From NCBI RefSeq assembly GCF_040436345.1, contig NC_133227.1, forward strand, positions 26,780,671-26,844,670: 64,000 bases of DNA, read 5' to 3'. A program made the translations under genes and the position numbers. Positions within the stretch are counted from its first letter, which is position 1. Each line of letters begins with the position of its first letter. Of this stretch, positions 1 through 64,000 are shown in pieces. The notes beneath the pieces were generated by a model, which did not search any database, was not told the origin of the DNA, and saw only the letters and a list, made by a program, of their open reading frames with translations. Source of the stretch: Pagrus major (taxonomy: Eukaryota; Chordata; Actinopteri; Spariformes; Sparidae).

Positions 1-1211
1 CTGTTCCTGCCACTTAATGACAAACGTGTGTTTGCTGTGTTTGGATCCAGTGTGATTTCACAAGAATACTTGAGAAGTTCAGTTCTGGTTCTGGGCTCTG
101 CTTGAGGCAGTAAAACATCCACTTCAGTCACTGCCAGTGAGATCTTTGTCCACTCCTCACTCAGGACAGCCTGAAGTTTATCTCTGGCCTCCGACACAGC
201 TGCTGTCACACCCTCAAAAGAGCACAGAGGACGTATAACAATGCTGGGTAAGTCTTTAGGTTCGCTCAGACGTGACAGTGAGAAGTAGTTGTTCAGGAAA
301 TGGAGATGATCTTCAGTGTGTGAGAGCTTCTCCAGCTCAGTGTCTTTCCTCCGCAGCTCAGTGATCTCCTGCTGCAGCTCCTCCTCAAGATCTTTAGCTC
401 GACTCACTTCAGTTTTCTGCTGTGATCTGATCTGCTGCTTCACTTCAGAGCTTCTCTTCTCAATGAGACGGATCAAGTCGGTGAATGTCTTCTCGCTGTC
501 CTCCACAGCTTTGTCAGCAGAAAGATTGATAGCCTCCACCCTCCGCTGAAGCACCTTGACGTCTTTCTCTCTGTCCTGGATTCTCTGTTGGATTGTTTGC
601 TGACTCGCCCCGAGCTCCGTCTGCCTCTCAGCCCTTTCTGCTGCAGCAGAGACTGTGTCATGGCCTTTATGATCATCCATGGAGCAGAGAATACAGATAC
701 ACTGCTGATCAGTGCGGCAGAAAATCTTCATCACCTCGTCATGGCGAGAGCAGATGTTCTCCTGAAGCTTTAAGGTGGCTTCAACCAGCTTGTGTTTCTT
801 GAATGTAGCCACACTGTAGTGAGGCTGGAGGTGTTGCTCACAGTAAGAGGCCATACACACCAGACAGGACTTGAAGGCTTTCAGCTTCTTCCCAGTGCAG
901 AAGTCACAGGCCACGTCTCCAGGTCCAGCATAGGAATGATCAGGTGAAGCAGCTTGAAGTTGTACTTTCTTCACTTCCTCCACTAACTCTGCAAACATGA
1001 TGTTTTTCACCAGGACAGGCCTCGGTGTGAAGCTCTGCCTGCACTGAGGGCAGCTGTGTGCTTCCTTGTCTTTCTCCGTGTCCCAGCAGTCTTTAATACA
1101 GCTCATGCAGTAGCTGTGCCCACAGGGAATAGTCACAGGATCCTTCAGAAGATCCAGACAGATTGAACAGCTCAGTTTCTCTCGATCCAGCTGAAGCACA
1201 TGCTGCGCCAT
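1..1211 (-). CDS. TRIM E3 ubiquitin ligase copy 1 (C1), 3' end outside window
   Basis: This is the N-terminal 403 residues of a TRIM16-like/finTRIM-type protein. The coding frame runs off the left window edge inside the PRY segment, so the SPRY half is not visible. The start (MAQHVLQLDREK) has A at -3 and G at +4 and matches the other copies. RING C3HC4 ligands fall near residues 15-57, B-box1 near 102-131 and B-box2 near 154-184, followed by a coiled coil near 188-315. Copy-specific residues include NIMFAEL after the RING, CDFC in B-box1, CICILC in B-box2 (Ile where most copies have Tyr) and SGRNR in PRY; CICILC is shared with C10 and C12, and SGRNR only with C12. The expected role is RING-dependent ubiquitin transfer to targets chosen by the SPRY domain. 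The frame stays in register with C12 through the whole visible part, so it looks intact here. Confidence 0.88.
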   Translation of the reverse strand, partial: MAQHVLQLDREKLSCSICLDLLKDPVTIPCGHSYCMSCIKDCWDTEKDKEAHSCPQCRQSFTPRPVLVKNIMFAELVEEVKKVQLQAASPDHSYAGPGDVACDFCTGKKLKAFKSCLVCMASYCEQHLQPHYSVATFKKHKLVEATLKLQENICSRHDEVMKIFCRTDQQCICILCSMDDHKGHDTVSAAAERAERQTELGASQQTIQQRIQDREKDVKVLQRRVEAINLSADKAVEDSEKTFTDLIRLIEKRSSEVKQQIRSQQKTEVSRAKDLEEELQQEITELRRKDTELEKLSHTEDHLHFLNNYFSLSRLSEPKDLPSIVIRPLCSFEGVTAAVSEARDKLQAVLSEEWTKISLAVTEVDVLLPQAEPRTRTELLKYSCEITLDPNTANTRLSLSGRN

Positions 1212-1241
1212 TTCTCCTCCAGACGACAGTGAATGTCAGTA

Positions 1242-1255
1242 AGTTTCACTCTCTG
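1242..1255 (-). promoter_or_regulatory. Altered ISRE-like element before C1
   Basis: agtttcactctctg, one base off the ISRE core. The same altered form precedes C3, C4, C6 and C11. C5 has a further change (actctgtg), and the type C promoters of C7, C9 and C10 have agttcgactttgtt. Confidence 0.35.
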
Positions 1256-1563
1256 TTTCCAGATAAAAGCTGAGCTCATTTCCTTGATGTTCAGTCACTG
1301 GTCTGTAGTGTATGAGCCTATCAGCTGTTGTATTTCATCACATGGTGTTTAGACCGATTTTTTCACTGGCAGATCTATGAAAGGGGAGGAACTACCAACA
1401 TCAGAGCTGAATGTGCTTTGAGAGTTTCTCAGAGCAGGAGGAGCCGAGCCTGGCCAGTCAGTAACGTCTGGGTGGGGTTAAAAAGTTGTGCTTGATCCAG
1501 GAAGAGGAGGGTTGTGAGAGTTGCATTGTGTATCAGCGCTCAGAAATAGTGCACCGCTCAGAT

Positions 1564-1575
1564 AATTATATAATT
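1564..1575 (-). promoter_or_regulatory. TATA-like palindrome upstream of C1
   Basis: aattatataatt, a perfect palindrome about 355 bp before the ATG. It recurs at the same place in most A-promoter copies, with one base changed in some (for example before C2 and C5). Use as a TATA box would imply a long 5' UTR or a 5' intron, so this is only a candidate. Confidence 0.25.
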
Positions 1576-1590
1576 AACCCGTGTTCCCAG

Positions 1591-1621
1591 AGGAACCTGA
1601 TTTACAGGGTACAAGGTTCCT
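1591..1621. repeat. Short inverted repeat upstream of the TRIM promoters
   Basis: aggaacct and aggttcct form an 8-bp stem with a loop of about 15 bases. Close copies occur in all A-promoter spacers, for example near 7060-7092 and 22451-22480. It may be an old element end or a structural site; no function can be assigned. Confidence 0.4.
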
Positions 1622-1929
1622 TTTTCTTTCTGTCTTCTTACAACAGGGTTGTTTAACAAAATAGTTGCTGAATTCCCTTTATGCTCCTCACTAAAGAAAA
1701 CAAATCTGTAAATGGATGAATAAAAAATAAGACACAACAACGAACAATTTCTTGTAGTTGAGAGCAGAGGATGAGTTCAGGAGTCTCCCAGCCTGAGGAA
1801 AGAAGCTGCTCTGTAGTCTGGTGGTGAAGCAGACTAGTAACACCTGTACTTCTAAATGTTTGTTGGGAAAAGATTTTGGCTTTTTTTTGGTCCATATTCT
1901 GCTCTAACTGGGTTTATGTACTGAAGCAC

Positions 1930-1990
1930 CGTGTCTATCATGGCCTTTACGATCACCCATGGAGCAGTGATAACAGATACAGTGCTCAGA
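1930..1990 (-). pseudogene. TRIM B-box2 relic in S1
   Basis: The minus strand reads CICYHCSM, then G-D-R-K-G-H-D, against CICYLCSMDDHKGHD in the live genes. The plus-strand core catggccttta-gatca-ccatggagcag is shared with the genes. Neighbouring sequence is not TRIM-like, so this is a remnant of an older, otherwise decayed copy. Confidence 0.65.
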
Positions 1991-2251
1991 AGGGATAAGG
2001 GACAGAGGGATGATTATGAAAAGTGGATAACCTCAAACAAACTCACTAACATGATTCATTTATTGATATTCTGGTCATATTTAGCTGTAAGTTAAGTTAT
2101 TTTGGGTGAAATTACCCAGACAGTTTGACAACCATTCACACCTGGGCTCACCTGGCCTTAGAAACCCACATGAAGGCCGGTTTGACCAACGACTCTTACG
2201 ACTCTGTCAGGACACTCCCACACAGAGTTTAAAAGCCTGCGACTCCTCTCC

Positions 2252-2384
2252 AGTTAGTGAGAACTGAAGAAGTCTCTTGGATGAGAGGTGAAACGTCTTC
2301 AAGAAACTGAAACAGGTCCAGTTACCTACGATACAGCACCTAGATTTACCATGACCTGGATGACTGAGAACCTTCATCAACACG
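2252..2384. mobile_element. Retroelement tail fragment in S1
   Basis: The stretch around cttggatgagaggtgaaacg and gacctggatgactgagaacc is a widespread fish repeat that I recall as the 3' end of a retroelement, probably Penelope-like. It is an old broken fragment. It also occurs in S2 and S6. Confidence 0.45.
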
Positions 2385-4673
2385 TTAGTAACTGTTGTTT
2401 GTACCAAAGTGATGCAGCTTCAGTGAAGTGCTGCAGTAGCAAGACACAGAATATGTGACCTTTTATACAACCGAATGTGTGTTATTTTGTTACACAGCTG
2501 CATTTGTCTTTTATTTAGACTTACACTGATGAATCATGCACTCATCACATATTTATTTAGGGGACAAAACTTCCTGTTTCAAGCCTGTTTCCTTTTTGTT
2601 TAATGATTTGATGAATAAGTGACACGACTGCACATAAAAAATGTTATAAAAGATATTTTAAGATGTATCAATTAATGCTGCAATAAAATAAGATTTGCAA
2701 ACATCTTTTTTTTTTTTAAATCACTGGTTGTTTTGATCCTAAACTTGGCAGGAGAGAGACTCTGGAAGCAACTTTTGGAAATCACTAAAAGCATGTTTAA
2801 TTCCTTAAAGTGAGCATTTATAAAATACAAATAATATAAACGTGTGAGATAAAGGCCTATGCAGGATTATTCCTATATAGCTATATTTTACTAGCTTCAA
2901 CACCTGAGGAGTATCAGCTCTGCTCACCCACAATATTACCTCAAAGTCATCCTGATCAATTTGCAGCCACTGCTTTAAATGCATACAATCAAATAACCTG
3001 CAAGGTGTGTGATTATTATCTACAGGAAAGCAGCATTCAACCTCAACAAACCCAACATGAACTCACTACACAATGTATTCAAGTCAGTGTTGATGTTGTG
3101 GTGAGGTAGGTTACGTGGAAAAACAGGTGATTCTTGCGCCATCTGCTGTTTGTGTCTGCACATAGAAGTGAGATTAGTTCATATAAACTGCAGCACAACA
3201 GCTGCCAAAATAAACAAGCATTCATCAATGAACAGCAAAATACAAATCCAGTGACAGTCAGCAAGATCAAGTGAAAAGGAAACAGCTTGTGGTGTGTTCA
3301 TCTGCACACTGCAGCAGACTAGTCTCTGTTAATGAGCTTTGTTCCCTCCACTGTGCAACTTACAGTTCATCTTTGCACTATTGTCCTCTGGTGCTGAACA
3401 GCAGAGCAAAGGGACTGGTTCAGGTCTGATCCCTACACCACAGTTAAGGCCAGATCACATCTTTAAGAGTCCTGCAGTTTAAACAGTGTTATTGGGTTCC
3501 TCCTGTTCTGTCGGCCTCCACTGTCGCCCCGTTATTTTCAGACTCTCTGAGGTACAAATTGTGAAGATGCTAAAAATGGTGAAAGGTCAAACAACAGTCT
3601 GCTCACCAGAGAAAGAGATTTACAGCTGAAAGAGTTTCTTCTTTTGGAGCTTCATGCCTTCACAGAGACAGAGGGTCTGTTTTCATTACTTGGCCACTGT
3701 AAAGACAATGAGAGCAGATGCTTTCATAGTTTTTACACTGATCATCTGTGGGTTTTAAATGCAGATGGTGTCTTGTATTGCAGTTTTAATGTTTTTGCAG
3801 CCATCTTTAGGCTCTATAGCCAGGGCTGACAATGGGGGGGTCAATAGGGGAAAGCTTTCTGGGCTCCAGCCTCTAGGGGGGGCCGTTGGAGACCAGCATT
3901 AATCATGTTCATCCTAATGTAGGTGATGATAACCACATTTAATTTAGATTCAATGTGCTAATCATTACACTTATACAATATATATTTCATTATTTGTCTT
4001 TATATTTAGACATTTATCTATTCTTTTTTTTTTTTTTACGTTGCAAGAGAGACAGTAAACACATCATGATGTGAAAATAATTTCATGATTCTGCTTTTTC
4101 TGATAAAATGACCCATCAACTCCAACATGAAGTGGATGTTATTTGATTAGCCTTCATCACCCTCCCTGTGTGTTTGTTACCAAAATACCTTAAAAACCGA
4201 CTGACTGAAGAAAAGAGTTAGAAGGCAAATTGCTCTAGATATAATATTTAGGCAGTTTGATTCATCAAAGAATAGAGGTTTACTGTTAAAATGATGACAA
4301 GTCAGTTATTCATTCATGTTTTCATTTATTTTAAGGGTTTTGAACAATGATTTTCAGACGTTTCCTAAAAAAAGTTACCGTGTAAAGACACTTTACAACT
4401 CTTCCAAAGATGAGGAGAAAACTCTTTTTCAGAAGGTAAAATTTAATTCATATCTGTTTCCCCAGCATCACTAATTTTACTGAGTAATGTGGATTTGCAG
4501 TATCATTACAATAACAACATAGTATGCAGCACAGACGGCAGTATGTAAACTACTAAAGAGAAAACAAATGGCACAAATCATGTTCATGAAGATGTGGTAC
4601 AACTTAAATCACCTTTATCTTTAGAATAAAACATTACTACTATTACTTACAATACATATTTACATACATCACT

Positions 4674-4679
4674 TTTATT
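4674..4679 (-). promoter_or_regulatory. Candidate polyadenylation signal of C2 (type A 3' flank)
   Basis: AATAAA on the minus strand, about 345 bases after the C2 stop, in sequence conserved in the other A-type 3' flanks. Chosen because it is the conserved AATAAA in that region; other signals are possible. Confidence 0.35.
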
Positions 4680-5022
4680 CATTTTGTAGTTTTTGACATA
4701 ATTGATGACAAAAGTCAACTCTAAGTAGGACAACAACAGATTTTTCATCAGACATTTTGTTTAACTAATATTTTCCACACACGGTATAAAATGGAAATGT
4801 TTAAGTAAATATCCAATTTCAACAAACAACATTGTTTAATCCCTATGTAGCAAATAAAGAGATTTTTTTCATGTCACCATTTCATTGAATTGACAAACAA
4901 ACAAAGAAAAAACAATATAAAATCCAAGAAAAATCATCATCGTCCCACCTCCTATGTTTGATCAGTGCAGACACACCTCAACATGTACAGCACCACAGAT
5001 GAGTCTCTCCTTAATCTCCTGT

Positions 5023-6684
5023 CTACTTGAGCTCACACAACTCTGCTGTGTCACCAGCAAAGTTTGGAAGCCAAAATCCAGCATAGAGAGGCTGAGTGAA
5101 CGTGGTCTGGACTCTGTGGAGGAGAGTGATGGTTTCAGAGACGCTGTAGTAAGACAGAGTACCTGCACTATGATCCAGGTAAACTCCTATTGTGGAGGAC
5201 TGAGGGCCTGAGATGGAAGTATCAATATTATTATGTCTGAATGTATAACCTCCACTGTTACATATTAATGACCAGGATTTGTCATTATATCCAAATCCAC
5301 ATTCAGTACGGGTCCCTGTTCTGCTAATGTTCTTGTATGAAACTGCTAGAATAACTCTCCCGCTCCACTTCACCTCCCAGTAACAACGTCCAGTCAGACC
5401 CTCTCTACTCAGGACCTGCCACATTTCACCAAATCTGTGTGGGTGAGCTGAATATACCTGGTCTACTGACATTAATGTTGCTTTTCTGTTCCTGTCACTT
5501 AATGACAAACTTGTGTTTGCTGTGTTTGGATCCAGTGTGATTTCACAAGAATACTTGAGAAGTTCAGTTCTGGTTCTGGGCTCTGCTTGAGGCAGTAAAA
5601 CATCCACTTCAGTCACTGCCCGTGAGATCTTTGTCCACTCCTCACTCAGGACAGCCTGAAGTTTACCTCTGGCCTCCGACACAGCTGCTGTCACACCCTC
5701 AAAAGAGCACAGAGGACGTATATCAACGCTGGATAAGTCTTTAGGTTCGCTCAGACGTGACAGTGAGAAGTAGTTGTTCAGGAAATGGAGATGATCTTCA
5801 GTGTGTGAGAGCTTCTCCAGCTCAGCGTCTTTCCTCCGCAGCTCAGTGATCTCCTGCTGCAGCTCCTCCTCAAGATCTTTAGCTCGACTCACTTCAGTTT
5901 TCTGCTGTGATCTGATCTGCTGCTTCACTTCAGAGCTTCTCTTCTCAATGAGACGGATCAAGTCGGTGAATGTCTTCTCGCTGTCCTCCACAGCTTTGTC
6001 AGCAGAAAGATTGATAGCCTCCAACCTCCGCTGAAGCACCTTGACGTCTTTCTCCCTGTCCTGGATTCTCTGTTGGATTGTTTGCTGACTCGCCCCGAGC
6101 TCCGTCTGCCTCTCAGCCCTTTCTGCTGCAGCAGAGACTGTGTCATGGCCTTTATGATCATCCATGGAGCAGAGATAACAGATACACTGCTGATCAGTGC
6201 GGCAGAAAATCTTCATCACCTCGTCATGGCGAGAGCAGATGTTCTCCTGAAGCTTTAAGGTGGCTTCAACCAGCTTGTGTTTCTTTAATGTAGCCACACT
6301 GTAGTGAGGCTGGAGGTGTTGCTCACAGTAAGAGGCCATACACACCAGACAGGACTTGAAGGCTTTCAGCTTCTTCCCAGTGCAGTAATCACAGGCCACG
6401 TCTCCAGGTCCAGCATAGGAATGATCAGGTGAAGCAGCTTGAAGTTGTACTTTCTTCACTTCCTCCACTAACTCTGCTAACATGGTGTTTTTCACCAGGA
6501 CAGGCCTCGGTGTGAAGCTCTGCCTGCACTGAGGGCAGCTGTGTGCTTCCTTGTCTTTCTCCGTGTCCCAGCAGTCTTTAATACAGCTCATGCAGTAGCT
6601 GTGCCCACAGGGAATAGTCACTGGATCCTTCAGAAGATCCAGACAGATTGAACAGCTCAGTTTCTCTCGATCCAGCTGCGACAT
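5023..6684 (-). CDS. TRIM E3 ubiquitin ligase copy 2 (C2), 553 aa
   Basis: Complete intronless TRIM protein. The N-terminus is MSQLDREK, lacking the HVLQ residues of the longer copies, so domain positions are 4 lower: RING about 11-53, B-box1 98-127, B-box2 150-180, coiled coil 184-311, PRY-SPRY about 375-553. The B30.2 landmarks are LDPNTA, CYWEVKW and GVYLDHSAGTLSYY. The variable SPRY block (about 5221-5439) reads GEMW, RVILAVS, TRTECGFGYN and ICNSGGYTFRHNN; the C-terminal patch is AGFWLPNFAGD. C8 carries the same five patches almost unchanged although it lies 33 kb away. The promoter holds an exact ISRE-like match 31 bp before the ATG. Expected role: innate-immune ubiquitin ligase (family knowledge); the ligand is unknown. 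Confidence 0.93.
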   Translation of the reverse strand: MSQLDREKLSCSICLDLLKDPVTIPCGHSYCMSCIKDCWDTEKDKEAHSCPQCRQSFTPRPVLVKNTMLAELVEEVKKVQLQAASPDHSYAGPGDVACDYCTGKKLKAFKSCLVCMASYCEQHLQPHYSVATLKKHKLVEATLKLQENICSRHDEVMKIFCRTDQQCICYLCSMDDHKGHDTVSAAAERAERQTELGASQQTIQQRIQDREKDVKVLQRRLEAINLSADKAVEDSEKTFTDLIRLIEKRSSEVKQQIRSQQKTEVSRAKDLEEELQQEITELRRKDAELEKLSHTEDHLHFLNNYFSLSRLSEPKDLSSVDIRPLCSFEGVTAAVSEARGKLQAVLSEEWTKISRAVTEVDVLLPQAEPRTRTELLKYSCEITLDPNTANTSLSLSDRNRKATLMSVDQVYSAHPHRFGEMWQVLSREGLTGRCYWEVKWSGRVILAVSYKNISRTGTRTECGFGYNDKSWSLICNSGGYTFRHNNIDTSISGPQSSTIGVYLDHSAGTLSYYSVSETITLLHRVQTTFTQPLYAGFWLPNFAGDTAELCELK

Positions 6685-6714
6685 TTCTCCTCCAGACGAC
6701 AGTGAATGTCAGTA

Positions 6715-6728
6715 AGTTTCACTTTCTG
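6715..6728 (-). promoter_or_regulatory. ISRE-like element before C2
   Basis: On the plus strand agtttcactttctg, which fits the interferon-stimulated response element AGTTTCNNTTTC exactly. It lies 31 bp before the C2 ATG. TRIM genes of this class are often interferon-induced (family knowledge); whether this site works is not shown. Confidence 0.5.
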
Positions 6729-7409
6729 TTTCCAGATAAAAGCTGAGCTCATTTCCTTGATGTTCAGTCACTGGTCTGTAGTGTATGAGCCTATCAGCTG
6801 TTGTATTTCATCACATGGTGTTTAGACCCATGTTTTCACTGGCAGATCTATGAAAGGGGAGGAACTACCAACGTCAGAGCTGAATGTGCTTTGAGAGTTT
6901 CTCAGAGCAGGAGGAGCCGAGCCTGGCCAGTCAGTAACGTCTGGGTGGGGTTAAAAAGTTGTGTCTAATCCAGGAAGAGGAGGGTTGTGAGAGTTGCATT
7001 GTGTATCAGCACTCAGAAATAGTGCACTGCTCAGATAACTATATAATTAACCCGTGTTCCCAGAGGAACCTGATTTACAGGGTACAAGGTTCCTTTTTCC
7101 TTCTGTCTTCTTACAACAGGGTTGTTTAACAAAATACTTGCTGAATTCCCTTTACGCTCCTCACTAAAGAAAACAAATCTGTAAATGGATGAATAAAAAA
7201 TAAGACACAACAATAAACAATTTCTTGTAGTTGAGAGCAGAGGATGAGTTCAGGAGTCTCCCAGCCTGAGGAAAGAAGCTGCTCTGTAGTCTGGTGGTGA
7301 AGCAGACTAGTAACACCTGTACTTCTAAATGTTTGTTGTGAAAAGATGAAACATTTTGGCTTTTTTTGGTCCATATTCTGCTCTAACTGGGTTTATGTAC
7401 TGAAGCACC

Positions 7410-7466
7410 GTGTCTGTCATGGCCTTTACGATCACCCATGGAGCAGTGATAACAGATACAGTGCTA
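7410..7466 (-). pseudogene. TRIM B-box2 relic in S2
   Basis: Same relic as in S1, right after the 157-bp-class repeat. Confidence 0.65.
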
Positions 7467-7731
7467 AGAAGGAATAAGGGACAGAGGGATGATTATGAAA
7501 AGTGGATAACCTCAAACAAACTCACTAACATGATTAATTTATTGATATTCTGGTCATCTTTAGCTGTAAGTTAAGTTATTTCTGGTGAAATTACCCAGAC
7601 AGTTTGACAACCATTCACACCTGGGCTCACCTGGCCTTAGAAACCCACATGAAGGCCGGTTTGACCAACGACTCTTATGACTCTGTCAGGACACTCCCAC
7701 ACAGAGTTTAAAAGCCTGCGACTCCCCTCCA

Positions 7732-7863
7732 GTTAGTGAGAACTGAAGAAGCCTCTTGGATGAGAGGTGAAACGTCTTCAAGAAACTGAAACAGGTCCAG
7801 TTACCTACGATACAGCACCTAGATTTACCATGACCTGGATGACTGAGAACCTTCATCAACACG
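7732..7863. mobile_element. Retroelement tail fragment in S2
   Basis: Same fossil fragment as in S1 at the corresponding place. Confidence 0.45.
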
Positions 7864-10507
7864 TTAGTAACTGTTGTTTGTACCAAAGTGATGCAGCTTC
7901 AGTGAAGTGCTGCAGTAGCAAGACACAGAATACGTGACCTTTTATACAACCGAATGTGTGTTATTTCTTTTACACAGCTGCATTTGTCTTATATTCAGAC
8001 TTACACTGATGAATCATGCACTCATCACATATTTGTTTAGGGGACAAAACTTCCTGTTTCAAGCCTGTTTCCCTTTTGTTTAATGATTTGATGAATAAGT
8101 GCCACGACCGCACATAAAAAATGTTATAAAAGATATTGTAAGATGTATCAATTAATGCTGCAATAAAATGAAATTTGCAAACACCTTTTTTCTTTAAAAC
8201 ACTGGTTGTTTTGATCCTAAACTTGGCAGGAGAGAGACTCTGGAAGCAACTTTTGGAAATCACTAAAAGCATTTTTAATTCCTTAAAGTGAGCATTTATA
8301 AAATACAAATAATATAAGAGTGTGAGATTAAGGCCTAGGCAGGATTATTCCTATATAGCTATATTTTACTAGTTTCAGCAGCTGAGGAGTATCAGCTCTG
8401 TTCACCCACAATATTGCCTCAAAGTCATCCTGATCAATTTGCAGCCACTGCTTTAAATGCATACAATGAAATAACCTGCAAGGTGTGTGATTATTATCTA
8501 CAGGAAAGCAGCATTCAACCTCAACAAACCCAACATGAACTCACTACACAATGTATTCAAGCCAGTGTTGATGTAGTGGTGAGGTAGGTTACGTGGAAAA
8601 ACAGGTGATTCTTGCGCCATCTGCTGTTTGTGTCTGCACATAGAAGTGAGATTAGTTCATATAAACTGCAGCACAACAGCTGCCAAAATAAACAAGCATT
8701 CATTAATGAACAGCAAAATACAAATCCAGTGACAGTCAGCAAGATCAAGTGAAAAGGAAACAGCTTGTGGTGTGTTCATCTGCACACTGCAGCTGACTAG
8801 TCTCTGTTAATGAGCTTTGTTCCCTCCACTGTGTAACTTACAGTTCATCTTTGCACTATTGTCCTCTGGTGCTGAACAGCAGAGCAAAGGGACTGGTTCA
8901 GGTCTGATCCCTACACCACAGTTAAAGCCAGATCACATCTTTAAGAGTCCTGCAGTTTAAACAGTGTTATTGGGTTCCTCCTGTTCTGTCGGCCTCCACT
9001 GTCGCCCCGTTATTTTCAGACTCTCTGAGGTAAAAATTGTGAAGATGCTAAAAATGGTGAAAGGTCAAACAACAGTCTGCTCACCAGAGAAAGAGATTAA
9101 CAGCTGAAAAAGTTTCTTCTTTTGGAGCTTCATGCCTTCACAGAGACAGAGGGTCTTTTCTCACTCCTTGGCCACTGTAAAGACAATGAGAGCAGATGCT
9201 TTCATAGTTTTTACACTGATCATCTGTGGGTTTTAAATGCAGATGGTGTCTTGCATTGCAGTTTTAATGTTTTTGCAGCCATCTTGAGGCTCTATAGCCA
9301 GGGCTGACAATGAGGGGGTCAATAGGGGAAAGCTTTCTGGGCTCCAGCCTCTAGGGGGGGGCCGTTGGAGACCAGCATTAATCATGTTCATCCTAATGTA
9401 GGTGATGATAACCACATTTAATTTAGATTCAATGTGCTAATTATTACACTTATACAATATATATTTCATTATTTGTCTTTATATTTAGACATTTATCTAT
9501 TCTTTTATTTTTATTTTACGTTGCAAGAGAGACAGTAAACACATCATGATGTGAAAATAATTTCATGATTCTGCTTTTTGTGATAAAATGACCCATCAAC
9601 TCCAACATGAAGTGGATGTTATTTGATTAGCCTTCATCACCCTCCCTGTGTGTTTGTTACCAAGATACCTGAAAAACTGAGTGATTGAAGAAAAGAGTTA
9701 GAAGGCAAATTGCTCTAGATATAATATTTAGGCAGTTTGATTTATCAAAGAATAGAGGTTTACTGTTAAAATGATGACAAGTCAGTTATTCATTCATGTT
9801 TTCATTTATTTTAAGGGTTTTGAACAATGATTTTCAGATGTTTCCCAAAAAAAGTTACAGTGTAAAGACACTTTACAACTCTTCCAAAGATGAGGAGAAA
9901 ACTCTTTTTCAGAAGGTAAAATTTAATTCATATCTGTTTCCCCAGCATCACTAATTTTACTGAGTAATGTGAATTTGCAATATCATTACAATAACAACAT
10001 AGTATGCAGCACAGACGGCAGTATGTCAACTACTAAAGAGAAAACAAATGGCACAAATCATGTTCATGAAGATGTGGTACAACTTAAATCACCTTTATCT
10101 TTAGAATAAAACATTACTACTATTACTTACAATACATATTTACATACATCACTTTTATTCATTTTGTAGTTTTTGACATAATTGATGACAAAAGTCAACT
10201 CTAAGTAGGACAACAACAGATTTTTCGTCATACATTTTGTTTAACTAATATTTCCCACACACGGTATAAAATGGAAATGTTTTAGTAAATATCCAATTTC
10301 AACAAACAACACAGTTTAATCCCTATGTAGCAAATAAAGAGATTTTTTTCATGTCACCATTTCATTGAATTGACAAAGAAAGAAAGAAAAAACAATATAA
10401 AATCCAAGAAAAATCATCATGGTCCCACCTCCTATGTTTGATCAGTGCAGTGCAGACACACCTCAACATGTACAGCACCACAGATGAGTCTCTCTTTAAT
10501 CTCCTGT

Positions 10508-12181
10508 CTACTTGAGCTCACACAACTCTGCTGTGTCACCAACATTGTTTGGAAGCCAAAATCCAGGATAGAGAGGCTGAGTGAACGTGGTCTGGACTCT
10601 GTGGAGGAGAGTGATGGTTTCAGAGACGCTGTAGTAAGACAGAGTACCTGCACTATGATCCAGGTAAACTCCTATTGTGGAGGACTGAGGGCCTGAGATG
10701 GAAGTAACAATATTATTATGTCTGAATTCATAACCTCTACTGTCACATCTTAATGACCAGGATTTGTTATTATTTCCAAATGCACATTCAGTATAGGTCC
10801 CTGTTCTGCTAATGTTCTTGTATGAAACTGCTATACGAATTGTCCCGCTCCACTTCACCTCCCAGTAACAACGTCCAGTCAGACCCTCTCTACTCAGGAC
10901 CTGCGCCAATTTACCAAATCTGTCTGGGTGAGCTGAATATACCTGGTCTACTGACATTAATGTTGCTTTTCTGTTCCTGTCACTTAATGACAAACTTTTG
11001 TTTGCTGTGTTTGGATCCAGTGTGATTTCACAAGAATACTTGAGAAGTTCAGTTCTGGTTCTGGGCTCTGCTTGAGGCAGTAAAACATCCACTTCAGTCA
11101 CTGCCCGTGAGATCTTTGTCCACTCCTCACTCAGGACAGCCTGAAGTTTATCTCTGGCCTCCGACACAGCTGCTGTCACACCCTCAAAAGAGCACAGAGG
11201 ACGTATATCAATGCTGGGTAAGTCTTTAGGTTCGCTCAGACGTGACAGTGAGAAGTAGTTGTTCAGGAAATGGAGATGATCTTCAGTGTGTGAGAGCTTC
11301 TCCAGCTCAGTGTCTTTCCTCCGCAGCTCAGTGATCTCCTGCTGCAGCTCCTCCTCAAGATCTTTAGCTCGACTCACTTCAGTTTTCTGCTGTGATCTGA
11401 TCTGCTGCTTCACTTCAGAGCTTCTCTTCTCAATGAGACGGATCAACTGGGTGAATGTCTTCTCACTGTCCTCCACAGCTTTGTCAGCAGAAAGATTGAT
11501 AGCCTCCACCCTCCGCTGAAGCACCTTGACGTCTTTCTCTCTGTCCTGGATTCTCTGTTGGATTGTTTGCTGACTCGCCCCGAGCTCCGTCTGCCTCTCA
11601 GCCCTTTCTGCTGCAGCAGAGACTGTGTCATGGCCTTTATGATCATCCATGGAGCAGAGATAACAGATACACTGCTGATCAGTGCGGCAGAAAATCTTCA
11701 TCACCTCGTCATGGCGAGAGCAGATGTTCTCCTGAAGCTTTAAGGTGGCTTCAACCAGCTTGTGTTTCTTGAATGGAGCCACACTGTAGTGAGGCTGAAG
11801 GTGTTGCTCACAGTAAGAGGCCATACACACCAGACAGGACTTGAAGGCTTTCAGCTTCTTCCCAGTGCAGAAGTCACAGGCCACGTCTCCAGGTCCAGCA
11901 TAGGAATGATCAGGTGAAGCAGCTTGAAGTTGTACTTTCTTCACTTCCTCCACTAACTCTGCAAACATGATGTTTTTCACCAGGACAGGCCTCGGTGTGA
12001 AGCTCTGCCTGCACTGAGGGCAGCTGTGTGCTTCCTTGTCTTTCTCCGTGTCCCAGCAGTCTTTAATACAGCTCATGCAGTAGCTGTGCCCACAGGGAAT
12101 AGTCACCGGATCCTTCAGAAGATCCAGACAGATTGAACAGCTCAGTTTCTCTCGATCCAGCTGAAGCACATGCTGCGCCAT
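10508..12181 (-). CDS. TRIM E3 ubiquitin ligase copy 3 (C3), 557 aa
   Basis: Complete single-exon TRIM gene with the long N-terminus MAQHVLQLDREK. RING ligands are C15, C18, C30, H32, C35, C38, C54 and C57. B-box1 starts CDFCTG near residue 102. B-box2 uses C154, H157, C165, D168, C173, C176, H181 and H184. The coiled coil covers about 188-315, and PRY begins near LDPNTA at 388. The SPRY patches (about 10706-10924) are GKLAQ, TIRIAVS, TYTECAFGNNN and RCDSRGYEFRHNNIV, with PGFWLPNNVGD at the end. GKLA is found in no other copy; the others have aromatic W or F there. This suggests a different ligand, which is inference. Its 3' flank is type A and its 5' flank leads into a B-short spacer. Confidence 0.93.
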   Translation of the reverse strand: MAQHVLQLDREKLSCSICLDLLKDPVTIPCGHSYCMSCIKDCWDTEKDKEAHSCPQCRQSFTPRPVLVKNIMFAELVEEVKKVQLQAASPDHSYAGPGDVACDFCTGKKLKAFKSCLVCMASYCEQHLQPHYSVAPFKKHKLVEATLKLQENICSRHDEVMKIFCRTDQQCICYLCSMDDHKGHDTVSAAAERAERQTELGASQQTIQQRIQDREKDVKVLQRRVEAINLSADKAVEDSEKTFTQLIRLIEKRSSEVKQQIRSQQKTEVSRAKDLEEELQQEITELRRKDTELEKLSHTEDHLHFLNNYFSLSRLSEPKDLPSIDIRPLCSFEGVTAAVSEARDKLQAVLSEEWTKISRAVTEVDVLLPQAEPRTRTELLKYSCEITLDPNTANKSLSLSDRNRKATLMSVDQVYSAHPDRFGKLAQVLSREGLTGRCYWEVKWSGTIRIAVSYKNISRTGTYTECAFGNNNKSWSLRCDSRGYEFRHNNIVTSISGPQSSTIGVYLDHSAGTLSYYSVSETITLLHRVQTTFTQPLYPGFWLPNNVGDTAELCELK

Positions 12182-12724
12182 TTCTCCTCCAGACGACAGT
12201 GAATGTCAGTAAGTTTCACTCTCTGTTTCCAGATAAAAGCTGAGCTCATTTCCTTGATGTTCAGTCACTGGTCTGTAGTGTATGAGCCTATCAGCTGTTG
12301 TATTTCATCACATGGTGTTTAGACCCATGTTTTCACTGGCAGATCTATGAAAGGGGAGGAACTACCAACATCAGAGCTGAATGTGCTGTGAGAGTTTCTC
12401 AGAGCAGGAGGAGCCGAGCCTGGCCAGTCAGTAACGTCTGGGTGGGGTTAAAAAGTTGTGCTTGATCCAGGAAGAGGAGGGTTGTGAGAGTTGCATTGTG
12501 TATCAGCGCTCAGAAATAGTGCACCGCTTAGATAATTATATAATTAACCCGTGTTCCCAGAGGAACCTGATTTACAGGCTACAAGGTTCCTCTTTCTTTC
12601 TGTCATCTTACAACAGGGTTGTTTAACAAAATACTTGCTGAATTAACTTTATGCTCCTCAATAAAAAAACAAATCTGTAAATGGATGAATAAAAAATAAG
12701 ACACAACAATGAACAATTTCTTGT

Positions 12725-13957
12725 AGTTGAGAGCAGAGGATGAGTTCAGGAGTCTCCCAGCCTGAGGAAAGAAGCTGCTCTGTAGTCTGGTGGTGAAGCA
12801 GACTAGTAACACCTGTACTTCTACATGTTTGCTGTGAAAAGATGAAACATTTCTTGGTCCATATTCTGCTCTAACTGGGTTCATTGTCCTGACCGGTCAG
12901 ATTCTGTGGTGGATATTTTGTGCTTGGTGTTTGTTTCTTCCTCTGTTGTGCTTGCAGAGGTGCATTGAGAGGCTGGGCGGAGCTTCCCACTCACCTGAGC
13001 TGCTGACACACGCTCACCTGCAGCAGGTTGGCAGTTAGTCTTGCTGATAAAGCCCTGCTCTCCACGCTACCTGCTTCCAGGTGATTTCATCAGTTCGATG
13101 TGGCACATGGCTCCTGTTAGATCGTCGTTTTGTATGACTTCTAGTTTTTTCGTGTTCACTCTACACACAGTGTTCACCTGCACCTGCACCTCTGCAGCCA
13201 GCAGCCTCACCCTGTGCTCACCAGAGTCTCAACTCACCACGCTACCTCACCTCCACCTGTACGGTTTTCATCAGATATGACGACGACAGCAAAATCTGGC
13301 CTGAAGTCAGTTTCCTAAGACAGAACAACGGTTCTTCTAACATGTTCTTGTCACTTTGTAGAAAGTCTTTCACAAACAACTAGTGCGTATCTTTTGTGTT
13401 ATTCATCAAATCCACTAACTGCATTATTTGGATATAAACATAGATACCAAGCAAAATTAAATTTGTCCCAGTAAAATTAAAAATGCCATCTGTTATATGA
13501 ATGTGTTTCTGAATGCACTGACTTTACTTGATCTGGCACTTAATTACACAAAAGCATTATTATTTGATGTCATATTTGTGTGAACGTTTGAAGGAAAAAT
13601 ACAGTTACTGAAAGTTTATTTCTGCCTAAATATGACTTGATCTCATTCTTGAGCTTCATAATATAAAGATCTGAGCTCAGGAGACAGCTTGAAATCCTTT
13701 TAAAGGACCATTACAACAGAAAATGGGCCTTTTCACCTGCCAAAAACTGATTGAAGGCCAAATACAGTTACTGAAAGGTCATTTTCAGAAATAAATGTCA
13801 AGTTGAGAGCAGAGGATGAGTTCAGGAGTCTCCCAGCCTGAGGGAAGAAGCTGCTCTGTTGTCTGGTGGTGAAGCAGACTAGTAACACCTGTACTTCTAA
13901 ATGTTTGTTGTGAAAAGATGAAACATTTTTTGGTCCATATTCTGCTCTAACTGGGTT
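12725..13957. repeat. Pair of 157-bp direct repeats around 0.92 kb in S3
   Basis: The repeats are 12725-12881 and 13801-13957, both from agttgagagc to aactgggtt and nearly identical. Spacers of type A have only one copy followed directly by the sequence that here follows the second copy. The enclosed segment starts cattgtcctgaccggtcag. The layout could be an old element with long direct terminal repeats or a tandem duplication. Confidence 0.7.
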
Positions 13958-13973
13958 TATGTACTGAAGCACC

Positions 13974-14035
13974 GTGTCTATCATGGCCTTTACGATCACC
14001 CATGGAGCAGTGACAACAGATACAGTGCTAAGAAG
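13974..14035 (-). pseudogene. TRIM B-box2 relic in S3
   Basis: Same relic, here after the second of the two 157-bp repeats. Its presence in both A and B spacers dates it before their split. Confidence 0.65.
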
Positions 14036-14708
14036 GGATAAGGGACCGAGGGATGATTATGAAAAGTGGATAACCTAAAACAAACTCACTAACATGATTC
14101 ATTTATTGATATTCTGGTCGTCTTTAGCTGTAAGTTAAATCAGTGCTGACACAAGGCACGGGAATATGATTTGGTTTAACTTATTTCTGCTTTTTTTTCC
14201 TTCAGCATTCAATCAACACACGGTCTGTTGTCTGTAGACGATGATTTCCAAAAATATTACCTCACATTTTGAGTGTTTCTGAGAAGACGTGGAGCCCAGT
14301 TATTCCTAAAGTGTGATTGGTCGAAGCCTGTAAAGCTTTGTATTATTCCCATTTTACTCCTGCATGATTGTTGTGGAATGTTAAAAAAAAAAAAGTTGTG
14401 TAATAAATCTGAAAGTAACACATTCTCCTGAAATATTGTGTTGGAGTGTTTTCCTGTATGAGAGTGCCAACATGTCACAAACTTAAAATCATCTCAGAAT
14501 TGTGCTGTTTCTGGTGAAATGACCCATCAGCTCCATGATAACATGGAGGTTATCTGACTGCCTTCATTGATCTCCCTGTGTGTGTTTCTGTTCCCACAAT
14601 ATCTCGAAAAAATGATCGATTTAAATGAAATTTAGCAGGAAAACAAGTGATTCTGGTGATTTTCTGACAGTTAAAGGAAGAACACACAGTCACCTATTCA
14701 TTAATGTG

Positions 14709-14722
14709 TTTATTTATTTATT
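14709..14722 (-). promoter_or_regulatory. Candidate polyadenylation signals of C4 (type B 3' flank)
   Basis: Overlapping AATAAA hexamers on the minus strand about 655 bases after the C4 stop, kept in most other B-type 3' flanks. If used, B-type transcripts would have a longer 3' UTR than A-type ones. Confidence 0.3.
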
Positions 14723-15374
14723 TGAAGGATTTGAACAAAGACTTTTCATAACTGCTTCTTAAAATTGTTACTACATATTGACATGATATCAGTCTTAACA
14801 AGACGATCAACAAACTATTTTCAGAGGGTTAATTTTGAAACTATACAAGCTGATATTTTACTGATGTTTTTCATGCAGGTTTTGGTTACATTAAAAAAAT
14901 AGAAATGTGATTTTGAAACATTAAAACAGAGGCACACTATGAAGAACAGACAGAAGTATGTGCAAAACTAAAAGTAAAGATGAAGTACACAAAATATGTT
15001 CTTGAAGATTTGGTACAAATAAAATCCCATAAAAATCTTAAAACAAAAAAAACCCCTCAAAAATCCAAACAGATTCACACATTTTACACACCACATGTTT
15101 CTGACAAAAACTGATTCATCATTTCACATCTTGCATATGTAATATTTCCCAAATGTTCAGTAAATGTAGCACACAAGTCAAATTTCAACAAACAAGATGG
15201 TCTAATCACTCTGTAGGAAACAATCACAGATTCTCTAAACTGAGAAGAAAAAAACAAAACAATATAAAATCCAATAAAATTCATCATCGTCCCACCTCCT
15301 ATGTTTGATCAGTGCAGTGCAGACACACCTCAACATGTACAGCACCACAGATGAGTCTCTCTTTAATCTCCTGT

Positions 15375-17036
15375 CTACTTGAGCTCACACAACTCTGCTG
15401 TGCTACCAAAACTGTCTGGAAGCAAAAATCCAGCATAGAGAGGCTGAGTGAACGTGGTCTGGACTCTGTGGAGGAGAGTGATGGTTTCAGAGACGCTGTA
15501 GTAAGACAGAGTACCTGCACTATGATCCAGGTAAACTCCTATTGTGGAGGACTGAGGGCCTGAGATGGAAGTAACAATATTATGATGAAAGAATCTATAA
15601 CCTCCACTGTAACATCTTAATGACCAGGATTTGTCATTATTTCCAAATCCACATTCATACACGGTCCCTGTTCTGCTAATGTTCTTGTATGCAACTGCTA
15701 TATCAACCATCCCGCTCCACTTCACCTCCCAGTAACAACGTCCAGTCAGACCGTCTCTACTCAGGACCTGCCACATTTCACCAAATCTGTGTGGGTGAGC
15801 TGAATATACCTGGTCTACTGACATTAATGTTGCTTTTCTGTTCCTGTCACTTAATGACAAACGTTTGTTTGCTGTGTTTGGATCCAGTGTGATTTCATAA
15901 GAATACTTGAGAAGTTCAGTTCTGGTTCTGGGCTCTGCTTGAGGCAGTAAAACATCCACTTCAGTCACTGCCAGTGAGATCTTTGTCCACTCCTCACTCA
16001 GGACAGCCTGAAGTTTATCTCTGGCCTCCGACACAGATGCTGTCACACCCTCAAAAGAGCACAGAGGACGTATAACAATGCTGGGTAAGTCTTTAGGTTC
16101 GCTCAGACCTGACAGTGAGAAGTAGTTGTTCAGGAAATGGAGTTGATCTTCAGTGTGTGAGAGCTTCTCCAGCTCAGCGTCTTTCCTCCGCAGCTCAGTG
16201 ATCTCCTGCTGCAGCTCCTCCTCAAGATCTTTAGCTCGACTCACTTCAGTTTTCTGCTGTGATCTGATCTGCTGCTTCACTTCAGAGCTTCTCTTCTCAA
16301 TGAGACGGATCAACTGGGTGAATGTCTTCTCGCTGTCCTCCACAGCTTTGTCAGCAGAAAGATTGATAGCCTCCACCCTCCGCTGAAGCACCTTGACGTC
16401 TTTCTCTCTGTCCTGGATTCTCTGTTGGATTGTTTGCTGACTCGCCCCGAGCTCCGTCTGCCTCTCAGCCCTTTCTGCTGCAGCAGAGACTGTGTCATGG
16501 CCTTTATGATCATCCATGGAGCAGAGATAACAGATACACTGCTGATCAGTGCGGCAGAAAATCTTCATCACCTCGTCATGGCGAGAGCAGATGTTCTCCT
16601 GAAGCTTTAAGGTGGCTTCAACCAGCTTGTGTTTCTTTAATGGAGCCAGACTGTAGTGAGGCTGGAGGTGTTGCTCACAGTATGAGAGCATACACACCAG
16701 ACAGGACTTGAAGGCTTTCAGCTTCTTCCCAGTGCAGTAATCACAGGCCACGTCTCCAGGTCCAGCATAGGAATGATCAGGTGAAGCAGCTTGAAGTTGT
16801 ACTTTCTTCACTTCCTCCACTAACTCTGCTAACATGGTGTTTTTCACCAGGACAGGCCTCGGTGTGAAGCTCTGCCTGCACTGAGGGCAGCTGTGTGCTT
16901 CCTTGTCTTTCTCCGTGTCCCAGCAGTCTTTAATACAGCTCATGCAGTAGCTGTGCCCACAGGGAATAGTCACTGGATCCTTCAGAAGATCCAGACAGAT
17001 TGAACAGCTCAGTTTCTCTCGATCCAGCTGCGCCAT
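15375..17036 (-). CDS. TRIM E3 ubiquitin ligase copy 4 (C4), 553 aa
   Basis: Complete TRIM protein starting MAQLDREK, the short N-terminus but with Ala rather than Ser at position 2. All RING and both B-box ligands are present. B-box1 has MLSYCEQH and SLAPLKK, a pair shared with C8. Other changes are HTEDQLHFL, LSGLSEP, VTASVSE and YEITLD. SPRY patches (about 15573-15791) are GEMW, MVDIAVA, TVYECGFGNN and RCYSGGYRFFHHNIV; the C-terminal patch AGFLLPDSFGS is unlike the rest. RFFHHN is shared only with C6. The 3' flank is type B. The upstream region is unusual: a type A promoter runs straight into a second, type C promoter with no gene between them. Confidence 0.93.
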   Translation of the reverse strand: MAQLDREKLSCSICLDLLKDPVTIPCGHSYCMSCIKDCWDTEKDKEAHSCPQCRQSFTPRPVLVKNTMLAELVEEVKKVQLQAASPDHSYAGPGDVACDYCTGKKLKAFKSCLVCMLSYCEQHLQPHYSLAPLKKHKLVEATLKLQENICSRHDEVMKIFCRTDQQCICYLCSMDDHKGHDTVSAAAERAERQTELGASQQTIQQRIQDREKDVKVLQRRVEAINLSADKAVEDSEKTFTQLIRLIEKRSSEVKQQIRSQQKTEVSRAKDLEEELQQEITELRRKDAELEKLSHTEDQLHFLNNYFSLSGLSEPKDLPSIVIRPLCSFEGVTASVSEARDKLQAVLSEEWTKISLAVTEVDVLLPQAEPRTRTELLKYSYEITLDPNTANKRLSLSDRNRKATLMSVDQVYSAHPHRFGEMWQVLSRDGLTGRCYWEVKWSGMVDIAVAYKNISRTGTVYECGFGNNDKSWSLRCYSGGYRFFHHNIVTSISGPQSSTIGVYLDHSAGTLSYYSVSETITLLHRVQTTFTQPLYAGFLLPDSFGSTAELCELK

Positions 17037-20000
17037 TTCTCCTCCAGACGACAGTGAATGTCAGTAAGTTTCACTCTCTGTTTCCAGATAAAAGCTGAGC
17101 TCATTTCCTTGATGTTCAGTCACTGGTCTGTAGTGTATGAGCCTATCAGCTGTTGTATTTCATCACATGGTGTTTAGACCGATCTTTTCACTGGCAGATC
17201 TATGAAAGGGGAGGAACTACCAACGTCAGAGCTGAATGTGCTGTGAGAGTTTCTCAGAGCAGGAGGAGCCGAGCCTGGCCAGTCAGTAACGTCTGGGTGG
17301 GGTTAAAAAGTTGTGCTTGATCCAGGAAGAGGAGGGTTGTGAGAGTTGAATTGTGTATCAGCGCTCAGAAATAGTGCACCTGTCAGATAATTATATAATT
17401 AACCCATGTTCCCAGAGGAACCTGATTTACAGGGTACAAGGTTCCTTTTTCTTTCTGTCATCTCACAACAGGGTTGTTTAACAAAATACTTGCTGAATTC
17501 CCTTTATGCTCCTCACTAAAAAAATAATAATCTGTAAATGGATTAAAAAATAAGACACAACAATGAACAATTTCTTGTAGTTGAGAGCAGAGGATGAGTT
17601 CAGGAGTCTCCCAGCCTGAGGAAAGAAGCTTTCCCCTCCAGACGACAGTGAATGTCAGTGAGTTCGACTTTGTTAACAGATAAAAGCTGAGCTCATTTCC
17701 TTGATGTTTAGTCACTTATCTGTAGTGTATGAGCCTATCAGCTGTTGTACTTCATCACATGGTGTTCAGATCCATCTTTACACTGGTAGATTTATGAAAT
17801 GGGAGGGAGCAATAAATGTCTGAGCTGAATGGACTTTGAGAGTTTCTCAGAGCAGGGAGAGCCGAGCCTGGACAATAAAACAATAATAAATAAAGTTGGG
17901 TTGGGGTTATAAAGTTGTGCTCCTCTCCAAGAAGAGAACCGATGTGAGGGTTGCAGCGTGACTCTAGCACTAAGTCATAGTTCATTTCTCAGAGAGAAAT
18001 TAAAGTTTTGGTTTTCAACTACAAACATAATTCTGAAAATCCATGTAAAGCTTCATCTTTCTGTGACAAATTGACAGGTTGGATTGGGTCTCTACCAGAG
18101 CCAGCAAGAGCTGCTTCCAGATTGGGCTATTAACTAAATGCCGAGAAGCAAGAAAGATTATGGTAATAACTATTCAGTTATCTAATTACTGTTGTTGCTT
18201 TGCATTTCCACAGGTTGAGGCTTTGAGGAAACTTGTCAAAGAATGTGGTTCTGACTCAAAAGGCTCCTAAATGGGTCTCCTGATACACCTGAGTAGTATC
18301 AGCTCTGTTCACCCACAATATTGCCTCAAAGTCATCCTGATCAATTTGCAGCCACTGCTTTGAATGCATACAATCAAATAACCTGCAAGGTGTGTGATTA
18401 TTATCTACAGGAAAGCAGCATTCAACCTCAACAAACCCAACATGAACTCACTACACAATGTATTCAAGTCAGTGTTGATGTAGTGGTGAGGTAGGTTACG
18501 TGGAAAAACAGGTGATTCTTGCGCCATCTGCTGTTTGTGTCTGCACATAGAAGTGAGATTAGTTCATATAAACTGCAGCACAACAGCTGCCAAAATAAAC
18601 AAGCATTCATTAATGAACAGCAAAATACAAATCCAGTGACAGTCAGCAAGATCAAGTGAAAAGGAAACAGCTTGTGGTGTGTTCATCTGCACACTGCAGC
18701 AGACTAGTCTCTGTTAATGAGCTTTGTTCCCTCCACTGTGCAACTTACAGTTCATCTTTGCACTATTGTCCTCTGGTGCTGAACAGCAGAGCAAAGGGAC
18801 TGGTTCAGGTCTGATCCCTACACCACAGTTAAAGCCAGATCACATCTTTAAGAGTCCTGCAGTTTAAACAGTGTTATTGGGTTCCTCCTGTTCTGTCGGC
18901 CTCCACTGTCGCCCCGTTATTTTCAGACTCTCTGAGGTACAAGTTGTGAAGATGCTAAAAATGGTGAAAGGTCAAACAACAGTCTGCTCACCAGAGAAAG
19001 AGATTAACAGCTGAAAGAGTTTCTTCTTTTGGAGCTTCATGCCTTCACAGAGACAGAGGGTCTTTTCTCACTCCTTGGCCACTGTAAAGACAATGAGAGC
19101 AGATGCTTTCACAGTTTTTACACTGATCATCTGTGGGTTTTAAATGCAGATGGTGTCTTGCATTGCAGTTTTAATGTTTTTGCAGCCATCTTGAGGCTCT
19201 ATAGCCAGGGCTGACAATGAGGGGGTCAATAGGGGAAAGCTTTCTGGGCTCCAGCCTCTAGGGGGGGCCGTTGGAGACCAGCATTAATCATGTTCATCCT
19301 AATGTAGGTGATGATAACCACATTTAATTTAGATTCAATGTGCTAATCATTACACTTATAAAATATATATTTCATTATTTGTCTTTATATTTAGACATTT
19401 ATCTATTCTTTTATTTTTATTTTACGTTGCAAGAGAGACAGTAAACACATCATGATGTGAAAATAATTTCATGATTCTGCTTTTTCTGATAAAATGACCC
19501 ATCAACTCCAACATGAAGTGGATGTTATTTGATTAGCCTTCATCACCCTCCCTGTGTGTTTGTTACCAAGATACCTGAAAAACTGAGTGATTGAAGAAAA
19601 GAGTTAGAAGGCAAATTGCTCTAGATATAATATTTAGGCAGTTTGATTCATCAAAGAATAGAGGTTTACTGTTAAAATGATGACAAGTCAGTTATTTATG
19701 CGTGTTTTCATTTATTTTAAGGGTTTTGAACAATGATTTTCAGATGTTTCCTAAAAAAAGTTACCGTGTAAAGACACTTTACAACTCTTCCAAAGATGAG
19801 GAGAAAACTCTTTTTCAGAAGGTAAAATTTAATTCATATCTGTTTCCCCAGCATCACTAATTTTACTGAGTAATGTGAATTTGCAATATCATTACAATAA
19901 CAACATAGTATGCAGCACAGACGGCAGTATGTAAACTACTAAAGAGAAAACAAATGGCACAAATCATGTTCATGAAGATGTGGTACAACTTAAATCACCT

Positions 20001-20408
20001 TTATCTTTAGAATAAAACATTACTACTCTTACTTACAATACATATTTACATACATCACTTTTATTCATTTTGTAGATTTTGACATAATTGATGACAAAAG
20101 TCAACTCTAAGTAGAAAAACAACAGATTTTTCATCAGACATTTTGTTTAACTAATATTTTCCACATACCGTATAAAATGGAAATGTTTTAGTAAATATCC
20201 AATTTCAACAAACAACATAGTTTAATCCCTATGTAGCAAATAAAGAGATTTTTTCATGTCACCATTTCATTGAATTGACAAAGAAAGAAAAAACAATATA
20301 AAATCCAAGAAAAATCATCATCGTCCCACCTCCTATGTTTGATCAGTGCAGTGCAGACACATCTCAACATGTACAGCACCACAGAGGAGTCTCTCTTTAA
20401 TCTCCTGT
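17037..20408. other. Spacer S4, type A with fused A and C promoters
   Basis: A type A promoter (17037 to about 17630) is cut inside the 157-bp repeat and joined directly to a type C 5' flank beginning at the position that normally sits just before an ATG (about 17631). The C segment ends near 18282, where it joins the usual A block; S9 has the same join. The remaining sequence is the A block and 3' flank of C5. No gene is seen. Confidence 0.7.
17631..18282. other. Orphan type C promoter segment in S4
   Basis: The sequence normally found just 5' of a TRIM ATG (ctccagacgacagtgaatg) appears here without a gene, joined to the broken end of the 157-bp repeat of the C4 promoter. It is the upstream half of a TRIM unit whose coding part was lost. 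Confidence 0.65.
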
Positions 20409-22070
20409 CTACTTGAGCTCACACAACTCTGCTGTGCTACCAGCACTGTTTCGAAGCCTAAATCCAGGATAGAGAGGCTGAGTGAACGTGGTCTGGACTC
20501 TGTGGAGGAGAGTGATGGTTTCAGAGACGCTGTAGTAAGACAGAGTACCTGCACTATGATCCAGGTAAACTCCTATTGTGGAGGACTGAGGGCCTGAGAT
20601 GGAAGTATCAATATTATTATGTCTGAATGTATAACCTCCACTGTCACAATCTAATGACCAGGATTTGTTATTATATCCAAAGACACATTTAATCCAGTTC
20701 CCTGTTCTGCTAATGTTCTTGTATGCAACTGCTATATCAACTGTCCCGCTCCACTTCACCTCCCAGTAACAACGTCCAGTCAGACCCTCTCTACTCAGGA
20801 CCTGCCACCATTCACCAAATCTGTCTGGGTGAGCTGAATATACCTGGTCTACTGACATTACTGTTGCTTTTCTGTTCCTGTCACTTAATGACAAACGTGT
20901 GTTTGCTGTGTTTGGATCCAGTGTGATTTCACAAGAATACTTGAGAAGTTCAGTTCTGGTTCTGGGCTCTGCTTGAGGCAGTAAAACATCCACTCCAGTC
21001 ACTGCCAGTGAGATCTTTGTCCACTCCTCACTCAGGACAGCCTGAAGTTTATCTCTGGCCTCCGACACAGCTGCTGTCACACCCTCAAAAGAGCACAGAG
21101 GACGTATATCAATGCTGGGTAAGTCTTTAGGTTCGCTCAGACGTGACAGTGAGAAGTAGTTGTTCAGGAAATGGAGATGATCTTCAGTGTGTGAGAGCTT
21201 CTCCAGCTCAGTGTCTTTCCTCCGCAGCTCAGTGATCTCCTGCTGCAGCTCCTCCTCAAGATCTTTAGCTCGACTCACTTCAGTTTTCTGCTGTGATCTG
21301 ATCTGTTGCTTCACTTCAGAGCTTCTCTTCTCAATGAGACGGATCAACTCGGTGAATGTCTTCTCACTGTCCTCCACAGCTTTGTCAGCAGAAAGATTGA
21401 TAGCCTCCACCCTCCGCTGAAGCACCTTGACGTCTTTCTCTCTGTCCTGGATTCTCTGTTGGATTGTTTGCTGACTCGCCCCGAGCTCCGTCTGCCTCTC
21501 AGCCCTTTCTGCTGCAGCAGAGACTGTGTCATGGCCTTTATGATCATCCATGGAGCAGAGATAACAGATACACTGCTGATCAGTGCGGCAGAAAATCTTC
21601 ATCACCTCGTCATGGCGAGAGCAGATGTTCTCCTGAAGCTTTAAGGTGGCTTCAACCAGCTTGTGTTTCTTTAATGTAGCCACACTGTAGTGAGGCTGGA
21701 GGTGTTGCTCACAGTAAGAGGCCATACACACCAGACAGGACTTGAAGGCTTTCAGCTTCTTCCCAGTGCAGTAATCACAGGCCACGTCTCCAGGTCCAGC
21801 ATAGGAATGATCAGGTGAAGCAGCTTGAAGTTGTACTTTCTTCACTTCCTCCACTAACTCTGCTAACACGGTGCTTTTCACCAGGACAGGCCTCGGTGTG
21901 AAGCTCTGCCTGCACTGAGGGCAGCTGTGTGCTTCCTTGTCTTTCTCCGTGTCCCAGCAGTCTTTAATACAGCTCATGCAGTAGCTGTGCCCACAGGGAA
22001 TAGTCACCGGATCCTTCAGAAGATCCAGACAGATTGAACAGCTCAGTTTCTCTCGATCCAGCTGCGACAT
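20409..22070 (-). CDS. TRIM E3 ubiquitin ligase copy 5 (C5), 553 aa
   Basis: Complete TRIM protein starting MSQLDREK as in C2. RING, two B-boxes, coiled coil and PRY-SPRY are intact. Framework changes include KSTVLAEL after the RING, TGVDVLLPQ before PRY and KATVMS. The SPRY block (about 20607-20825) is GEWW, TVDIAVA, NWIKCVFGYNN and DCDSGGYTFRHNN, ending PGFRLRNSAGS. The third patch is the most divergent in the array: NWIKC replaces the usual T-x-x-E-C, turning an acidic residue into a basic one. The 3' flank is type A, and the 5' side opens into the long B spacer S5. The same catalytic role is expected, with a distinct binding surface. Confidence 0.93.
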   Translation of the reverse strand: MSQLDREKLSCSICLDLLKDPVTIPCGHSYCMSCIKDCWDTEKDKEAHSCPQCRQSFTPRPVLVKSTVLAELVEEVKKVQLQAASPDHSYAGPGDVACDYCTGKKLKAFKSCLVCMASYCEQHLQPHYSVATLKKHKLVEATLKLQENICSRHDEVMKIFCRTDQQCICYLCSMDDHKGHDTVSAAAERAERQTELGASQQTIQQRIQDREKDVKVLQRRVEAINLSADKAVEDSEKTFTELIRLIEKRSSEVKQQIRSQQKTEVSRAKDLEEELQQEITELRRKDTELEKLSHTEDHLHFLNNYFSLSRLSEPKDLPSIDIRPLCSFEGVTAAVSEARDKLQAVLSEEWTKISLAVTGVDVLLPQAEPRTRTELLKYSCEITLDPNTANTRLSLSDRNRKATVMSVDQVYSAHPDRFGEWWQVLSREGLTGRCYWEVKWSGTVDIAVAYKNISRTGNWIKCVFGYNNKSWSLDCDSGGYTFRHNNIDTSISGPQSSTIGVYLDHSAGTLSYYSVSETITLLHRVQTTFTQPLYPGFRLRNSAGSTAELCELK

Positions 22071-24173
22071 TTCTCCTCCAGACGACAGTGAATGTCAGTA
22101 AGTTTCACTCTGTGTTTCCAGATAAAAGCTGAGCTCATTTCCTTGTTGTTAAGTCACTGGTCTGTAGTGTATGAGCCTATCAGTTGTTGCATTTCATCAC
22201 ATGGTGTTTAGACCCATGTTTTCACTGGCAGATCTATGAAAGGGGAGGAACTACCAACGTCAGAGCTGAATGTGCTTTGAGAGTTTCTCAGAGCAGGAGG
22301 AGCCGAGCCTGGCCAGTCAGTAACGTCTGGGTGGGGTTAAAAAGTTGTGTCTAATCCAGGAAGAGGAGGGTTGTGAGAGTTGCATTGTGTATCAGCACTC
22401 AGAAATAGTGCACCTGTCAGATAACTATATAATTAACCCGTGTTCCCAGAGGAACCTGATTTACAGGGTACAAGGTTCCTTTTTCTTTCTATCATCTTAC
22501 AACAGGGTTGTTTAACAAAATACTTGCTGAATTCCCTTTATGCTCCTCACTAAAGAAAAACAAATCTGTAAATGGATGAATAAAAAATAAGACACAACAA
22601 TGAACAATTTCTTGTAGTTGAGAGCAGAGGATGAGTTCAGGAGTCTCCCAGCCTGAGGAAAGAAGCTGCTCTGTAGTCTGGTGGTGAAGCAGACTAGTAA
22701 CACCTGTACTTCTAAATGTTTGTTGTGAAAAGATGAAACATTTTTTGGTCCATATTCTGCTCTAACTGGGTTCATTGTCCTGACCGGTCAGATTCTGTGG
22801 TGGATATTTTGTGCTTGGTGTTTGTTTCTTCCTCTGTTGTGCTTGCAGAGGTGCATTGAGAGGCTGGGCGGAGCTTCCCACTCACCGGAGCTGCTGACAC
22901 ACGCTCACCTGCAGCAGGTTGGCAGTTAGTCTTGCTGATAAAGCCCTGCTCTCCACGCTACCTGCTTCCAGGTGATTTCATCAGTTCGATGTGGCACATG
23001 GCTCCTGTTAGATCGTCGTTTTGTATGACTTGTAGTTTTTTCGTGTTCACTCTACACACAGTGTTCACCTGCACCTGCACCTCTGCAGCCAGCAGCCTCA
23101 CCCTGTGCTCACCAGAGTCTCAACTCACCACGCTACCACACCTCCACCTGTACGGTTTTCATCAGATATGATGACGACAACAAAATCTGGCCTGAACAAG
23201 TCAGTTTCCTCAGACAGAACAATGGTTCTTCTAACATGTTCTTGTCACGTTGTAGAAAGTCTTTCACAAACAATTAGTGCGTGTCTTTTGTGTTATTCAT
23301 CAAAACCACTAACTGCATCATTTGGATATAAACATAGATACCAAGCAGAATTCGATATATTTTTCTTAAAAGTTACATTTGTCCCAGTAAAATTAAAAAT
23401 GCAATCTTGTCTGTTATATGAATGTGTCTCTGAATGCACTGACTTTGCTTGATCTGGCACTTAATTACACAAAAGCATTATTATTTGATGTCATACTTGT
23501 GCGAACGTTTCCCGACCAAAGCCTCAAATATCTTCTTTGTGTTCTTGCTTAAAGAAATAAGAAAGTACTTGAGATGCTGGTTTTGATTTGCGTTTTAAAG
23601 CTGAATCATAAACAGACGAGACCATCACTGACAAGACTGTCAGCAGCTGCTGGCCTCTATTCTGTGTTACTGCACTTGTGAGCCAGCAGGTTATATTTGT
23701 TGGGGGAAGCTGCAGGTGGCGCTGTTCCTCCAGAGCAAACAGCCAAAGCTGTAGGAGATTCATTAGAAGCAGAGGGAAGCAGTGAACAGGCCATTAAACA
23801 TGTCTACATTGTAAAGTAAAGGTACGGCTCATCACACTTTACACTTTGGATTTTAAAGATGGCGAGATCAGATCATGTCTGTTTGTTATGTTGCTATTTA
23901 TTATGTTGTTTTAGGTACATTACCACAGACCTGTGGAGAACTTGAATCTGACTGATGGGAAGCTGGTGTGTTCATGAAAATGGTTGTGAAGTGATTGAGT
24001 ACAAACAGGCGTGAGACAGAACAGAGAGATGCCGTAGTTTTATGGGTTTAATATTTGTCTTTTCACGTCATGCTTGATGCACTGTCAGTACAGGAGATCT
24101 CAGATAGTCAAATATGATTTTGATCCAGAAAACTGTTTGACGACACTACTTAATATTTTAAGTGTAAATCATG

Positions 24174-24643
24174 AAGGAACCAGTTCAGACAAAATTAAAA
24201 TTCAGTCTTTGTCTTCTCAGCTTCCTGCTGATGGAAAGTGAGAAGAAGTTTCCACGTCCACAAAACATTTCTGGAGCTTCAAAGCAAAACAACAAAAAAA
24301 AACAACATAAAATGGCTCCGGCGTAATACAAGTTTCTGGAAGCCCCAAGATCCCAATTTGATTTAGAAGATTTCATTTAAAGCCTTTTTAACCCCAGTTC
24401 TTCAGCTGCTAAGCTAAAAGTGTTAGCGCACCCCATCTGAATTGGACACACAAGCTCGACAGCGAGTCGAGGGTTTAAATATTGTCTTTTCACATCAATT
24501 TTGGATCTCGGGGGCTTCTGGATTACACCCGACGAGCTACATGGAGCCATTTTGTTTCACCGTGAAGCTCCAGAAATGTTTTGTTGAGTATGAAAATTCA
24601 CCACGACAGACTGGATTTTCATTTTGGATTGAACTGTTCCTTT
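24174..24643. mobile_element. Foldback MITE in S5
   Basis: The two halves are inverted copies: aaggaaccagttcag at the left against ctgttccttt at the right, then aaaacatttctggagcttc against gaagctccagaaatgtttt, and aaaatggctcc against ggagccatttt. This matches the layout of an abundant percomorph MITE whose ends read roughly ttaaaggaacagttca (recalled). The left arm lacks about ten bases present in the S10 copy. Confidence 0.75.
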
Positions 24644-25378
24644 AAAAGTTGCGGCAATGAACATTCAGTTTTTGGTATTATATTTATATACAGGCATTTC
24701 AAATCCTGATGGTGAAGAGACAGTATCGCTTCACTGCGTCACTCTCTCACGACAAAACCTAAATCATTTAAATTTGGTGCAATAACCTGTTGTACGTATT
24801 GTACTGTGAACACTTTGATACTATCACTTTTTATTATGGTTGTATTTTTATACTTGTGTAGAAGGCCTTCTGTCACCTGTTCTGTTGACGTGTGTGGTGT
24901 TAACAAAGTTTACTGAAATGTCACATACAGTACAAACATCCTTTTTCACCCTCCTTTACCAAAGAATACGATGTTATCCAGCCTGTAGGCGTCGATGCTA
25001 TTTGACTTTTAAAAAGACTTCAGCATCTCACAAATTAATCTTAGCATGAAAATTACTGTGTAAAACATAAACGAAGAAGCACTTGGAGACCACGATCCCA
25101 TAAAAGATAGTGTGATTGTTTGGATTAGTAAAGAAAACCTTTAAGTTGTCTCATATTAAGCAGGTTTTTTTGAATGCATTGTAAATTTGCTATGATGTAA
25201 ACTTATTTCCTTACATTTTATCGTATTTATATTCATCTGTTATTCTACTTTGAAAGTAGTTTTCTTTTTGTGTAATTCTTATGTAGCCATGTTTGATATT
25301 TAACTAAAGGTGACGGCTGACATGATTCCCGGCTGTCTCACATTCTGGATTTTAGTTTAATTTTAACAGGTTTTATCA

Positions 25379-25632
25379 GTTGCATGTTATCAGGCCCAGC
25401 AGCTTTACTCACATTCAGTCTCGGCTGGTTTTTTTTCTCATACCCGCTGTGGATTATGACAGTGGGCAGTCCTCTGGAGGCAGAGTAGACCCTACAGCTG
25501 ACTCTCTGAGATCATAGCGAGCATAAAATGTTTCAAGTTCATCTGGGAACGTGGCCTCACATCGGACGGGGCCAGTCCTGCATTGTTTAGGATCGTCTGC
25601 CAAATATCTTCAACGTCGTTGGTGTCGCGGTC
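25379..25632 (-). mobile_element. LINE (L2-like) reverse-transcriptase fragment in S5
   Basis: On the minus strand two overlapping frames give DVEDIWQTILNNAG, then FPDELETFYARYDL, then KAAGPDN. The last is the conserved start of the fingers region in L2/Jockey-class reverse transcriptases. It is a short, frame-broken 5'-truncated or internal piece in the same orientation as the TRIM genes. Confidence 0.6.
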
Positions 25633-27623
25633 TTTTTTGTAGGATTTAGTTGCACATGATGAGGTGGAGCCTGATGGGATAAAAATGCTGGCAGGATGCA
25701 CCGTTAGCTGGGCAGCCCAACTCAAGCACAGGTGTAAATGACACAATGAATGATGGCTCAGTTCCATTTAGCTGCGTCACTTTCAGGGTCCTCGCTGTCA
25801 CACTGTCATGGATTATTGGGACACTTGAACAGAGCGTTGACGTCACGAGTAACACCTGTGTTTCAAGTAAATGTTTGCTGTGAAAAGACGAAACATTTTG
25901 GCTTTTTTACATGCATGATTACTTTGTCAACCTTCAACAGCTTCAGCTCCCATGAGGCTTCGACAGAGGAGCAGTGACCGGCCTCTCTACCACTAACTCG
26001 TATAAATCCATGCAATCTCTCATCGATTTCCCCTTTTAGTGGTCAAAAATGAAAAACCTTAAAGAGTGCGATTAATCAAGTATTTGCAGTCTGTTATGTG
26101 AGACTACAGAGAACATTTGTGAACATCTTTTTTTTTTTACTGTGTTGCTTTAAGTTGTTATCTGAAATACTTTGTTAAATGTATGGACAAGGTGTAAAAT
26201 CATATATGTGACAAAAACATTTCTGTCACGACTTTCGTTACTTGATGGAAGGCGCTGACATTCTGGATGCTGACCCTCCGAGGACGACATCGCAGAAGGG
26301 ATAAGGAACCGAGGGATGATTATGAAAAGTAGATGACCTAAAACAAACTCACTGACGCGGTTAATTTATTGATGTTCCTCTCATTTTTATTTGTAAGTTA
26401 AATCAGTGCTGACACAAGGCACAGGAATATGATGGTTTAACTTATTTCTGCTTTTTTTTCCTTCAGCATTCAATCAACACACGGTCTGTTGTCTGTAGAC
26501 GATGATTTCCAAAAATATTACCTCACATTTTGAGTGTTTCTGAGAAGACGTGGAGCCCAGTTATTCCTAAAGTGTGATTGGTCGAAGCCTGTAAAGCTTT
26601 GTATTATTCCCATTTTACTCCTGCATGATTGTTGTGGAATGTTAAAAAAAAAAAAGTTGTGTAATAAATCTGAAAGTAACACATTCTCCTGAAATATTGT
26701 GTTGGAGTGTTTTCCTGTATGAAAGAGCCAACATGTCACAAACTTAAAATCATCTCAGAATTGTGCTGTTTCTGGTGAAATGACCCATCAGCTCCATGAT
26801 AACATGGAGGTTATCTGACTGCCTTCATTGATCTCCCTGTGTGTGTTTCTGTTCCCACAATATCTTGAAAAACTGATTGATTTAAATGAAATTTAGCAGG
26901 AAAACAAGTGATTCTGGTGATATTCTGACAGTTAAAGGAAGAACACACAGTCATCTATTCATTCATGTGTTTATTTATTTATTTGAAGGATTTGAACAAA
27001 GACTTTTCATGAATGCTTCTTAAAGTTGTTACTACATATTGACATGATATCAGTCTCAACAAGACGATCAACAAACTATTTTCAGAGGGTTAATTTTGAA
27101 ACTATACAAGCTGATATTTTACTGATGTTTTTCATGCAGGTTTTGGTTACATAAAAAAAATGGAAATGTGATTTTGAAACATTAAAACAGAGGCACACTA
27201 TGAAGAACAGACAGAAGTATGTGCAAAACTAAAAGTAAAGATGAAGTACACAAAATATGTTCTTGAAGATTTGGTACAAATAAAATTACATAAAAATCTT
27301 AAAACTCAAAAATCCAAACAGATTCACACATTTTACACACCACATGTTTCTGACAAAAACTGATTCATCATTTCACATCTTGCATATGTAATATTTCCCA
27401 AATGTTCAGTAAATGTAGCTCACAAGTCAAATTTCAACAAACAAGATGGTCTAATCACTCTGTAGGAAACAATCACAGTTTCTCTAAACTGAGAAGAAAA
27501 AAACAAAACTATATAAAATCCAAGAAAAATCATCATCGTCCCACCTCCTGTGTTTGATCAGTGCAGTGCAGACACACCTCAACATGTACAGCACCACAGA
27601 GGAGTCTCTCTTTAATCTCCTGT

Positions 27624-29300
27624 CTACTTGAGCTCACACAACTCTGCTGTGCCACCAGTTAGTGGAGATGGAAGCCAAAATCCAGCATAGAGAGGCTGAG
27701 TGAACGTGGTCTGGACTCTGTGGAGGAGAGTGATGGTTTCAGAGACGCTGTAGTAAGACAGAGTACCTGCACTATGATCCAGGTAAACTCCTATTGTGGA
27801 GGACTGAGGGCCTGAGATGGAAGTAACAATATTATGATGAAAGAATCTATAACCTCCACTGTCACATCTTAATGACCAGGATTTGTCATTAAATCCAAAT
27901 CCACATTCATTCATGGTCCCTGTTCTGCTAATGTTCTTGTATGAAACTGCTATAAAAATTGTCCCGCTCCACTTCACCTCCCAGTAACAACGTCCAGTCA
28001 GACCCTCTCTACTCAGGACCTGAAACCATTCACCAAATCTGTGTGGGTGAGCTGAATATACCTGGTCTACTGACATTACTGTTGCTTTTCTGTTCCTGTC
28101 ACTTAATGACAAACGTTTATTTGCTGTGTTTGGATCCAGTGTGATTTCACAAGAATACTTGAGAAGTTCAGTTCTGGTTCTGGGCTCTGCTTGAGGCAGT
28201 AAAACATCCACTTCAGTCACTGCCAGTGAGATCTTTGTCCACTCCTCACTCAGGACAGCCTGAAGTTTATCTCTGGCCTCCGACACAGCTGCTGTCACAC
28301 CCTCAAAAGAGCACAGAGGACGTATAACAATGCTGGGTAAGTCTTTAGGTTCGCTCAGACGTGACAGTGAGAAGTAGTTGTTCAGGAAATGGAGATGATC
28401 TTCAGTGTGTGAGAGCTTCTCCAGCTCAGTGTCTTTCCTCCGCAGCTCAGTGATCTCCTGCCGCAGCTCCTCCTCAAGATCTTTAGCTCGACTCACTTCA
28501 GTTTTCTGCTGTGATCTGATCTGCTGCTTCACTTCAGAGCTTCTCTTCTCAATGAGACGGATCAACTGGGTGAATGTCTTCTCGCTGTCCTCCACAGCTT
28601 TGTCAGCAGAAAGATTGATAGCCTCCACCCTCCGCTGAAGCACATTGACGTCTTTCTCTCTGTCCTGGATTCTCTGTTGGATTGTTTGCTGACTCGCCCC
28701 GAGCTCCGTCTGCCTCTCAGCCCTTTCTGTTGCAGCAGAGACTTTGACATGGCCTTTATGATCATCCATGGAGCAGAGATAACAGATACACTGCTGATCA
28801 GTGCGGCAGAAAATCTTCATCACCTCGTCATGGCGAGAGCAGATGTTCTCCTGAAGCTTTAAGGTGGCTTCAACCAGCTTGTGTTTCTTTAATGTAGCCA
28901 CACTGTAGTGAGGCTGGAGGTGTTGCTCACAGTAAGAGGCCATACACACCAGACAGGACTTGAAGGCTTTCAGCTTCTTCCCAGTGCAGTAATCACAGGC
29001 CACGTCTCCAGGTCCAGCATAGGAATGATCAGGTGAAGCAGCTTGAAGTTGTACTTTCTTCACTTCCTCCACCAACTCTGCAAACATGGTGTTTTTCACC
29101 AGGACAGGCCTCGGTGTGAAGCTCTGCCTGCACTGAGGGCAGCTGTGTGCTTCCTTGTCATTCTCCGTGTCCCAGCAGCCTTTAATACAGCTCATGCAGT
29201 AGTTGTGCCCACAGGGAATAGTCACTGGATCCTTCAGAAGATCCAGGCAGATTGAGCAGCTCAGTTTCTCTCGATCCAGCTGAAGCACATGCTGCGCCAT
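27624..29300 (-). CDS. TRIM E3 ubiquitin ligase copy 6 (C6), 558 aa
   Basis: The longest copy. RING reads CGHNYC (Asn for Ser, shared with C7) and the following loop IKGCWDTEN. B-box2 is followed by GHVKVSAATE where nearly all others have GHDTVSAAAE. The coiled coil has KDVNVLQ and LRQEI. SPRY patches (about 27825-28043) are GEWF, TIFIAVS, TMNECGFGFN and RCDSGGYRFFHHNIV. The C-terminal patch AGFWLPSPLTGG is one residue longer than in the other copies, the only length change inside a variable SPRY patch. The start is MAQHVLQ with a good context. The 3' flank is type B (S5) and the 5' flank type A (S6). Confidence 0.93.
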   Translation of the reverse strand: MAQHVLQLDREKLSCSICLDLLKDPVTIPCGHNYCMSCIKGCWDTENDKEAHSCPQCRQSFTPRPVLVKNTMFAELVEEVKKVQLQAASPDHSYAGPGDVACDYCTGKKLKAFKSCLVCMASYCEQHLQPHYSVATLKKHKLVEATLKLQENICSRHDEVMKIFCRTDQQCICYLCSMDDHKGHVKVSAATERAERQTELGASQQTIQQRIQDREKDVNVLQRRVEAINLSADKAVEDSEKTFTQLIRLIEKRSSEVKQQIRSQQKTEVSRAKDLEEELRQEITELRRKDTELEKLSHTEDHLHFLNNYFSLSRLSEPKDLPSIVIRPLCSFEGVTAAVSEARDKLQAVLSEEWTKISLAVTEVDVLLPQAEPRTRTELLKYSCEITLDPNTANKRLSLSDRNRKATVMSVDQVYSAHPHRFGEWFQVLSREGLTGRCYWEVKWSGTIFIAVSYKNISRTGTMNECGFGFNDKSWSLRCDSGGYRFFHHNIVTSISGPQSSTIGVYLDHSAGTLSYYSVSETITLLHRVQTTFTQPLYAGFWLPSPLTGGTAELCELK

Positions 29301-30017
29301 TTCTCCTCCAGACGACAGTGAATGTCAGTAAGTTTCACTCTCTGTTTCCAGATAAAAGCTGAGCTCATTTCCTTGATGTTCAGTCACTGGTCTGTAGTGT
29401 ATGAGCCTATCAGCTGTTGTATTTCATCACCTGGTGTTTAGACCCATGTTTTCACTGGCAGATCTATGAAAGGGGAGGAACTACCAACGTCAGAGCTGAA
29501 TGTGCTGTGAGAGTTTCTCAGAGCAGGAGGAGCTGAGCCTGGCCAGTCAGTAACGTCTGGGTGGGGTTAAAAAGTTGTGTTTAATCCAGGAAGAGGAGGG
29601 TTGTGAGAGTTGCATTGTGTATCAGCGCTCAGAAATAGTGCACCACTCAGATAATTATATAATTAACCCGTGATCCCAGAGGAACCTGATTTACAGGGTA
29701 CAAGGTTCCTTTTTCTTTCTATCTTCTTACAACAGGGTAGTGTAACAAAATACTTGCTGAATTCCCTTTATGCTCCTCACTAAAGAAAACAAATCTGTAA
29801 ATGGATGAATAAAAAATAAGACACAACAACAAACAATTTCTTGTAGTTGAGAGCAGAGGATGAGTTCAGGAGTCTCCCAGCCTGAGGAAAGAAGCTGCTC
29901 TGTAGTCTGGTGGTGAAGCAGACTAGTAACACCTGTACTTCTAAATGTTTGTTGTGAAAAGATTTTGGCTTTTTTTGGTCCATATTCTGCTCTAACTGGG
30001 TTTATGTACTGAAGCAC

Positions 30018-30075
30018 CGTGTCTATCATGGCCTTTACGATCACCCATGGAGCAGTGATAACAGATACAGTGCTA
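30018..30075 (-). pseudogene. TRIM B-box2 relic in S6
   Basis: Same relic as in S1, following the 157-bp-class repeat. Confidence 0.65.
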
Positions 30076-30338
30076 AGAAGGGATAAGAGACGAGGGATGA
30101 TTATGAAAAGTGGATAACCTCAAACAAACTCACTAACATGATTCATTTATTGATATTCTGGTCATCTTTAGCTGTAAGTTAAGTTATTTCTGGTGAAATT
30201 ACCCAGACAGTTTGACAACCATTCACACCTGGGCTCACCTGGCCTTAGAAACCTACATGAAGGCCGGTTTGACCAACGACTCTTACGACTCTGTCGGGAC
30301 ACTCCCACACAGAGTTTAAAAGCCTGCGACTCCCCCCC

Positions 30339-30471
30339 AGTTAGTGAGAACTGAAGAAGTCTCTTGGATGAGAGGTGAAACGTCTTCAAGAAACTGAAAC
30401 AGGTCCAGTTACCTACGATACAGCACCTAGATTTACCATGACCTGGATGACTGAGAACCTTCATCAACACG
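30339..30471. mobile_element. Retroelement tail fragment in S6
   Basis: Same fossil fragment as in S1 at the corresponding place. It is missing from S4, S7 and S9, where the type C segment replaces this part. Confidence 0.45.
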
Positions 30472-32958
30472 TTAGTAACTGTTGTTTGTACCAAAGTGAT
30501 GCAGCTTCAGTGAAGTGCTGCAGTAGCAAGACACAGAATATGTGACCTTTTATACAACCGAATGTGTGTTATTTTGTTACACAGCTGCATTTGTCTTATA
30601 TTCAGACTTACATTGATGAATCATGCACTCATCACATATTTGTTTAGGGGACAAAAATTCCTGTTTCAAACCTGTTTCCCTTTTGTTTAATGATTTGATG
30701 AATAAGTGCCACGACCGCACATAAAAAATATTCTTAAAGTGACCATTTATAAAATACAAAATATATAAAAGTGTGAGATTAAGGCCTATGTAGGATTATT
30801 CCTATATAGCTATATTTTACTAGCTTCAACACCTGAGGAGTATCAGCTCTGTTCACTCACAATATTACCTCAACGTTATCTTGATCAATTTGCAGCCACT
30901 GCTTTAAATGCATACAATCAAATAACCTGCAAGGTGTGTGATTATTATCCACAGGAAAGCAGCATTCAACCTCAACAAACCCAACATGAACTCACTACAC
31001 AATGTATTCAAGTCAGTGTTGATGTAGTGGTGAGGTAGGTTACGTGGAAAAACAGGTGATTCTTGCGCCATCTGCTGTTTGTGTCTGCACATAGAAGTGA
31101 GATTAGTTCATATAAACTGCAGCACAACAGCTGCCAAAATAAACAAGCATTCATTAATGAACAGCAAAATACAAATCCAGTGACAGTCAGCAAGATCAAG
31201 TGAAAAGGAAACAGCTTGTGGTGTGTTCATCTGCACACTGCAGCTGACTAGTCTCTGTTAATGAGCTTTGTTCCCTCCACTGTGTAACTTACAGTTCATC
31301 TTTGCACTATTGTCCTCTGGTGCTGAACAGCAGAGCAAAGGGACTGGTTCAGGTCTGATCCCTACACCACAGTTAAAGCCAGATCACATCTTTAAGAGCC
31401 CTGCAGTTTAAACAGTGTTATTGGGTTCCTCCTGTTCTGTCGGCCTCCACTGTCGCCCCGTTATTTTCAGACTCTCTGAGGTACAAATTGTGAAGATGCT
31501 AAAAATGGTGAAAGGTCAAACAACAGTCTGCTCACCAGAGAAAGAGATTTACAGCTGAAAGAGTTTCTTCTTTTGGAGCTTCATGCCTTCACAGAGACAG
31601 AGGGTCTTTTCTCACTCCTTGGCCACTGTAAAGACAATGAGAGCAGATGCTTTCATAGTTTTTACACTGATCATCTGTGGGTTTTAAATGCAGATGGTGT
31701 CTTGCATTGCAGTTTTAATGTTTTTGCAGCCATCTTTAGGCTCTATAGCCAGGGCTGACAATGGGGGGGTCAATAGGGGAAAGCTTTCTGGGCTCCAGCC
31801 TCTAGGGGGGGCCGTTGGAGACCAGCATTAATCATGTTCATCCTAATGTAGGTGATGATAACCACATTTAATTTAGATTCAATGTGCTAATCATTACACT
31901 TATACAATATATATTTCATTATTTGTCTTTATATTTAGACATTTATCTATTCTTTTATTTTTATTTTACATTGCAAGAGAGACAGTAAACACATCATGAT
32001 GTGAAAATAATTTCATGATTCTGCTTTTTCTGATGAAATGACATCAACTCCAACATGAAGTGGATGTTATTTGATTAGCCTTCATCACTCTCCCTGTGTG
32101 TTTGTTACCAAGATACCTGAAAAACTGAGTGATTGAAGAAAAGAGTTAGAAGGCAAATTGCTCTAGATATAATATTTAGGCAGTTTGATTTATCAAAGAA
32201 TAGAGGTTTACTGTTAAAATGATGACAAGTCAGTTATTTATTCATGTTTTCATTTATTTTAAGGGTTTTGAACAATGATTTTCAGACGTTTCCAAAAAAA
32301 GTTACCGTGTAAAGACACTTTACAACTCTTCCAAAGATGAGGAGAAAACTCTTTTTCAGAAGGTAAAATTTTATTCATATCTGTTTCCCCAGCATCACTA
32401 ATTTTACTGAGTAATGTGAATTTGCAATATCATTACAATAACAACATAGTATGCAGCACAGACGGCAGTATGTAAACTACTAAAGAGAAAACAAATGGCA
32501 CAAATCATGTTCATGAAGATGTGGTACAACTTAAATCACCTTTATCTTTAGAATAAAACATTACTACTATTACTTACAATACATATTTACATACATCACT
32601 TTTATTCATTTTGTAGTTTTTGACATAATTGATGACAAAAGTCAACTCTAAGTAGGACAAAAACAGATTTTTCATCAGACATTTTGTTTAACTAATATTT
32701 CCCACACACGGTATAAAATGGAAATGTTTTAGTAAATATACAATTTCAACAAACAACATTGTTTAATCCCTATGAAGCAAATAAAAATAGATTTTTCTTT
32801 CATGTCACCATTTCATTGAATTGACAAAGAAAGAAAGAAAAAACAATATAAAATCCTAGAAAAATCATCATGGTCCCACCTCCTGTGTTTGATCAGTGCA
32901 GTGCAGACACACCTCAACATGTACAGCACCACAGAGGAGTCTCTCTTTAATCTCCTGT

Positions 32959-34620
32959 CTACTTGAGCTCACACAACTCTGCTGTGTCACCAACACTGTT
33001 TGGAAGCCGAAATCCAGGATAGAGAGGCTGAGTGAACGTGGTCTGGACTCTGTGGAGGAGAGTGATGGTTTCAGAGACGCTGTAGTAAGACAGAGTACCT
33101 GCACTATGATCCAGGTAAACTCCTATTGTGGAGGACTGAGGGCCTGAGATGGAAGTATCAATATTATTATGTCTGAATCTATAACCTCCACTGTTACATT
33201 CTAATGACCAGGATTTGTCATTACATCCAAATCCACATCCAGTAAAGGTCCCTGTTCTGCTAATGTTCTTGTATGCAACTGCTAAACAAACTCTCCCGCT
33301 CCACTTCACCTCCCAGTAACAACGTCCAGTCAGACCCTCTCTACTCAGGACCTGCCACCTTTCACCAAATCTGTCTGGGTGAGCTGAATATACCTGGTCT
33401 ACTGACATTAATGTTGCTTTTCTGTTCCTGTCACTTAATGACAAACGTTTGTATGCTGTGTTTGGATCCAGTGTGATGTCACAAGAATACTTGAGAAGTT
33501 CAGTTCTGGTTCTGGGCTCTAAAACATCCACTCCAGTCACTGCCAGTGAGATCTTTGTCCACTCCTCACTCAGGACAGCCTGAAGTTTATCTCTGGCCTC
33601 CGACACAGCTGCTGTCACACCCTCAAAAGAGCACAGAGGACGTATAACAATGCTGGGTAAGTCTTTAGGTTCGCTTAGACGTGACAGTGAGAAGTAGTTG
33701 TTCAGGAAATGGAGATGATCTTCTGTGTGTGAGAGCTTCTCCAGCTCAGCGTCTTTCCTCCGCAGCTCTGTGATCTCCTGCTGCAGCTCCTCCTCAAGAT
33801 CTTTAGCTCGACTCACTTCAGTTTTCTGCTGTGATCTGATCTGCTGCTTCACTTCAGAGCTTCTCTTCTCAATGAGACGGATCAACTGGGTGAATGTCTT
33901 CTCGCTGTCCTCCACAGCTTTGTCAGCAGAAAGATTGATAGCCTCCACCCTCCGCTGAAGCACCTTGACGTCTTTCTCTCTGTCCTGGATTCTCTGTTGG
34001 ATTGTTTGCTGACTCGCCCCGAGCTCCGTCTGCCTCTCAGCCCTTTCTGCTGCAGCAGAGACTGTGTCATGGCCTTTATGATCATCCATGGAGCAGAGAT
34101 AACAGATACACTGCTGATCAGTGCGGCAGAAAATCTTCATCACCTCGTCATGGCGAGAGCAGATGTTCTCCTGAAGCTTTGAGGTGGCTTCAACCAGCTT
34201 GTGTTTCTTTAATGGAGCCACACTGTAGTGAGGCTGGAGGTGTTGCTCACAGTATGAGAGCATACACACCAGACAGGACTTGAAGGCTTTCAGCTTCTTC
34301 CCAGTGCAGTAATCACAGGCCACATCTCCAGGTCCAGCATAGGAATGATCAGGTGAAGCAGCTTGAAGTTGTACTTTCTTCACTTCCTCCACCAACTCTG
34401 CAAACATGGTGTTTTTCACCAGGACAGGCCTCGGTGTGAAGCTCTGCCTGCACTGAGGGCAGCTGTGTGCTTCCTTGTCTTTCTCCGTGTCCCAGCAGTC
34501 TTTAATACAGCTCATGCAGTAGTTGTGCCCACAGGGAATAGTCACCGGATCCTTCAGAAGATCCAGGCAGATTGAACAGCTCAGTTTCTCTCGATCCAGT
34601 TGAAGCACATGCTGCGCCAT
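32959..34620 (-). CDS. TRIM E3 ubiquitin ligase copy 7 (C7), 553 aa
   Basis: Complete TRIM protein with the long N-terminus, but lacking four residues just before PRY: VDVLEPRT replaces VDVLLPQAEPRT, an in-frame 12-base deletion shared only with C12. The following CDITLD is also shared with C12. RING has CGHNYC as in C6. B-box1 has MLSY and SVAPLKK. SPRY patches (about 33157-33375) are GERW, RVCLAVA, TFTGCGFGCN and ECNSGGYRFRHNN, ending PGFRLPNSVGD. The Gly in TFTGC replaces the usual Glu. The upstream region is the type C promoter, whose ISRE-like box is degraded. The deletion lies in the linker between coiled coil and SPRY and leaves both domains whole. Confidence 0.93.
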   Translation of the reverse strand: MAQHVLQLDREKLSCSICLDLLKDPVTIPCGHNYCMSCIKDCWDTEKDKEAHSCPQCRQSFTPRPVLVKNTMFAELVEEVKKVQLQAASPDHSYAGPGDVACDYCTGKKLKAFKSCLVCMLSYCEQHLQPHYSVAPLKKHKLVEATSKLQENICSRHDEVMKIFCRTDQQCICYLCSMDDHKGHDTVSAAAERAERQTELGASQQTIQQRIQDREKDVKVLQRRVEAINLSADKAVEDSEKTFTQLIRLIEKRSSEVKQQIRSQQKTEVSRAKDLEEELQQEITELRRKDAELEKLSHTEDHLHFLNNYFSLSRLSEPKDLPSIVIRPLCSFEGVTAAVSEARDKLQAVLSEEWTKISLAVTGVDVLEPRTRTELLKYSCDITLDPNTAYKRLSLSDRNRKATLMSVDQVYSAHPDRFGERWQVLSREGLTGRCYWEVKWSGRVCLAVAYKNISRTGTFTGCGFGCNDKSWSLECNSGGYRFRHNNIDTSISGPQSSTIGVYLDHSAGTLSYYSVSETITLLHRVQTTFTQPLYPGFRLPNSVGDTAELCELK

Positions 34621-35065
34621 TTCTCCTCCAGACGACAGTGAATGTCAGTGAGTTCGACTTTGTTAACAGATAAAAGCTGAGCTCATTTCCTTGATGTTTA
34701 GTCACTTATCTGTAGTGTATGAGCCTATCAGCTGTTGTACTTCATCACATGGTGTTCAGATCCATCTTTACACTGGTAGATTTATGAAATGGGAGGGAGC
34801 AATAAATGTCTGAGCTGAATGGACTTTGAGAGTTTCTCAGAGCAGGGAGAGCTGAGCCTGGACAATAAAACAATAATAAATAAAGTTGGATTGGGGTTAT
34901 AAAGTTGTGCTCCTCTCCAAGAAGAGAACCGATGTGAGGGTTGCAGCGTGACTCTAGCACTAAGTCATAGTTCATCTCTCAGAGAGAAATTAAAGTTTTG
35001 GTTTTCAACTACAAACGTAATTTTGAAAATCCATGTAAAGCTTCATCTTTCTGGGACAAATTGAC

Positions 35066-35256
35066 AGGTTGGATTGGGCCTCTACCGGAGCCAGAGCTGC
35101 TTCCAGATTGGGCTATTAACTAAATGCCAAGAAGCAAGAAAGATTATGGTAATAACTATTCAGTTATCTAAATGCTGTTGTTGCTTTGCATTTACACAGG
35201 TTGAGGCTTTGAGGAAACTTGTCAAAGAATGTGGTTCTGACTCAAAAGGCTCCTAA
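35066..35256 (+). other. Exon-like pieces in the type C segment of S7
   Basis: A frame reading CFQIGLLTKCQEARKIM ends at a donor-like ATG|gtaata. About 50 bp later an acceptor-like tttacacag is followed by VEALRKLVKECGSDSKGS and a stop. The same arrangement is kept in S4 (about 18072-18270) and S9 (about 45470-45663). I do not recognise the protein. It may be a captured fragment of another gene or chance. Confidence 0.3.
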
Positions 35257-35433
35257 ATGGGTCTCCTTGTTTTGAGGGAAGGATGTATTTCCATTTCAAG
35301 CTGGCTGGGCAGTGATCATGTTAAACTGACCTTGTGAACTTGGACATGATGCAGATACTTTGCTGTCAATCCACATTTTCCCAAACATTTTCACCTCTGA
35401 TTTTGCAGTGGAGTTAGTAACTCATACCAAGCT

Positions 35434-35625
35434 ATGGCAGCCAGAGAGACTGACTCAGTAAATGTGAAGGAAGAGTGGCTGCAGCTTCTCATCCAGAACT
35501 TTTCATCTGCCCAGAAGAAGAATTTGCCACAATTACAGACGACACTAGAATCGCTGACTCGTGGTTGTACGCCTCCTCCACCTGTCAAGTTACACTTTAC
35601 ATCCGTGTCTGTCCATAGGGAGTGA
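35434..35625 (+). other. 63-codon unrecognised frame unique to S7
   Basis: It starts at an ATG and reads MAARETDSVNVKEEWLQLL, then FSSAQKKNLPQLQTTLESL, ending in a stop after SVHRE. An acceptor-like ttttgcag lies about 25 bp before. Its composition is protein-like, but I know no family for it and it occurs once in the window. It may belong to the same captured fragment as the exon-like pieces just upstream. Confidence 0.3.
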
Positions 35626-38482
35626 AGATTTTGAAGAAATGTTATAAAGGTGTTAAGTGTAGTGGTTGCTGAAATGTAAGTTATCACTATGTAGACGTGT
35701 GTGAATACAGTGAATAACTTCCAGTGAGAAACATGTTGTCTTCACTTAGAGACTATTTACGTATAAAATGATGCACAAGACTCCTTTTTTTCTTTTTGAT
35801 GTAATGCTGCAGCTGAAAAACAACAGCATCTTGTCTTTTAATATTTCACTACACTTCCACATGTTCGCCAAACATCACAAATTGAAATTTAAAACTGTAG
35901 AAGCATCAGTGAGCAGATTTTTAGCTTGAAGAGCTTTCTAAGCTGAGTATCCTGGAAATTGTTTGTAGTCTTATATTTAGAATTACACTGATGAATCATG
36001 CACTCATCACATATTTATTTAGGGGACAAAACTTCCTGTTTCAAGCCTGTTTCCCTTTTGTTTAATGATTTGATGAATAAGTGCCACGACCGCACATAAA
36101 AAATATTATAAAAGATATTTTAAGATGTATCAATTAATGCTGCAATAAAATGAAATTTGCAAACATCTTTATTATTTTAAATCACTGGTTGTTTTGATCC
36201 TAAACTTGGCAGGAGAGAGACTCTGGAAGCAACTTTTGGAAATCGCTAAAAGCATTTTTAATTCCTTAAAGTGAGCATTTTTAAAATACAAATAATATAA
36301 CAGTGTGAGATTAAGGCCTATGCAGGATTATTCCTATATAGCTATATTTTACTAGCTTCAACACCTGAGGAGTATCAGCTCTGTTCACCCACAATATTAC
36401 CTCAAAGTCATCCTGATCAATTTGCAGCCACTGCTTTAAATGCATACAATCAAATAATCTGCAAGGTGTGTGATTATTATCTACAGGAAAGCAGCATTCA
36501 ACCTCAACAAACCCAACATGAACTCACTACACAATGTATTCAAGTCAGTGTTGATGTAGTGGTGAGGTAGGTTACGTGAAAAAACAGGTGATTCTTGCGC
36601 CATCTGCTGTTTGTGTCTGCACATAGAAGTGAGATTAGTTCATATAAACTGCAGCACAACAGCTGCCAAAATAAACAAGCATTCATTAATGAACAGCAAA
36701 ATACAAATCCAGTGACAGTCAGCAAGATCAAGTGAAAAGGAAACAGCTTGTGGTGTGTTCATCTGCACACTGCAGCAGACTAGTCTCTGTTAATGAGCTT
36801 TGTTCCCTCCACTGTGTAACTTACAGTTCATCTTTGCACTATTGTCCTCTGGTGCTGAACAGCAGAGCAAAGGGACTGGTTCAGGTCTGATCCCTACACC
36901 ACAGTTAAAGCCAGATCACATCTTTAAGAGTCCTGCAGTTTAAACAGTGTTATTGGGTTCCTCCTGTTCTGTCGGCCTCCACTGTCGCCCCGTTATTTTC
37001 AGACTCTCTGAGGTACAAATTGTGAAGATGCTGAAAATGGTGAAAGGTCAAACAACAGTCTGCTCACCAGAGAAAGAGATTAACAGCTGAAAAAGTTTCT
37101 TCTTTTGGAGCTTCATGCCTTCACAGAGACAGAGGGTCTTTTCTCACTCCTTGGCCACTGTAAAGACAATGAGAGCAGATGCTTTCATAGTTTTTACACT
37201 GATCATCTGTGGGTTTTAAATGCAGATGGTGTCTTGCATTGCAGTTTTAATGTTTTTGCAGCCATCTTGAGGCTCTATAGCCAGGGCTGACAATGAGGGG
37301 GTCAATAGGGGAAAGCTTTCTGGGCTCCAGCCTCTAGGGGGGGCCGTTGGAGACCAGCATTAATCATGTTCATCCTAATGTAGGTGACAATAACCACATT
37401 GAATTTAGATTCAATGTGCTAATCATTACACTTATACAATATATATTTCAATATTTGTCTTTATATTTAGACATTTATCTGTTCTTTTATTTTTCTTATT
37501 CATTGCAAGAGAGACAGTAAACACATCATGATGTGAAAATAATTTCATGATTCTGCTTTTTCTGATGAAATGACCCATCAACTCCAACATGAAGTGGATG
37601 TTATTTGATTAGCCTTCATCACCCTCCCTGTGTGTTTGTTACCAAAATACCTGAAAAACTGAGTGATTGAAGAAAAGAGTAGAAGGCAAATTACTCTAGA
37701 TATAATATTTAGGCAGTTTGATTCATCAAAGAATAGAGGTTTACTGTTAAAATGATGACAAGTCAGTTATTCATTCATGTTTTCATTTATTTTCAGGGTT
37801 TTGAACAATGATTTTCAGACGTTTCCTAAAAAAGTTACCGTGTAAAGACACTTTACAACTCTTCCAAAGATGAGGAGAAAACTCTTTTTCAGAAGGTAAA
37901 ATTTGATTCATATCTGTTTCCCCAGCATCACTAATTTTACTGAGTGATGTGAATTTGCAATATCATTACAATAACAACATAGTATGCAGCACAGACGGCA
38001 GTATGTAAACTACTAAAGAGAAAACAAATTGCACAAATCATGTTCATGAAGATGTGGTACAACTTAAATCACCTTTATCTTTAGAATAAAACATTACTAC
38101 TATTACTTACAATACATATTTACATACATCACTTTTATTCATTTTGTAGTTTTTGACATAATTGATGACAAAAGTCAACTCTAAGTAGGACAACAACAGA
38201 TTTTTCATCAGACATTTTGTTTAACTAATATTTTCCACACACGGTATAAAATGGAAATGTTTTAGTAAATATCCAATTTCAACAAACAACATAGTTTAAT
38301 CCCTATGTAGCAAATAAAGAGATTTTTTTCATGTCACCATTTCATTGAATTGACAAACAAACAAAGAAAAAACAATATAAAATCCAAGAAAAATCATCAT
38401 CGTCCCACCTCCTATGTTTGATCAGTGCAGACACACCTCAACATGTACAGCACCACAGATGAGTCTCTCTTTAATCTCCTGT

Positions 38483-40156
38483 CTACTTGAGCTCACACAA
38501 CTCTGCTGTGTCACCAGCAAAGTTTGGAAGCCAAAATCCAGGATAGAGAGGCTGAGTGAACGTGGTCTGGACTCTGTGGAGGAGAGTGATGGTTTCAGAG
38601 ACGCTGTAGTAAGACAGAGTACCTGCACTATGATCCAGGTAAACTCCTATTGTGGAGGACCGAGGGCCTGAGATGGAAGTATCAATATTATTATGTCTGA
38701 ATGTATAACCTCCACTGTTACATATTAATGACCAGGATTTGTCGTTATATCCAAATCCACATTCAGTACGGGTCCCTGTTCTGCTAATGTTCTTGTATGA
38801 AACTGCTAGAATAACTCTCCCGCTCCACTTCACCTCCCAGTAACAATGTCCAGTCAGACCCTCTCTACTCAGGACCTGCCACATTTCACCAAATCTGTGT
38901 GGGTGAGCTGAATATACCTGGTCTACTGACATTAATGTTGCTTTTCTGTTCCTGTCACTTAATGACAAACGTGTGTTTGCTGTGTTTGGATCCAGTGTGA
39001 TTTCACAAGAATACTTGAGGAGTTCAGTTCTGGTTCTGGGCTCTGCTTGAGGCAGTAAAACATCCACTTCAGTCACTGCCAGTGAGATCTTTGTCCACTC
39101 CTCACTCAGGACAGCCTGAAGTTTATCTCTGGCCTCCGACACAGCTGCTGTCACACCCTCAAAAGAGCACAGAGGACGTATATCAACGCTGGATAAGTCT
39201 TTAGGTTCGCTCAGACGTGACAGTGAGAAGTAGTTGTTCAGGAAATGGAGATGATCTTCAGTGTGTGAGAGCTTCTCCAGCTCAGTGTCTTTCCTCCGCA
39301 GCTCAGTGATCTCCTGCTGCAGCTCCTCCTCAAGATCTTTAGCTCGACTCACTTCAGTTTTCTGCTGTGATCTGATCTGCTGCTTCACTTCAGAGCTTCT
39401 CTTCTCAATGAGACGGATCAAGTCGGTGAATGTCTTCTCACTGTCCTCCACAGCTTTGTCAGCAGAAAGATTTATAGCCTCCACCCTCCGCTGAAGCACC
39501 TTGACGTCTTTCTCTCTGTCCTGGATTCTCTGTTGGATTGTTTGCTGACTCGCCCCGAGCTCCGTCTGCCTCTCAGCCCTTTCTGCTGCAGCAGAGACTG
39601 TGTCATGGCCTTTATGATCATCCATGGAGCAGAGATAACAGATACACTGCTGATCAGTGCGGCAGAAAATCTTCATCACCTCGTCATGGCGAGAGCAGAT
39701 GTTCTCCTGAAGCTTTAAGGTGGCTTCAACCAGCTTGTGTTTCTTTAATGGAGCCAGACTGTAGTGAGGCTGGAGGTGTTGCTCACAGTATGAGAGCATA
39801 CACACCAGACAGGACTTGAAGGCTTTCAGCTTCTTCCCAGTGCAGTAATCACAGGCCACGTCTCCAGGTCCAGCATAGGAATGATCAGGTGAAGCAGCTT
39901 GAAGTTGTACTTTCTTCACTTCCTCCACTAACTCTGCTAACATGGTGTTTTTCACCAGGACAGGCCTCGGTGTGAAGCTCTGCCTGCACTGAGGGCAGCT
40001 GTGTGCTTCCTTGTCTTTCTCCGTGTCCCAGCAGTCTTTAATACAGCTCATGCAGTAGCTGTGCCCACAGGGAATAGTCACCGGATCCTTCAGAAGATCC
40101 AGACAGATTGAACAGCTCAGTTTCTCTCGATCCAGCTGAAGCACATGCTGCGCCAT
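38483..40156 (-). CDS. TRIM E3 ubiquitin ligase copy 8 (C8), 557 aa
   Basis: Complete TRIM protein starting MAQHVLQ. B-box1 has MLSY and SLAPLKK as in C4. The SPRY block (about 38681-38899) is GEMW, RVILAVS, TRTECGFGYN and ICNSGGYTFRHNN, ending PGFWLPNFAGD. This matches C2 apart from Ala/Pro in the last patch, PRSS for PQSS and GHCYW for GRCYW. The shared block continues into the 3' flank: both lack a short GTGCA duplication and both have an AAAC-repeat motif near the stop. The N-terminal half is not C2-like, so the gene is probably a mosaic. An exact ISRE-like box sits 31 bp before the ATG, as in C2 and C12. Confidence 0.93.
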   Translation of the reverse strand: MAQHVLQLDREKLSCSICLDLLKDPVTIPCGHSYCMSCIKDCWDTEKDKEAHSCPQCRQSFTPRPVLVKNTMLAELVEEVKKVQLQAASPDHSYAGPGDVACDYCTGKKLKAFKSCLVCMLSYCEQHLQPHYSLAPLKKHKLVEATLKLQENICSRHDEVMKIFCRTDQQCICYLCSMDDHKGHDTVSAAAERAERQTELGASQQTIQQRIQDREKDVKVLQRRVEAINLSADKAVEDSEKTFTDLIRLIEKRSSEVKQQIRSQQKTEVSRAKDLEEELQQEITELRRKDTELEKLSHTEDHLHFLNNYFSLSRLSEPKDLSSVDIRPLCSFEGVTAAVSEARDKLQAVLSEEWTKISLAVTEVDVLLPQAEPRTRTELLKYSCEITLDPNTANTRLSLSDRNRKATLMSVDQVYSAHPHRFGEMWQVLSREGLTGHCYWEVKWSGRVILAVSYKNISRTGTRTECGFGYNDKSWSLICNSGGYTFRHNNIDTSISGPRSSTIGVYLDHSAGTLSYYSVSETITLLHRVQTTFTQPLYPGFWLPNFAGDTAELCELK

Positions 40157-40186
40157 TTCTCCTCCAGACGACAGTGAATGTCAGTA

Positions 40187-40200
40187 AGTTTCACTTTCTG
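40187..40200 (-). promoter_or_regulatory. ISRE-like element before C8
   Basis: Same exact 14-base ISRE-like match as before C2, at the same distance from the ATG. The bases just beyond it (tcaccag) differ from C2 and match C12. Confidence 0.5.
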
Positions 40201-40700
40201 TCACCAGATAAAAGTTGAGCTCATTTCCTTGATGTTTAGTCACTGGTCTGTAGTGTATGAGCCTATCAGTTGTTGTATTTCATCACATGGTGTTTAGACC
40301 CATGTTTTCACTGGCAGATCTATGAAAGGGGAGGAACTACCAACGTCAGAGCTGAATGTGCTGTGAGAGTTTCTCAGAGCAGGAGGAGCCGAGCCTGGCC
40401 AGTCAGTAACGTCTGGGTGGGGTTAAAAAGTTGTGTTTAATCCAGGAAGAGGAGGGTTGTGAGAGTTGCATTGTGTATCAGCACTCAGAAATAGTGCACC
40501 TCTCAGATAATTATATAATTAACCCGTGTTCCCAGAGGAACCTGATTTACAGGCTACAAGATTCCTTTTTCTTTCTGTCTTCTTACAACAGGGTTGTGTA
40601 ACAAAATACTTGCTGAATTCCCTTTATGCTCCTCACTAAAAAAAACAAATCTGTAAATGGATGAATAAAAAATAAGGCACAACAACAAACAATTTCTTGT

Positions 40701-41937
40701 AGTTGAGAGCAGAGGATGAGTTCAGGAGTCTCCCAGCCTGAGGAAAGAAGCTGCTCTGTAGTCTGGTGGTGAAGCAGACTAATAACACCTGTACTTCTAA
40801 ATGTTTGTTGTGAAAAGATGAAACATTTTTTGGTCCATATTCTGCTCTAACTGGGTTCATTGTCCTGACCGGTCAGATTCTGTGGTGGATATTTTGTGCT
40901 TGGTGTTTGTTTCTTCCTCTGTTGTGCTTGCAGAGGTGCATTGAGAGGCTGGGCGGAGCTTCCCACTCACCGGAGCTGCTGACACACGCTCACCTGCAGC
41001 AGGTTGGCAGTTAGTCTTGCTGATAAAGCCCTGCTCTCCACGCTACCTGCTTCCAGGTGATTTCATCAGTTCGATGTGGTACATGGCTCCTGTTAGACCG
41101 TCGTTTTGTATGACTTGTAGTTTTTTCGTGTTCACTCTACACACAGTGTTCACCTGCACCTGCACCTCTGCAGCCAGCAGCCTCACCCTGTGCTCACCAG
41201 AGTCTCAACTCACCACGCTACCTCACCTCCACCTGTACGGTTTTCATCAGATATGACGACGACAGCAAAATCTGGCCTAAACAAGTCAGTTTCCTCAGAC
41301 AGAACAATGGTTCTTCTAACATGTTCTTGTCACGTTGTAGAAAGTCTTTCACAAACAATTAGTGTGTGTCTTTTGTGTTATTCATCAAAACCACTAATTG
41401 TATTATTTGGATATAAACATAGATACCAAGCAAAGTTAAATTTGTCCCAGTAAAACTAAAAATGCAATCTGTTATATGAATGTGTCTCTGAATGCACTGA
41501 CTTTGCTTGATCTGGCACTTAATTACACAAAAGTATTATTATTTGATGTCATATTTGTGTGAACGTTTGAAGGAAAAATACAGTTACTCAAACGTTATTT
41601 CTGCCTAAATATGACTTGATCTCATTCTTGAGCTTCATAATATAAAGATCTGAGCTCAGGAGACAGCTTGAAATCCTTTTAAAGGACCATTACAACAGAA
41701 AATGTGCCTTTTCACCTGCCAAAAATTGATTGAAGGCCAAATACAGTTACTAAAAGGTCATTTTCAGAAAAAAAGATTCAAGTTGAGAGCAGAGGATGAG
41801 TTCAGGAGTCTCCCAGCCTGAGGACAGAAGCTGCTCTGTAGTCTGGTGGTGAAGCAGACTAGTAACACCTGTACTTCTAAATGTTTGTTGTGAAAAGATG
41901 AAACATTTTTTGGTCCATATTCTGCTCTAACTGGGTT
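40701..41937. repeat. Pair of 157-bp direct repeats in S8
   Basis: Repeats at 40701-40857 and 41781-41937 with the same boundaries and the same enclosed segment as in S3. Confidence 0.7.
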
Positions 41938-41951
41938 TATGTACTGAAGCA

Positions 41952-42010
41952 CCGTGTCTATCATGGCCTTTACGATCACCCATGGAGCAGTGATAACAGA
42001 TACAGTGCTA
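41952..42010 (-). pseudogene. TRIM B-box2 relic in S8
   Basis: Same relic as in S3, after the second 157-bp repeat. Confidence 0.65.
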
Positions 42011-43353
42011 AGAAGGGATAAGGGACCGAGGGATGATTATGAAAAGTGGATAACCTAAAACAAACTCACTAACATGATTCATTTATTGATATTCTGGTCG
42101 TCTTTAGCTGTAAGTTAAATCAGTGCTGACACAAGGCACAGGAATATGATGGTTTAACTTATTTCTGCTTTTTTTTCCGTTCAGCATTCAATCAACACAC
42201 GGTCTGTTGTCTGTAGACGATGATTTCCAAAAATATTACCTCACATTTTGAGTGTTTCTGAGAAGACGTGAAGCCCAGTTATTCCTAAAGTGTGATTGGT
42301 CGAAGCCTGTAAAGCTTTGTATTATTCCCATTTTACTCCTGCATGATTGTTGTGGAATGTTAAAAAAACAAAAAGTTGTGTAATAAATCTGAAAGTAACA
42401 CATTCTCCTGAAATATTGTGTTGGAGTGTTTTCCTGTATGAAAGAGCCAACATGTCACAAACTTAAAATCATCTCAGAATTGTGCTGTTTCTGGTGAAAT
42501 GACCCATCAGCTCCATGATAACATGGAGGTTATCTGACTGCCTTTATTGATCTCCCTGTGTGTGTTTCTGTTCCCACAATATCTTGAAAAACTGATTGAT
42601 TTAAATGAAATTTAGCAGGAAAACAAGTGATTATGGTGATATTCTGACAGTTAAAGGAAGAACACACAGTCATCTATTCATTTATGTGTTTATTTATTGA
42701 TTTGAAGGTTTTGAACAAAGACTTTTCATGAATGCTTCTTAAAATTGTTACTACATATTGACATGATATCAGTCTTAACAAGACGATCAACAAACTATTT
42801 TCAGAGGGTTAATTTTGAAACTATACAAGCTGATATTTTACTGATGTTTTTCATGCAGGTTTTGGTTACATAAAAAATAGAAATGTGATTTTGAAACATT
42901 AAAACAGAGGCACACTATGAAGGACAGACAGAAGTATGTGCAAAACTAAAAGTAAAGATGAAATTACACAAAATATGTTCTTGAAGATTTGGTACAAATA
43001 AAATTACATAAAAATCTTAAAACTCAAAAAAAACCTCAACAATCCAAACAGATTCACACATTTTACACACCACATGTTTCTGACAAAAACTGATTCATCA
43101 TTTCACATCTTGCATATGTAATATTTCCCAAATGTTCAGTAAATGTAGCTCACAAGTCAAATTTCAACAAACACGATGGTCTAATCACTCTGTAGGAAAC
43201 AATCACAGTTTCTCTAAACTGAGAAGAAAAAAACAAAACAATATAAAATCCAAGAAAAATCATCATCGTCCCACCTCCTATGTTTGATCAGTGCAGTGCA
43301 GACACACCTCAACATGTACAGCACCACAGAGGAGTCTCTCTTTAATCTCCTGT

Positions 43354-45024
43354 CTACTTGAGCTCACACAACTCTGCTGTGTCACCAACACTGTTTGGAA
43401 GCCAAAATCCAGGATAGAGAGGCTGAGTGAACGTGGTCTGGACTCTGTGGAGGAGAGTGATGGTTTCAGAGACACTGTAGTAAGACAGAGTACCTGCACT
43501 ATGATCCAGGTAAACTCCTATTGTGGAGGACTGAGGACCTGAGATGGAAGTATCAATATCATTATGACTGAATTGATAACCTCCACTGTCACATCTTAAT
43601 GACCAGGATTTGTCATTAAATCCAAATCCACATTCATTCACGGTCCCTGTTCTGCTAATGTTCTTGTATGAAACTGCTATAAAAATTGTCCCGCTCCACT
43701 TCACCTCCCAGTAACAACGTCCAGTCAGACCCTCTCTACTCAGGACCTGCCACCATTCAACAAATCTGTCTGGGTGAGCTGAATATACCTGGTCTACTGA
43801 CAATGTTGCTTTTCTGTTCCTGTCACTTAATGACAAACGTGTGTTTGCTGTGTTTGGATCCAGTGTGATTTCACAAGAATACTTGAGAAGTTCAGTTCTG
43901 GTTCTGGGCTCTGCTTGAGGCAGTAAAACATCCACTTCAGTCACTGCCAGTGAGATCTTTGTCCACTCCTCACTCAGGACAGCCTGAAGTTTATCTCTGG
44001 CCTCCGACACAGCTGCTGTCACACCCTCAAAAGAGCACAGAGGACGTATAACAATGCTGGGTAAGTCTTTAGGTTCGCTCAGACGTGACAGTGAGAAGTA
44101 GTTGTTCAGGAAATGGAGATGATCTTCAGTGTGTGAGAGCTTCTCCAGCTCAGTGTCTTTCCTCCGCAGCTCAGTGATCTCCTGCTGCAGCTCCTCCTCA
44201 AGATCTTTAGCTCGACTCACTTCAGTTTTCTGCTGTAATCTGATCTGCTGCTTCACTTCAGAGCTTCTCTTCTCAATGAGACGGATCAACTCGGTGAAAG
44301 TCTTCTCGCTGTCCTCCACAGCTTTGTCAGCAGAAAGATTGATAGCCTCCACCCTCCGCTGAAGCACCTTGACGTCTTTCTCTCTGTCCTGGATTCTCTG
44401 TTGGATTGTTTGCTGACTCGCCCCGAGCTCCGTCTGCCTCTCAGCCCTTTCTGCTGCAGCAGAGACTGTGTCATGGCCTTTATGATCATCCATGGAGCAG
44501 AGATAACAGATACACTGCTGATCAGTGCGGCAGAAAATCTTCATCACCTCGTCATGGCGAGAGCAGATGTTCTCCTGAAGCTTTAAGGTGGCTTCAACCA
44601 GCTTGTGTTTCTTTAATGGAGCCACACTGTAGTGAGGCTGGAGGTGTTGCTCACAGTAAGAGGCCATACACACCAGACAGGACTTGAAGGCTTTCAGCTT
44701 CTTCCCAGTGCAGTAATCACAGGCCACGTCTCCAGGTCCAGCATAGGAATGATCAGGTGAAGCAGCTTGAAGTTGTACTTTCTTCACTTCCTCCACTAAC
44801 TCTGCTAACATGGTGTTTTTCACCAGGACAGGCCTCGGTGTGAAGCTCTGCCTGCACTGAGGGCAGCTGTGTGCTTCCTTGTCATTCTCCGTGTCCCAGA
44901 AGTCTTTAATACAGCTCATGCAGTAGCTGTGCCCACAGGGAATAGTCACCGGATCCTTCAGAAGATCCAGACAGATTGAACAGCTCCGTTTCTCTCGATC
45001 CAGCTGAAGCACATGCTGCGCCAT
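43354..45024 (-). CDS. TRIM E3 ubiquitin ligase copy 9 (C9), 556 aa
   Basis: Complete TRIM protein. The RING begins EKRSCSIC (Arg for Leu before the first Cys, shared with C10) and has IKDFWDTEN, with Phe in place of a non-ligand Cys. One codon is missing in PRY (KATLSVDQ for KATLMSVDQ). SPRY patches (about 43552-43770) are VEWW (the Gly before the patch is Val), TIFIAVS, TVNECGFGFN and RCDSGGYQFSHND, ending PGFWLPNSVGD. TIFIAVS and GFGFN-RCDSGGY are shared with C6, while the last patch matches C7 and C12. This is a clear example of patches being combined differently. The promoter is type C; the 3' flank is type B. Confidence 0.93.
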   Translation of the reverse strand: MAQHVLQLDREKRSCSICLDLLKDPVTIPCGHSYCMSCIKDFWDTENDKEAHSCPQCRQSFTPRPVLVKNTMLAELVEEVKKVQLQAASPDHSYAGPGDVACDYCTGKKLKAFKSCLVCMASYCEQHLQPHYSVAPLKKHKLVEATLKLQENICSRHDEVMKIFCRTDQQCICYLCSMDDHKGHDTVSAAAERAERQTELGASQQTIQQRIQDREKDVKVLQRRVEAINLSADKAVEDSEKTFTELIRLIEKRSSEVKQQIRLQQKTEVSRAKDLEEELQQEITELRRKDTELEKLSHTEDHLHFLNNYFSLSRLSEPKDLPSIVIRPLCSFEGVTAAVSEARDKLQAVLSEEWTKISLAVTEVDVLLPQAEPRTRTELLKYSCEITLDPNTANTRLSLSDRNRKATLSVDQVYSAHPDRFVEWWQVLSREGLTGRCYWEVKWSGTIFIAVSYKNISRTGTVNECGFGFNDKSWSLRCDSGGYQFSHNDIDTSISGPQSSTIGVYLDHSAGTLSYYSVSETITLLHRVQTTFTQPLYPGFWLPNSVGDTAELCELK

Positions 45025-47791
45025 TTCTCCTCCAGACGACAGTGAATGTCAGTGAGTTCGACTTTGTTAACAGATAAAAGCTGAGCTCATTTCCTTGATG
45101 TTTAGTCACTTATCTGTAGTGTATGAGCCTATCAGCTGTTGTACTTCATCACATGGTGTTCAGATCCATCTTTACACTGGTAGATTTATGAAATGGGAGG
45201 GAGCAATATATGTCTGAGCTGAATGGACTTTGAGAGTTTCTCAGAGCAGGGAGAGCCGAGCCTGGACAATAAAACAATAATAAATAAAGTTGGATTGGGG
45301 TTATAAAGTTGTGCTCCTCTCCAAGAAGAGAACCGATGTGAGGGTTGCAGCGTGACTCTCGCACTAAGTCACAGTTCATCTCTCAAAGAGAAATTAAAGG
45401 TTTGGTTTTCAACTACAAACATAATTCTGAAAATCCATGTAAAGTTCATCTTTCTGGGACAAATTGACAGGTTGGATTGGGTCTCTACCAGAGCCAGCAA
45501 GAGCTGCTTCCAGATTGGCCTATTAACTAAATGCCAAGAAGCAAGAAAGATTATGGTAATAACTATTCAGTTATCTAATTGCTGTTGTTGCTTTGCATTT
45601 ACACAGGTTGAGGCTTTGAGGAAACTTGTCAAAGAATGTGGTTCTGACTCAAAAGGCTCCTAAATGGGTCTCCTGATACACCTGAGGAGTATCAGCTCTG
45701 TTCACCCACAATATTACCTCAAAGTCATCCTGATCAATTTGCAGCCACTGCTTTAAATGCATACAATCAAATAACCTGCAAGGTGTGTGATTATTATCTA
45801 CAGGAAAGCAGCATTCAACCTCAACAAACCCAACATGAACTCACTACACAATGTATTCAAGTCAGTGTTGATGTAGTGGTGAGGTAGGTTACGTGGAAAA
45901 ACAGGTGATTCTTGCGCCATCTGCTGTTTGTGTCTGCACATAGAAGTGAGATTAGTTCATATAAACTGCAGCACAACAGCTGCCAAAATAAACAAGCATT
46001 CATTAATGAACAGCAAAATACAAATCCAGTGACAGTCAGCAAGATCAAGTGAAAAGGAAACAGCTTGTGGTGTGTTCATCTGCACACTGCAGCAGACTAG
46101 TCTCTGTTAATGAGCTTTGTTCCCTCCACTGTGCAACTTACAGTTCATCTTTGCACTATTGTCCTCTGGTGCTGAACAGCAGAGCAAAGGGACTGGTTCA
46201 GGTCTGATCCCTACACCACAGTTAAAGCCAGATCACATCTTTAAGAGTCCTGCAGTTTAAACAGTGTTATTGGGTTCCTCCTGTTCTGTCGGCCTCCACT
46301 GTCGCCCCGTTATTTTCAGACTCTCTGAGGTACAAATTGTGAAGATGCTAAAAATGGTGAAAGGTCAAACAACAGTCTGCTCACCAGAGAAAGAGATTAA
46401 CAGCTGAAAGAGTTTCTTCTTTTGGAGCTTCATGCCTTCACAGAGACAGAGGGTCTTTTCTCACTCCTTGGCCACTGTAAAGACAATGAGAGCAGATGCT
46501 TTCATAGTTTTTACACTGATCATATGTGGGTTTTAAATGCAGATGGTGTCTTGCATTGCAGTTTTAATTTTTCTTGCCGCCATCTTTAGGCTCTATAGCC
46601 AGGGCTGACAATGAGGGGGTCAATAGGGGAAAGCTTTCTGGGCTCCAGCCTCTAGGGGGGGCCGTTGGAGACCAGCTTTAATCATGTTCATCCTAATGTA
46701 GGCGATGATAACCACATTTAATTTAGATTCAATGTGCTAATCATTACACTTATACAATATATATTTCATTATTTGTCTTTATATTTAGACATTTATCTAT
46801 TCTTTTATTTTTATTTTACATTGCAAGAGAGACAGTAAACACATCATGATGTGAAAATAATTTCATGATTCTGCTTTTTCTGATAAAATGACCCATCAAC
46901 TCCAACATGAAGTGGATGTTATTTGATTAGCCTTCATCACCCTCCCTGTGTGTTTGTTACCAAAATACCTGAAAAACTGACTGATTGAAGAAAAGAGTTA
47001 GAAGGCAAATTGCTCTAGATATAATATTTAGGCAGTTTGATTCATCAAAGAATAGAGGTTTACTGTTAAAATGATGACAAGTCAGTTATTTATTCATGTT
47101 TTCATTTATTTTCAGGGTTTTGAACAATGATTTTCAGACGTTTCCAAAAAAAGTTACTGTGTAAAGACACTTTACAACTCTTCCAAAGATGAGGAGAAAA
47201 CTCTTTTTCAGAAGGTAAAATTTAATTCATATCTGTTTCCCCAGCATCACTAATTTTACTGATTAATGTGAATTTGCAATATCATTACAATAACAACATA
47301 GTATGCAGCACAGACGGCAGTATGTAAACTACTAAAGAGAAAACAAATGGCACAAATCATGTTCATGAAGATGTGGTACAACTTAAATCACCTTTATCTT
47401 TAGAATAAAACATTACTACTATTACTTACAATACATATTTACATACATCACTTTTATTCATTTTGTAGTTTTTGACATAATTGTTAAAAAAAAGTCAACT
47501 CTAAGTAGGACAACAACAGATTTCATCAGACATTTTGCATAAGTAATATTTTCCACACACGGTATAAAATGGAAATGTTTTAGTAAATATCCAATTTCAA
47601 CAAACAACACAGTTTAATCCCTATGTAGCAAATAAAGAGATTTTTTTTCATGTCACCATTTCATTGAATTGACAAACAAACAAACAAAAATGAAAAATCA
47701 TCATGGTCCCACCTCCTATGTTTGATCAGTGCAGTGCAGACACACCTCAACATGTACAGCACCACAGATGAGTCTCTCTTTAATCTCCTGT
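45025..47791. other. Spacer S9, shortened type C plus type A
   Basis: Type C promoter and exon-like pieces up to about 45672, then the same deletion join to the A block as in S4 (gggtctcctgatacacc). The A block and 3' flank of C10 follow. It is the shortest A spacer. No gene is seen. Confidence 0.7.
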
Positions 47792-49465
47792 CTACTTGAG
47801 CTCACACAACTCTGCTGTGTCACCATCATTGTATGGAAGCCAAAATCCAGGATAGAGAGGCTGAGTGAACGTGGTCTGGACTCTGTGGAGGAGAGTGATG
47901 GTTTCAGAGACGCTGTAGTAAGACAGAGTACCTGCACTATGATCCAGGTAAACTCCTATTGTGGAGGACTGAGGGCCTGAGATGGAAGTATCAATATCAT
48001 TATGTCTGAATTTATAACCTCCACTGTTACATCCTAATGACCAGGATTTGTCATTCAATCCAAATACACATTCATTCATAGTCCCTGTTCTGCTAATGTT
48101 CTTGTATGTAACTGCTATATCAACGTACCCGCTCCACTTCACCTCCCAGTAACAACGTCCAGTCAGACCCTCTCTACTCAGGACCTGCCACCATTCACCA
48201 AATCTGTCTGGGTGAGCTGAATATACCTGGTCTACTGACATTAATGTTGCTTTTCTGTTCCTGTCACTTAATAACAAACGTGTGTTTGCTGTGTTTGGAT
48301 CCAGTGTGATCTCGCAAGAATACTTGAGAAGTTCAGTTCTGGTTCTGGGCTCTGCTTGAGGCAGTAAAACATCCACTTCAGTCACTGCCAGTGAGATCTT
48401 TGTCCACTCCTCACTCAGGACAGCCTGAAGTTTATCTCTGGCCTCCGACACAGCTGCTGTCACACCCTCAAAAGAGCACAGAGGACGTATAACAATGCTG
48501 GGTAAGTCTTTAGGTTCGCTCAGACGTGACAGTGAGAAGTAGTTGTTCAGGAAATGGAGATGATCTTCAGTGTGTGAGAGCTTCTCCAGCTCAGTGTCTT
48601 TCCTCCGCAGCTCAGTGATCTCCTGCCGCAGCTCCTCCTCAAGATCTTTAGCTCGACTCACTTCAGTTTTCTGCTGTGATCTGATCTGCTGCTTCACTTC
48701 AGAGCTTCTCTTCTCAATGAGACGGATCAACTGGGTGAATGTCTTCTCACTGTCCTCCACAGCTTTGTCAGCAGAAAGATTGATCACCTCCACCCTCCGC
48801 TGAAGCACCTTGACGTCTTTCTCTCTGTCCTGGATTCTCTGTTGGATTGTTTGCTGACTCGCCCCGAGCTCCGTCTGCCTCTCAGCCCTTTCTGCTGCAG
48901 CAGAGACTGTGTCATGGCCTTTATGATCATCCATGGAGCAGAGAATACAGATACACTGCTGATCAGTGCGGCAGAAAATCTTCATCACCTCGTCATGGCG
49001 AGAGCAGATGTTCTCCTGAAGCTTTAAGGTGGCTTCAACCAGCTTGTGTTTCTTTAATGGAGCCACACTGTAGTGAGGCTGGAGGTGTTGCTCACAGTAA
49101 GAGGCCATACACACCAGACAGGACTTGAAGGCTTTCAGCTTCTTCCCAGTGCAGTAATCACAGGCCACGTCTCCAGGTCCAGCATAGGAATGATCAGGTG
49201 AAGCAGCTTGAAGTTGTACTTTCTTCACTTCCTCCACTAACTCTGCTAACATGGTGTTTTTCACCAGGACAGGCCTCGGTGTGAAGCTCTGCCTGCACTG
49301 AGGGCAGCTGTGTGCTTCCTTGTCATTCTCCGTGTCCCAGCAGTCTTTAATACAGCTCATGCAGTAGCTGTGCCCACAGGGAATAGTCACCGGATCCTTC
49401 AGAAGATCCAGACAGATTGAACAGCTCCGTTTCTCTCGATCCAGCTGAAGCACTTGCTGCGCCAT
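47792..49465 (-). CDS. TRIM E3 ubiquitin ligase copy 10 (C10), 557 aa
   Basis: Complete TRIM protein starting MAQQVLQ (Gln for His at residue 4, unique). RING starts EKRSC like C9. B-box2 has CICILC like C1 and C12. The coiled coil carries VEVINLS and LRQEI; PRY has TRLLLSD. SPRY patches (about 47990-48208) are GEWW, YVDIAVT, TMNECVFGLN and GCNSGGYKFRHND, ending PGFWLPYNDGD. The upstream region is a hybrid: type C sequence next to the ATG changes to type A sequence about 85 bp upstream. The 3' flank is type A. Its spacer S10 carries the hAT insertion. Confidence 0.93.
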   Translation of the reverse strand: MAQQVLQLDREKRSCSICLDLLKDPVTIPCGHSYCMSCIKDCWDTENDKEAHSCPQCRQSFTPRPVLVKNTMLAELVEEVKKVQLQAASPDHSYAGPGDVACDYCTGKKLKAFKSCLVCMASYCEQHLQPHYSVAPLKKHKLVEATLKLQENICSRHDEVMKIFCRTDQQCICILCSMDDHKGHDTVSAAAERAERQTELGASQQTIQQRIQDREKDVKVLQRRVEVINLSADKAVEDSEKTFTQLIRLIEKRSSEVKQQIRSQQKTEVSRAKDLEEELRQEITELRRKDTELEKLSHTEDHLHFLNNYFSLSRLSEPKDLPSIVIRPLCSFEGVTAAVSEARDKLQAVLSEEWTKISLAVTEVDVLLPQAEPRTRTELLKYSCEITLDPNTANTRLLLSDRNRKATLMSVDQVYSAHPDRFGEWWQVLSREGLTGRCYWEVKWSGYVDIAVTYKNISRTGTMNECVFGLNDKSWSLGCNSGGYKFRHNDIDTSISGPQSSTIGVYLDHSAGTLSYYSVSETITLLHRVQTTFTQPLYPGFWLPYNDGDTAELCELK

Positions 49466-51255
49466 TTCTCCTCCAGACGACAGTGAATGTCAGTGAGTTC
49501 GACTTTGTTAACAGATAAAAGCTGAGCTCATTTCCTTGATGTTTAGTCACTGGTCTGTAGTGTATGAGCCTATCAGCTGTTGTATTTCATCACATGGTGT
49601 TTAGACCCATGTTTTCACTGGCAGATCTATGAAAGGGGAGGAACTACCAACATCAGAGCTGAATGTGCTGTGAGAGTTTCTCAGAGCAGGAGGAGCCGAG
49701 CCTGGCCAGTCAGTAACGTCTGGGTGGGGTTAAAAAGTTGTGCTTGATCCAGGAAGAGGAGGGTTGTGAGAGTTGCATTGTGTATCAGCGCTCAGAAATA
49801 GTGCACCTCTCAGATAATTATATAATTAACCCGCGTTCCCAGAGGAACCTGATTTACAGGGTACAAGGTTCCTTTTTCTTTCTGTCATCTCACAACAGGG
49901 TTGTTTGACAAAATACTTGCTGAATTCCCTTTATGCTCCTCACTAAAAAAAAAAACAAATCTGTAAATGGATGAATAAAAAATAAGACACAACAACAAAC
50001 AATTTCTTGTAGTTGAGAGCAGAGGATGAGTTCAGGAGTCTCCCAGCCTGAGGAAAGAAGCTGCTCTGTAGTCTGGTGGTGAAGCAGACTAGTAACACCT
50101 GTACTTCTACATGTTTGTTGTGAAAAGATGAAACATTTCTTGGTCCATATTCTGCTCTAACTGGGTTCATTGTCCTGACCGGTCAGATTCTGTGGTGGAT
50201 ATTTTGTGCTTGGCGTTTGTTTCTTCCTCTGTTGTGCTTGCAGAGGTGCATTGAGAGGCTGGGCGGAGCTTCCCACTCACCGGAGCTGCTGACACACGCT
50301 CACCTGCAGCAGGTTGGCAGTTAGTCTTGCTGATAAAGCCCTGCTCTCCACGCTACCTGCTTCCAGGTGATTTCATCAGTTCGATGTGGTACATGGCTCC
50401 TGTTAGATCGTCGTTTTGTATGACTTGTAGTTTTTTCGTGTTCACTCTACACACAGTGTTCACCTGCACCTGCACCTCTGCAGCCAGCAGCCTCACCCTG
50501 TGCTCACCAGAGTCTCAACTCACCACGCTACCTCACCTCCACCTGTACGGTTTTCATCAGATATGACGATGACAGCAAAATCTGGCCTAAACAAGTCAGT
50601 TTCCTCAGACAGAACAATGGTTCTTCTAACATGTTCTTGTCACGTTGTAGAAAGTCTTTCACAAACAATTAGTGTGTGTCTTTTGTGTTATTCATCAAAA
50701 CCACTAACTGCATTATTTGGATATAAACATAGATACCAAGCAAAATTCGATACATTATTCTTAAAAAGTTAAATTTGTCCCAGTAAAATTAAAAATGCAA
50801 TCTTATCTGTTATATGAATGTGTTTCTGAATGCACTGACTTTGCTTGATCTGGCACTTAATTACACAAAAGCATTATTATTTGATGTCATACTTGTGCGA
50901 ACGTTTCCTGACCAAAGCCTCAAATATCTTATTTGTGTTCTTGCTTAAAGAAATAAGAAAGTACTTGAGATGCTGGTTTTGATTTGCGTTTTAAAGCTGA
51001 ATCATAAACAGACGAGACCATCACTGACAAGACTGTCAGCAGCTGCTGGCCTCTATTCTGTGTTACTGCACTTGTGAGCCAGCAGGTTATATTTGTTGGG
51101 GGAAGCTGCAGGTGGCGCTGTTCCTCCAGAGCAGACAGCCAAAGCTGTAGGAGATTCATTAGAAGCAGAGGGAAGCAGTGAACAGGCCATTAAACATGTC
51201 TACATTGTAAAGTAAAGGCAAGGGCGTAGGTTTGGTCTCAGCTTTGGTAGTGACA

Positions 51256-51272
51256 TTACCAGGGGTGGACTG
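51256..51272. mobile_element. Possible second hAT-like end inside the insertion
   Basis: caggggtggactgggac resembles the terminal sequence of another abundant fish hAT-type family (recalled). It lies 37 bp inside the outer end. No matching opposite end was found by eye, so it may be a truncated nested copy. Confidence 0.3.
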
Positions 51273-52341
51273 GGACAAAAATTCAGCTCTGGCATTTTCT
51301 GTCCAGACCAGCCCACTATATTATCAGCGGACACCACGAAGAAGTCCACAAATCTCGTGGCGTCCTTTCTCACACATACTACAAAGGAGAGTCATATTCC
51401 TTGATAGCAGTTAACAAATAAAGCACGTAGCTATGAACTCAAGGACTAAAACTGACAGCTATAGCAATCAACCAATCAATCTTTGTTCATTATAGTGTCA
51501 AATCACAACAGAAGTTATGTTATGACCAGGGGTGGGACGAGACTAACGGGAAGAACCCAAAACCAGAGACGGGGTGGAGTTTTTCTCACATCATTACTTA
51601 CATTTGCACAACAGTTGGTGCATTTCTCAAAACAATTAGTACAAACTGCAAAACCTTGTTGATAACCTGCAAAAGCATGTCACATGCTCAAAATAGAGGT
51701 CATTCCTCAAAACCAAGTATTCCTATCAATGAAAGTGTGTGTGTCATAAAAAAAAGTCCTGACACCATCATTTATGAACAAGGTAGTCAAATGGCTTTGT
51801 CGTGTTTTCATTAGGACACTTTACTAGTGTTTCCCAATGCAAAAAAGCCAGATCTTTGTGACCTGAAAATGCTCAAGACTATACACTAACACTATACACA
51901 GCCATTTGAAAACTACAGTAAAAGTAACACATTTACACACAAATTATACCTATTAGATAGTTATCACCTCAGTAAACAATAAATGAATTGAAAGATTACA
52001 ATAAATTCAATGGTAAATATTGCAAATTAAATTTATTATTATATTATTATATTTATTATATTTATTATTTACTTGTGTTTTGTATCTCTGTTTACAGCTC
52101 ATCAGGCCACGTGAATGTTTACTGTTGCTATGGCAACAAGAGACCGCTGACGTTAGCATCTGTTAGCTAGCTTAGCTAAATCATCTGAACAAAAATAACC
52201 CATAATATCACAATTCGGCGTATTTGAACAAAATCAACCACAACTACCAACAGTCACAGCCCTTTAACTCTGGGCTGATGTGCTGCCACATGTTAGATTG
52301 TCAAAGTTAGAAAATAACGACTTCAGTCCCTGAGGAGCTAC

Positions 52342-52383
52342 GTTAGCATTAGCGGCAGCTGCGTTAGCATTAGCGGCAGCTGC
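52342..52383. repeat. Two tandem 21-bp units in the hAT element
   Basis: Two perfect head-to-tail units of gttagcattagcggcag plus ctgc. This is a small internal tandem duplication, useful as a marker for this element. Confidence 0.8.
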
Positions 52384-52459
52384 GTTCATCAGTATGCAGT
52401 TAGTGAGGTCGCATCACATTCAATGTAAAAACGTTTTTTTACTTTGTTTTGGACATGTC

Positions 52460-52703
52460 TCAAACATTTAGCCGAGCCAGCCCCAGGCTGACGTTACTGA
52501 CCCTGTCTGCCTCCACTCGCTCATCATCGTCAGGTCCTCCTCCCTCGTCTCCCGGCGCAGCAGCACCTGTGGCTGCTGGCGGGTCGGTGTCACTGGTCCC
52601 GGCACCAAAAAGCTCCGTCAACTTCGCACATTTAGCAGCCTCCACCTCCAGAGACTTCAACTTTTTAATCGCTGTTTCTCAGCTGTTTCTTCCTCTTATC
52701 CAT
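52460..52703 (-). pseudogene. Remnant of hAT transposase N-terminus
   Basis: Reading the minus strand from an ATG at 52703 gives MDKRKKQLRNS. A neighbouring frame then gives KSLEVEAAKCAKLTELF and a Pro/Gly/Asp-rich stretch, so one frameshift separates the two parts. Such a basic, low-complexity start resembles fish hAT transposases of the zinc-finger type (recalled, not searched). The conserved catalytic and dimerisation parts are absent. Confidence 0.4.
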
Positions 52704-53220
52704 TTCAAGTAGCGGACACAGTTTGGAAGATGCTCACTACTACCACTCACTAACGTTACTACTGGCTCAGCAGCAGACAAATATTGGTAGTGACTATTTT
52801 GCAATCCTCGAACATTGGTTGTGACATGTCACGACCATCTATATAGAAACCTACGCCCATGAGTAAAGGTACGGCTCATCACACTTTACACTTTGGATTT
52901 TAAAGATGGCGAGATCAGATCATGTCTGCTTCTTATGTTGCTATTTATTATGTTGTTTTAGGTACATTACCACAGACCTGTGGAGAACTTGAATCTGACT
53001 GATGGGAAGCTGGTGTGTTCATGAAAATGGTTGTGAAATGATTGAGTACAAACAGGCGTGAGACAGAACAGAGAGATGCCGTAGTTTTATGGGTTTAATA
53101 TTCGTCTTTTCACGTCATGCTTGATGCACTGTCGACACAGGAGATCTCAGATAGTCAAATATGATTTTGATCCAGAAAACTGTTTGACGACACTACTTAA
53201 TATTTTAAGTATAAAACATG

Positions 53221-53706
53221 AAGGAACCAGTTCAGCAAAAATTTAAATTCAGTCATTGTCTTCTCACCTTCCTGCTGATGGAAAGTGAGATGAAGTTTCC
53301 AAGTCCACAAAACATTTCTGGAGCTTCAAAGCAAAACAAAAAAACAAAAAACAAACATAAAATGGCTCCTTACAGCTCGTCCGGCGTAATACAAGTTTCT
53401 GGAAGCCCCAAGATCCCAAATTGATTTAGAAGATTTCATTTAAAGCCTTTTTAACCCCAGTTCTTCAGCTGCTAAGCTAAAAGTGTTAGCGCACCCCATC
53501 TGAATTGGACACACAAGCTCGACAGCGAGTCGAGGGTTTAAATATTGTCTTTTCACATCAATTTTGGATCTCGGGGGCTTCTGGATTACACCAGACGAGC
53601 TACATGGAGCCATTTTGTTTCGCTGTGAAGCTCCAGAAATGTTTTGTTGACTATGAAAATTCACCACGACTGACTGGATTTTCATTTTGGATTGAACTTT
53701 TCCTTT
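53221..53706. mobile_element. Foldback MITE in S10
   Basis: Same element at the same place as in S5, with a slightly fuller left arm (it keeps ttacagctcgt). The shared position shows it was present before the B-long spacer was duplicated. Confidence 0.75.
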
Positions 53707-54440
53707 AAAAGTTGCGGCAATGAACATTCAGTTTTTGGTATTATATTTATATACAGGCATTTCAAATCCTGATGGTGAAGAGACAGTATTGCTTCACTGC
53801 GTCACTCTCTCATGACAAAACCTAAATCATTTAAATTTGGTGCAATAACCTGTTGTACGTATTGTACTGTGAACACTTTGATACTATCACTTTTTATTAT
53901 GGTTGTATTTTTATACTTGTGTAGAAGGCCTTCTGTCACCTGTTCTGTTGACGTGTGTGGTGTTAACAAAGTTTACTGAAATGTCACATCCAGTACAAAC
54001 ATCCTTTTTCACCCTCCTTTACCAAAGAATACGATGTTATCCAGCCTGTAGGCGTCGATGCTATTTGACTTTTAAAAAGACTTCAGCATCTCACAAATTA
54101 ATCTTAGCATGAAAATTACTGTGTAAAACATAAACGAAGAAGCACTTGGAGACCATGATCCCATAAAAGATAGTGTGATTGTTTGGATTAGTAAAGAAAA
54201 CCTTTAAGTTGTCTCATATTAAGCAGGTTTTTTTTGAATGCATTGTAAATTTGCTATGATGTAAAATTATTTCCTTACATTTTATCGTATTTATATTCAT
54301 GTTATTCTACTTTGAAAGTAGTTTTCTTTTTGTGTAATTCTTATGTAGCCATGTTTGATATTTAGCTAAAGGTGACGACTGACATGATTCCCGGCTGTCT
54401 CACATTCTGGATTTTAGTTTTATTTTAACAGGTTTTATCA

Positions 54441-54695
54441 GTTGCATGTTATCAGGCCCAGCAGCTTTACTCACATTCAGTCTCGGCTGGTTTTTTTTCT
54501 CATACCCGCTGTGGATTATGACAGTGGGCAGTCCTCTGGAGGCAGAGTAGACCCTACAGCTGACTCTCTGAGATCATAGCGAGCATAAAATGTTTCAAGT
54601 TCATCTGGGAACGTGGCCTCACATCGGATGGGGCCAGTCCTGCATTGTTTAGGATCGTCTGCCAAATATCTTCAACGTCGTTGGTGTCGCGGTCT
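54441..54695 (-). mobile_element. LINE (L2-like) reverse-transcriptase fragment in S10
   Basis: Same fragment as in S5 with a few substitutions, at the matching place in the B-long block. The same FPDEL and KAAGPDN motifs are readable. Confidence 0.6.
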
Positions 54696-56699
54696 TTTTT
54701 GTAGGATTTAGTTGCACATGATGAGGTGGAGCCTGATGGGATAAAAATGCTGGCAGGATGCACCGTTAGCTGGGCAGCCCAACTAAAGCACAGGTGTAAA
54801 TGACACAATGAATGATGGCTCAGTTCCATTTAGCTGCGTCACTTTCAGGGTCCGTGCTGTCACACTGTCATGGATTATTGCGACACTTGAACAGAGCGTT
54901 GACGTCACCAGTAACACCTGTGTTTCAAGTTAATGTTTGCTGTGAAAAGACGAAACATTTTGGCTTTTTTACATGCATGATTACTTTGTCAACCTTCAAC
55001 AGCTTCAGCTCCCATGAGGCTTCGACAGAGGAACAGTGACCAGCCTCTCTACCACTAACTCGTATAAATCCATGCAATCTATCATCGATTTCCCCTTTTA
55101 GTGGTCAAAAATGAAAAACCTTAAAGAGTGCGATTAATCACGTATTTGCAGTCTGTTATGTGAGACTACAGAGAACATTTGTGAACATCTTTTTTTTTTT
55201 TACTGTGTTGCTTTAAGTTGTTATCTGAAATACTTTGTTAAATGTATGGACAAGGTGTAAAATCATATATGTGACAAAAACATTTCTGTCACGACTTTTG
55301 TTACTTGATGGAAGGTGCTGACATTCTGGATGCTGACCCTCCGAGGACGACATCGCAGAAGGGATAAGGAGCCGAGGGATGATTATGAAAAGTAGATGAC
55401 CTAAAACAAACTCACTGACTCGGTTAATTTATTGATATTCCTCTCATTTTTATTTGTAAGTTAAATCAGTGCTGACACAAGGCACAGGAATATGATGGTT
55501 TAACTTATTTCTGCTTTTTTCCCCCTTCAGCATTCAATCAACACACGGTTTGTTGTCTGTAGACGATGATTTCCAAAAATATTACCTCACATTTTGAGTG
55601 TTTCTGAGAAGACGTGAAGCCCAGTTATTCCTAAAGTGTGATTGGTCGAAGCCTGTAAAGCTTTGTATTATTCCCATTTTACTCCTGCATGATTGTTGTG
55701 GAATGTTAAATAAAAAAAGTTGTGTAATAAATCTGAAAGTAACACATTCTCCTGAAATATTGTGTTGGAGTGTTTTCCTGTATGAAAGAGCCAACATGTC
55801 ACAAACTTAAAATCATTTCAGAATTGTGCTGTTTCTGGTGAAATGACCCATCAGCCCCATGATAACATGGAGGTTATCTGACTGCCTTCATTGATCTCCC
55901 TGTGTGTGTTTCTGTTCCCACAATATCTTGAAAAACTGATTGATTTAAATGAAATTTAGCAGGAAAACAAGTGATTCTGGTGATATTCTGACAGTTAAAG
56001 GAAGAACACACAGTCACCTATTCATTAATGTGTTCATTTATTTATTTGAAGGTTTTGAACAAAGACTTTTCATAACTGCTTCTTAAAATTGTTACTACAT
56101 ATTGACATGATATCAGTCTTAACAAGACGATCAACAAACTATTTTCAGAGGGTTAATTTTGAAACTATACAAGCTGATATTTTACTGATGTTTTTCATGC
56201 AGGTTTTGGTTACATAAAAAAAATGGAAATGTGATTTTGAAACATTAAAACAGAGGCACACTATGAAGGACAGACAGAAGTATGTGCAAAACTAAAAGTA
56301 AAAATGAAATTACACAAAATATGTTCATGAAGATTTGGTACAAATAAAATCACATAAAAATCTTAAAACAAAAAAACCCCCTCAAAAATCCAAACAGATT
56401 CACACATTTTACACACCACATGTTTCTGACAAAAACTGATTCATCATTTCACATCTTGCATATGTAATATTTCCCAAATGTTCAGTAAATGAAGCTCACA
56501 AGTCAAATTTCGTCAAACACGATGCTCTAATCACTCTGTAGGAAACAATCACAGTTTCTCTAAACTGAGAAGAAAAAAACAAAACAATATAAAATCCAAG
56601 AAAAATCATCATGGTCCCACCTCCTATGTTTGATCAGTGCAGTGCAGACACACCTCAACATGTACAGCACCACAGATGAGTCTCTCTTTAATCTCCTGT

Positions 56700-58373
56700 C
56701 TACTTGAGCTCACACAACTCTGCTGTGTCACCATCATTGTTTGGCAGCCAAAGTCCAGGATAGAGAGGCTGAGTGAACGTGGTCTGGACTCTGTGGAGGA
56801 GAGTGATGGTTTCAGAGACGCTGTAGTAAGACAGAGTACCTGCACTATGATCCAGGTAAACTCCTATTGTGGAGGACTGAGGGCCTGAGATGGAAGTAAC
56901 AATATTATTATGTCTGAATTTATAACCTCCACTGTTACATATTAATGACCAGGATTTGTCATTATATGCAAATACACATTCAGTACGGGTCCCTGTTCTG
57001 CTAATGTTCTTGTATGCAACTGCTATATAAACCATCCCGCTCCACTTCACCTCCCAGTAACAACGTCCAGTCAGACCCTCTCTACTCAGGACCTGCCACC
57101 ATTCACCAAATCTGTCTGGGTGAGCTGAATATACCTGGTCTACTGACATTAATGTTGCTTTTCTGTTCCTGTCACTTAATGACAAACGTTTGTTTGCTGT
57201 GTTTGGATCCAGTGTGATTTCACAAGAATACTTGAGAAGTTCAGTTCTGGTTCTGGGCTCTGCTTGAGGCAGTAAAACATCCACTTCAGTCACTGCCCGT
57301 GAGATCTTTGTCCACTCCTCACTCAGGACAGCCTGAAGTTTATCTCTGGCCTCCGACACAGCTGCTGTCACACCCTCAAAAGAGCACAGAGGACGTATAA
57401 CAATGCTGGGTAAGTCTTTAGGTTCGCTCAGACGTGACAGTGAGAAGTAGTTGTTCAGGAAATGGAGATGATCTTCTGTGTGTGAGAGCTTCTCCAGCTC
57501 AGTGTCTTTCCTCCGCAGCTCAGTGATCTCCTGCTGCAGCTCCTCCTCAAGATCTTTAGCTCGACTCACTTCAGTTTTCTGCTGTGATCTGATCTGCTGC
57601 TTCACTTCAGAGCTTCTCTTCTCAATGAGACGGATCAACTCACTGAATGTCTTCTCACTGTCCTCCACAGCTTTGTCAGCAGAAAGATTGATAGCCTCCA
57701 CCCTCCGCTGAAGCACCTTGACGTCTTTCTCTCTGTCCTGGATTCTCTGTTGGATTGTTTGCTGACTCGCCCCGAGCTCCGTCTGCCTCTCAGCCCTTTC
57801 TGCTGCAGCAGAGACTGTGTCATGGCCTTTATGATCATCCATGGAGCAGAGATAACAGATACATTGCTGATCAGTGCGGCAGAAAATCTTCATCACCTCG
57901 TCATGGCGAGAGCAGATGTTCTCCTGAAGCTTTGAGGTGGCTTCAACCAGCTTGTGTTTCTTTAATGTAGCCACACTGTAGTGAGGCTGGAGGTGTTGCT
58001 CACAGTAAGAGGCCATACACACCAGACAGGACTTGAAGGCTTTCAGCTTCTTCCCAGTGCAGAAGTCACAGGCCACGTCTCCAGGTCCAGCATAGGAATG
58101 ATCAGGTGAAGCAGCTTGAAGTTGTACTTTCTTCAGTTCCTCCACCAACTCTGCAAACATGATGTTTTTCACCAGGACAGGCTTCGGTGTGAAGCTCTGC
58201 CTGCACTGAGGGCAGCTGTGTGCTTCCTTCTCTTTCTCCGTGTCCCAGCAGTCTTTAATACAGCTCATGCAGTAGCTGTGCCCACAGGGAATAGTCACAG
58301 GATCCTTCAGAAGATCCAGACAGATTGAACAGCTCAGTTTCTCTCGATCCAGCTGAAGCACATGCTGCGCCAT
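56700..58373 (-). CDS. TRIM E3 ubiquitin ligase copy 11 (C11), 557 aa
   Basis: Complete TRIM protein. After the RING loop it has EKEKEAH, shared with C12, then TPKPVL (Lys for Arg), NIMFAEL and EELKKVQ. B-box1 begins CDFC. B-box2 is preceded by EATSKLQ, as in C7 and C12. The coiled coil has FSELI. SPRY patches (about 56898-57116) are GEWW, MVYIAVA, TRTECVFAYN and ICNSGGYKFRHNNIV, ending PGLWLPNNDGD. The N-terminal third resembles C12, but TRTEC and ICNSGGY match C2 and C8, consistent with patch exchange. The 3' flank is type B and the upstream spacer is B-short. Confidence 0.93.
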   Translation of the reverse strand: MAQHVLQLDREKLSCSICLDLLKDPVTIPCGHSYCMSCIKDCWDTEKEKEAHSCPQCRQSFTPKPVLVKNIMFAELVEELKKVQLQAASPDHSYAGPGDVACDFCTGKKLKAFKSCLVCMASYCEQHLQPHYSVATLKKHKLVEATSKLQENICSRHDEVMKIFCRTDQQCICYLCSMDDHKGHDTVSAAAERAERQTELGASQQTIQQRIQDREKDVKVLQRRVEAINLSADKAVEDSEKTFSELIRLIEKRSSEVKQQIRSQQKTEVSRAKDLEEELQQEITELRRKDTELEKLSHTEDHLHFLNNYFSLSRLSEPKDLPSIVIRPLCSFEGVTAAVSEARDKLQAVLSEEWTKISRAVTEVDVLLPQAEPRTRTELLKYSCEITLDPNTANKRLSLSDRNRKATLMSVDQVYSAHPDRFGEWWQVLSREGLTGRCYWEVKWSGMVYIAVAYKNISRTGTRTECVFAYNDKSWSLICNSGGYKFRHNNIVTSISGPQSSTIGVYLDHSAGTLSYYSVSETITLLHRVQTTFTQPLYPGLWLPNNDGDTAELCELK

Positions 58374-58917
58374 TTCTCCTCCAGACGACAGTGAATGTCA
58401 GTAAGTTTCACTCTCTGTTTCCAGATAAAAGCTGAGCTCATTTCCTTGATGTTCAGTCACTGGTCTGTAGTGTATGAGCCTATCAGCTGTTGCATTTCAT
58501 CACATGGTGTTTAGACCGATCTTTTCACTGGCAGATCTATGAAAGGGGAGGAACTACCAACATCAGAGCTGAATGTGCTGTGAGAGTTTCTCAGAGCAGG
58601 AGGAGCCGAGCCTGGCCAGTCAGTAACGTCTGGGTGGGGTTAAAAAGTTGTGTTTAATCCAGGAAGAGGAGGGTTGTGAGAGTTGCATTGTGTATCAGCA
58701 CTCAGAAATAGTGCACCTGTCAGATAATTATATAATTAACCCGTGTTCCCAGAGGAACCTGATTTACAGGGTACAAGGTTCCTTTTTCTTTCTGTCATCT
58801 CACAACAGGGTTGTGTAACAAAATACTTGCTGAATTCACTTTATGCTCCTCAATAAAAAAAACAAATCTGTAAATGGATGAATAAAAAATAAGACACAAC
58901 AATGAACAATTTCTTGT

Positions 58918-60148
58918 AGTTGAGAGCAGAGGATGAGTTCAGGAGTCTCCCAGCCTGAGGAAAGAAGCTGCTCTGTAGTCTGGTGGTGAAGCAGACTAGT
59001 AACACCTGTACTTCTAAATGTTTGTTGTGAAAAGATGAAACATTTCTTGGTCCATATTCTGCTCTAACTGGGTTCATTGTCCTGACCGGTCAGATTCTGT
59101 GGTGGATATTTTGTGCTTGGTGTTTGTTTCTTCCTCTGTTGTGCTTGCAGAGGTGCATTGAGAGGCTGGGCGGAGCTTCCCACTCACCGGAGCTGCTGAC
59201 ACACACTCACCTGCAGCAGGTTGGCAGTTAGTCTTGCTGATAAAGCCCTGCTCTCCACGCTACCTGCTTCCAGGTGATTTCATCAGTTCGATGTGGCACA
59301 TGGCTCCTGTTAGATCGTCGTTTTGTATGACTTGTAGTTTTTTCGTGTTCACTCCACACACAGTGTTCACCTGCACCTGCACCTCTGCAGCCAGCAGCCT
59401 CACCCTGTGCTCACCAGTCTCAACTCACCACGCTACCTCACCTCCACTTGTACGGTTTTCATCAGATATGACGACGACAGCAAAATCTGGCCTGAAGTCA
59501 GTTTCCTAAGACAGAACAACGGTTCTTCTAACATGTTCTTGTCACTTTGTAGAAAGTCTTTCACAAACAATTAGTGTGTATCTTTTGTGTTATTCATCAA
59601 ATCCACTAACTGCATTATTTGGATATAAACATAGATACCAAGCAAAGTTAAATTTGTCCCAGTAAAACTAAAAATGCCATCTGTTATATGAATGTGTCTC
59701 TGAATGCACTGACTTTGCTTGATCTGGCACTTAATTACACAAAAGCATTATTATTTGATGTCATATTTGTGTGAACGTTTGAAGGAAAAATACAGTTACT
59801 CAAAGGTTATTTCTGCCTAAATATGACTTGATCTCATTCTTGAGCTTCATAATATAAAGATCTGAGCTCAGGAGACAGCTTGAAATCCTTTTAAAGGACC
59901 ATTACAACAGAAAATGGGCCTTTTCACCTGCCAAAAACTGATTGAAGGCCAAATACAGTTACTGAAAGGCCATTTTCAGAAATAAATTTCAAGTTGAGAG
60001 CAGAGGATGAGTTCAGGAGTCTCCCAGCCTGAGGGAAGAAGCTGCTCTGTTGTCTGGTGGTGAAGCAGACTAGTAACACCTGTACTTCTAAATGTTTGTT
60101 GTGAAAAGATGAAACATTTTTTGGTCCATATTCTGCTCTAACTGGGTT
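58918..60148. repeat. Pair of 157-bp direct repeats in S11
   Basis: Repeats at 58918-59074 and 59992-60148 with the same boundaries as in S3 and S8. Confidence 0.7.
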
Positions 60149-60160
60149 TATGTACTGAAG

Positions 60161-60213
60161 CACCGTGTCTATCGTGGCCTTTACGATCACCCATGGAGCA
60201 GTGACAACAGATA
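60161..60213 (-). pseudogene. TRIM B-box2 relic in S11, truncated
   Basis: Same relic, ending at acagata where a deletion joins it to ttttcctgtatg, a sequence that lies about 430 bp further away in S8. Confidence 0.6.
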
Positions 60214-61106
60214 TTTTCCTGTATGAAAGAGCCAACATGTCACAAACTTAAAATCATCTCAGAATTGTGCTGTTTCTGGTGAAATGACCCATCAGCTCCA
60301 TGATAACATGGAGGTTATCTGACTGCCTTCATTGATCTCCCTGTGTGTGTTTCTGTTCCCACACTATCTTGAAAAAATGATTGATTGAAATGAAATTTAG
60401 TAGGAAAACAAGTGATTCTGGTGATATTCTGACAGTTAAAGGAAGAACACACAGTCACCTATTCATTTATGTGTTTATTTATTTATTTGAAGGTTTTGAA
60501 CAAAGACTTTTCATAACTGCTTCTTAAAATTGTTACTACATATTGACACGATATCAGTTTTAACAAGACGATCAACAAACTATTTTCAGAGGGTTAATTT
60601 TGAAACTATACAAGCTGATATTTTACTGATGTTTTTCATGCAGGTTTTGGTTACATAAAAAAAATGGAAATATGATTTTGAAACATTAAAACAGAGGCAC
60701 ACTATGAAGGACAGACAGAAGTATGTGCAAAACTAAAAGTAAAGATGAAATTACACAAAATATGTTCTTGAAGATTTGGTACAAATAAAATTACATGAAA
60801 ATCTTAAAACTCAAAAAAACTCAAAAGTCAGCCTGACAAAAACTCATTCATTATTTCACATCTTGCATATGTAATATTTCCCAAATGTTCAGTAAATGAA
60901 GCTCAAAAGTCAAATTTCAACAAACAAGATGGTCTAATCACTCTGTAGGAAACAATAACAGTTTCTCTAAACTGAGAAGAAAAAAACAAAACAATATAAA
61001 ATCCAAGAAAAATCATCATCGTCCCACCTCCTATGTTCGATCAGTGCAGTGCAGACACACCTCAACATGTACAGCACCACAGATGAGTCTCTCTTTAATC
61101 TCCTGT

Positions 61107-62768
61107 CTACTTGAGCTCACACAACTCTGCTGTGTCACCAACACTGTTTGGAAGCCAAAGTCCAGGATAGAGAGGCTGAGTGAACGTGGTCTGGACTCTG
61201 TGGAGGAGAGTGATGGTTTCAGAGACGCTGTAGTAAGACAGAGTACCTGCACTATGATCCAGGTAAACTCCTATTGTGGAGGACTGAGGGCCTGAGATGG
61301 AAGTATCAATATCATTATGTCTGAATGTATAACCTCCACTGTTACATTCTAATGACCAGGATTTGTCATTACATCCAAATTCACATTCAGTACAGGTCCC
61401 TGTTCTGCTAATGTTCTTGTATGCAACTGCTATACAGACGTACCCGCTCCACTTCACCTCCCAGTAACAACGTCCAGTCAGACCCTCTCTACTCAGGACC
61501 TGCCACCTTTCACCAAATCTGTCTGGGTGAGCTGAATATACCTGGTCTACTGACATTAATGTTGCTTTTCTGTTCCTGCCACTTAATGACAAACTTGTGT
61601 TTGCTGTGTTTGGATCCAGTGTGATGTCACAAGAATACTTGAGAAGTTCAGTTCTGGTTCTGGGCTCTAAAACATCCACTCCAGTCACTGCCCGTGAGAT
61701 CTTTGTCCACTCCTCACTCAGGACAGCCTGAAGTTTATCTCTGGCCTCCGACACAGCTGCTGTCACACCCTCAAAAGAGCACAGAGGACGTATAACAATG
61801 CTGGGTAAGTCTTTAGGTTCGCTCAGACGTGACAGTGAGAAGTAGTTGTTCAGGAAATGGAGATGATCTTCAGTGTGTGAGAGCTTCTCCAGCTCAGTGT
61901 CTTTCCTCCGCAGCTCAGTGATCTCCTGCCGCAGCTCCTCCTCAAGATCTTTAGCTCGACTCACTTCAGTTTTCTGCTGTGATCTGATCTGCTGCTTCAC
62001 TTCAGAGCTTCTCTTCTCAATGAGACGGATCAACTCGGTGAATGTCTTCTCACTGTCCTCCACAGCTTTGTCAGCAGAAAGATTGATAGCCTCCACCCTC
62101 CGCTGAAGCACCTTGACGTCTTTCTCTCTGTCCTGGATTCTCTGTTGGATTGTTTGCTGACTTGCCCCGAGCTCCGTCTGCCTCTCAGCCCTTTCTGCTG
62201 CAGCAGAGACTGTGTCATGGCCTTTATGATCATCCATGGAGCAGAGAATACAGATACACTGCTGATCAGTGCGGCAGAAAATCTTCATCACCTCGTCATG
62301 GCGAGAGCAGATGTTCTCCTGAAGCTTTGAGGTGGCTTCAACCAGCTTGTGTTTCTTGAATGTAGCCACACTGTAGTGAGGCTGGAGGTGTTGCTCACAG
62401 TAAGAGGCCATACACACCAGACAGGACTTGAAGGCTTTCAGCTTCTTCCCAGTGCAGTAATCACAGGCCACATCTCCAGGTCCAGCATAGGAATGATCAG
62501 GTGAAGCAGCTTGAAGTTGTACTTTCTTCACTTCCTCCACCAACTCTGCAAACATGATGTTTTTCACCAGGACAGGCCTCGGTGTGAAGCTCTGCCTGCA
62601 CTGAGGGCAGCTGTGTGCTTCCTTCTCTTTCTCCGTGTCCCAGCAGTCTTTAATACAGCTCATGCAGTAGCTGTGCCCACAGGGAATAGTCACCGGATCC
62701 TTCAGAAGATCCAGACAGATTGAACAGCTCAGTTTCTCTCGATCCAGCTGAAGCACATGCTGCGCCAT
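61107..62768 (-). CDS. TRIM E3 ubiquitin ligase copy 12 (C12), 553 aa
   Basis: Complete TRIM protein with the long N-terminus and the four-residue linker deletion (VDVLEPRT) seen also in C7. B-box2 has CICILC; PRY has NTSLSLSGRNR, the Gly being shared with C1. SPRY patches (about 61305-61523) are GERW, YVCIAVA, TCTECEFGCN and ECNSGGYTFRHND, ending PGLWLPNSVGD. The GERW, FGCN and ECNSGGY patches also match C7, so this linker-to-SPRY stretch likely descends from one exchange event. An exact ISRE-like box lies 31 bp before the ATG. The 3' flank is type B with small deletions. Confidence 0.93.
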   Translation of the reverse strand: MAQHVLQLDREKLSCSICLDLLKDPVTIPCGHSYCMSCIKDCWDTEKEKEAHSCPQCRQSFTPRPVLVKNIMFAELVEEVKKVQLQAASPDHSYAGPGDVACDYCTGKKLKAFKSCLVCMASYCEQHLQPHYSVATFKKHKLVEATSKLQENICSRHDEVMKIFCRTDQQCICILCSMDDHKGHDTVSAAAERAERQTELGASQQTIQQRIQDREKDVKVLQRRVEAINLSADKAVEDSEKTFTELIRLIEKRSSEVKQQIRSQQKTEVSRAKDLEEELRQEITELRRKDTELEKLSHTEDHLHFLNNYFSLSRLSEPKDLPSIVIRPLCSFEGVTAAVSEARDKLQAVLSEEWTKISRAVTGVDVLEPRTRTELLKYSCDITLDPNTANTSLSLSGRNRKATLMSVDQVYSAHPDRFGERWQVLSREGLTGRCYWEVKWSGYVCIAVAYKNISRTGTCTECEFGCNDKSWSLECNSGGYTFRHNDIDTSISGPQSSTIGVYLDHSAGTLSYYSVSETITLLHRVQTTFTQPLYPGLWLPNSVGDTAELCELK

Positions 62769-64000
62769 TTCTCCTCCAGACGACAGTGAATGTCAGTAAG
62801 TTTCACTTTCTGTCACCAGATAAAAGCTGAGCTCATTTCCTTGATGTTTAGTCACTGGTCTGTAGTGTATGAGCCTATCAGCTGTTGTATTTCATCACAT
62901 GGTGTTTAGACCCATGTTTTCACTGGCAGATCTATGAAAGGGGAGGGAACTACCAACATCAGAGCTGAATGTGCTTTGAGAGTTTCTCAGAGCAGGAGGA
63001 GCCGAGCCTGGCCAGTCAGTAACGTCTGGGTGGGGTTAAAAAGTTGTGCTTGATCCAGGAAGAGGAGGGTTGTGAGAGTTGCATTGTGTATCAGCACTCA
63101 GAAATAGTGCACCTCTCAGATAACTATATAATTAACCCGTGTTCCCAGAGGAACCTGATTTACAGGGTACAAGGTTCATTTTTCTTTGTATCATCTCACA
63201 ACAGGGTTGTGTAACAAAATACTTGCTGAATTCCCTTTATGCTCCTCACTAAAGAAACAAATCTGTAAATGGATGAATAAAAAATAAGACACAACAATGA
63301 ACAATTTCTTGTAGTTGAGAGCAGAGGATGAGTTCAGGAGTCTCCCAGCCTGAGGAAAGAAGCTGCTCTGTAGTCTGGTGGTGAAGCAGACTAGTAACAC
63401 CTGTACTTCTAAATGTTTGTTGTGAAAAGATGAAACATTTTTTGGTCCATATTCTGCTCTAACTGGGTTCATTGTCCTGACCGGTCAGATTCTGTGGTGG
63501 ATATTTTGTGCTTGGTGTTTGTTTCTTCCTCTGTTGTGCTTGCAGAGGTGCATTGAGAGGCTGGGCGGAGCTTCCCACTCACCTGAGCTGCTGACACACG
63601 CTCACCTGCAGCAGGTTGGCAGTTAGTCCTGCTGATAAAGCCCTGCTCTCCACGCTACCTGCTTCCAGGTGATTTCATCAGTTCGATGTGGTACATGGCT
63701 CCTGTTAGACCGTCGTTTTGTATGACTTGTAGTTTTTTCGTGTTCACTCTACACACAGTGTTCACCTGCACCTGCACCTCTGCAGCCAGCAGCCTCACCC
63801 TGTGCTCACCAGAGTCTCAACTCACCACGCTACCTCACCTCCACCTGTACGGTTTTCATCAGATATGACGACGACAGCAAAATCTGGCCTGAACAAGTCA
63901 GTTTCCTCAGACAGAACAATGGTTCTTCTAACATGTTCTTGTCACGTTGTAGAAAGTCTTTCACAAACAATTAGTGTGTATCTTTTGTGTTATTCATCAA
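62769..64000. other. Spacer S12, type B, cut by window edge
   Basis: The 5' flank of C12, one 157-bp repeat (63313-63469) and the start of the B insert. The visible part cannot tell B-short from B-long. The array probably continues to the right. Confidence 0.65.
62799..62812 (-). promoter_or_regulatory. ISRE-like element before C12
   Basis: Exact ISRE-like match 31 bp before the C12 ATG, with the same neighbouring bases as before C8. Confidence 0.5.

What the first reader, a model, noticed from the sequence alone, without database searches (positions are those of the whole stretch)
5023..62768. A shared TRIM chassis with five hypervariable SPRY patches
Across eleven complete copies the RING, B-boxes and coiled coil are nearly invariant. 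Differences pile up at about residues 424-426, 447-453, 462-470, 478-487 and 539-549 (557-aa numbering). Examples at 447-453 are RVILAVS, TIRIAVS, MVDIAVA, TIFIAVS, RVCLAVA, YVDIAVT, MVYIAVA and YVCIAVA. Most base changes there alter the amino acid, while the rest of the gene shows few changes of any kind. In TRIM5alpha and finTRIMs SPRY loops of this sort bind the target and evolve under positive selection. The array looks like a diversified recognition repertoire on one effector.
Basis: partly seen in the sequence, partly recalled or inferred. Interest (0 to 1): 0.82.

Follow-up and report, generated by a model that had tools for sequence, protein, structure and literature searches.

The report
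TRIM gene array with hypervariable pockets
A chromosome, probably of a fish, carries 29 near-identical copies of an immune-type ubiquitin ligase gene whose predicted target-binding pocket differs from copy to copy, apparently because selection keeps changing it while the copies exchange short pieces of DNA.

Summary
The window carries 11 complete single-exon RING/B-box/coiled-coil/PRY-SPRY genes and part of a twelfth, within a 29-copy array (28 intact) of a 786-Mb genome. Replacement changes pile up in the five named patches, and also at 489-492, 394-396, 408 and 420. A likelihood test for sites with dN>dS in PRY-SPRY exceeds every null simulation, with and without recombination, here and in 29 relatives on two other chromosomes, where mostly the same positions are hypervariable. 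All six key antibody contacts of human TRIM21 map to positions with entropy above 0.8 bits. Corrections: the 'nearly invariant chassis' mostly reflects a young, exchanging array (gene-plus-spacer DNA is 95-98% identical), and chassis constraint is moderate; silent divergence is also raised in the patches, so dN/dS there is near 3. New here: the copies exchange short tracts so freely that variable codons are clearly associated only within two codons, and 27 combinations of six patches occur among 28 copies. This is a sharply documented new member of a known kind, the fish TRIM-B30.2 (finTRIM-like) repertoires. Pathogen recognition is the likeliest function but is inferred.

The parts
3..1211 (-). 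A03, TRIM copy cut by the window edge (codons 1-403 in the window; intact 557-aa ORF in the genome)
   Evidence: tblastn; full ORF in L012
5023..6684 (-). T1 = A04, 553 aa; same as T7 in the six patches, but differs from it at 539, 437 and 499
10508..12181 (-). T2 = A05, 557 aa; reference for the 557 numbering
15375..17036 (-). T3 = A06, 553 aa
20409..22070 (-). T4 = A07, 553 aa; PRY-SPRY modelled
27624..29300 (-). T5 = A08, 558 aa; one-codon insertion in patch 5
32959..34620 (-). T6 = A09, 553 aa; LPQA deletion before PRY
38483..40156 (-). T7 = A10, 557 aa
43354..45024 (-). T8 = A11, 556 aa; C42F, not in the C3HC4 pattern
47792..49465 (-). T9 = A12, 557 aa
56700..58373 (-). T10 = A13, 557 aa
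61107..62768 (-). T11 = A14, 553 aa; LPQA deletion as in T6
10511..11071 (-). PRY-SPRY of the reference copy T2 (codons 371-557)
10904..10912 (-). patch 1 in T2, codons 424-426 (TRIM21 327-329)
10823..10843 (-). patch 2 in T2, codons 447-453 (449 = TRIM21 D355)
10772..10798 (-). patch 3 in T2, codons 462-470
10721..10750 (-). patch 4 in T2, codons 478-487 (478, 480 = TRIM21 W381, W383)
10535..10567 (-). patch 5 in T2, codons 539-549 (546, 547 = TRIM21 F450, D452; this stretch aligns only to within about two residues)

Best explanation
The finding is part of a germline-encoded recognition repertoire: a young tandem array of 29 single-exon TRIM ubiquitin-ligase genes of a TRIM25/TRIM16-like (finTRIM-like) lineage. 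The RING, B-box and coiled coil are kept as a common effector. The PRY-SPRY target pocket is diversified by selection for amino-acid change. Frequent short-tract exchange between copies (gene conversion or unequal recombination) keeps the rest of the array alike and reassorts pocket residues into new combinations. Shown here: the array and its intactness, the excess of replacement change, largely the same hypervariable positions in independent arrays, the match to the TRIM21 antibody-binding pocket, and the mainly short-range association between variable codons. Inferred: that each copy binds a different ligand, that the ligands are mostly pathogen (viral) proteins or peptides, and that binding leads to ubiquitination.
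For: 28 of 29 copies have intact ORFs. The PRY-SPRY selection test exceeds all nulls in three data sets. Of 13 comparable positions with entropy >1.3 in the C13 array, 12 are also >1.3 in 29 relatives on C12 and C5, Fisher p=5e-10. 6 of 6 TRIM21 key contacts exceed 0.8 bits, p=8e-6 on C13 and 8.5e-5 on C12/C5; with seven ligand-proximal residues added it is 8 of 13 and 10 of 13 (p=9e-5, 2e-5) (residue lists from passages of PMC6722209 and PMC12647892). All C/H residues in codons 7-200 are invariant in 28 copies except C42. Exchange: Hudson-Kaplan minimum of 36 intervals, order-permutation p=0.0005, r2 near 1/n beyond about 75 bp. Hypervariable codons are associated at 1-2 codons (mean z 3.0) and little beyond.
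Against: No expression, binding or infection data. The order test is not significant in PRY-SPRY alone (p=0.17) or in third positions alone (p=0.16), so recurrent mutation in the pocket cannot be told from exchange there, and it also inflates the count of 36. On C12/C5 some long-range association remains (mean z 0.8 at 100-199 codons). Silent divergence is raised about threefold in the patches. The conservative step count gives patch N/S 1.36, p=0.24. Selection is not confined to PRY-SPRY: 27 of 60 sites with posterior >0.9 on the whole-CDS tree are at codon 363 or below, and the chassis test gives 53.7 against a recombining-null maximum of 34.3 in 8 simulations, although not on C12/C5, where 62.3 is below the null mean of 80.7. 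An interferon-response core motif occurs upstream in only 5 of 28 copies.
Confidence: 0.75

Rival explanations
1. The PRY-SPRY pocket diversifies against endogenous partners, for example to vary signalling partners or to stop paralogues from cross-reacting, and not against pathogens.
For: TRIM25, a near solved relative, acts on endogenous RIG-I according to the passage seen in PMC2657112. The sequence evidence shows diversification, not what drives it.
Against: Recurrent change at the same pocket in independent arrays and many coexisting variants fit a moving target better than a fixed partner. The fish papers whose passages I saw read B30.2 diversification as pathogen recognition, and one says that direct proof is still needed.
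Confidence: 0.13
2. Relaxed constraint: surface residues of redundant young copies drift neutrally.
For: Chassis constraint is only moderate, N/S 0.42 to 0.62. Tolerance would also recur at the same surface sites in other arrays. The conservative step count in the patches is not significantly above neutral.
Against: Neutral drift should not push replacement above silent change. Diversity at positions 1 and 2 is about three times that at position 3 in hypervariable codons, the likelihood test exceeds all nulls, and 28 of 29 ORFs are intact.
Confidence: 0.06
3. A local hypermutation hotspot, without selection, makes the patches variable.
For: Four-fold silent divergence is 0.072 in the patches against 0.025 in the chassis and 0.008 in the rest of PRY-SPRY.
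Against: Third positions are the least variable in hypervariable codons: 0.171 against 0.445 and 0.549. Codon 449 shows seven codons in 28 copies, all ending in T. Older, selectively kept alleles would also raise silent divergence.
Confidence: 0.04
4. Assembly artefact: haplotypes or repeats misread as an array.
For: Long repeats that are 95-98% identical are hard to assemble.
Against: The array is continuous on a chromosome-scale contig and ends against non-TRIM ORFs on both sides. Copies differ in flanks and patches, and the same pattern is seen on other chromosomes.
Confidence: 0.02

Closest known systems
finTRIMs (ftr) of teleosts (PMC2657112: abstract, passages and part 1 of section 11 seen)
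   Same: RING/B-box/coiled-coil/B30.2 genes in clusters; positive selection in B30.2 mostly at variable-loop sites; nearest mammalian relatives TRIM16 and TRIM25; 47 of 55 medaka genes examined there single-exon
   Different: Here 28 intact copies at 92-96% DNA identity to one of them over 692 bp allow exchange to be resolved to a few codons; zebrafish genes are multi-exon, with one recombination breakpoint found there; orthology to named ftr genes was not testable here
Zebrafish NLR-B30.2 genes (PMC4852459: passages seen)
   Same: Hypervariable B30.2 under positive selection; the authors already propose that short conversion tracts recombine B30.2 substitutions across a family
   Different: NACHT/LRR chassis instead of a ubiquitin ligase; in the passages seen, conversion is inferred from synonymous divergence between groups
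btr and hltr TRIM families (PMC3137616: passages seen)
   Same: Fish class IV TRIM multigene families with positively selected B30.2 domains; recombination found in btr
   Different: Different TRIM lineages (TRIM39 and TRIM35 counterparts); no recombination was found there in hltr
TRIM21 PRYSPRY with IgG Fc (PMC6722209, PMC12647892: passages seen)
   Different: TRIM21 binds the antibody Fc; W381 and W383 are not found at 478 and 480 in any of 28 copies, so antibody binding is not implied
TRIM5alpha (partly from passages of PMC2657112, partly recalled)
   Same: B30.2 under positive selection in virus-binding loops
   Different: One gene varying between species; its main variable loop is only one of several variable parts here

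Membership tests
TRIM class IV (RBCC-PRY-SPRY) | RING, B-box, coiled coil, PRY, SPRY in that order | tested here: met
   Pfam on 4 of 11 copies; 28 copies align end to end. Pfam calls only one B-box; conserved C/H at 102-140 suggest the other
TRIM class IV (RBCC-PRY-SPRY) | B30.2 fold | tested here: met
finTRIM | Groups with teleost ftr genes apart from TRIM16 and TRIM25 in trees | not testable with these tools
   No collection of annotated fish proteins is held; best PDB sequence hits are TRIM25 for the N-terminal half and, for SPRY, stonustoxin (a fish protein), TRIM16 and TRIM25
finTRIM | Multi-exon structure as in zebrafish | tested here: not met
   Whole ORF in one exon; 47 of 55 medaka finTRIM genes are also single-exon, so this does not decide membership
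finTRIM | Positive selection in B30.2 | tested here: met
finTRIM | Induction by virus or interferon | not testable with these tools
   No expression data; GAAANNGAAA core upstream in 5 of 28 copies
TRIM25 or TRIM16 orthologue | Single gene | tested here: not met
   29 copies here and 50 further full-length matches elsewhere in the genome; conserved synteny itself was not tested
Functional E3 ligase | Intact C3HC4 RING ligands | tested here: met
   C15, C18, C30, H32, C35, C38, C54, C57 invariant in 28 copies; activity not testable

The most novel reading that the evidence does not exclude
The array works as a germline combinatorial library of pocket receptors. Paralogues exchange tracts of a few codons so often that pocket residues are nearly at linkage equilibrium across loci, so each copy is a new draw from shared alleles at about 20-30 pocket positions. 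Each pocket reads a different short peptide or loop, in the manner of TRIM21 or TRIM7, and marks its owner for ubiquitination.
Probability: 0.3. Interest if true: 0.8.

Novelty: new member of a known kind. Interest (0 to 1): 0.52.

Why it matters
Fish can carry hundreds of B30.2 genes whose targets are unknown. An array whose copies differ mostly in the pocket is a natural mutational scan: expressing the copies side by side would show which residues set specificity. It also documents, nearly at codon resolution, how exchange between genes and selection together can make a diverse recognition set without somatic rearrangement.

Tried and rejected
Considered and rejected: (1) Exchange focused on the coding region. 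LD looked high in flanks (r2 about 0.6) and low in the CDS, but after separating flank types the flanks decay just as fast, so exchange is not CDS-specific. (2) An interferon-response element near -42 of every copy: only 5 of 28 copies have the core, and the equivalent place in C12/C5 genes also looks like a splice acceptor (by eye). (3) Hidden genes in spacers: 10 spacer ORFs, of the 59 stop-to-stop ORFs, gave no Pfam hit at E 0.01; no tandem repeat of period up to 500 at score 150; no tRNA by ARAGORN. (4) 'All hypervariable sites are loops': not enriched outside strands on C13 (p=0.25), weakly on C12/C5 (p=0.03); the model has pLDDT under 50 at residues 25-54 and 88-92. (5) Chassis positive selection: a modest signal on C13, not above the recombining null on C12/C5. 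(6) A first ORF pass on one strand gave wrong ORFs and was replaced. (7) A phrase search for the annotation name 'tripartite motif-containing protein 16-like' with 'tandem' and 'fish' found no paper.

Rows dropped: A25 from all copy alignments (truncated); L040 from the C12/C5 set (482 aa), leaving 29 of 30 loci; L001-L008 (other SPRY genes) from all comparisons; gapped columns as coded, so that 545-547 could not be compared between arrays. L065 was trimmed of a 5' extension. The site list comes from my own implementation, is liberal under recombination, and is not relied on alone. Stonustoxin appears among PDB matches because it contains a B30.2 domain; it was only named.
Full report
What is there. 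The window carries eleven complete minus-strand ORFs of 553-558 aa and a twelfth cut by its left edge. Pfam finds RING, B-box, TRIM coiled coil, PRY and SPRY in the four copies scanned of eleven. The window lies at C13:26780671-26844670 of a 786-Mb, 25-contig genome. A DNA search finds 29 copies at C13:26.770-26.928 Mb, the 28 others at 92-96% identity to the query; the next matches are 79-82% identical, on C12, C21 and C17. 28 of the 29 have complete ORFs. The exception, A25, matches codons 236-552 and has a retroviral env-like ORF beside it (PF00429). The array ends against an ORF of PF17724 on one side and an ORF with a weak thioredoxin match, below Pfam's cut-off, on the other. I recall these as C5orf24 and TXNDC15, neighbours in human, but no call shows that. 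In a protein search of the genome, 78 matches were scored of 1482 candidates: 28 on C13 and 50 elsewhere. All 78 are full-length with no stop; as only the best candidates are scored, this says nothing about how many others are broken.

Is the observation more than chance? Among the 11 copies, 27 of 40 patch codons show amino-acid variation and 1 is silent-only; in the chassis it is 39 and 19 of 364. With 28 copies, codon 463 has nine residues and codons 426, 447, 449 and 485 have seven each. pN/pS is 0.62 in the chassis and 2.26 in PRY-SPRY, a region set by domain and not by variability. A mixture test of 'no site with beta>alpha' gives 2dlnL 98.2 for PRY-SPRY. Null simulations reach at most 7.6 without recombination and 42.2 with new tree labels every 12 codons (15 each). 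For the 11 window copies alone the value is 46.3 against 6.7 and 22.8; for 29 relatives on C12/C5 it is 199.5 against 14.4 and 36.2 (8 simulations each).

Results against a simple story. The most conservative tree-free count, which favours silent paths, gives N/S 0.42 in the chassis but only 1.36 in the patches (p=0.24), and 1.14 over PRY-SPRY (p=0.54). Chassis and PRY-SPRY still differ in that count (Fisher p=0.0006). Directly observed four-fold silent divergence is 0.072 in the patches (95% 0.027-0.111), 0.025 in the chassis and 0.008 in the rest of PRY-SPRY. So either patch alleles are older than the rest, as expected if selection keeps them while exchange homogenises their surroundings, or the local mutation rate is higher. 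Mutation alone does not fit, because third positions are the least variable in hypervariable codons (0.445, 0.549, 0.171). With the local silent rate as yardstick, patch dN/dS is about 3 (0.24/0.072). Selection is not confined to PRY-SPRY. In my empirical-Bayes scan 26 of 188 PRY-SPRY codons pass posterior 0.9 on their own tree and 22 of 370 chassis codons on theirs. The chassis test gave 53.7 against a recombining-null maximum of 34.3 (8 simulations) and 22.9 against 18.8 for the window copies, but on C12/C5 62.3 is below the recombining-null mean of 80.7.

Independent replication. In 29 of 30 fetched relatives on C12 and C5 (proteins on these contigs 70-73% identical; C12 DNA 79-82%), site entropy in PRY-SPRY correlates with that of the C13 array (Spearman 0.55, 184 comparable sites). 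12 of 13 comparable sites above 1.3 bits on C13 are above it there too; 18 further sites are above it only there (Fisher p=5e-10). The one exception is codon 463, the most variable on C13, which is nearly fixed there. The residues used differ, so the positions are largely shared while the contents diverge.

How the array evolves. Of 3403 pairs of biallelic sites, 1754 show all four combinations; the Hudson-Kaplan minimum is 36 intervals (recurrent mutation inflates this), and nearby sites are more compatible than permuted ones (p=0.0005). r2 falls from 0.30 within 12 bp to 0.08 at 12-75 bp and about 0.04, near 1/n, beyond 75 bp. The order test is significant in the chassis alone (p=0.001), in C12/C5 (p=0.003) and in C5 alone (p=0.001), but not in PRY-SPRY alone (p=0.17) or third positions alone (p=0.16). 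Flanks first looked different (r2 about 0.6) only because they fall into a few types; within a type they behave as the CDS does. Hypervariable codons on C13 are associated when 1-2 codons apart (mean z 3.0, 16 pairs), weakly at 3-11 codons (z 0.6-0.8) and hardly at 12 or more (z 0.34 or less). On C12/C5 the short-range peak is also seen (2.3), but weak association persists at all distances (z 0.3-0.8), as expected of a set mixed from two chromosomes. Over six patches there are 27 combinations in 28 copies; T1 and T7 share one and differ at 539. Patch similarity is not significantly tied to chassis similarity or to position in the array (Mantel p 0.15-0.26). The array thus behaves much like a recombining population of genes.

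Mechanism, shown and inferred. Shown: young tandem array, intact ORFs, selection for replacement at pocket positions, recurrence in other arrays, short-range exchange. Inferred: different ligands per copy; ubiquitination of bound targets, from RING integrity and family knowledge; pathogen origin of the ligands. I put 0.75 on the repertoire reading as a whole and 0.3 on the bolder reading of a combinatorial peptide-pocket library.

Comparison with what is known. finTRIM B30.2 domains under positive selection, in clusters, with single-exon genes in medaka, were described in 2009 (PMC2657112). Sister families followed in 2011 (PMC3137616). For zebrafish NLR-B30.2 genes, conversion that recombines B30.2 substitutions was proposed in 2016 (PMC4852459). 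The kind is therefore known. In my searches (open-licence papers only, listings and the passages cited) I met neither this array nor a codon-level association analysis among TRIM paralogues; that is not proof of absence. TRIM7 as a TRIM that captures C-terminal peptides was seen only in a search listing (PMC9394474). Membership in finTRIM proper could not be tested, as no collection of fish proteins is held.

Noticed in passing
L013 (C13:26894988-26898679), outside the window: Copy A25 lacks codons 1-235 in this locus and lies beside a 154-aa ORF matching retroviral env (PF00429); it is the only copy of 29 without a complete ORF. Described only.
   Followed up: partly
L068:3814-4512 and L069:3936-4190: The array is bounded by a PF17724 ORF and an ORF with a weak thioredoxin match, recalled as C5orf24 and TXNDC15, which are neighbours in human; the array may have arisen between two ancestral neighbours.
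   Followed up: partly
about 42-48 bp upstream of the ATG, e.g. window 6717-6732 (T1): GAAANNGAAA cores like an interferon-response element in 5 of 28 copies, one or more changes in the rest; most C12/C5 genes have GGAAGTGAA at the matching place. Regulatory element or splice acceptor is undecided.
   Followed up: partly
5' flanks of A09, A11, A18, A22, A24, A27 (T6 and T8 in the window): A second, clearly diverged upstream type, so copies with similar proteins may be regulated differently; T9 has the proximal part of this type joined to the common distal part.
   Followed up: partly
genome-wide: 78 full-length, stop-free single-exon matches scored (28 on C13, 50 on C12, C21, C17, C5, C1, C4 and C23) of 1482 first-look candidates, so the intronless TRIM expansion is probably much larger.
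   Followed up: no
window 15375-17036 and 27624-29300 (T3, T5): T3 and T5 share the RFFHHNIV segment (485-492), seen in no other copy, but differ in the neighbouring patches, an example of a mosaic.
   Followed up: no
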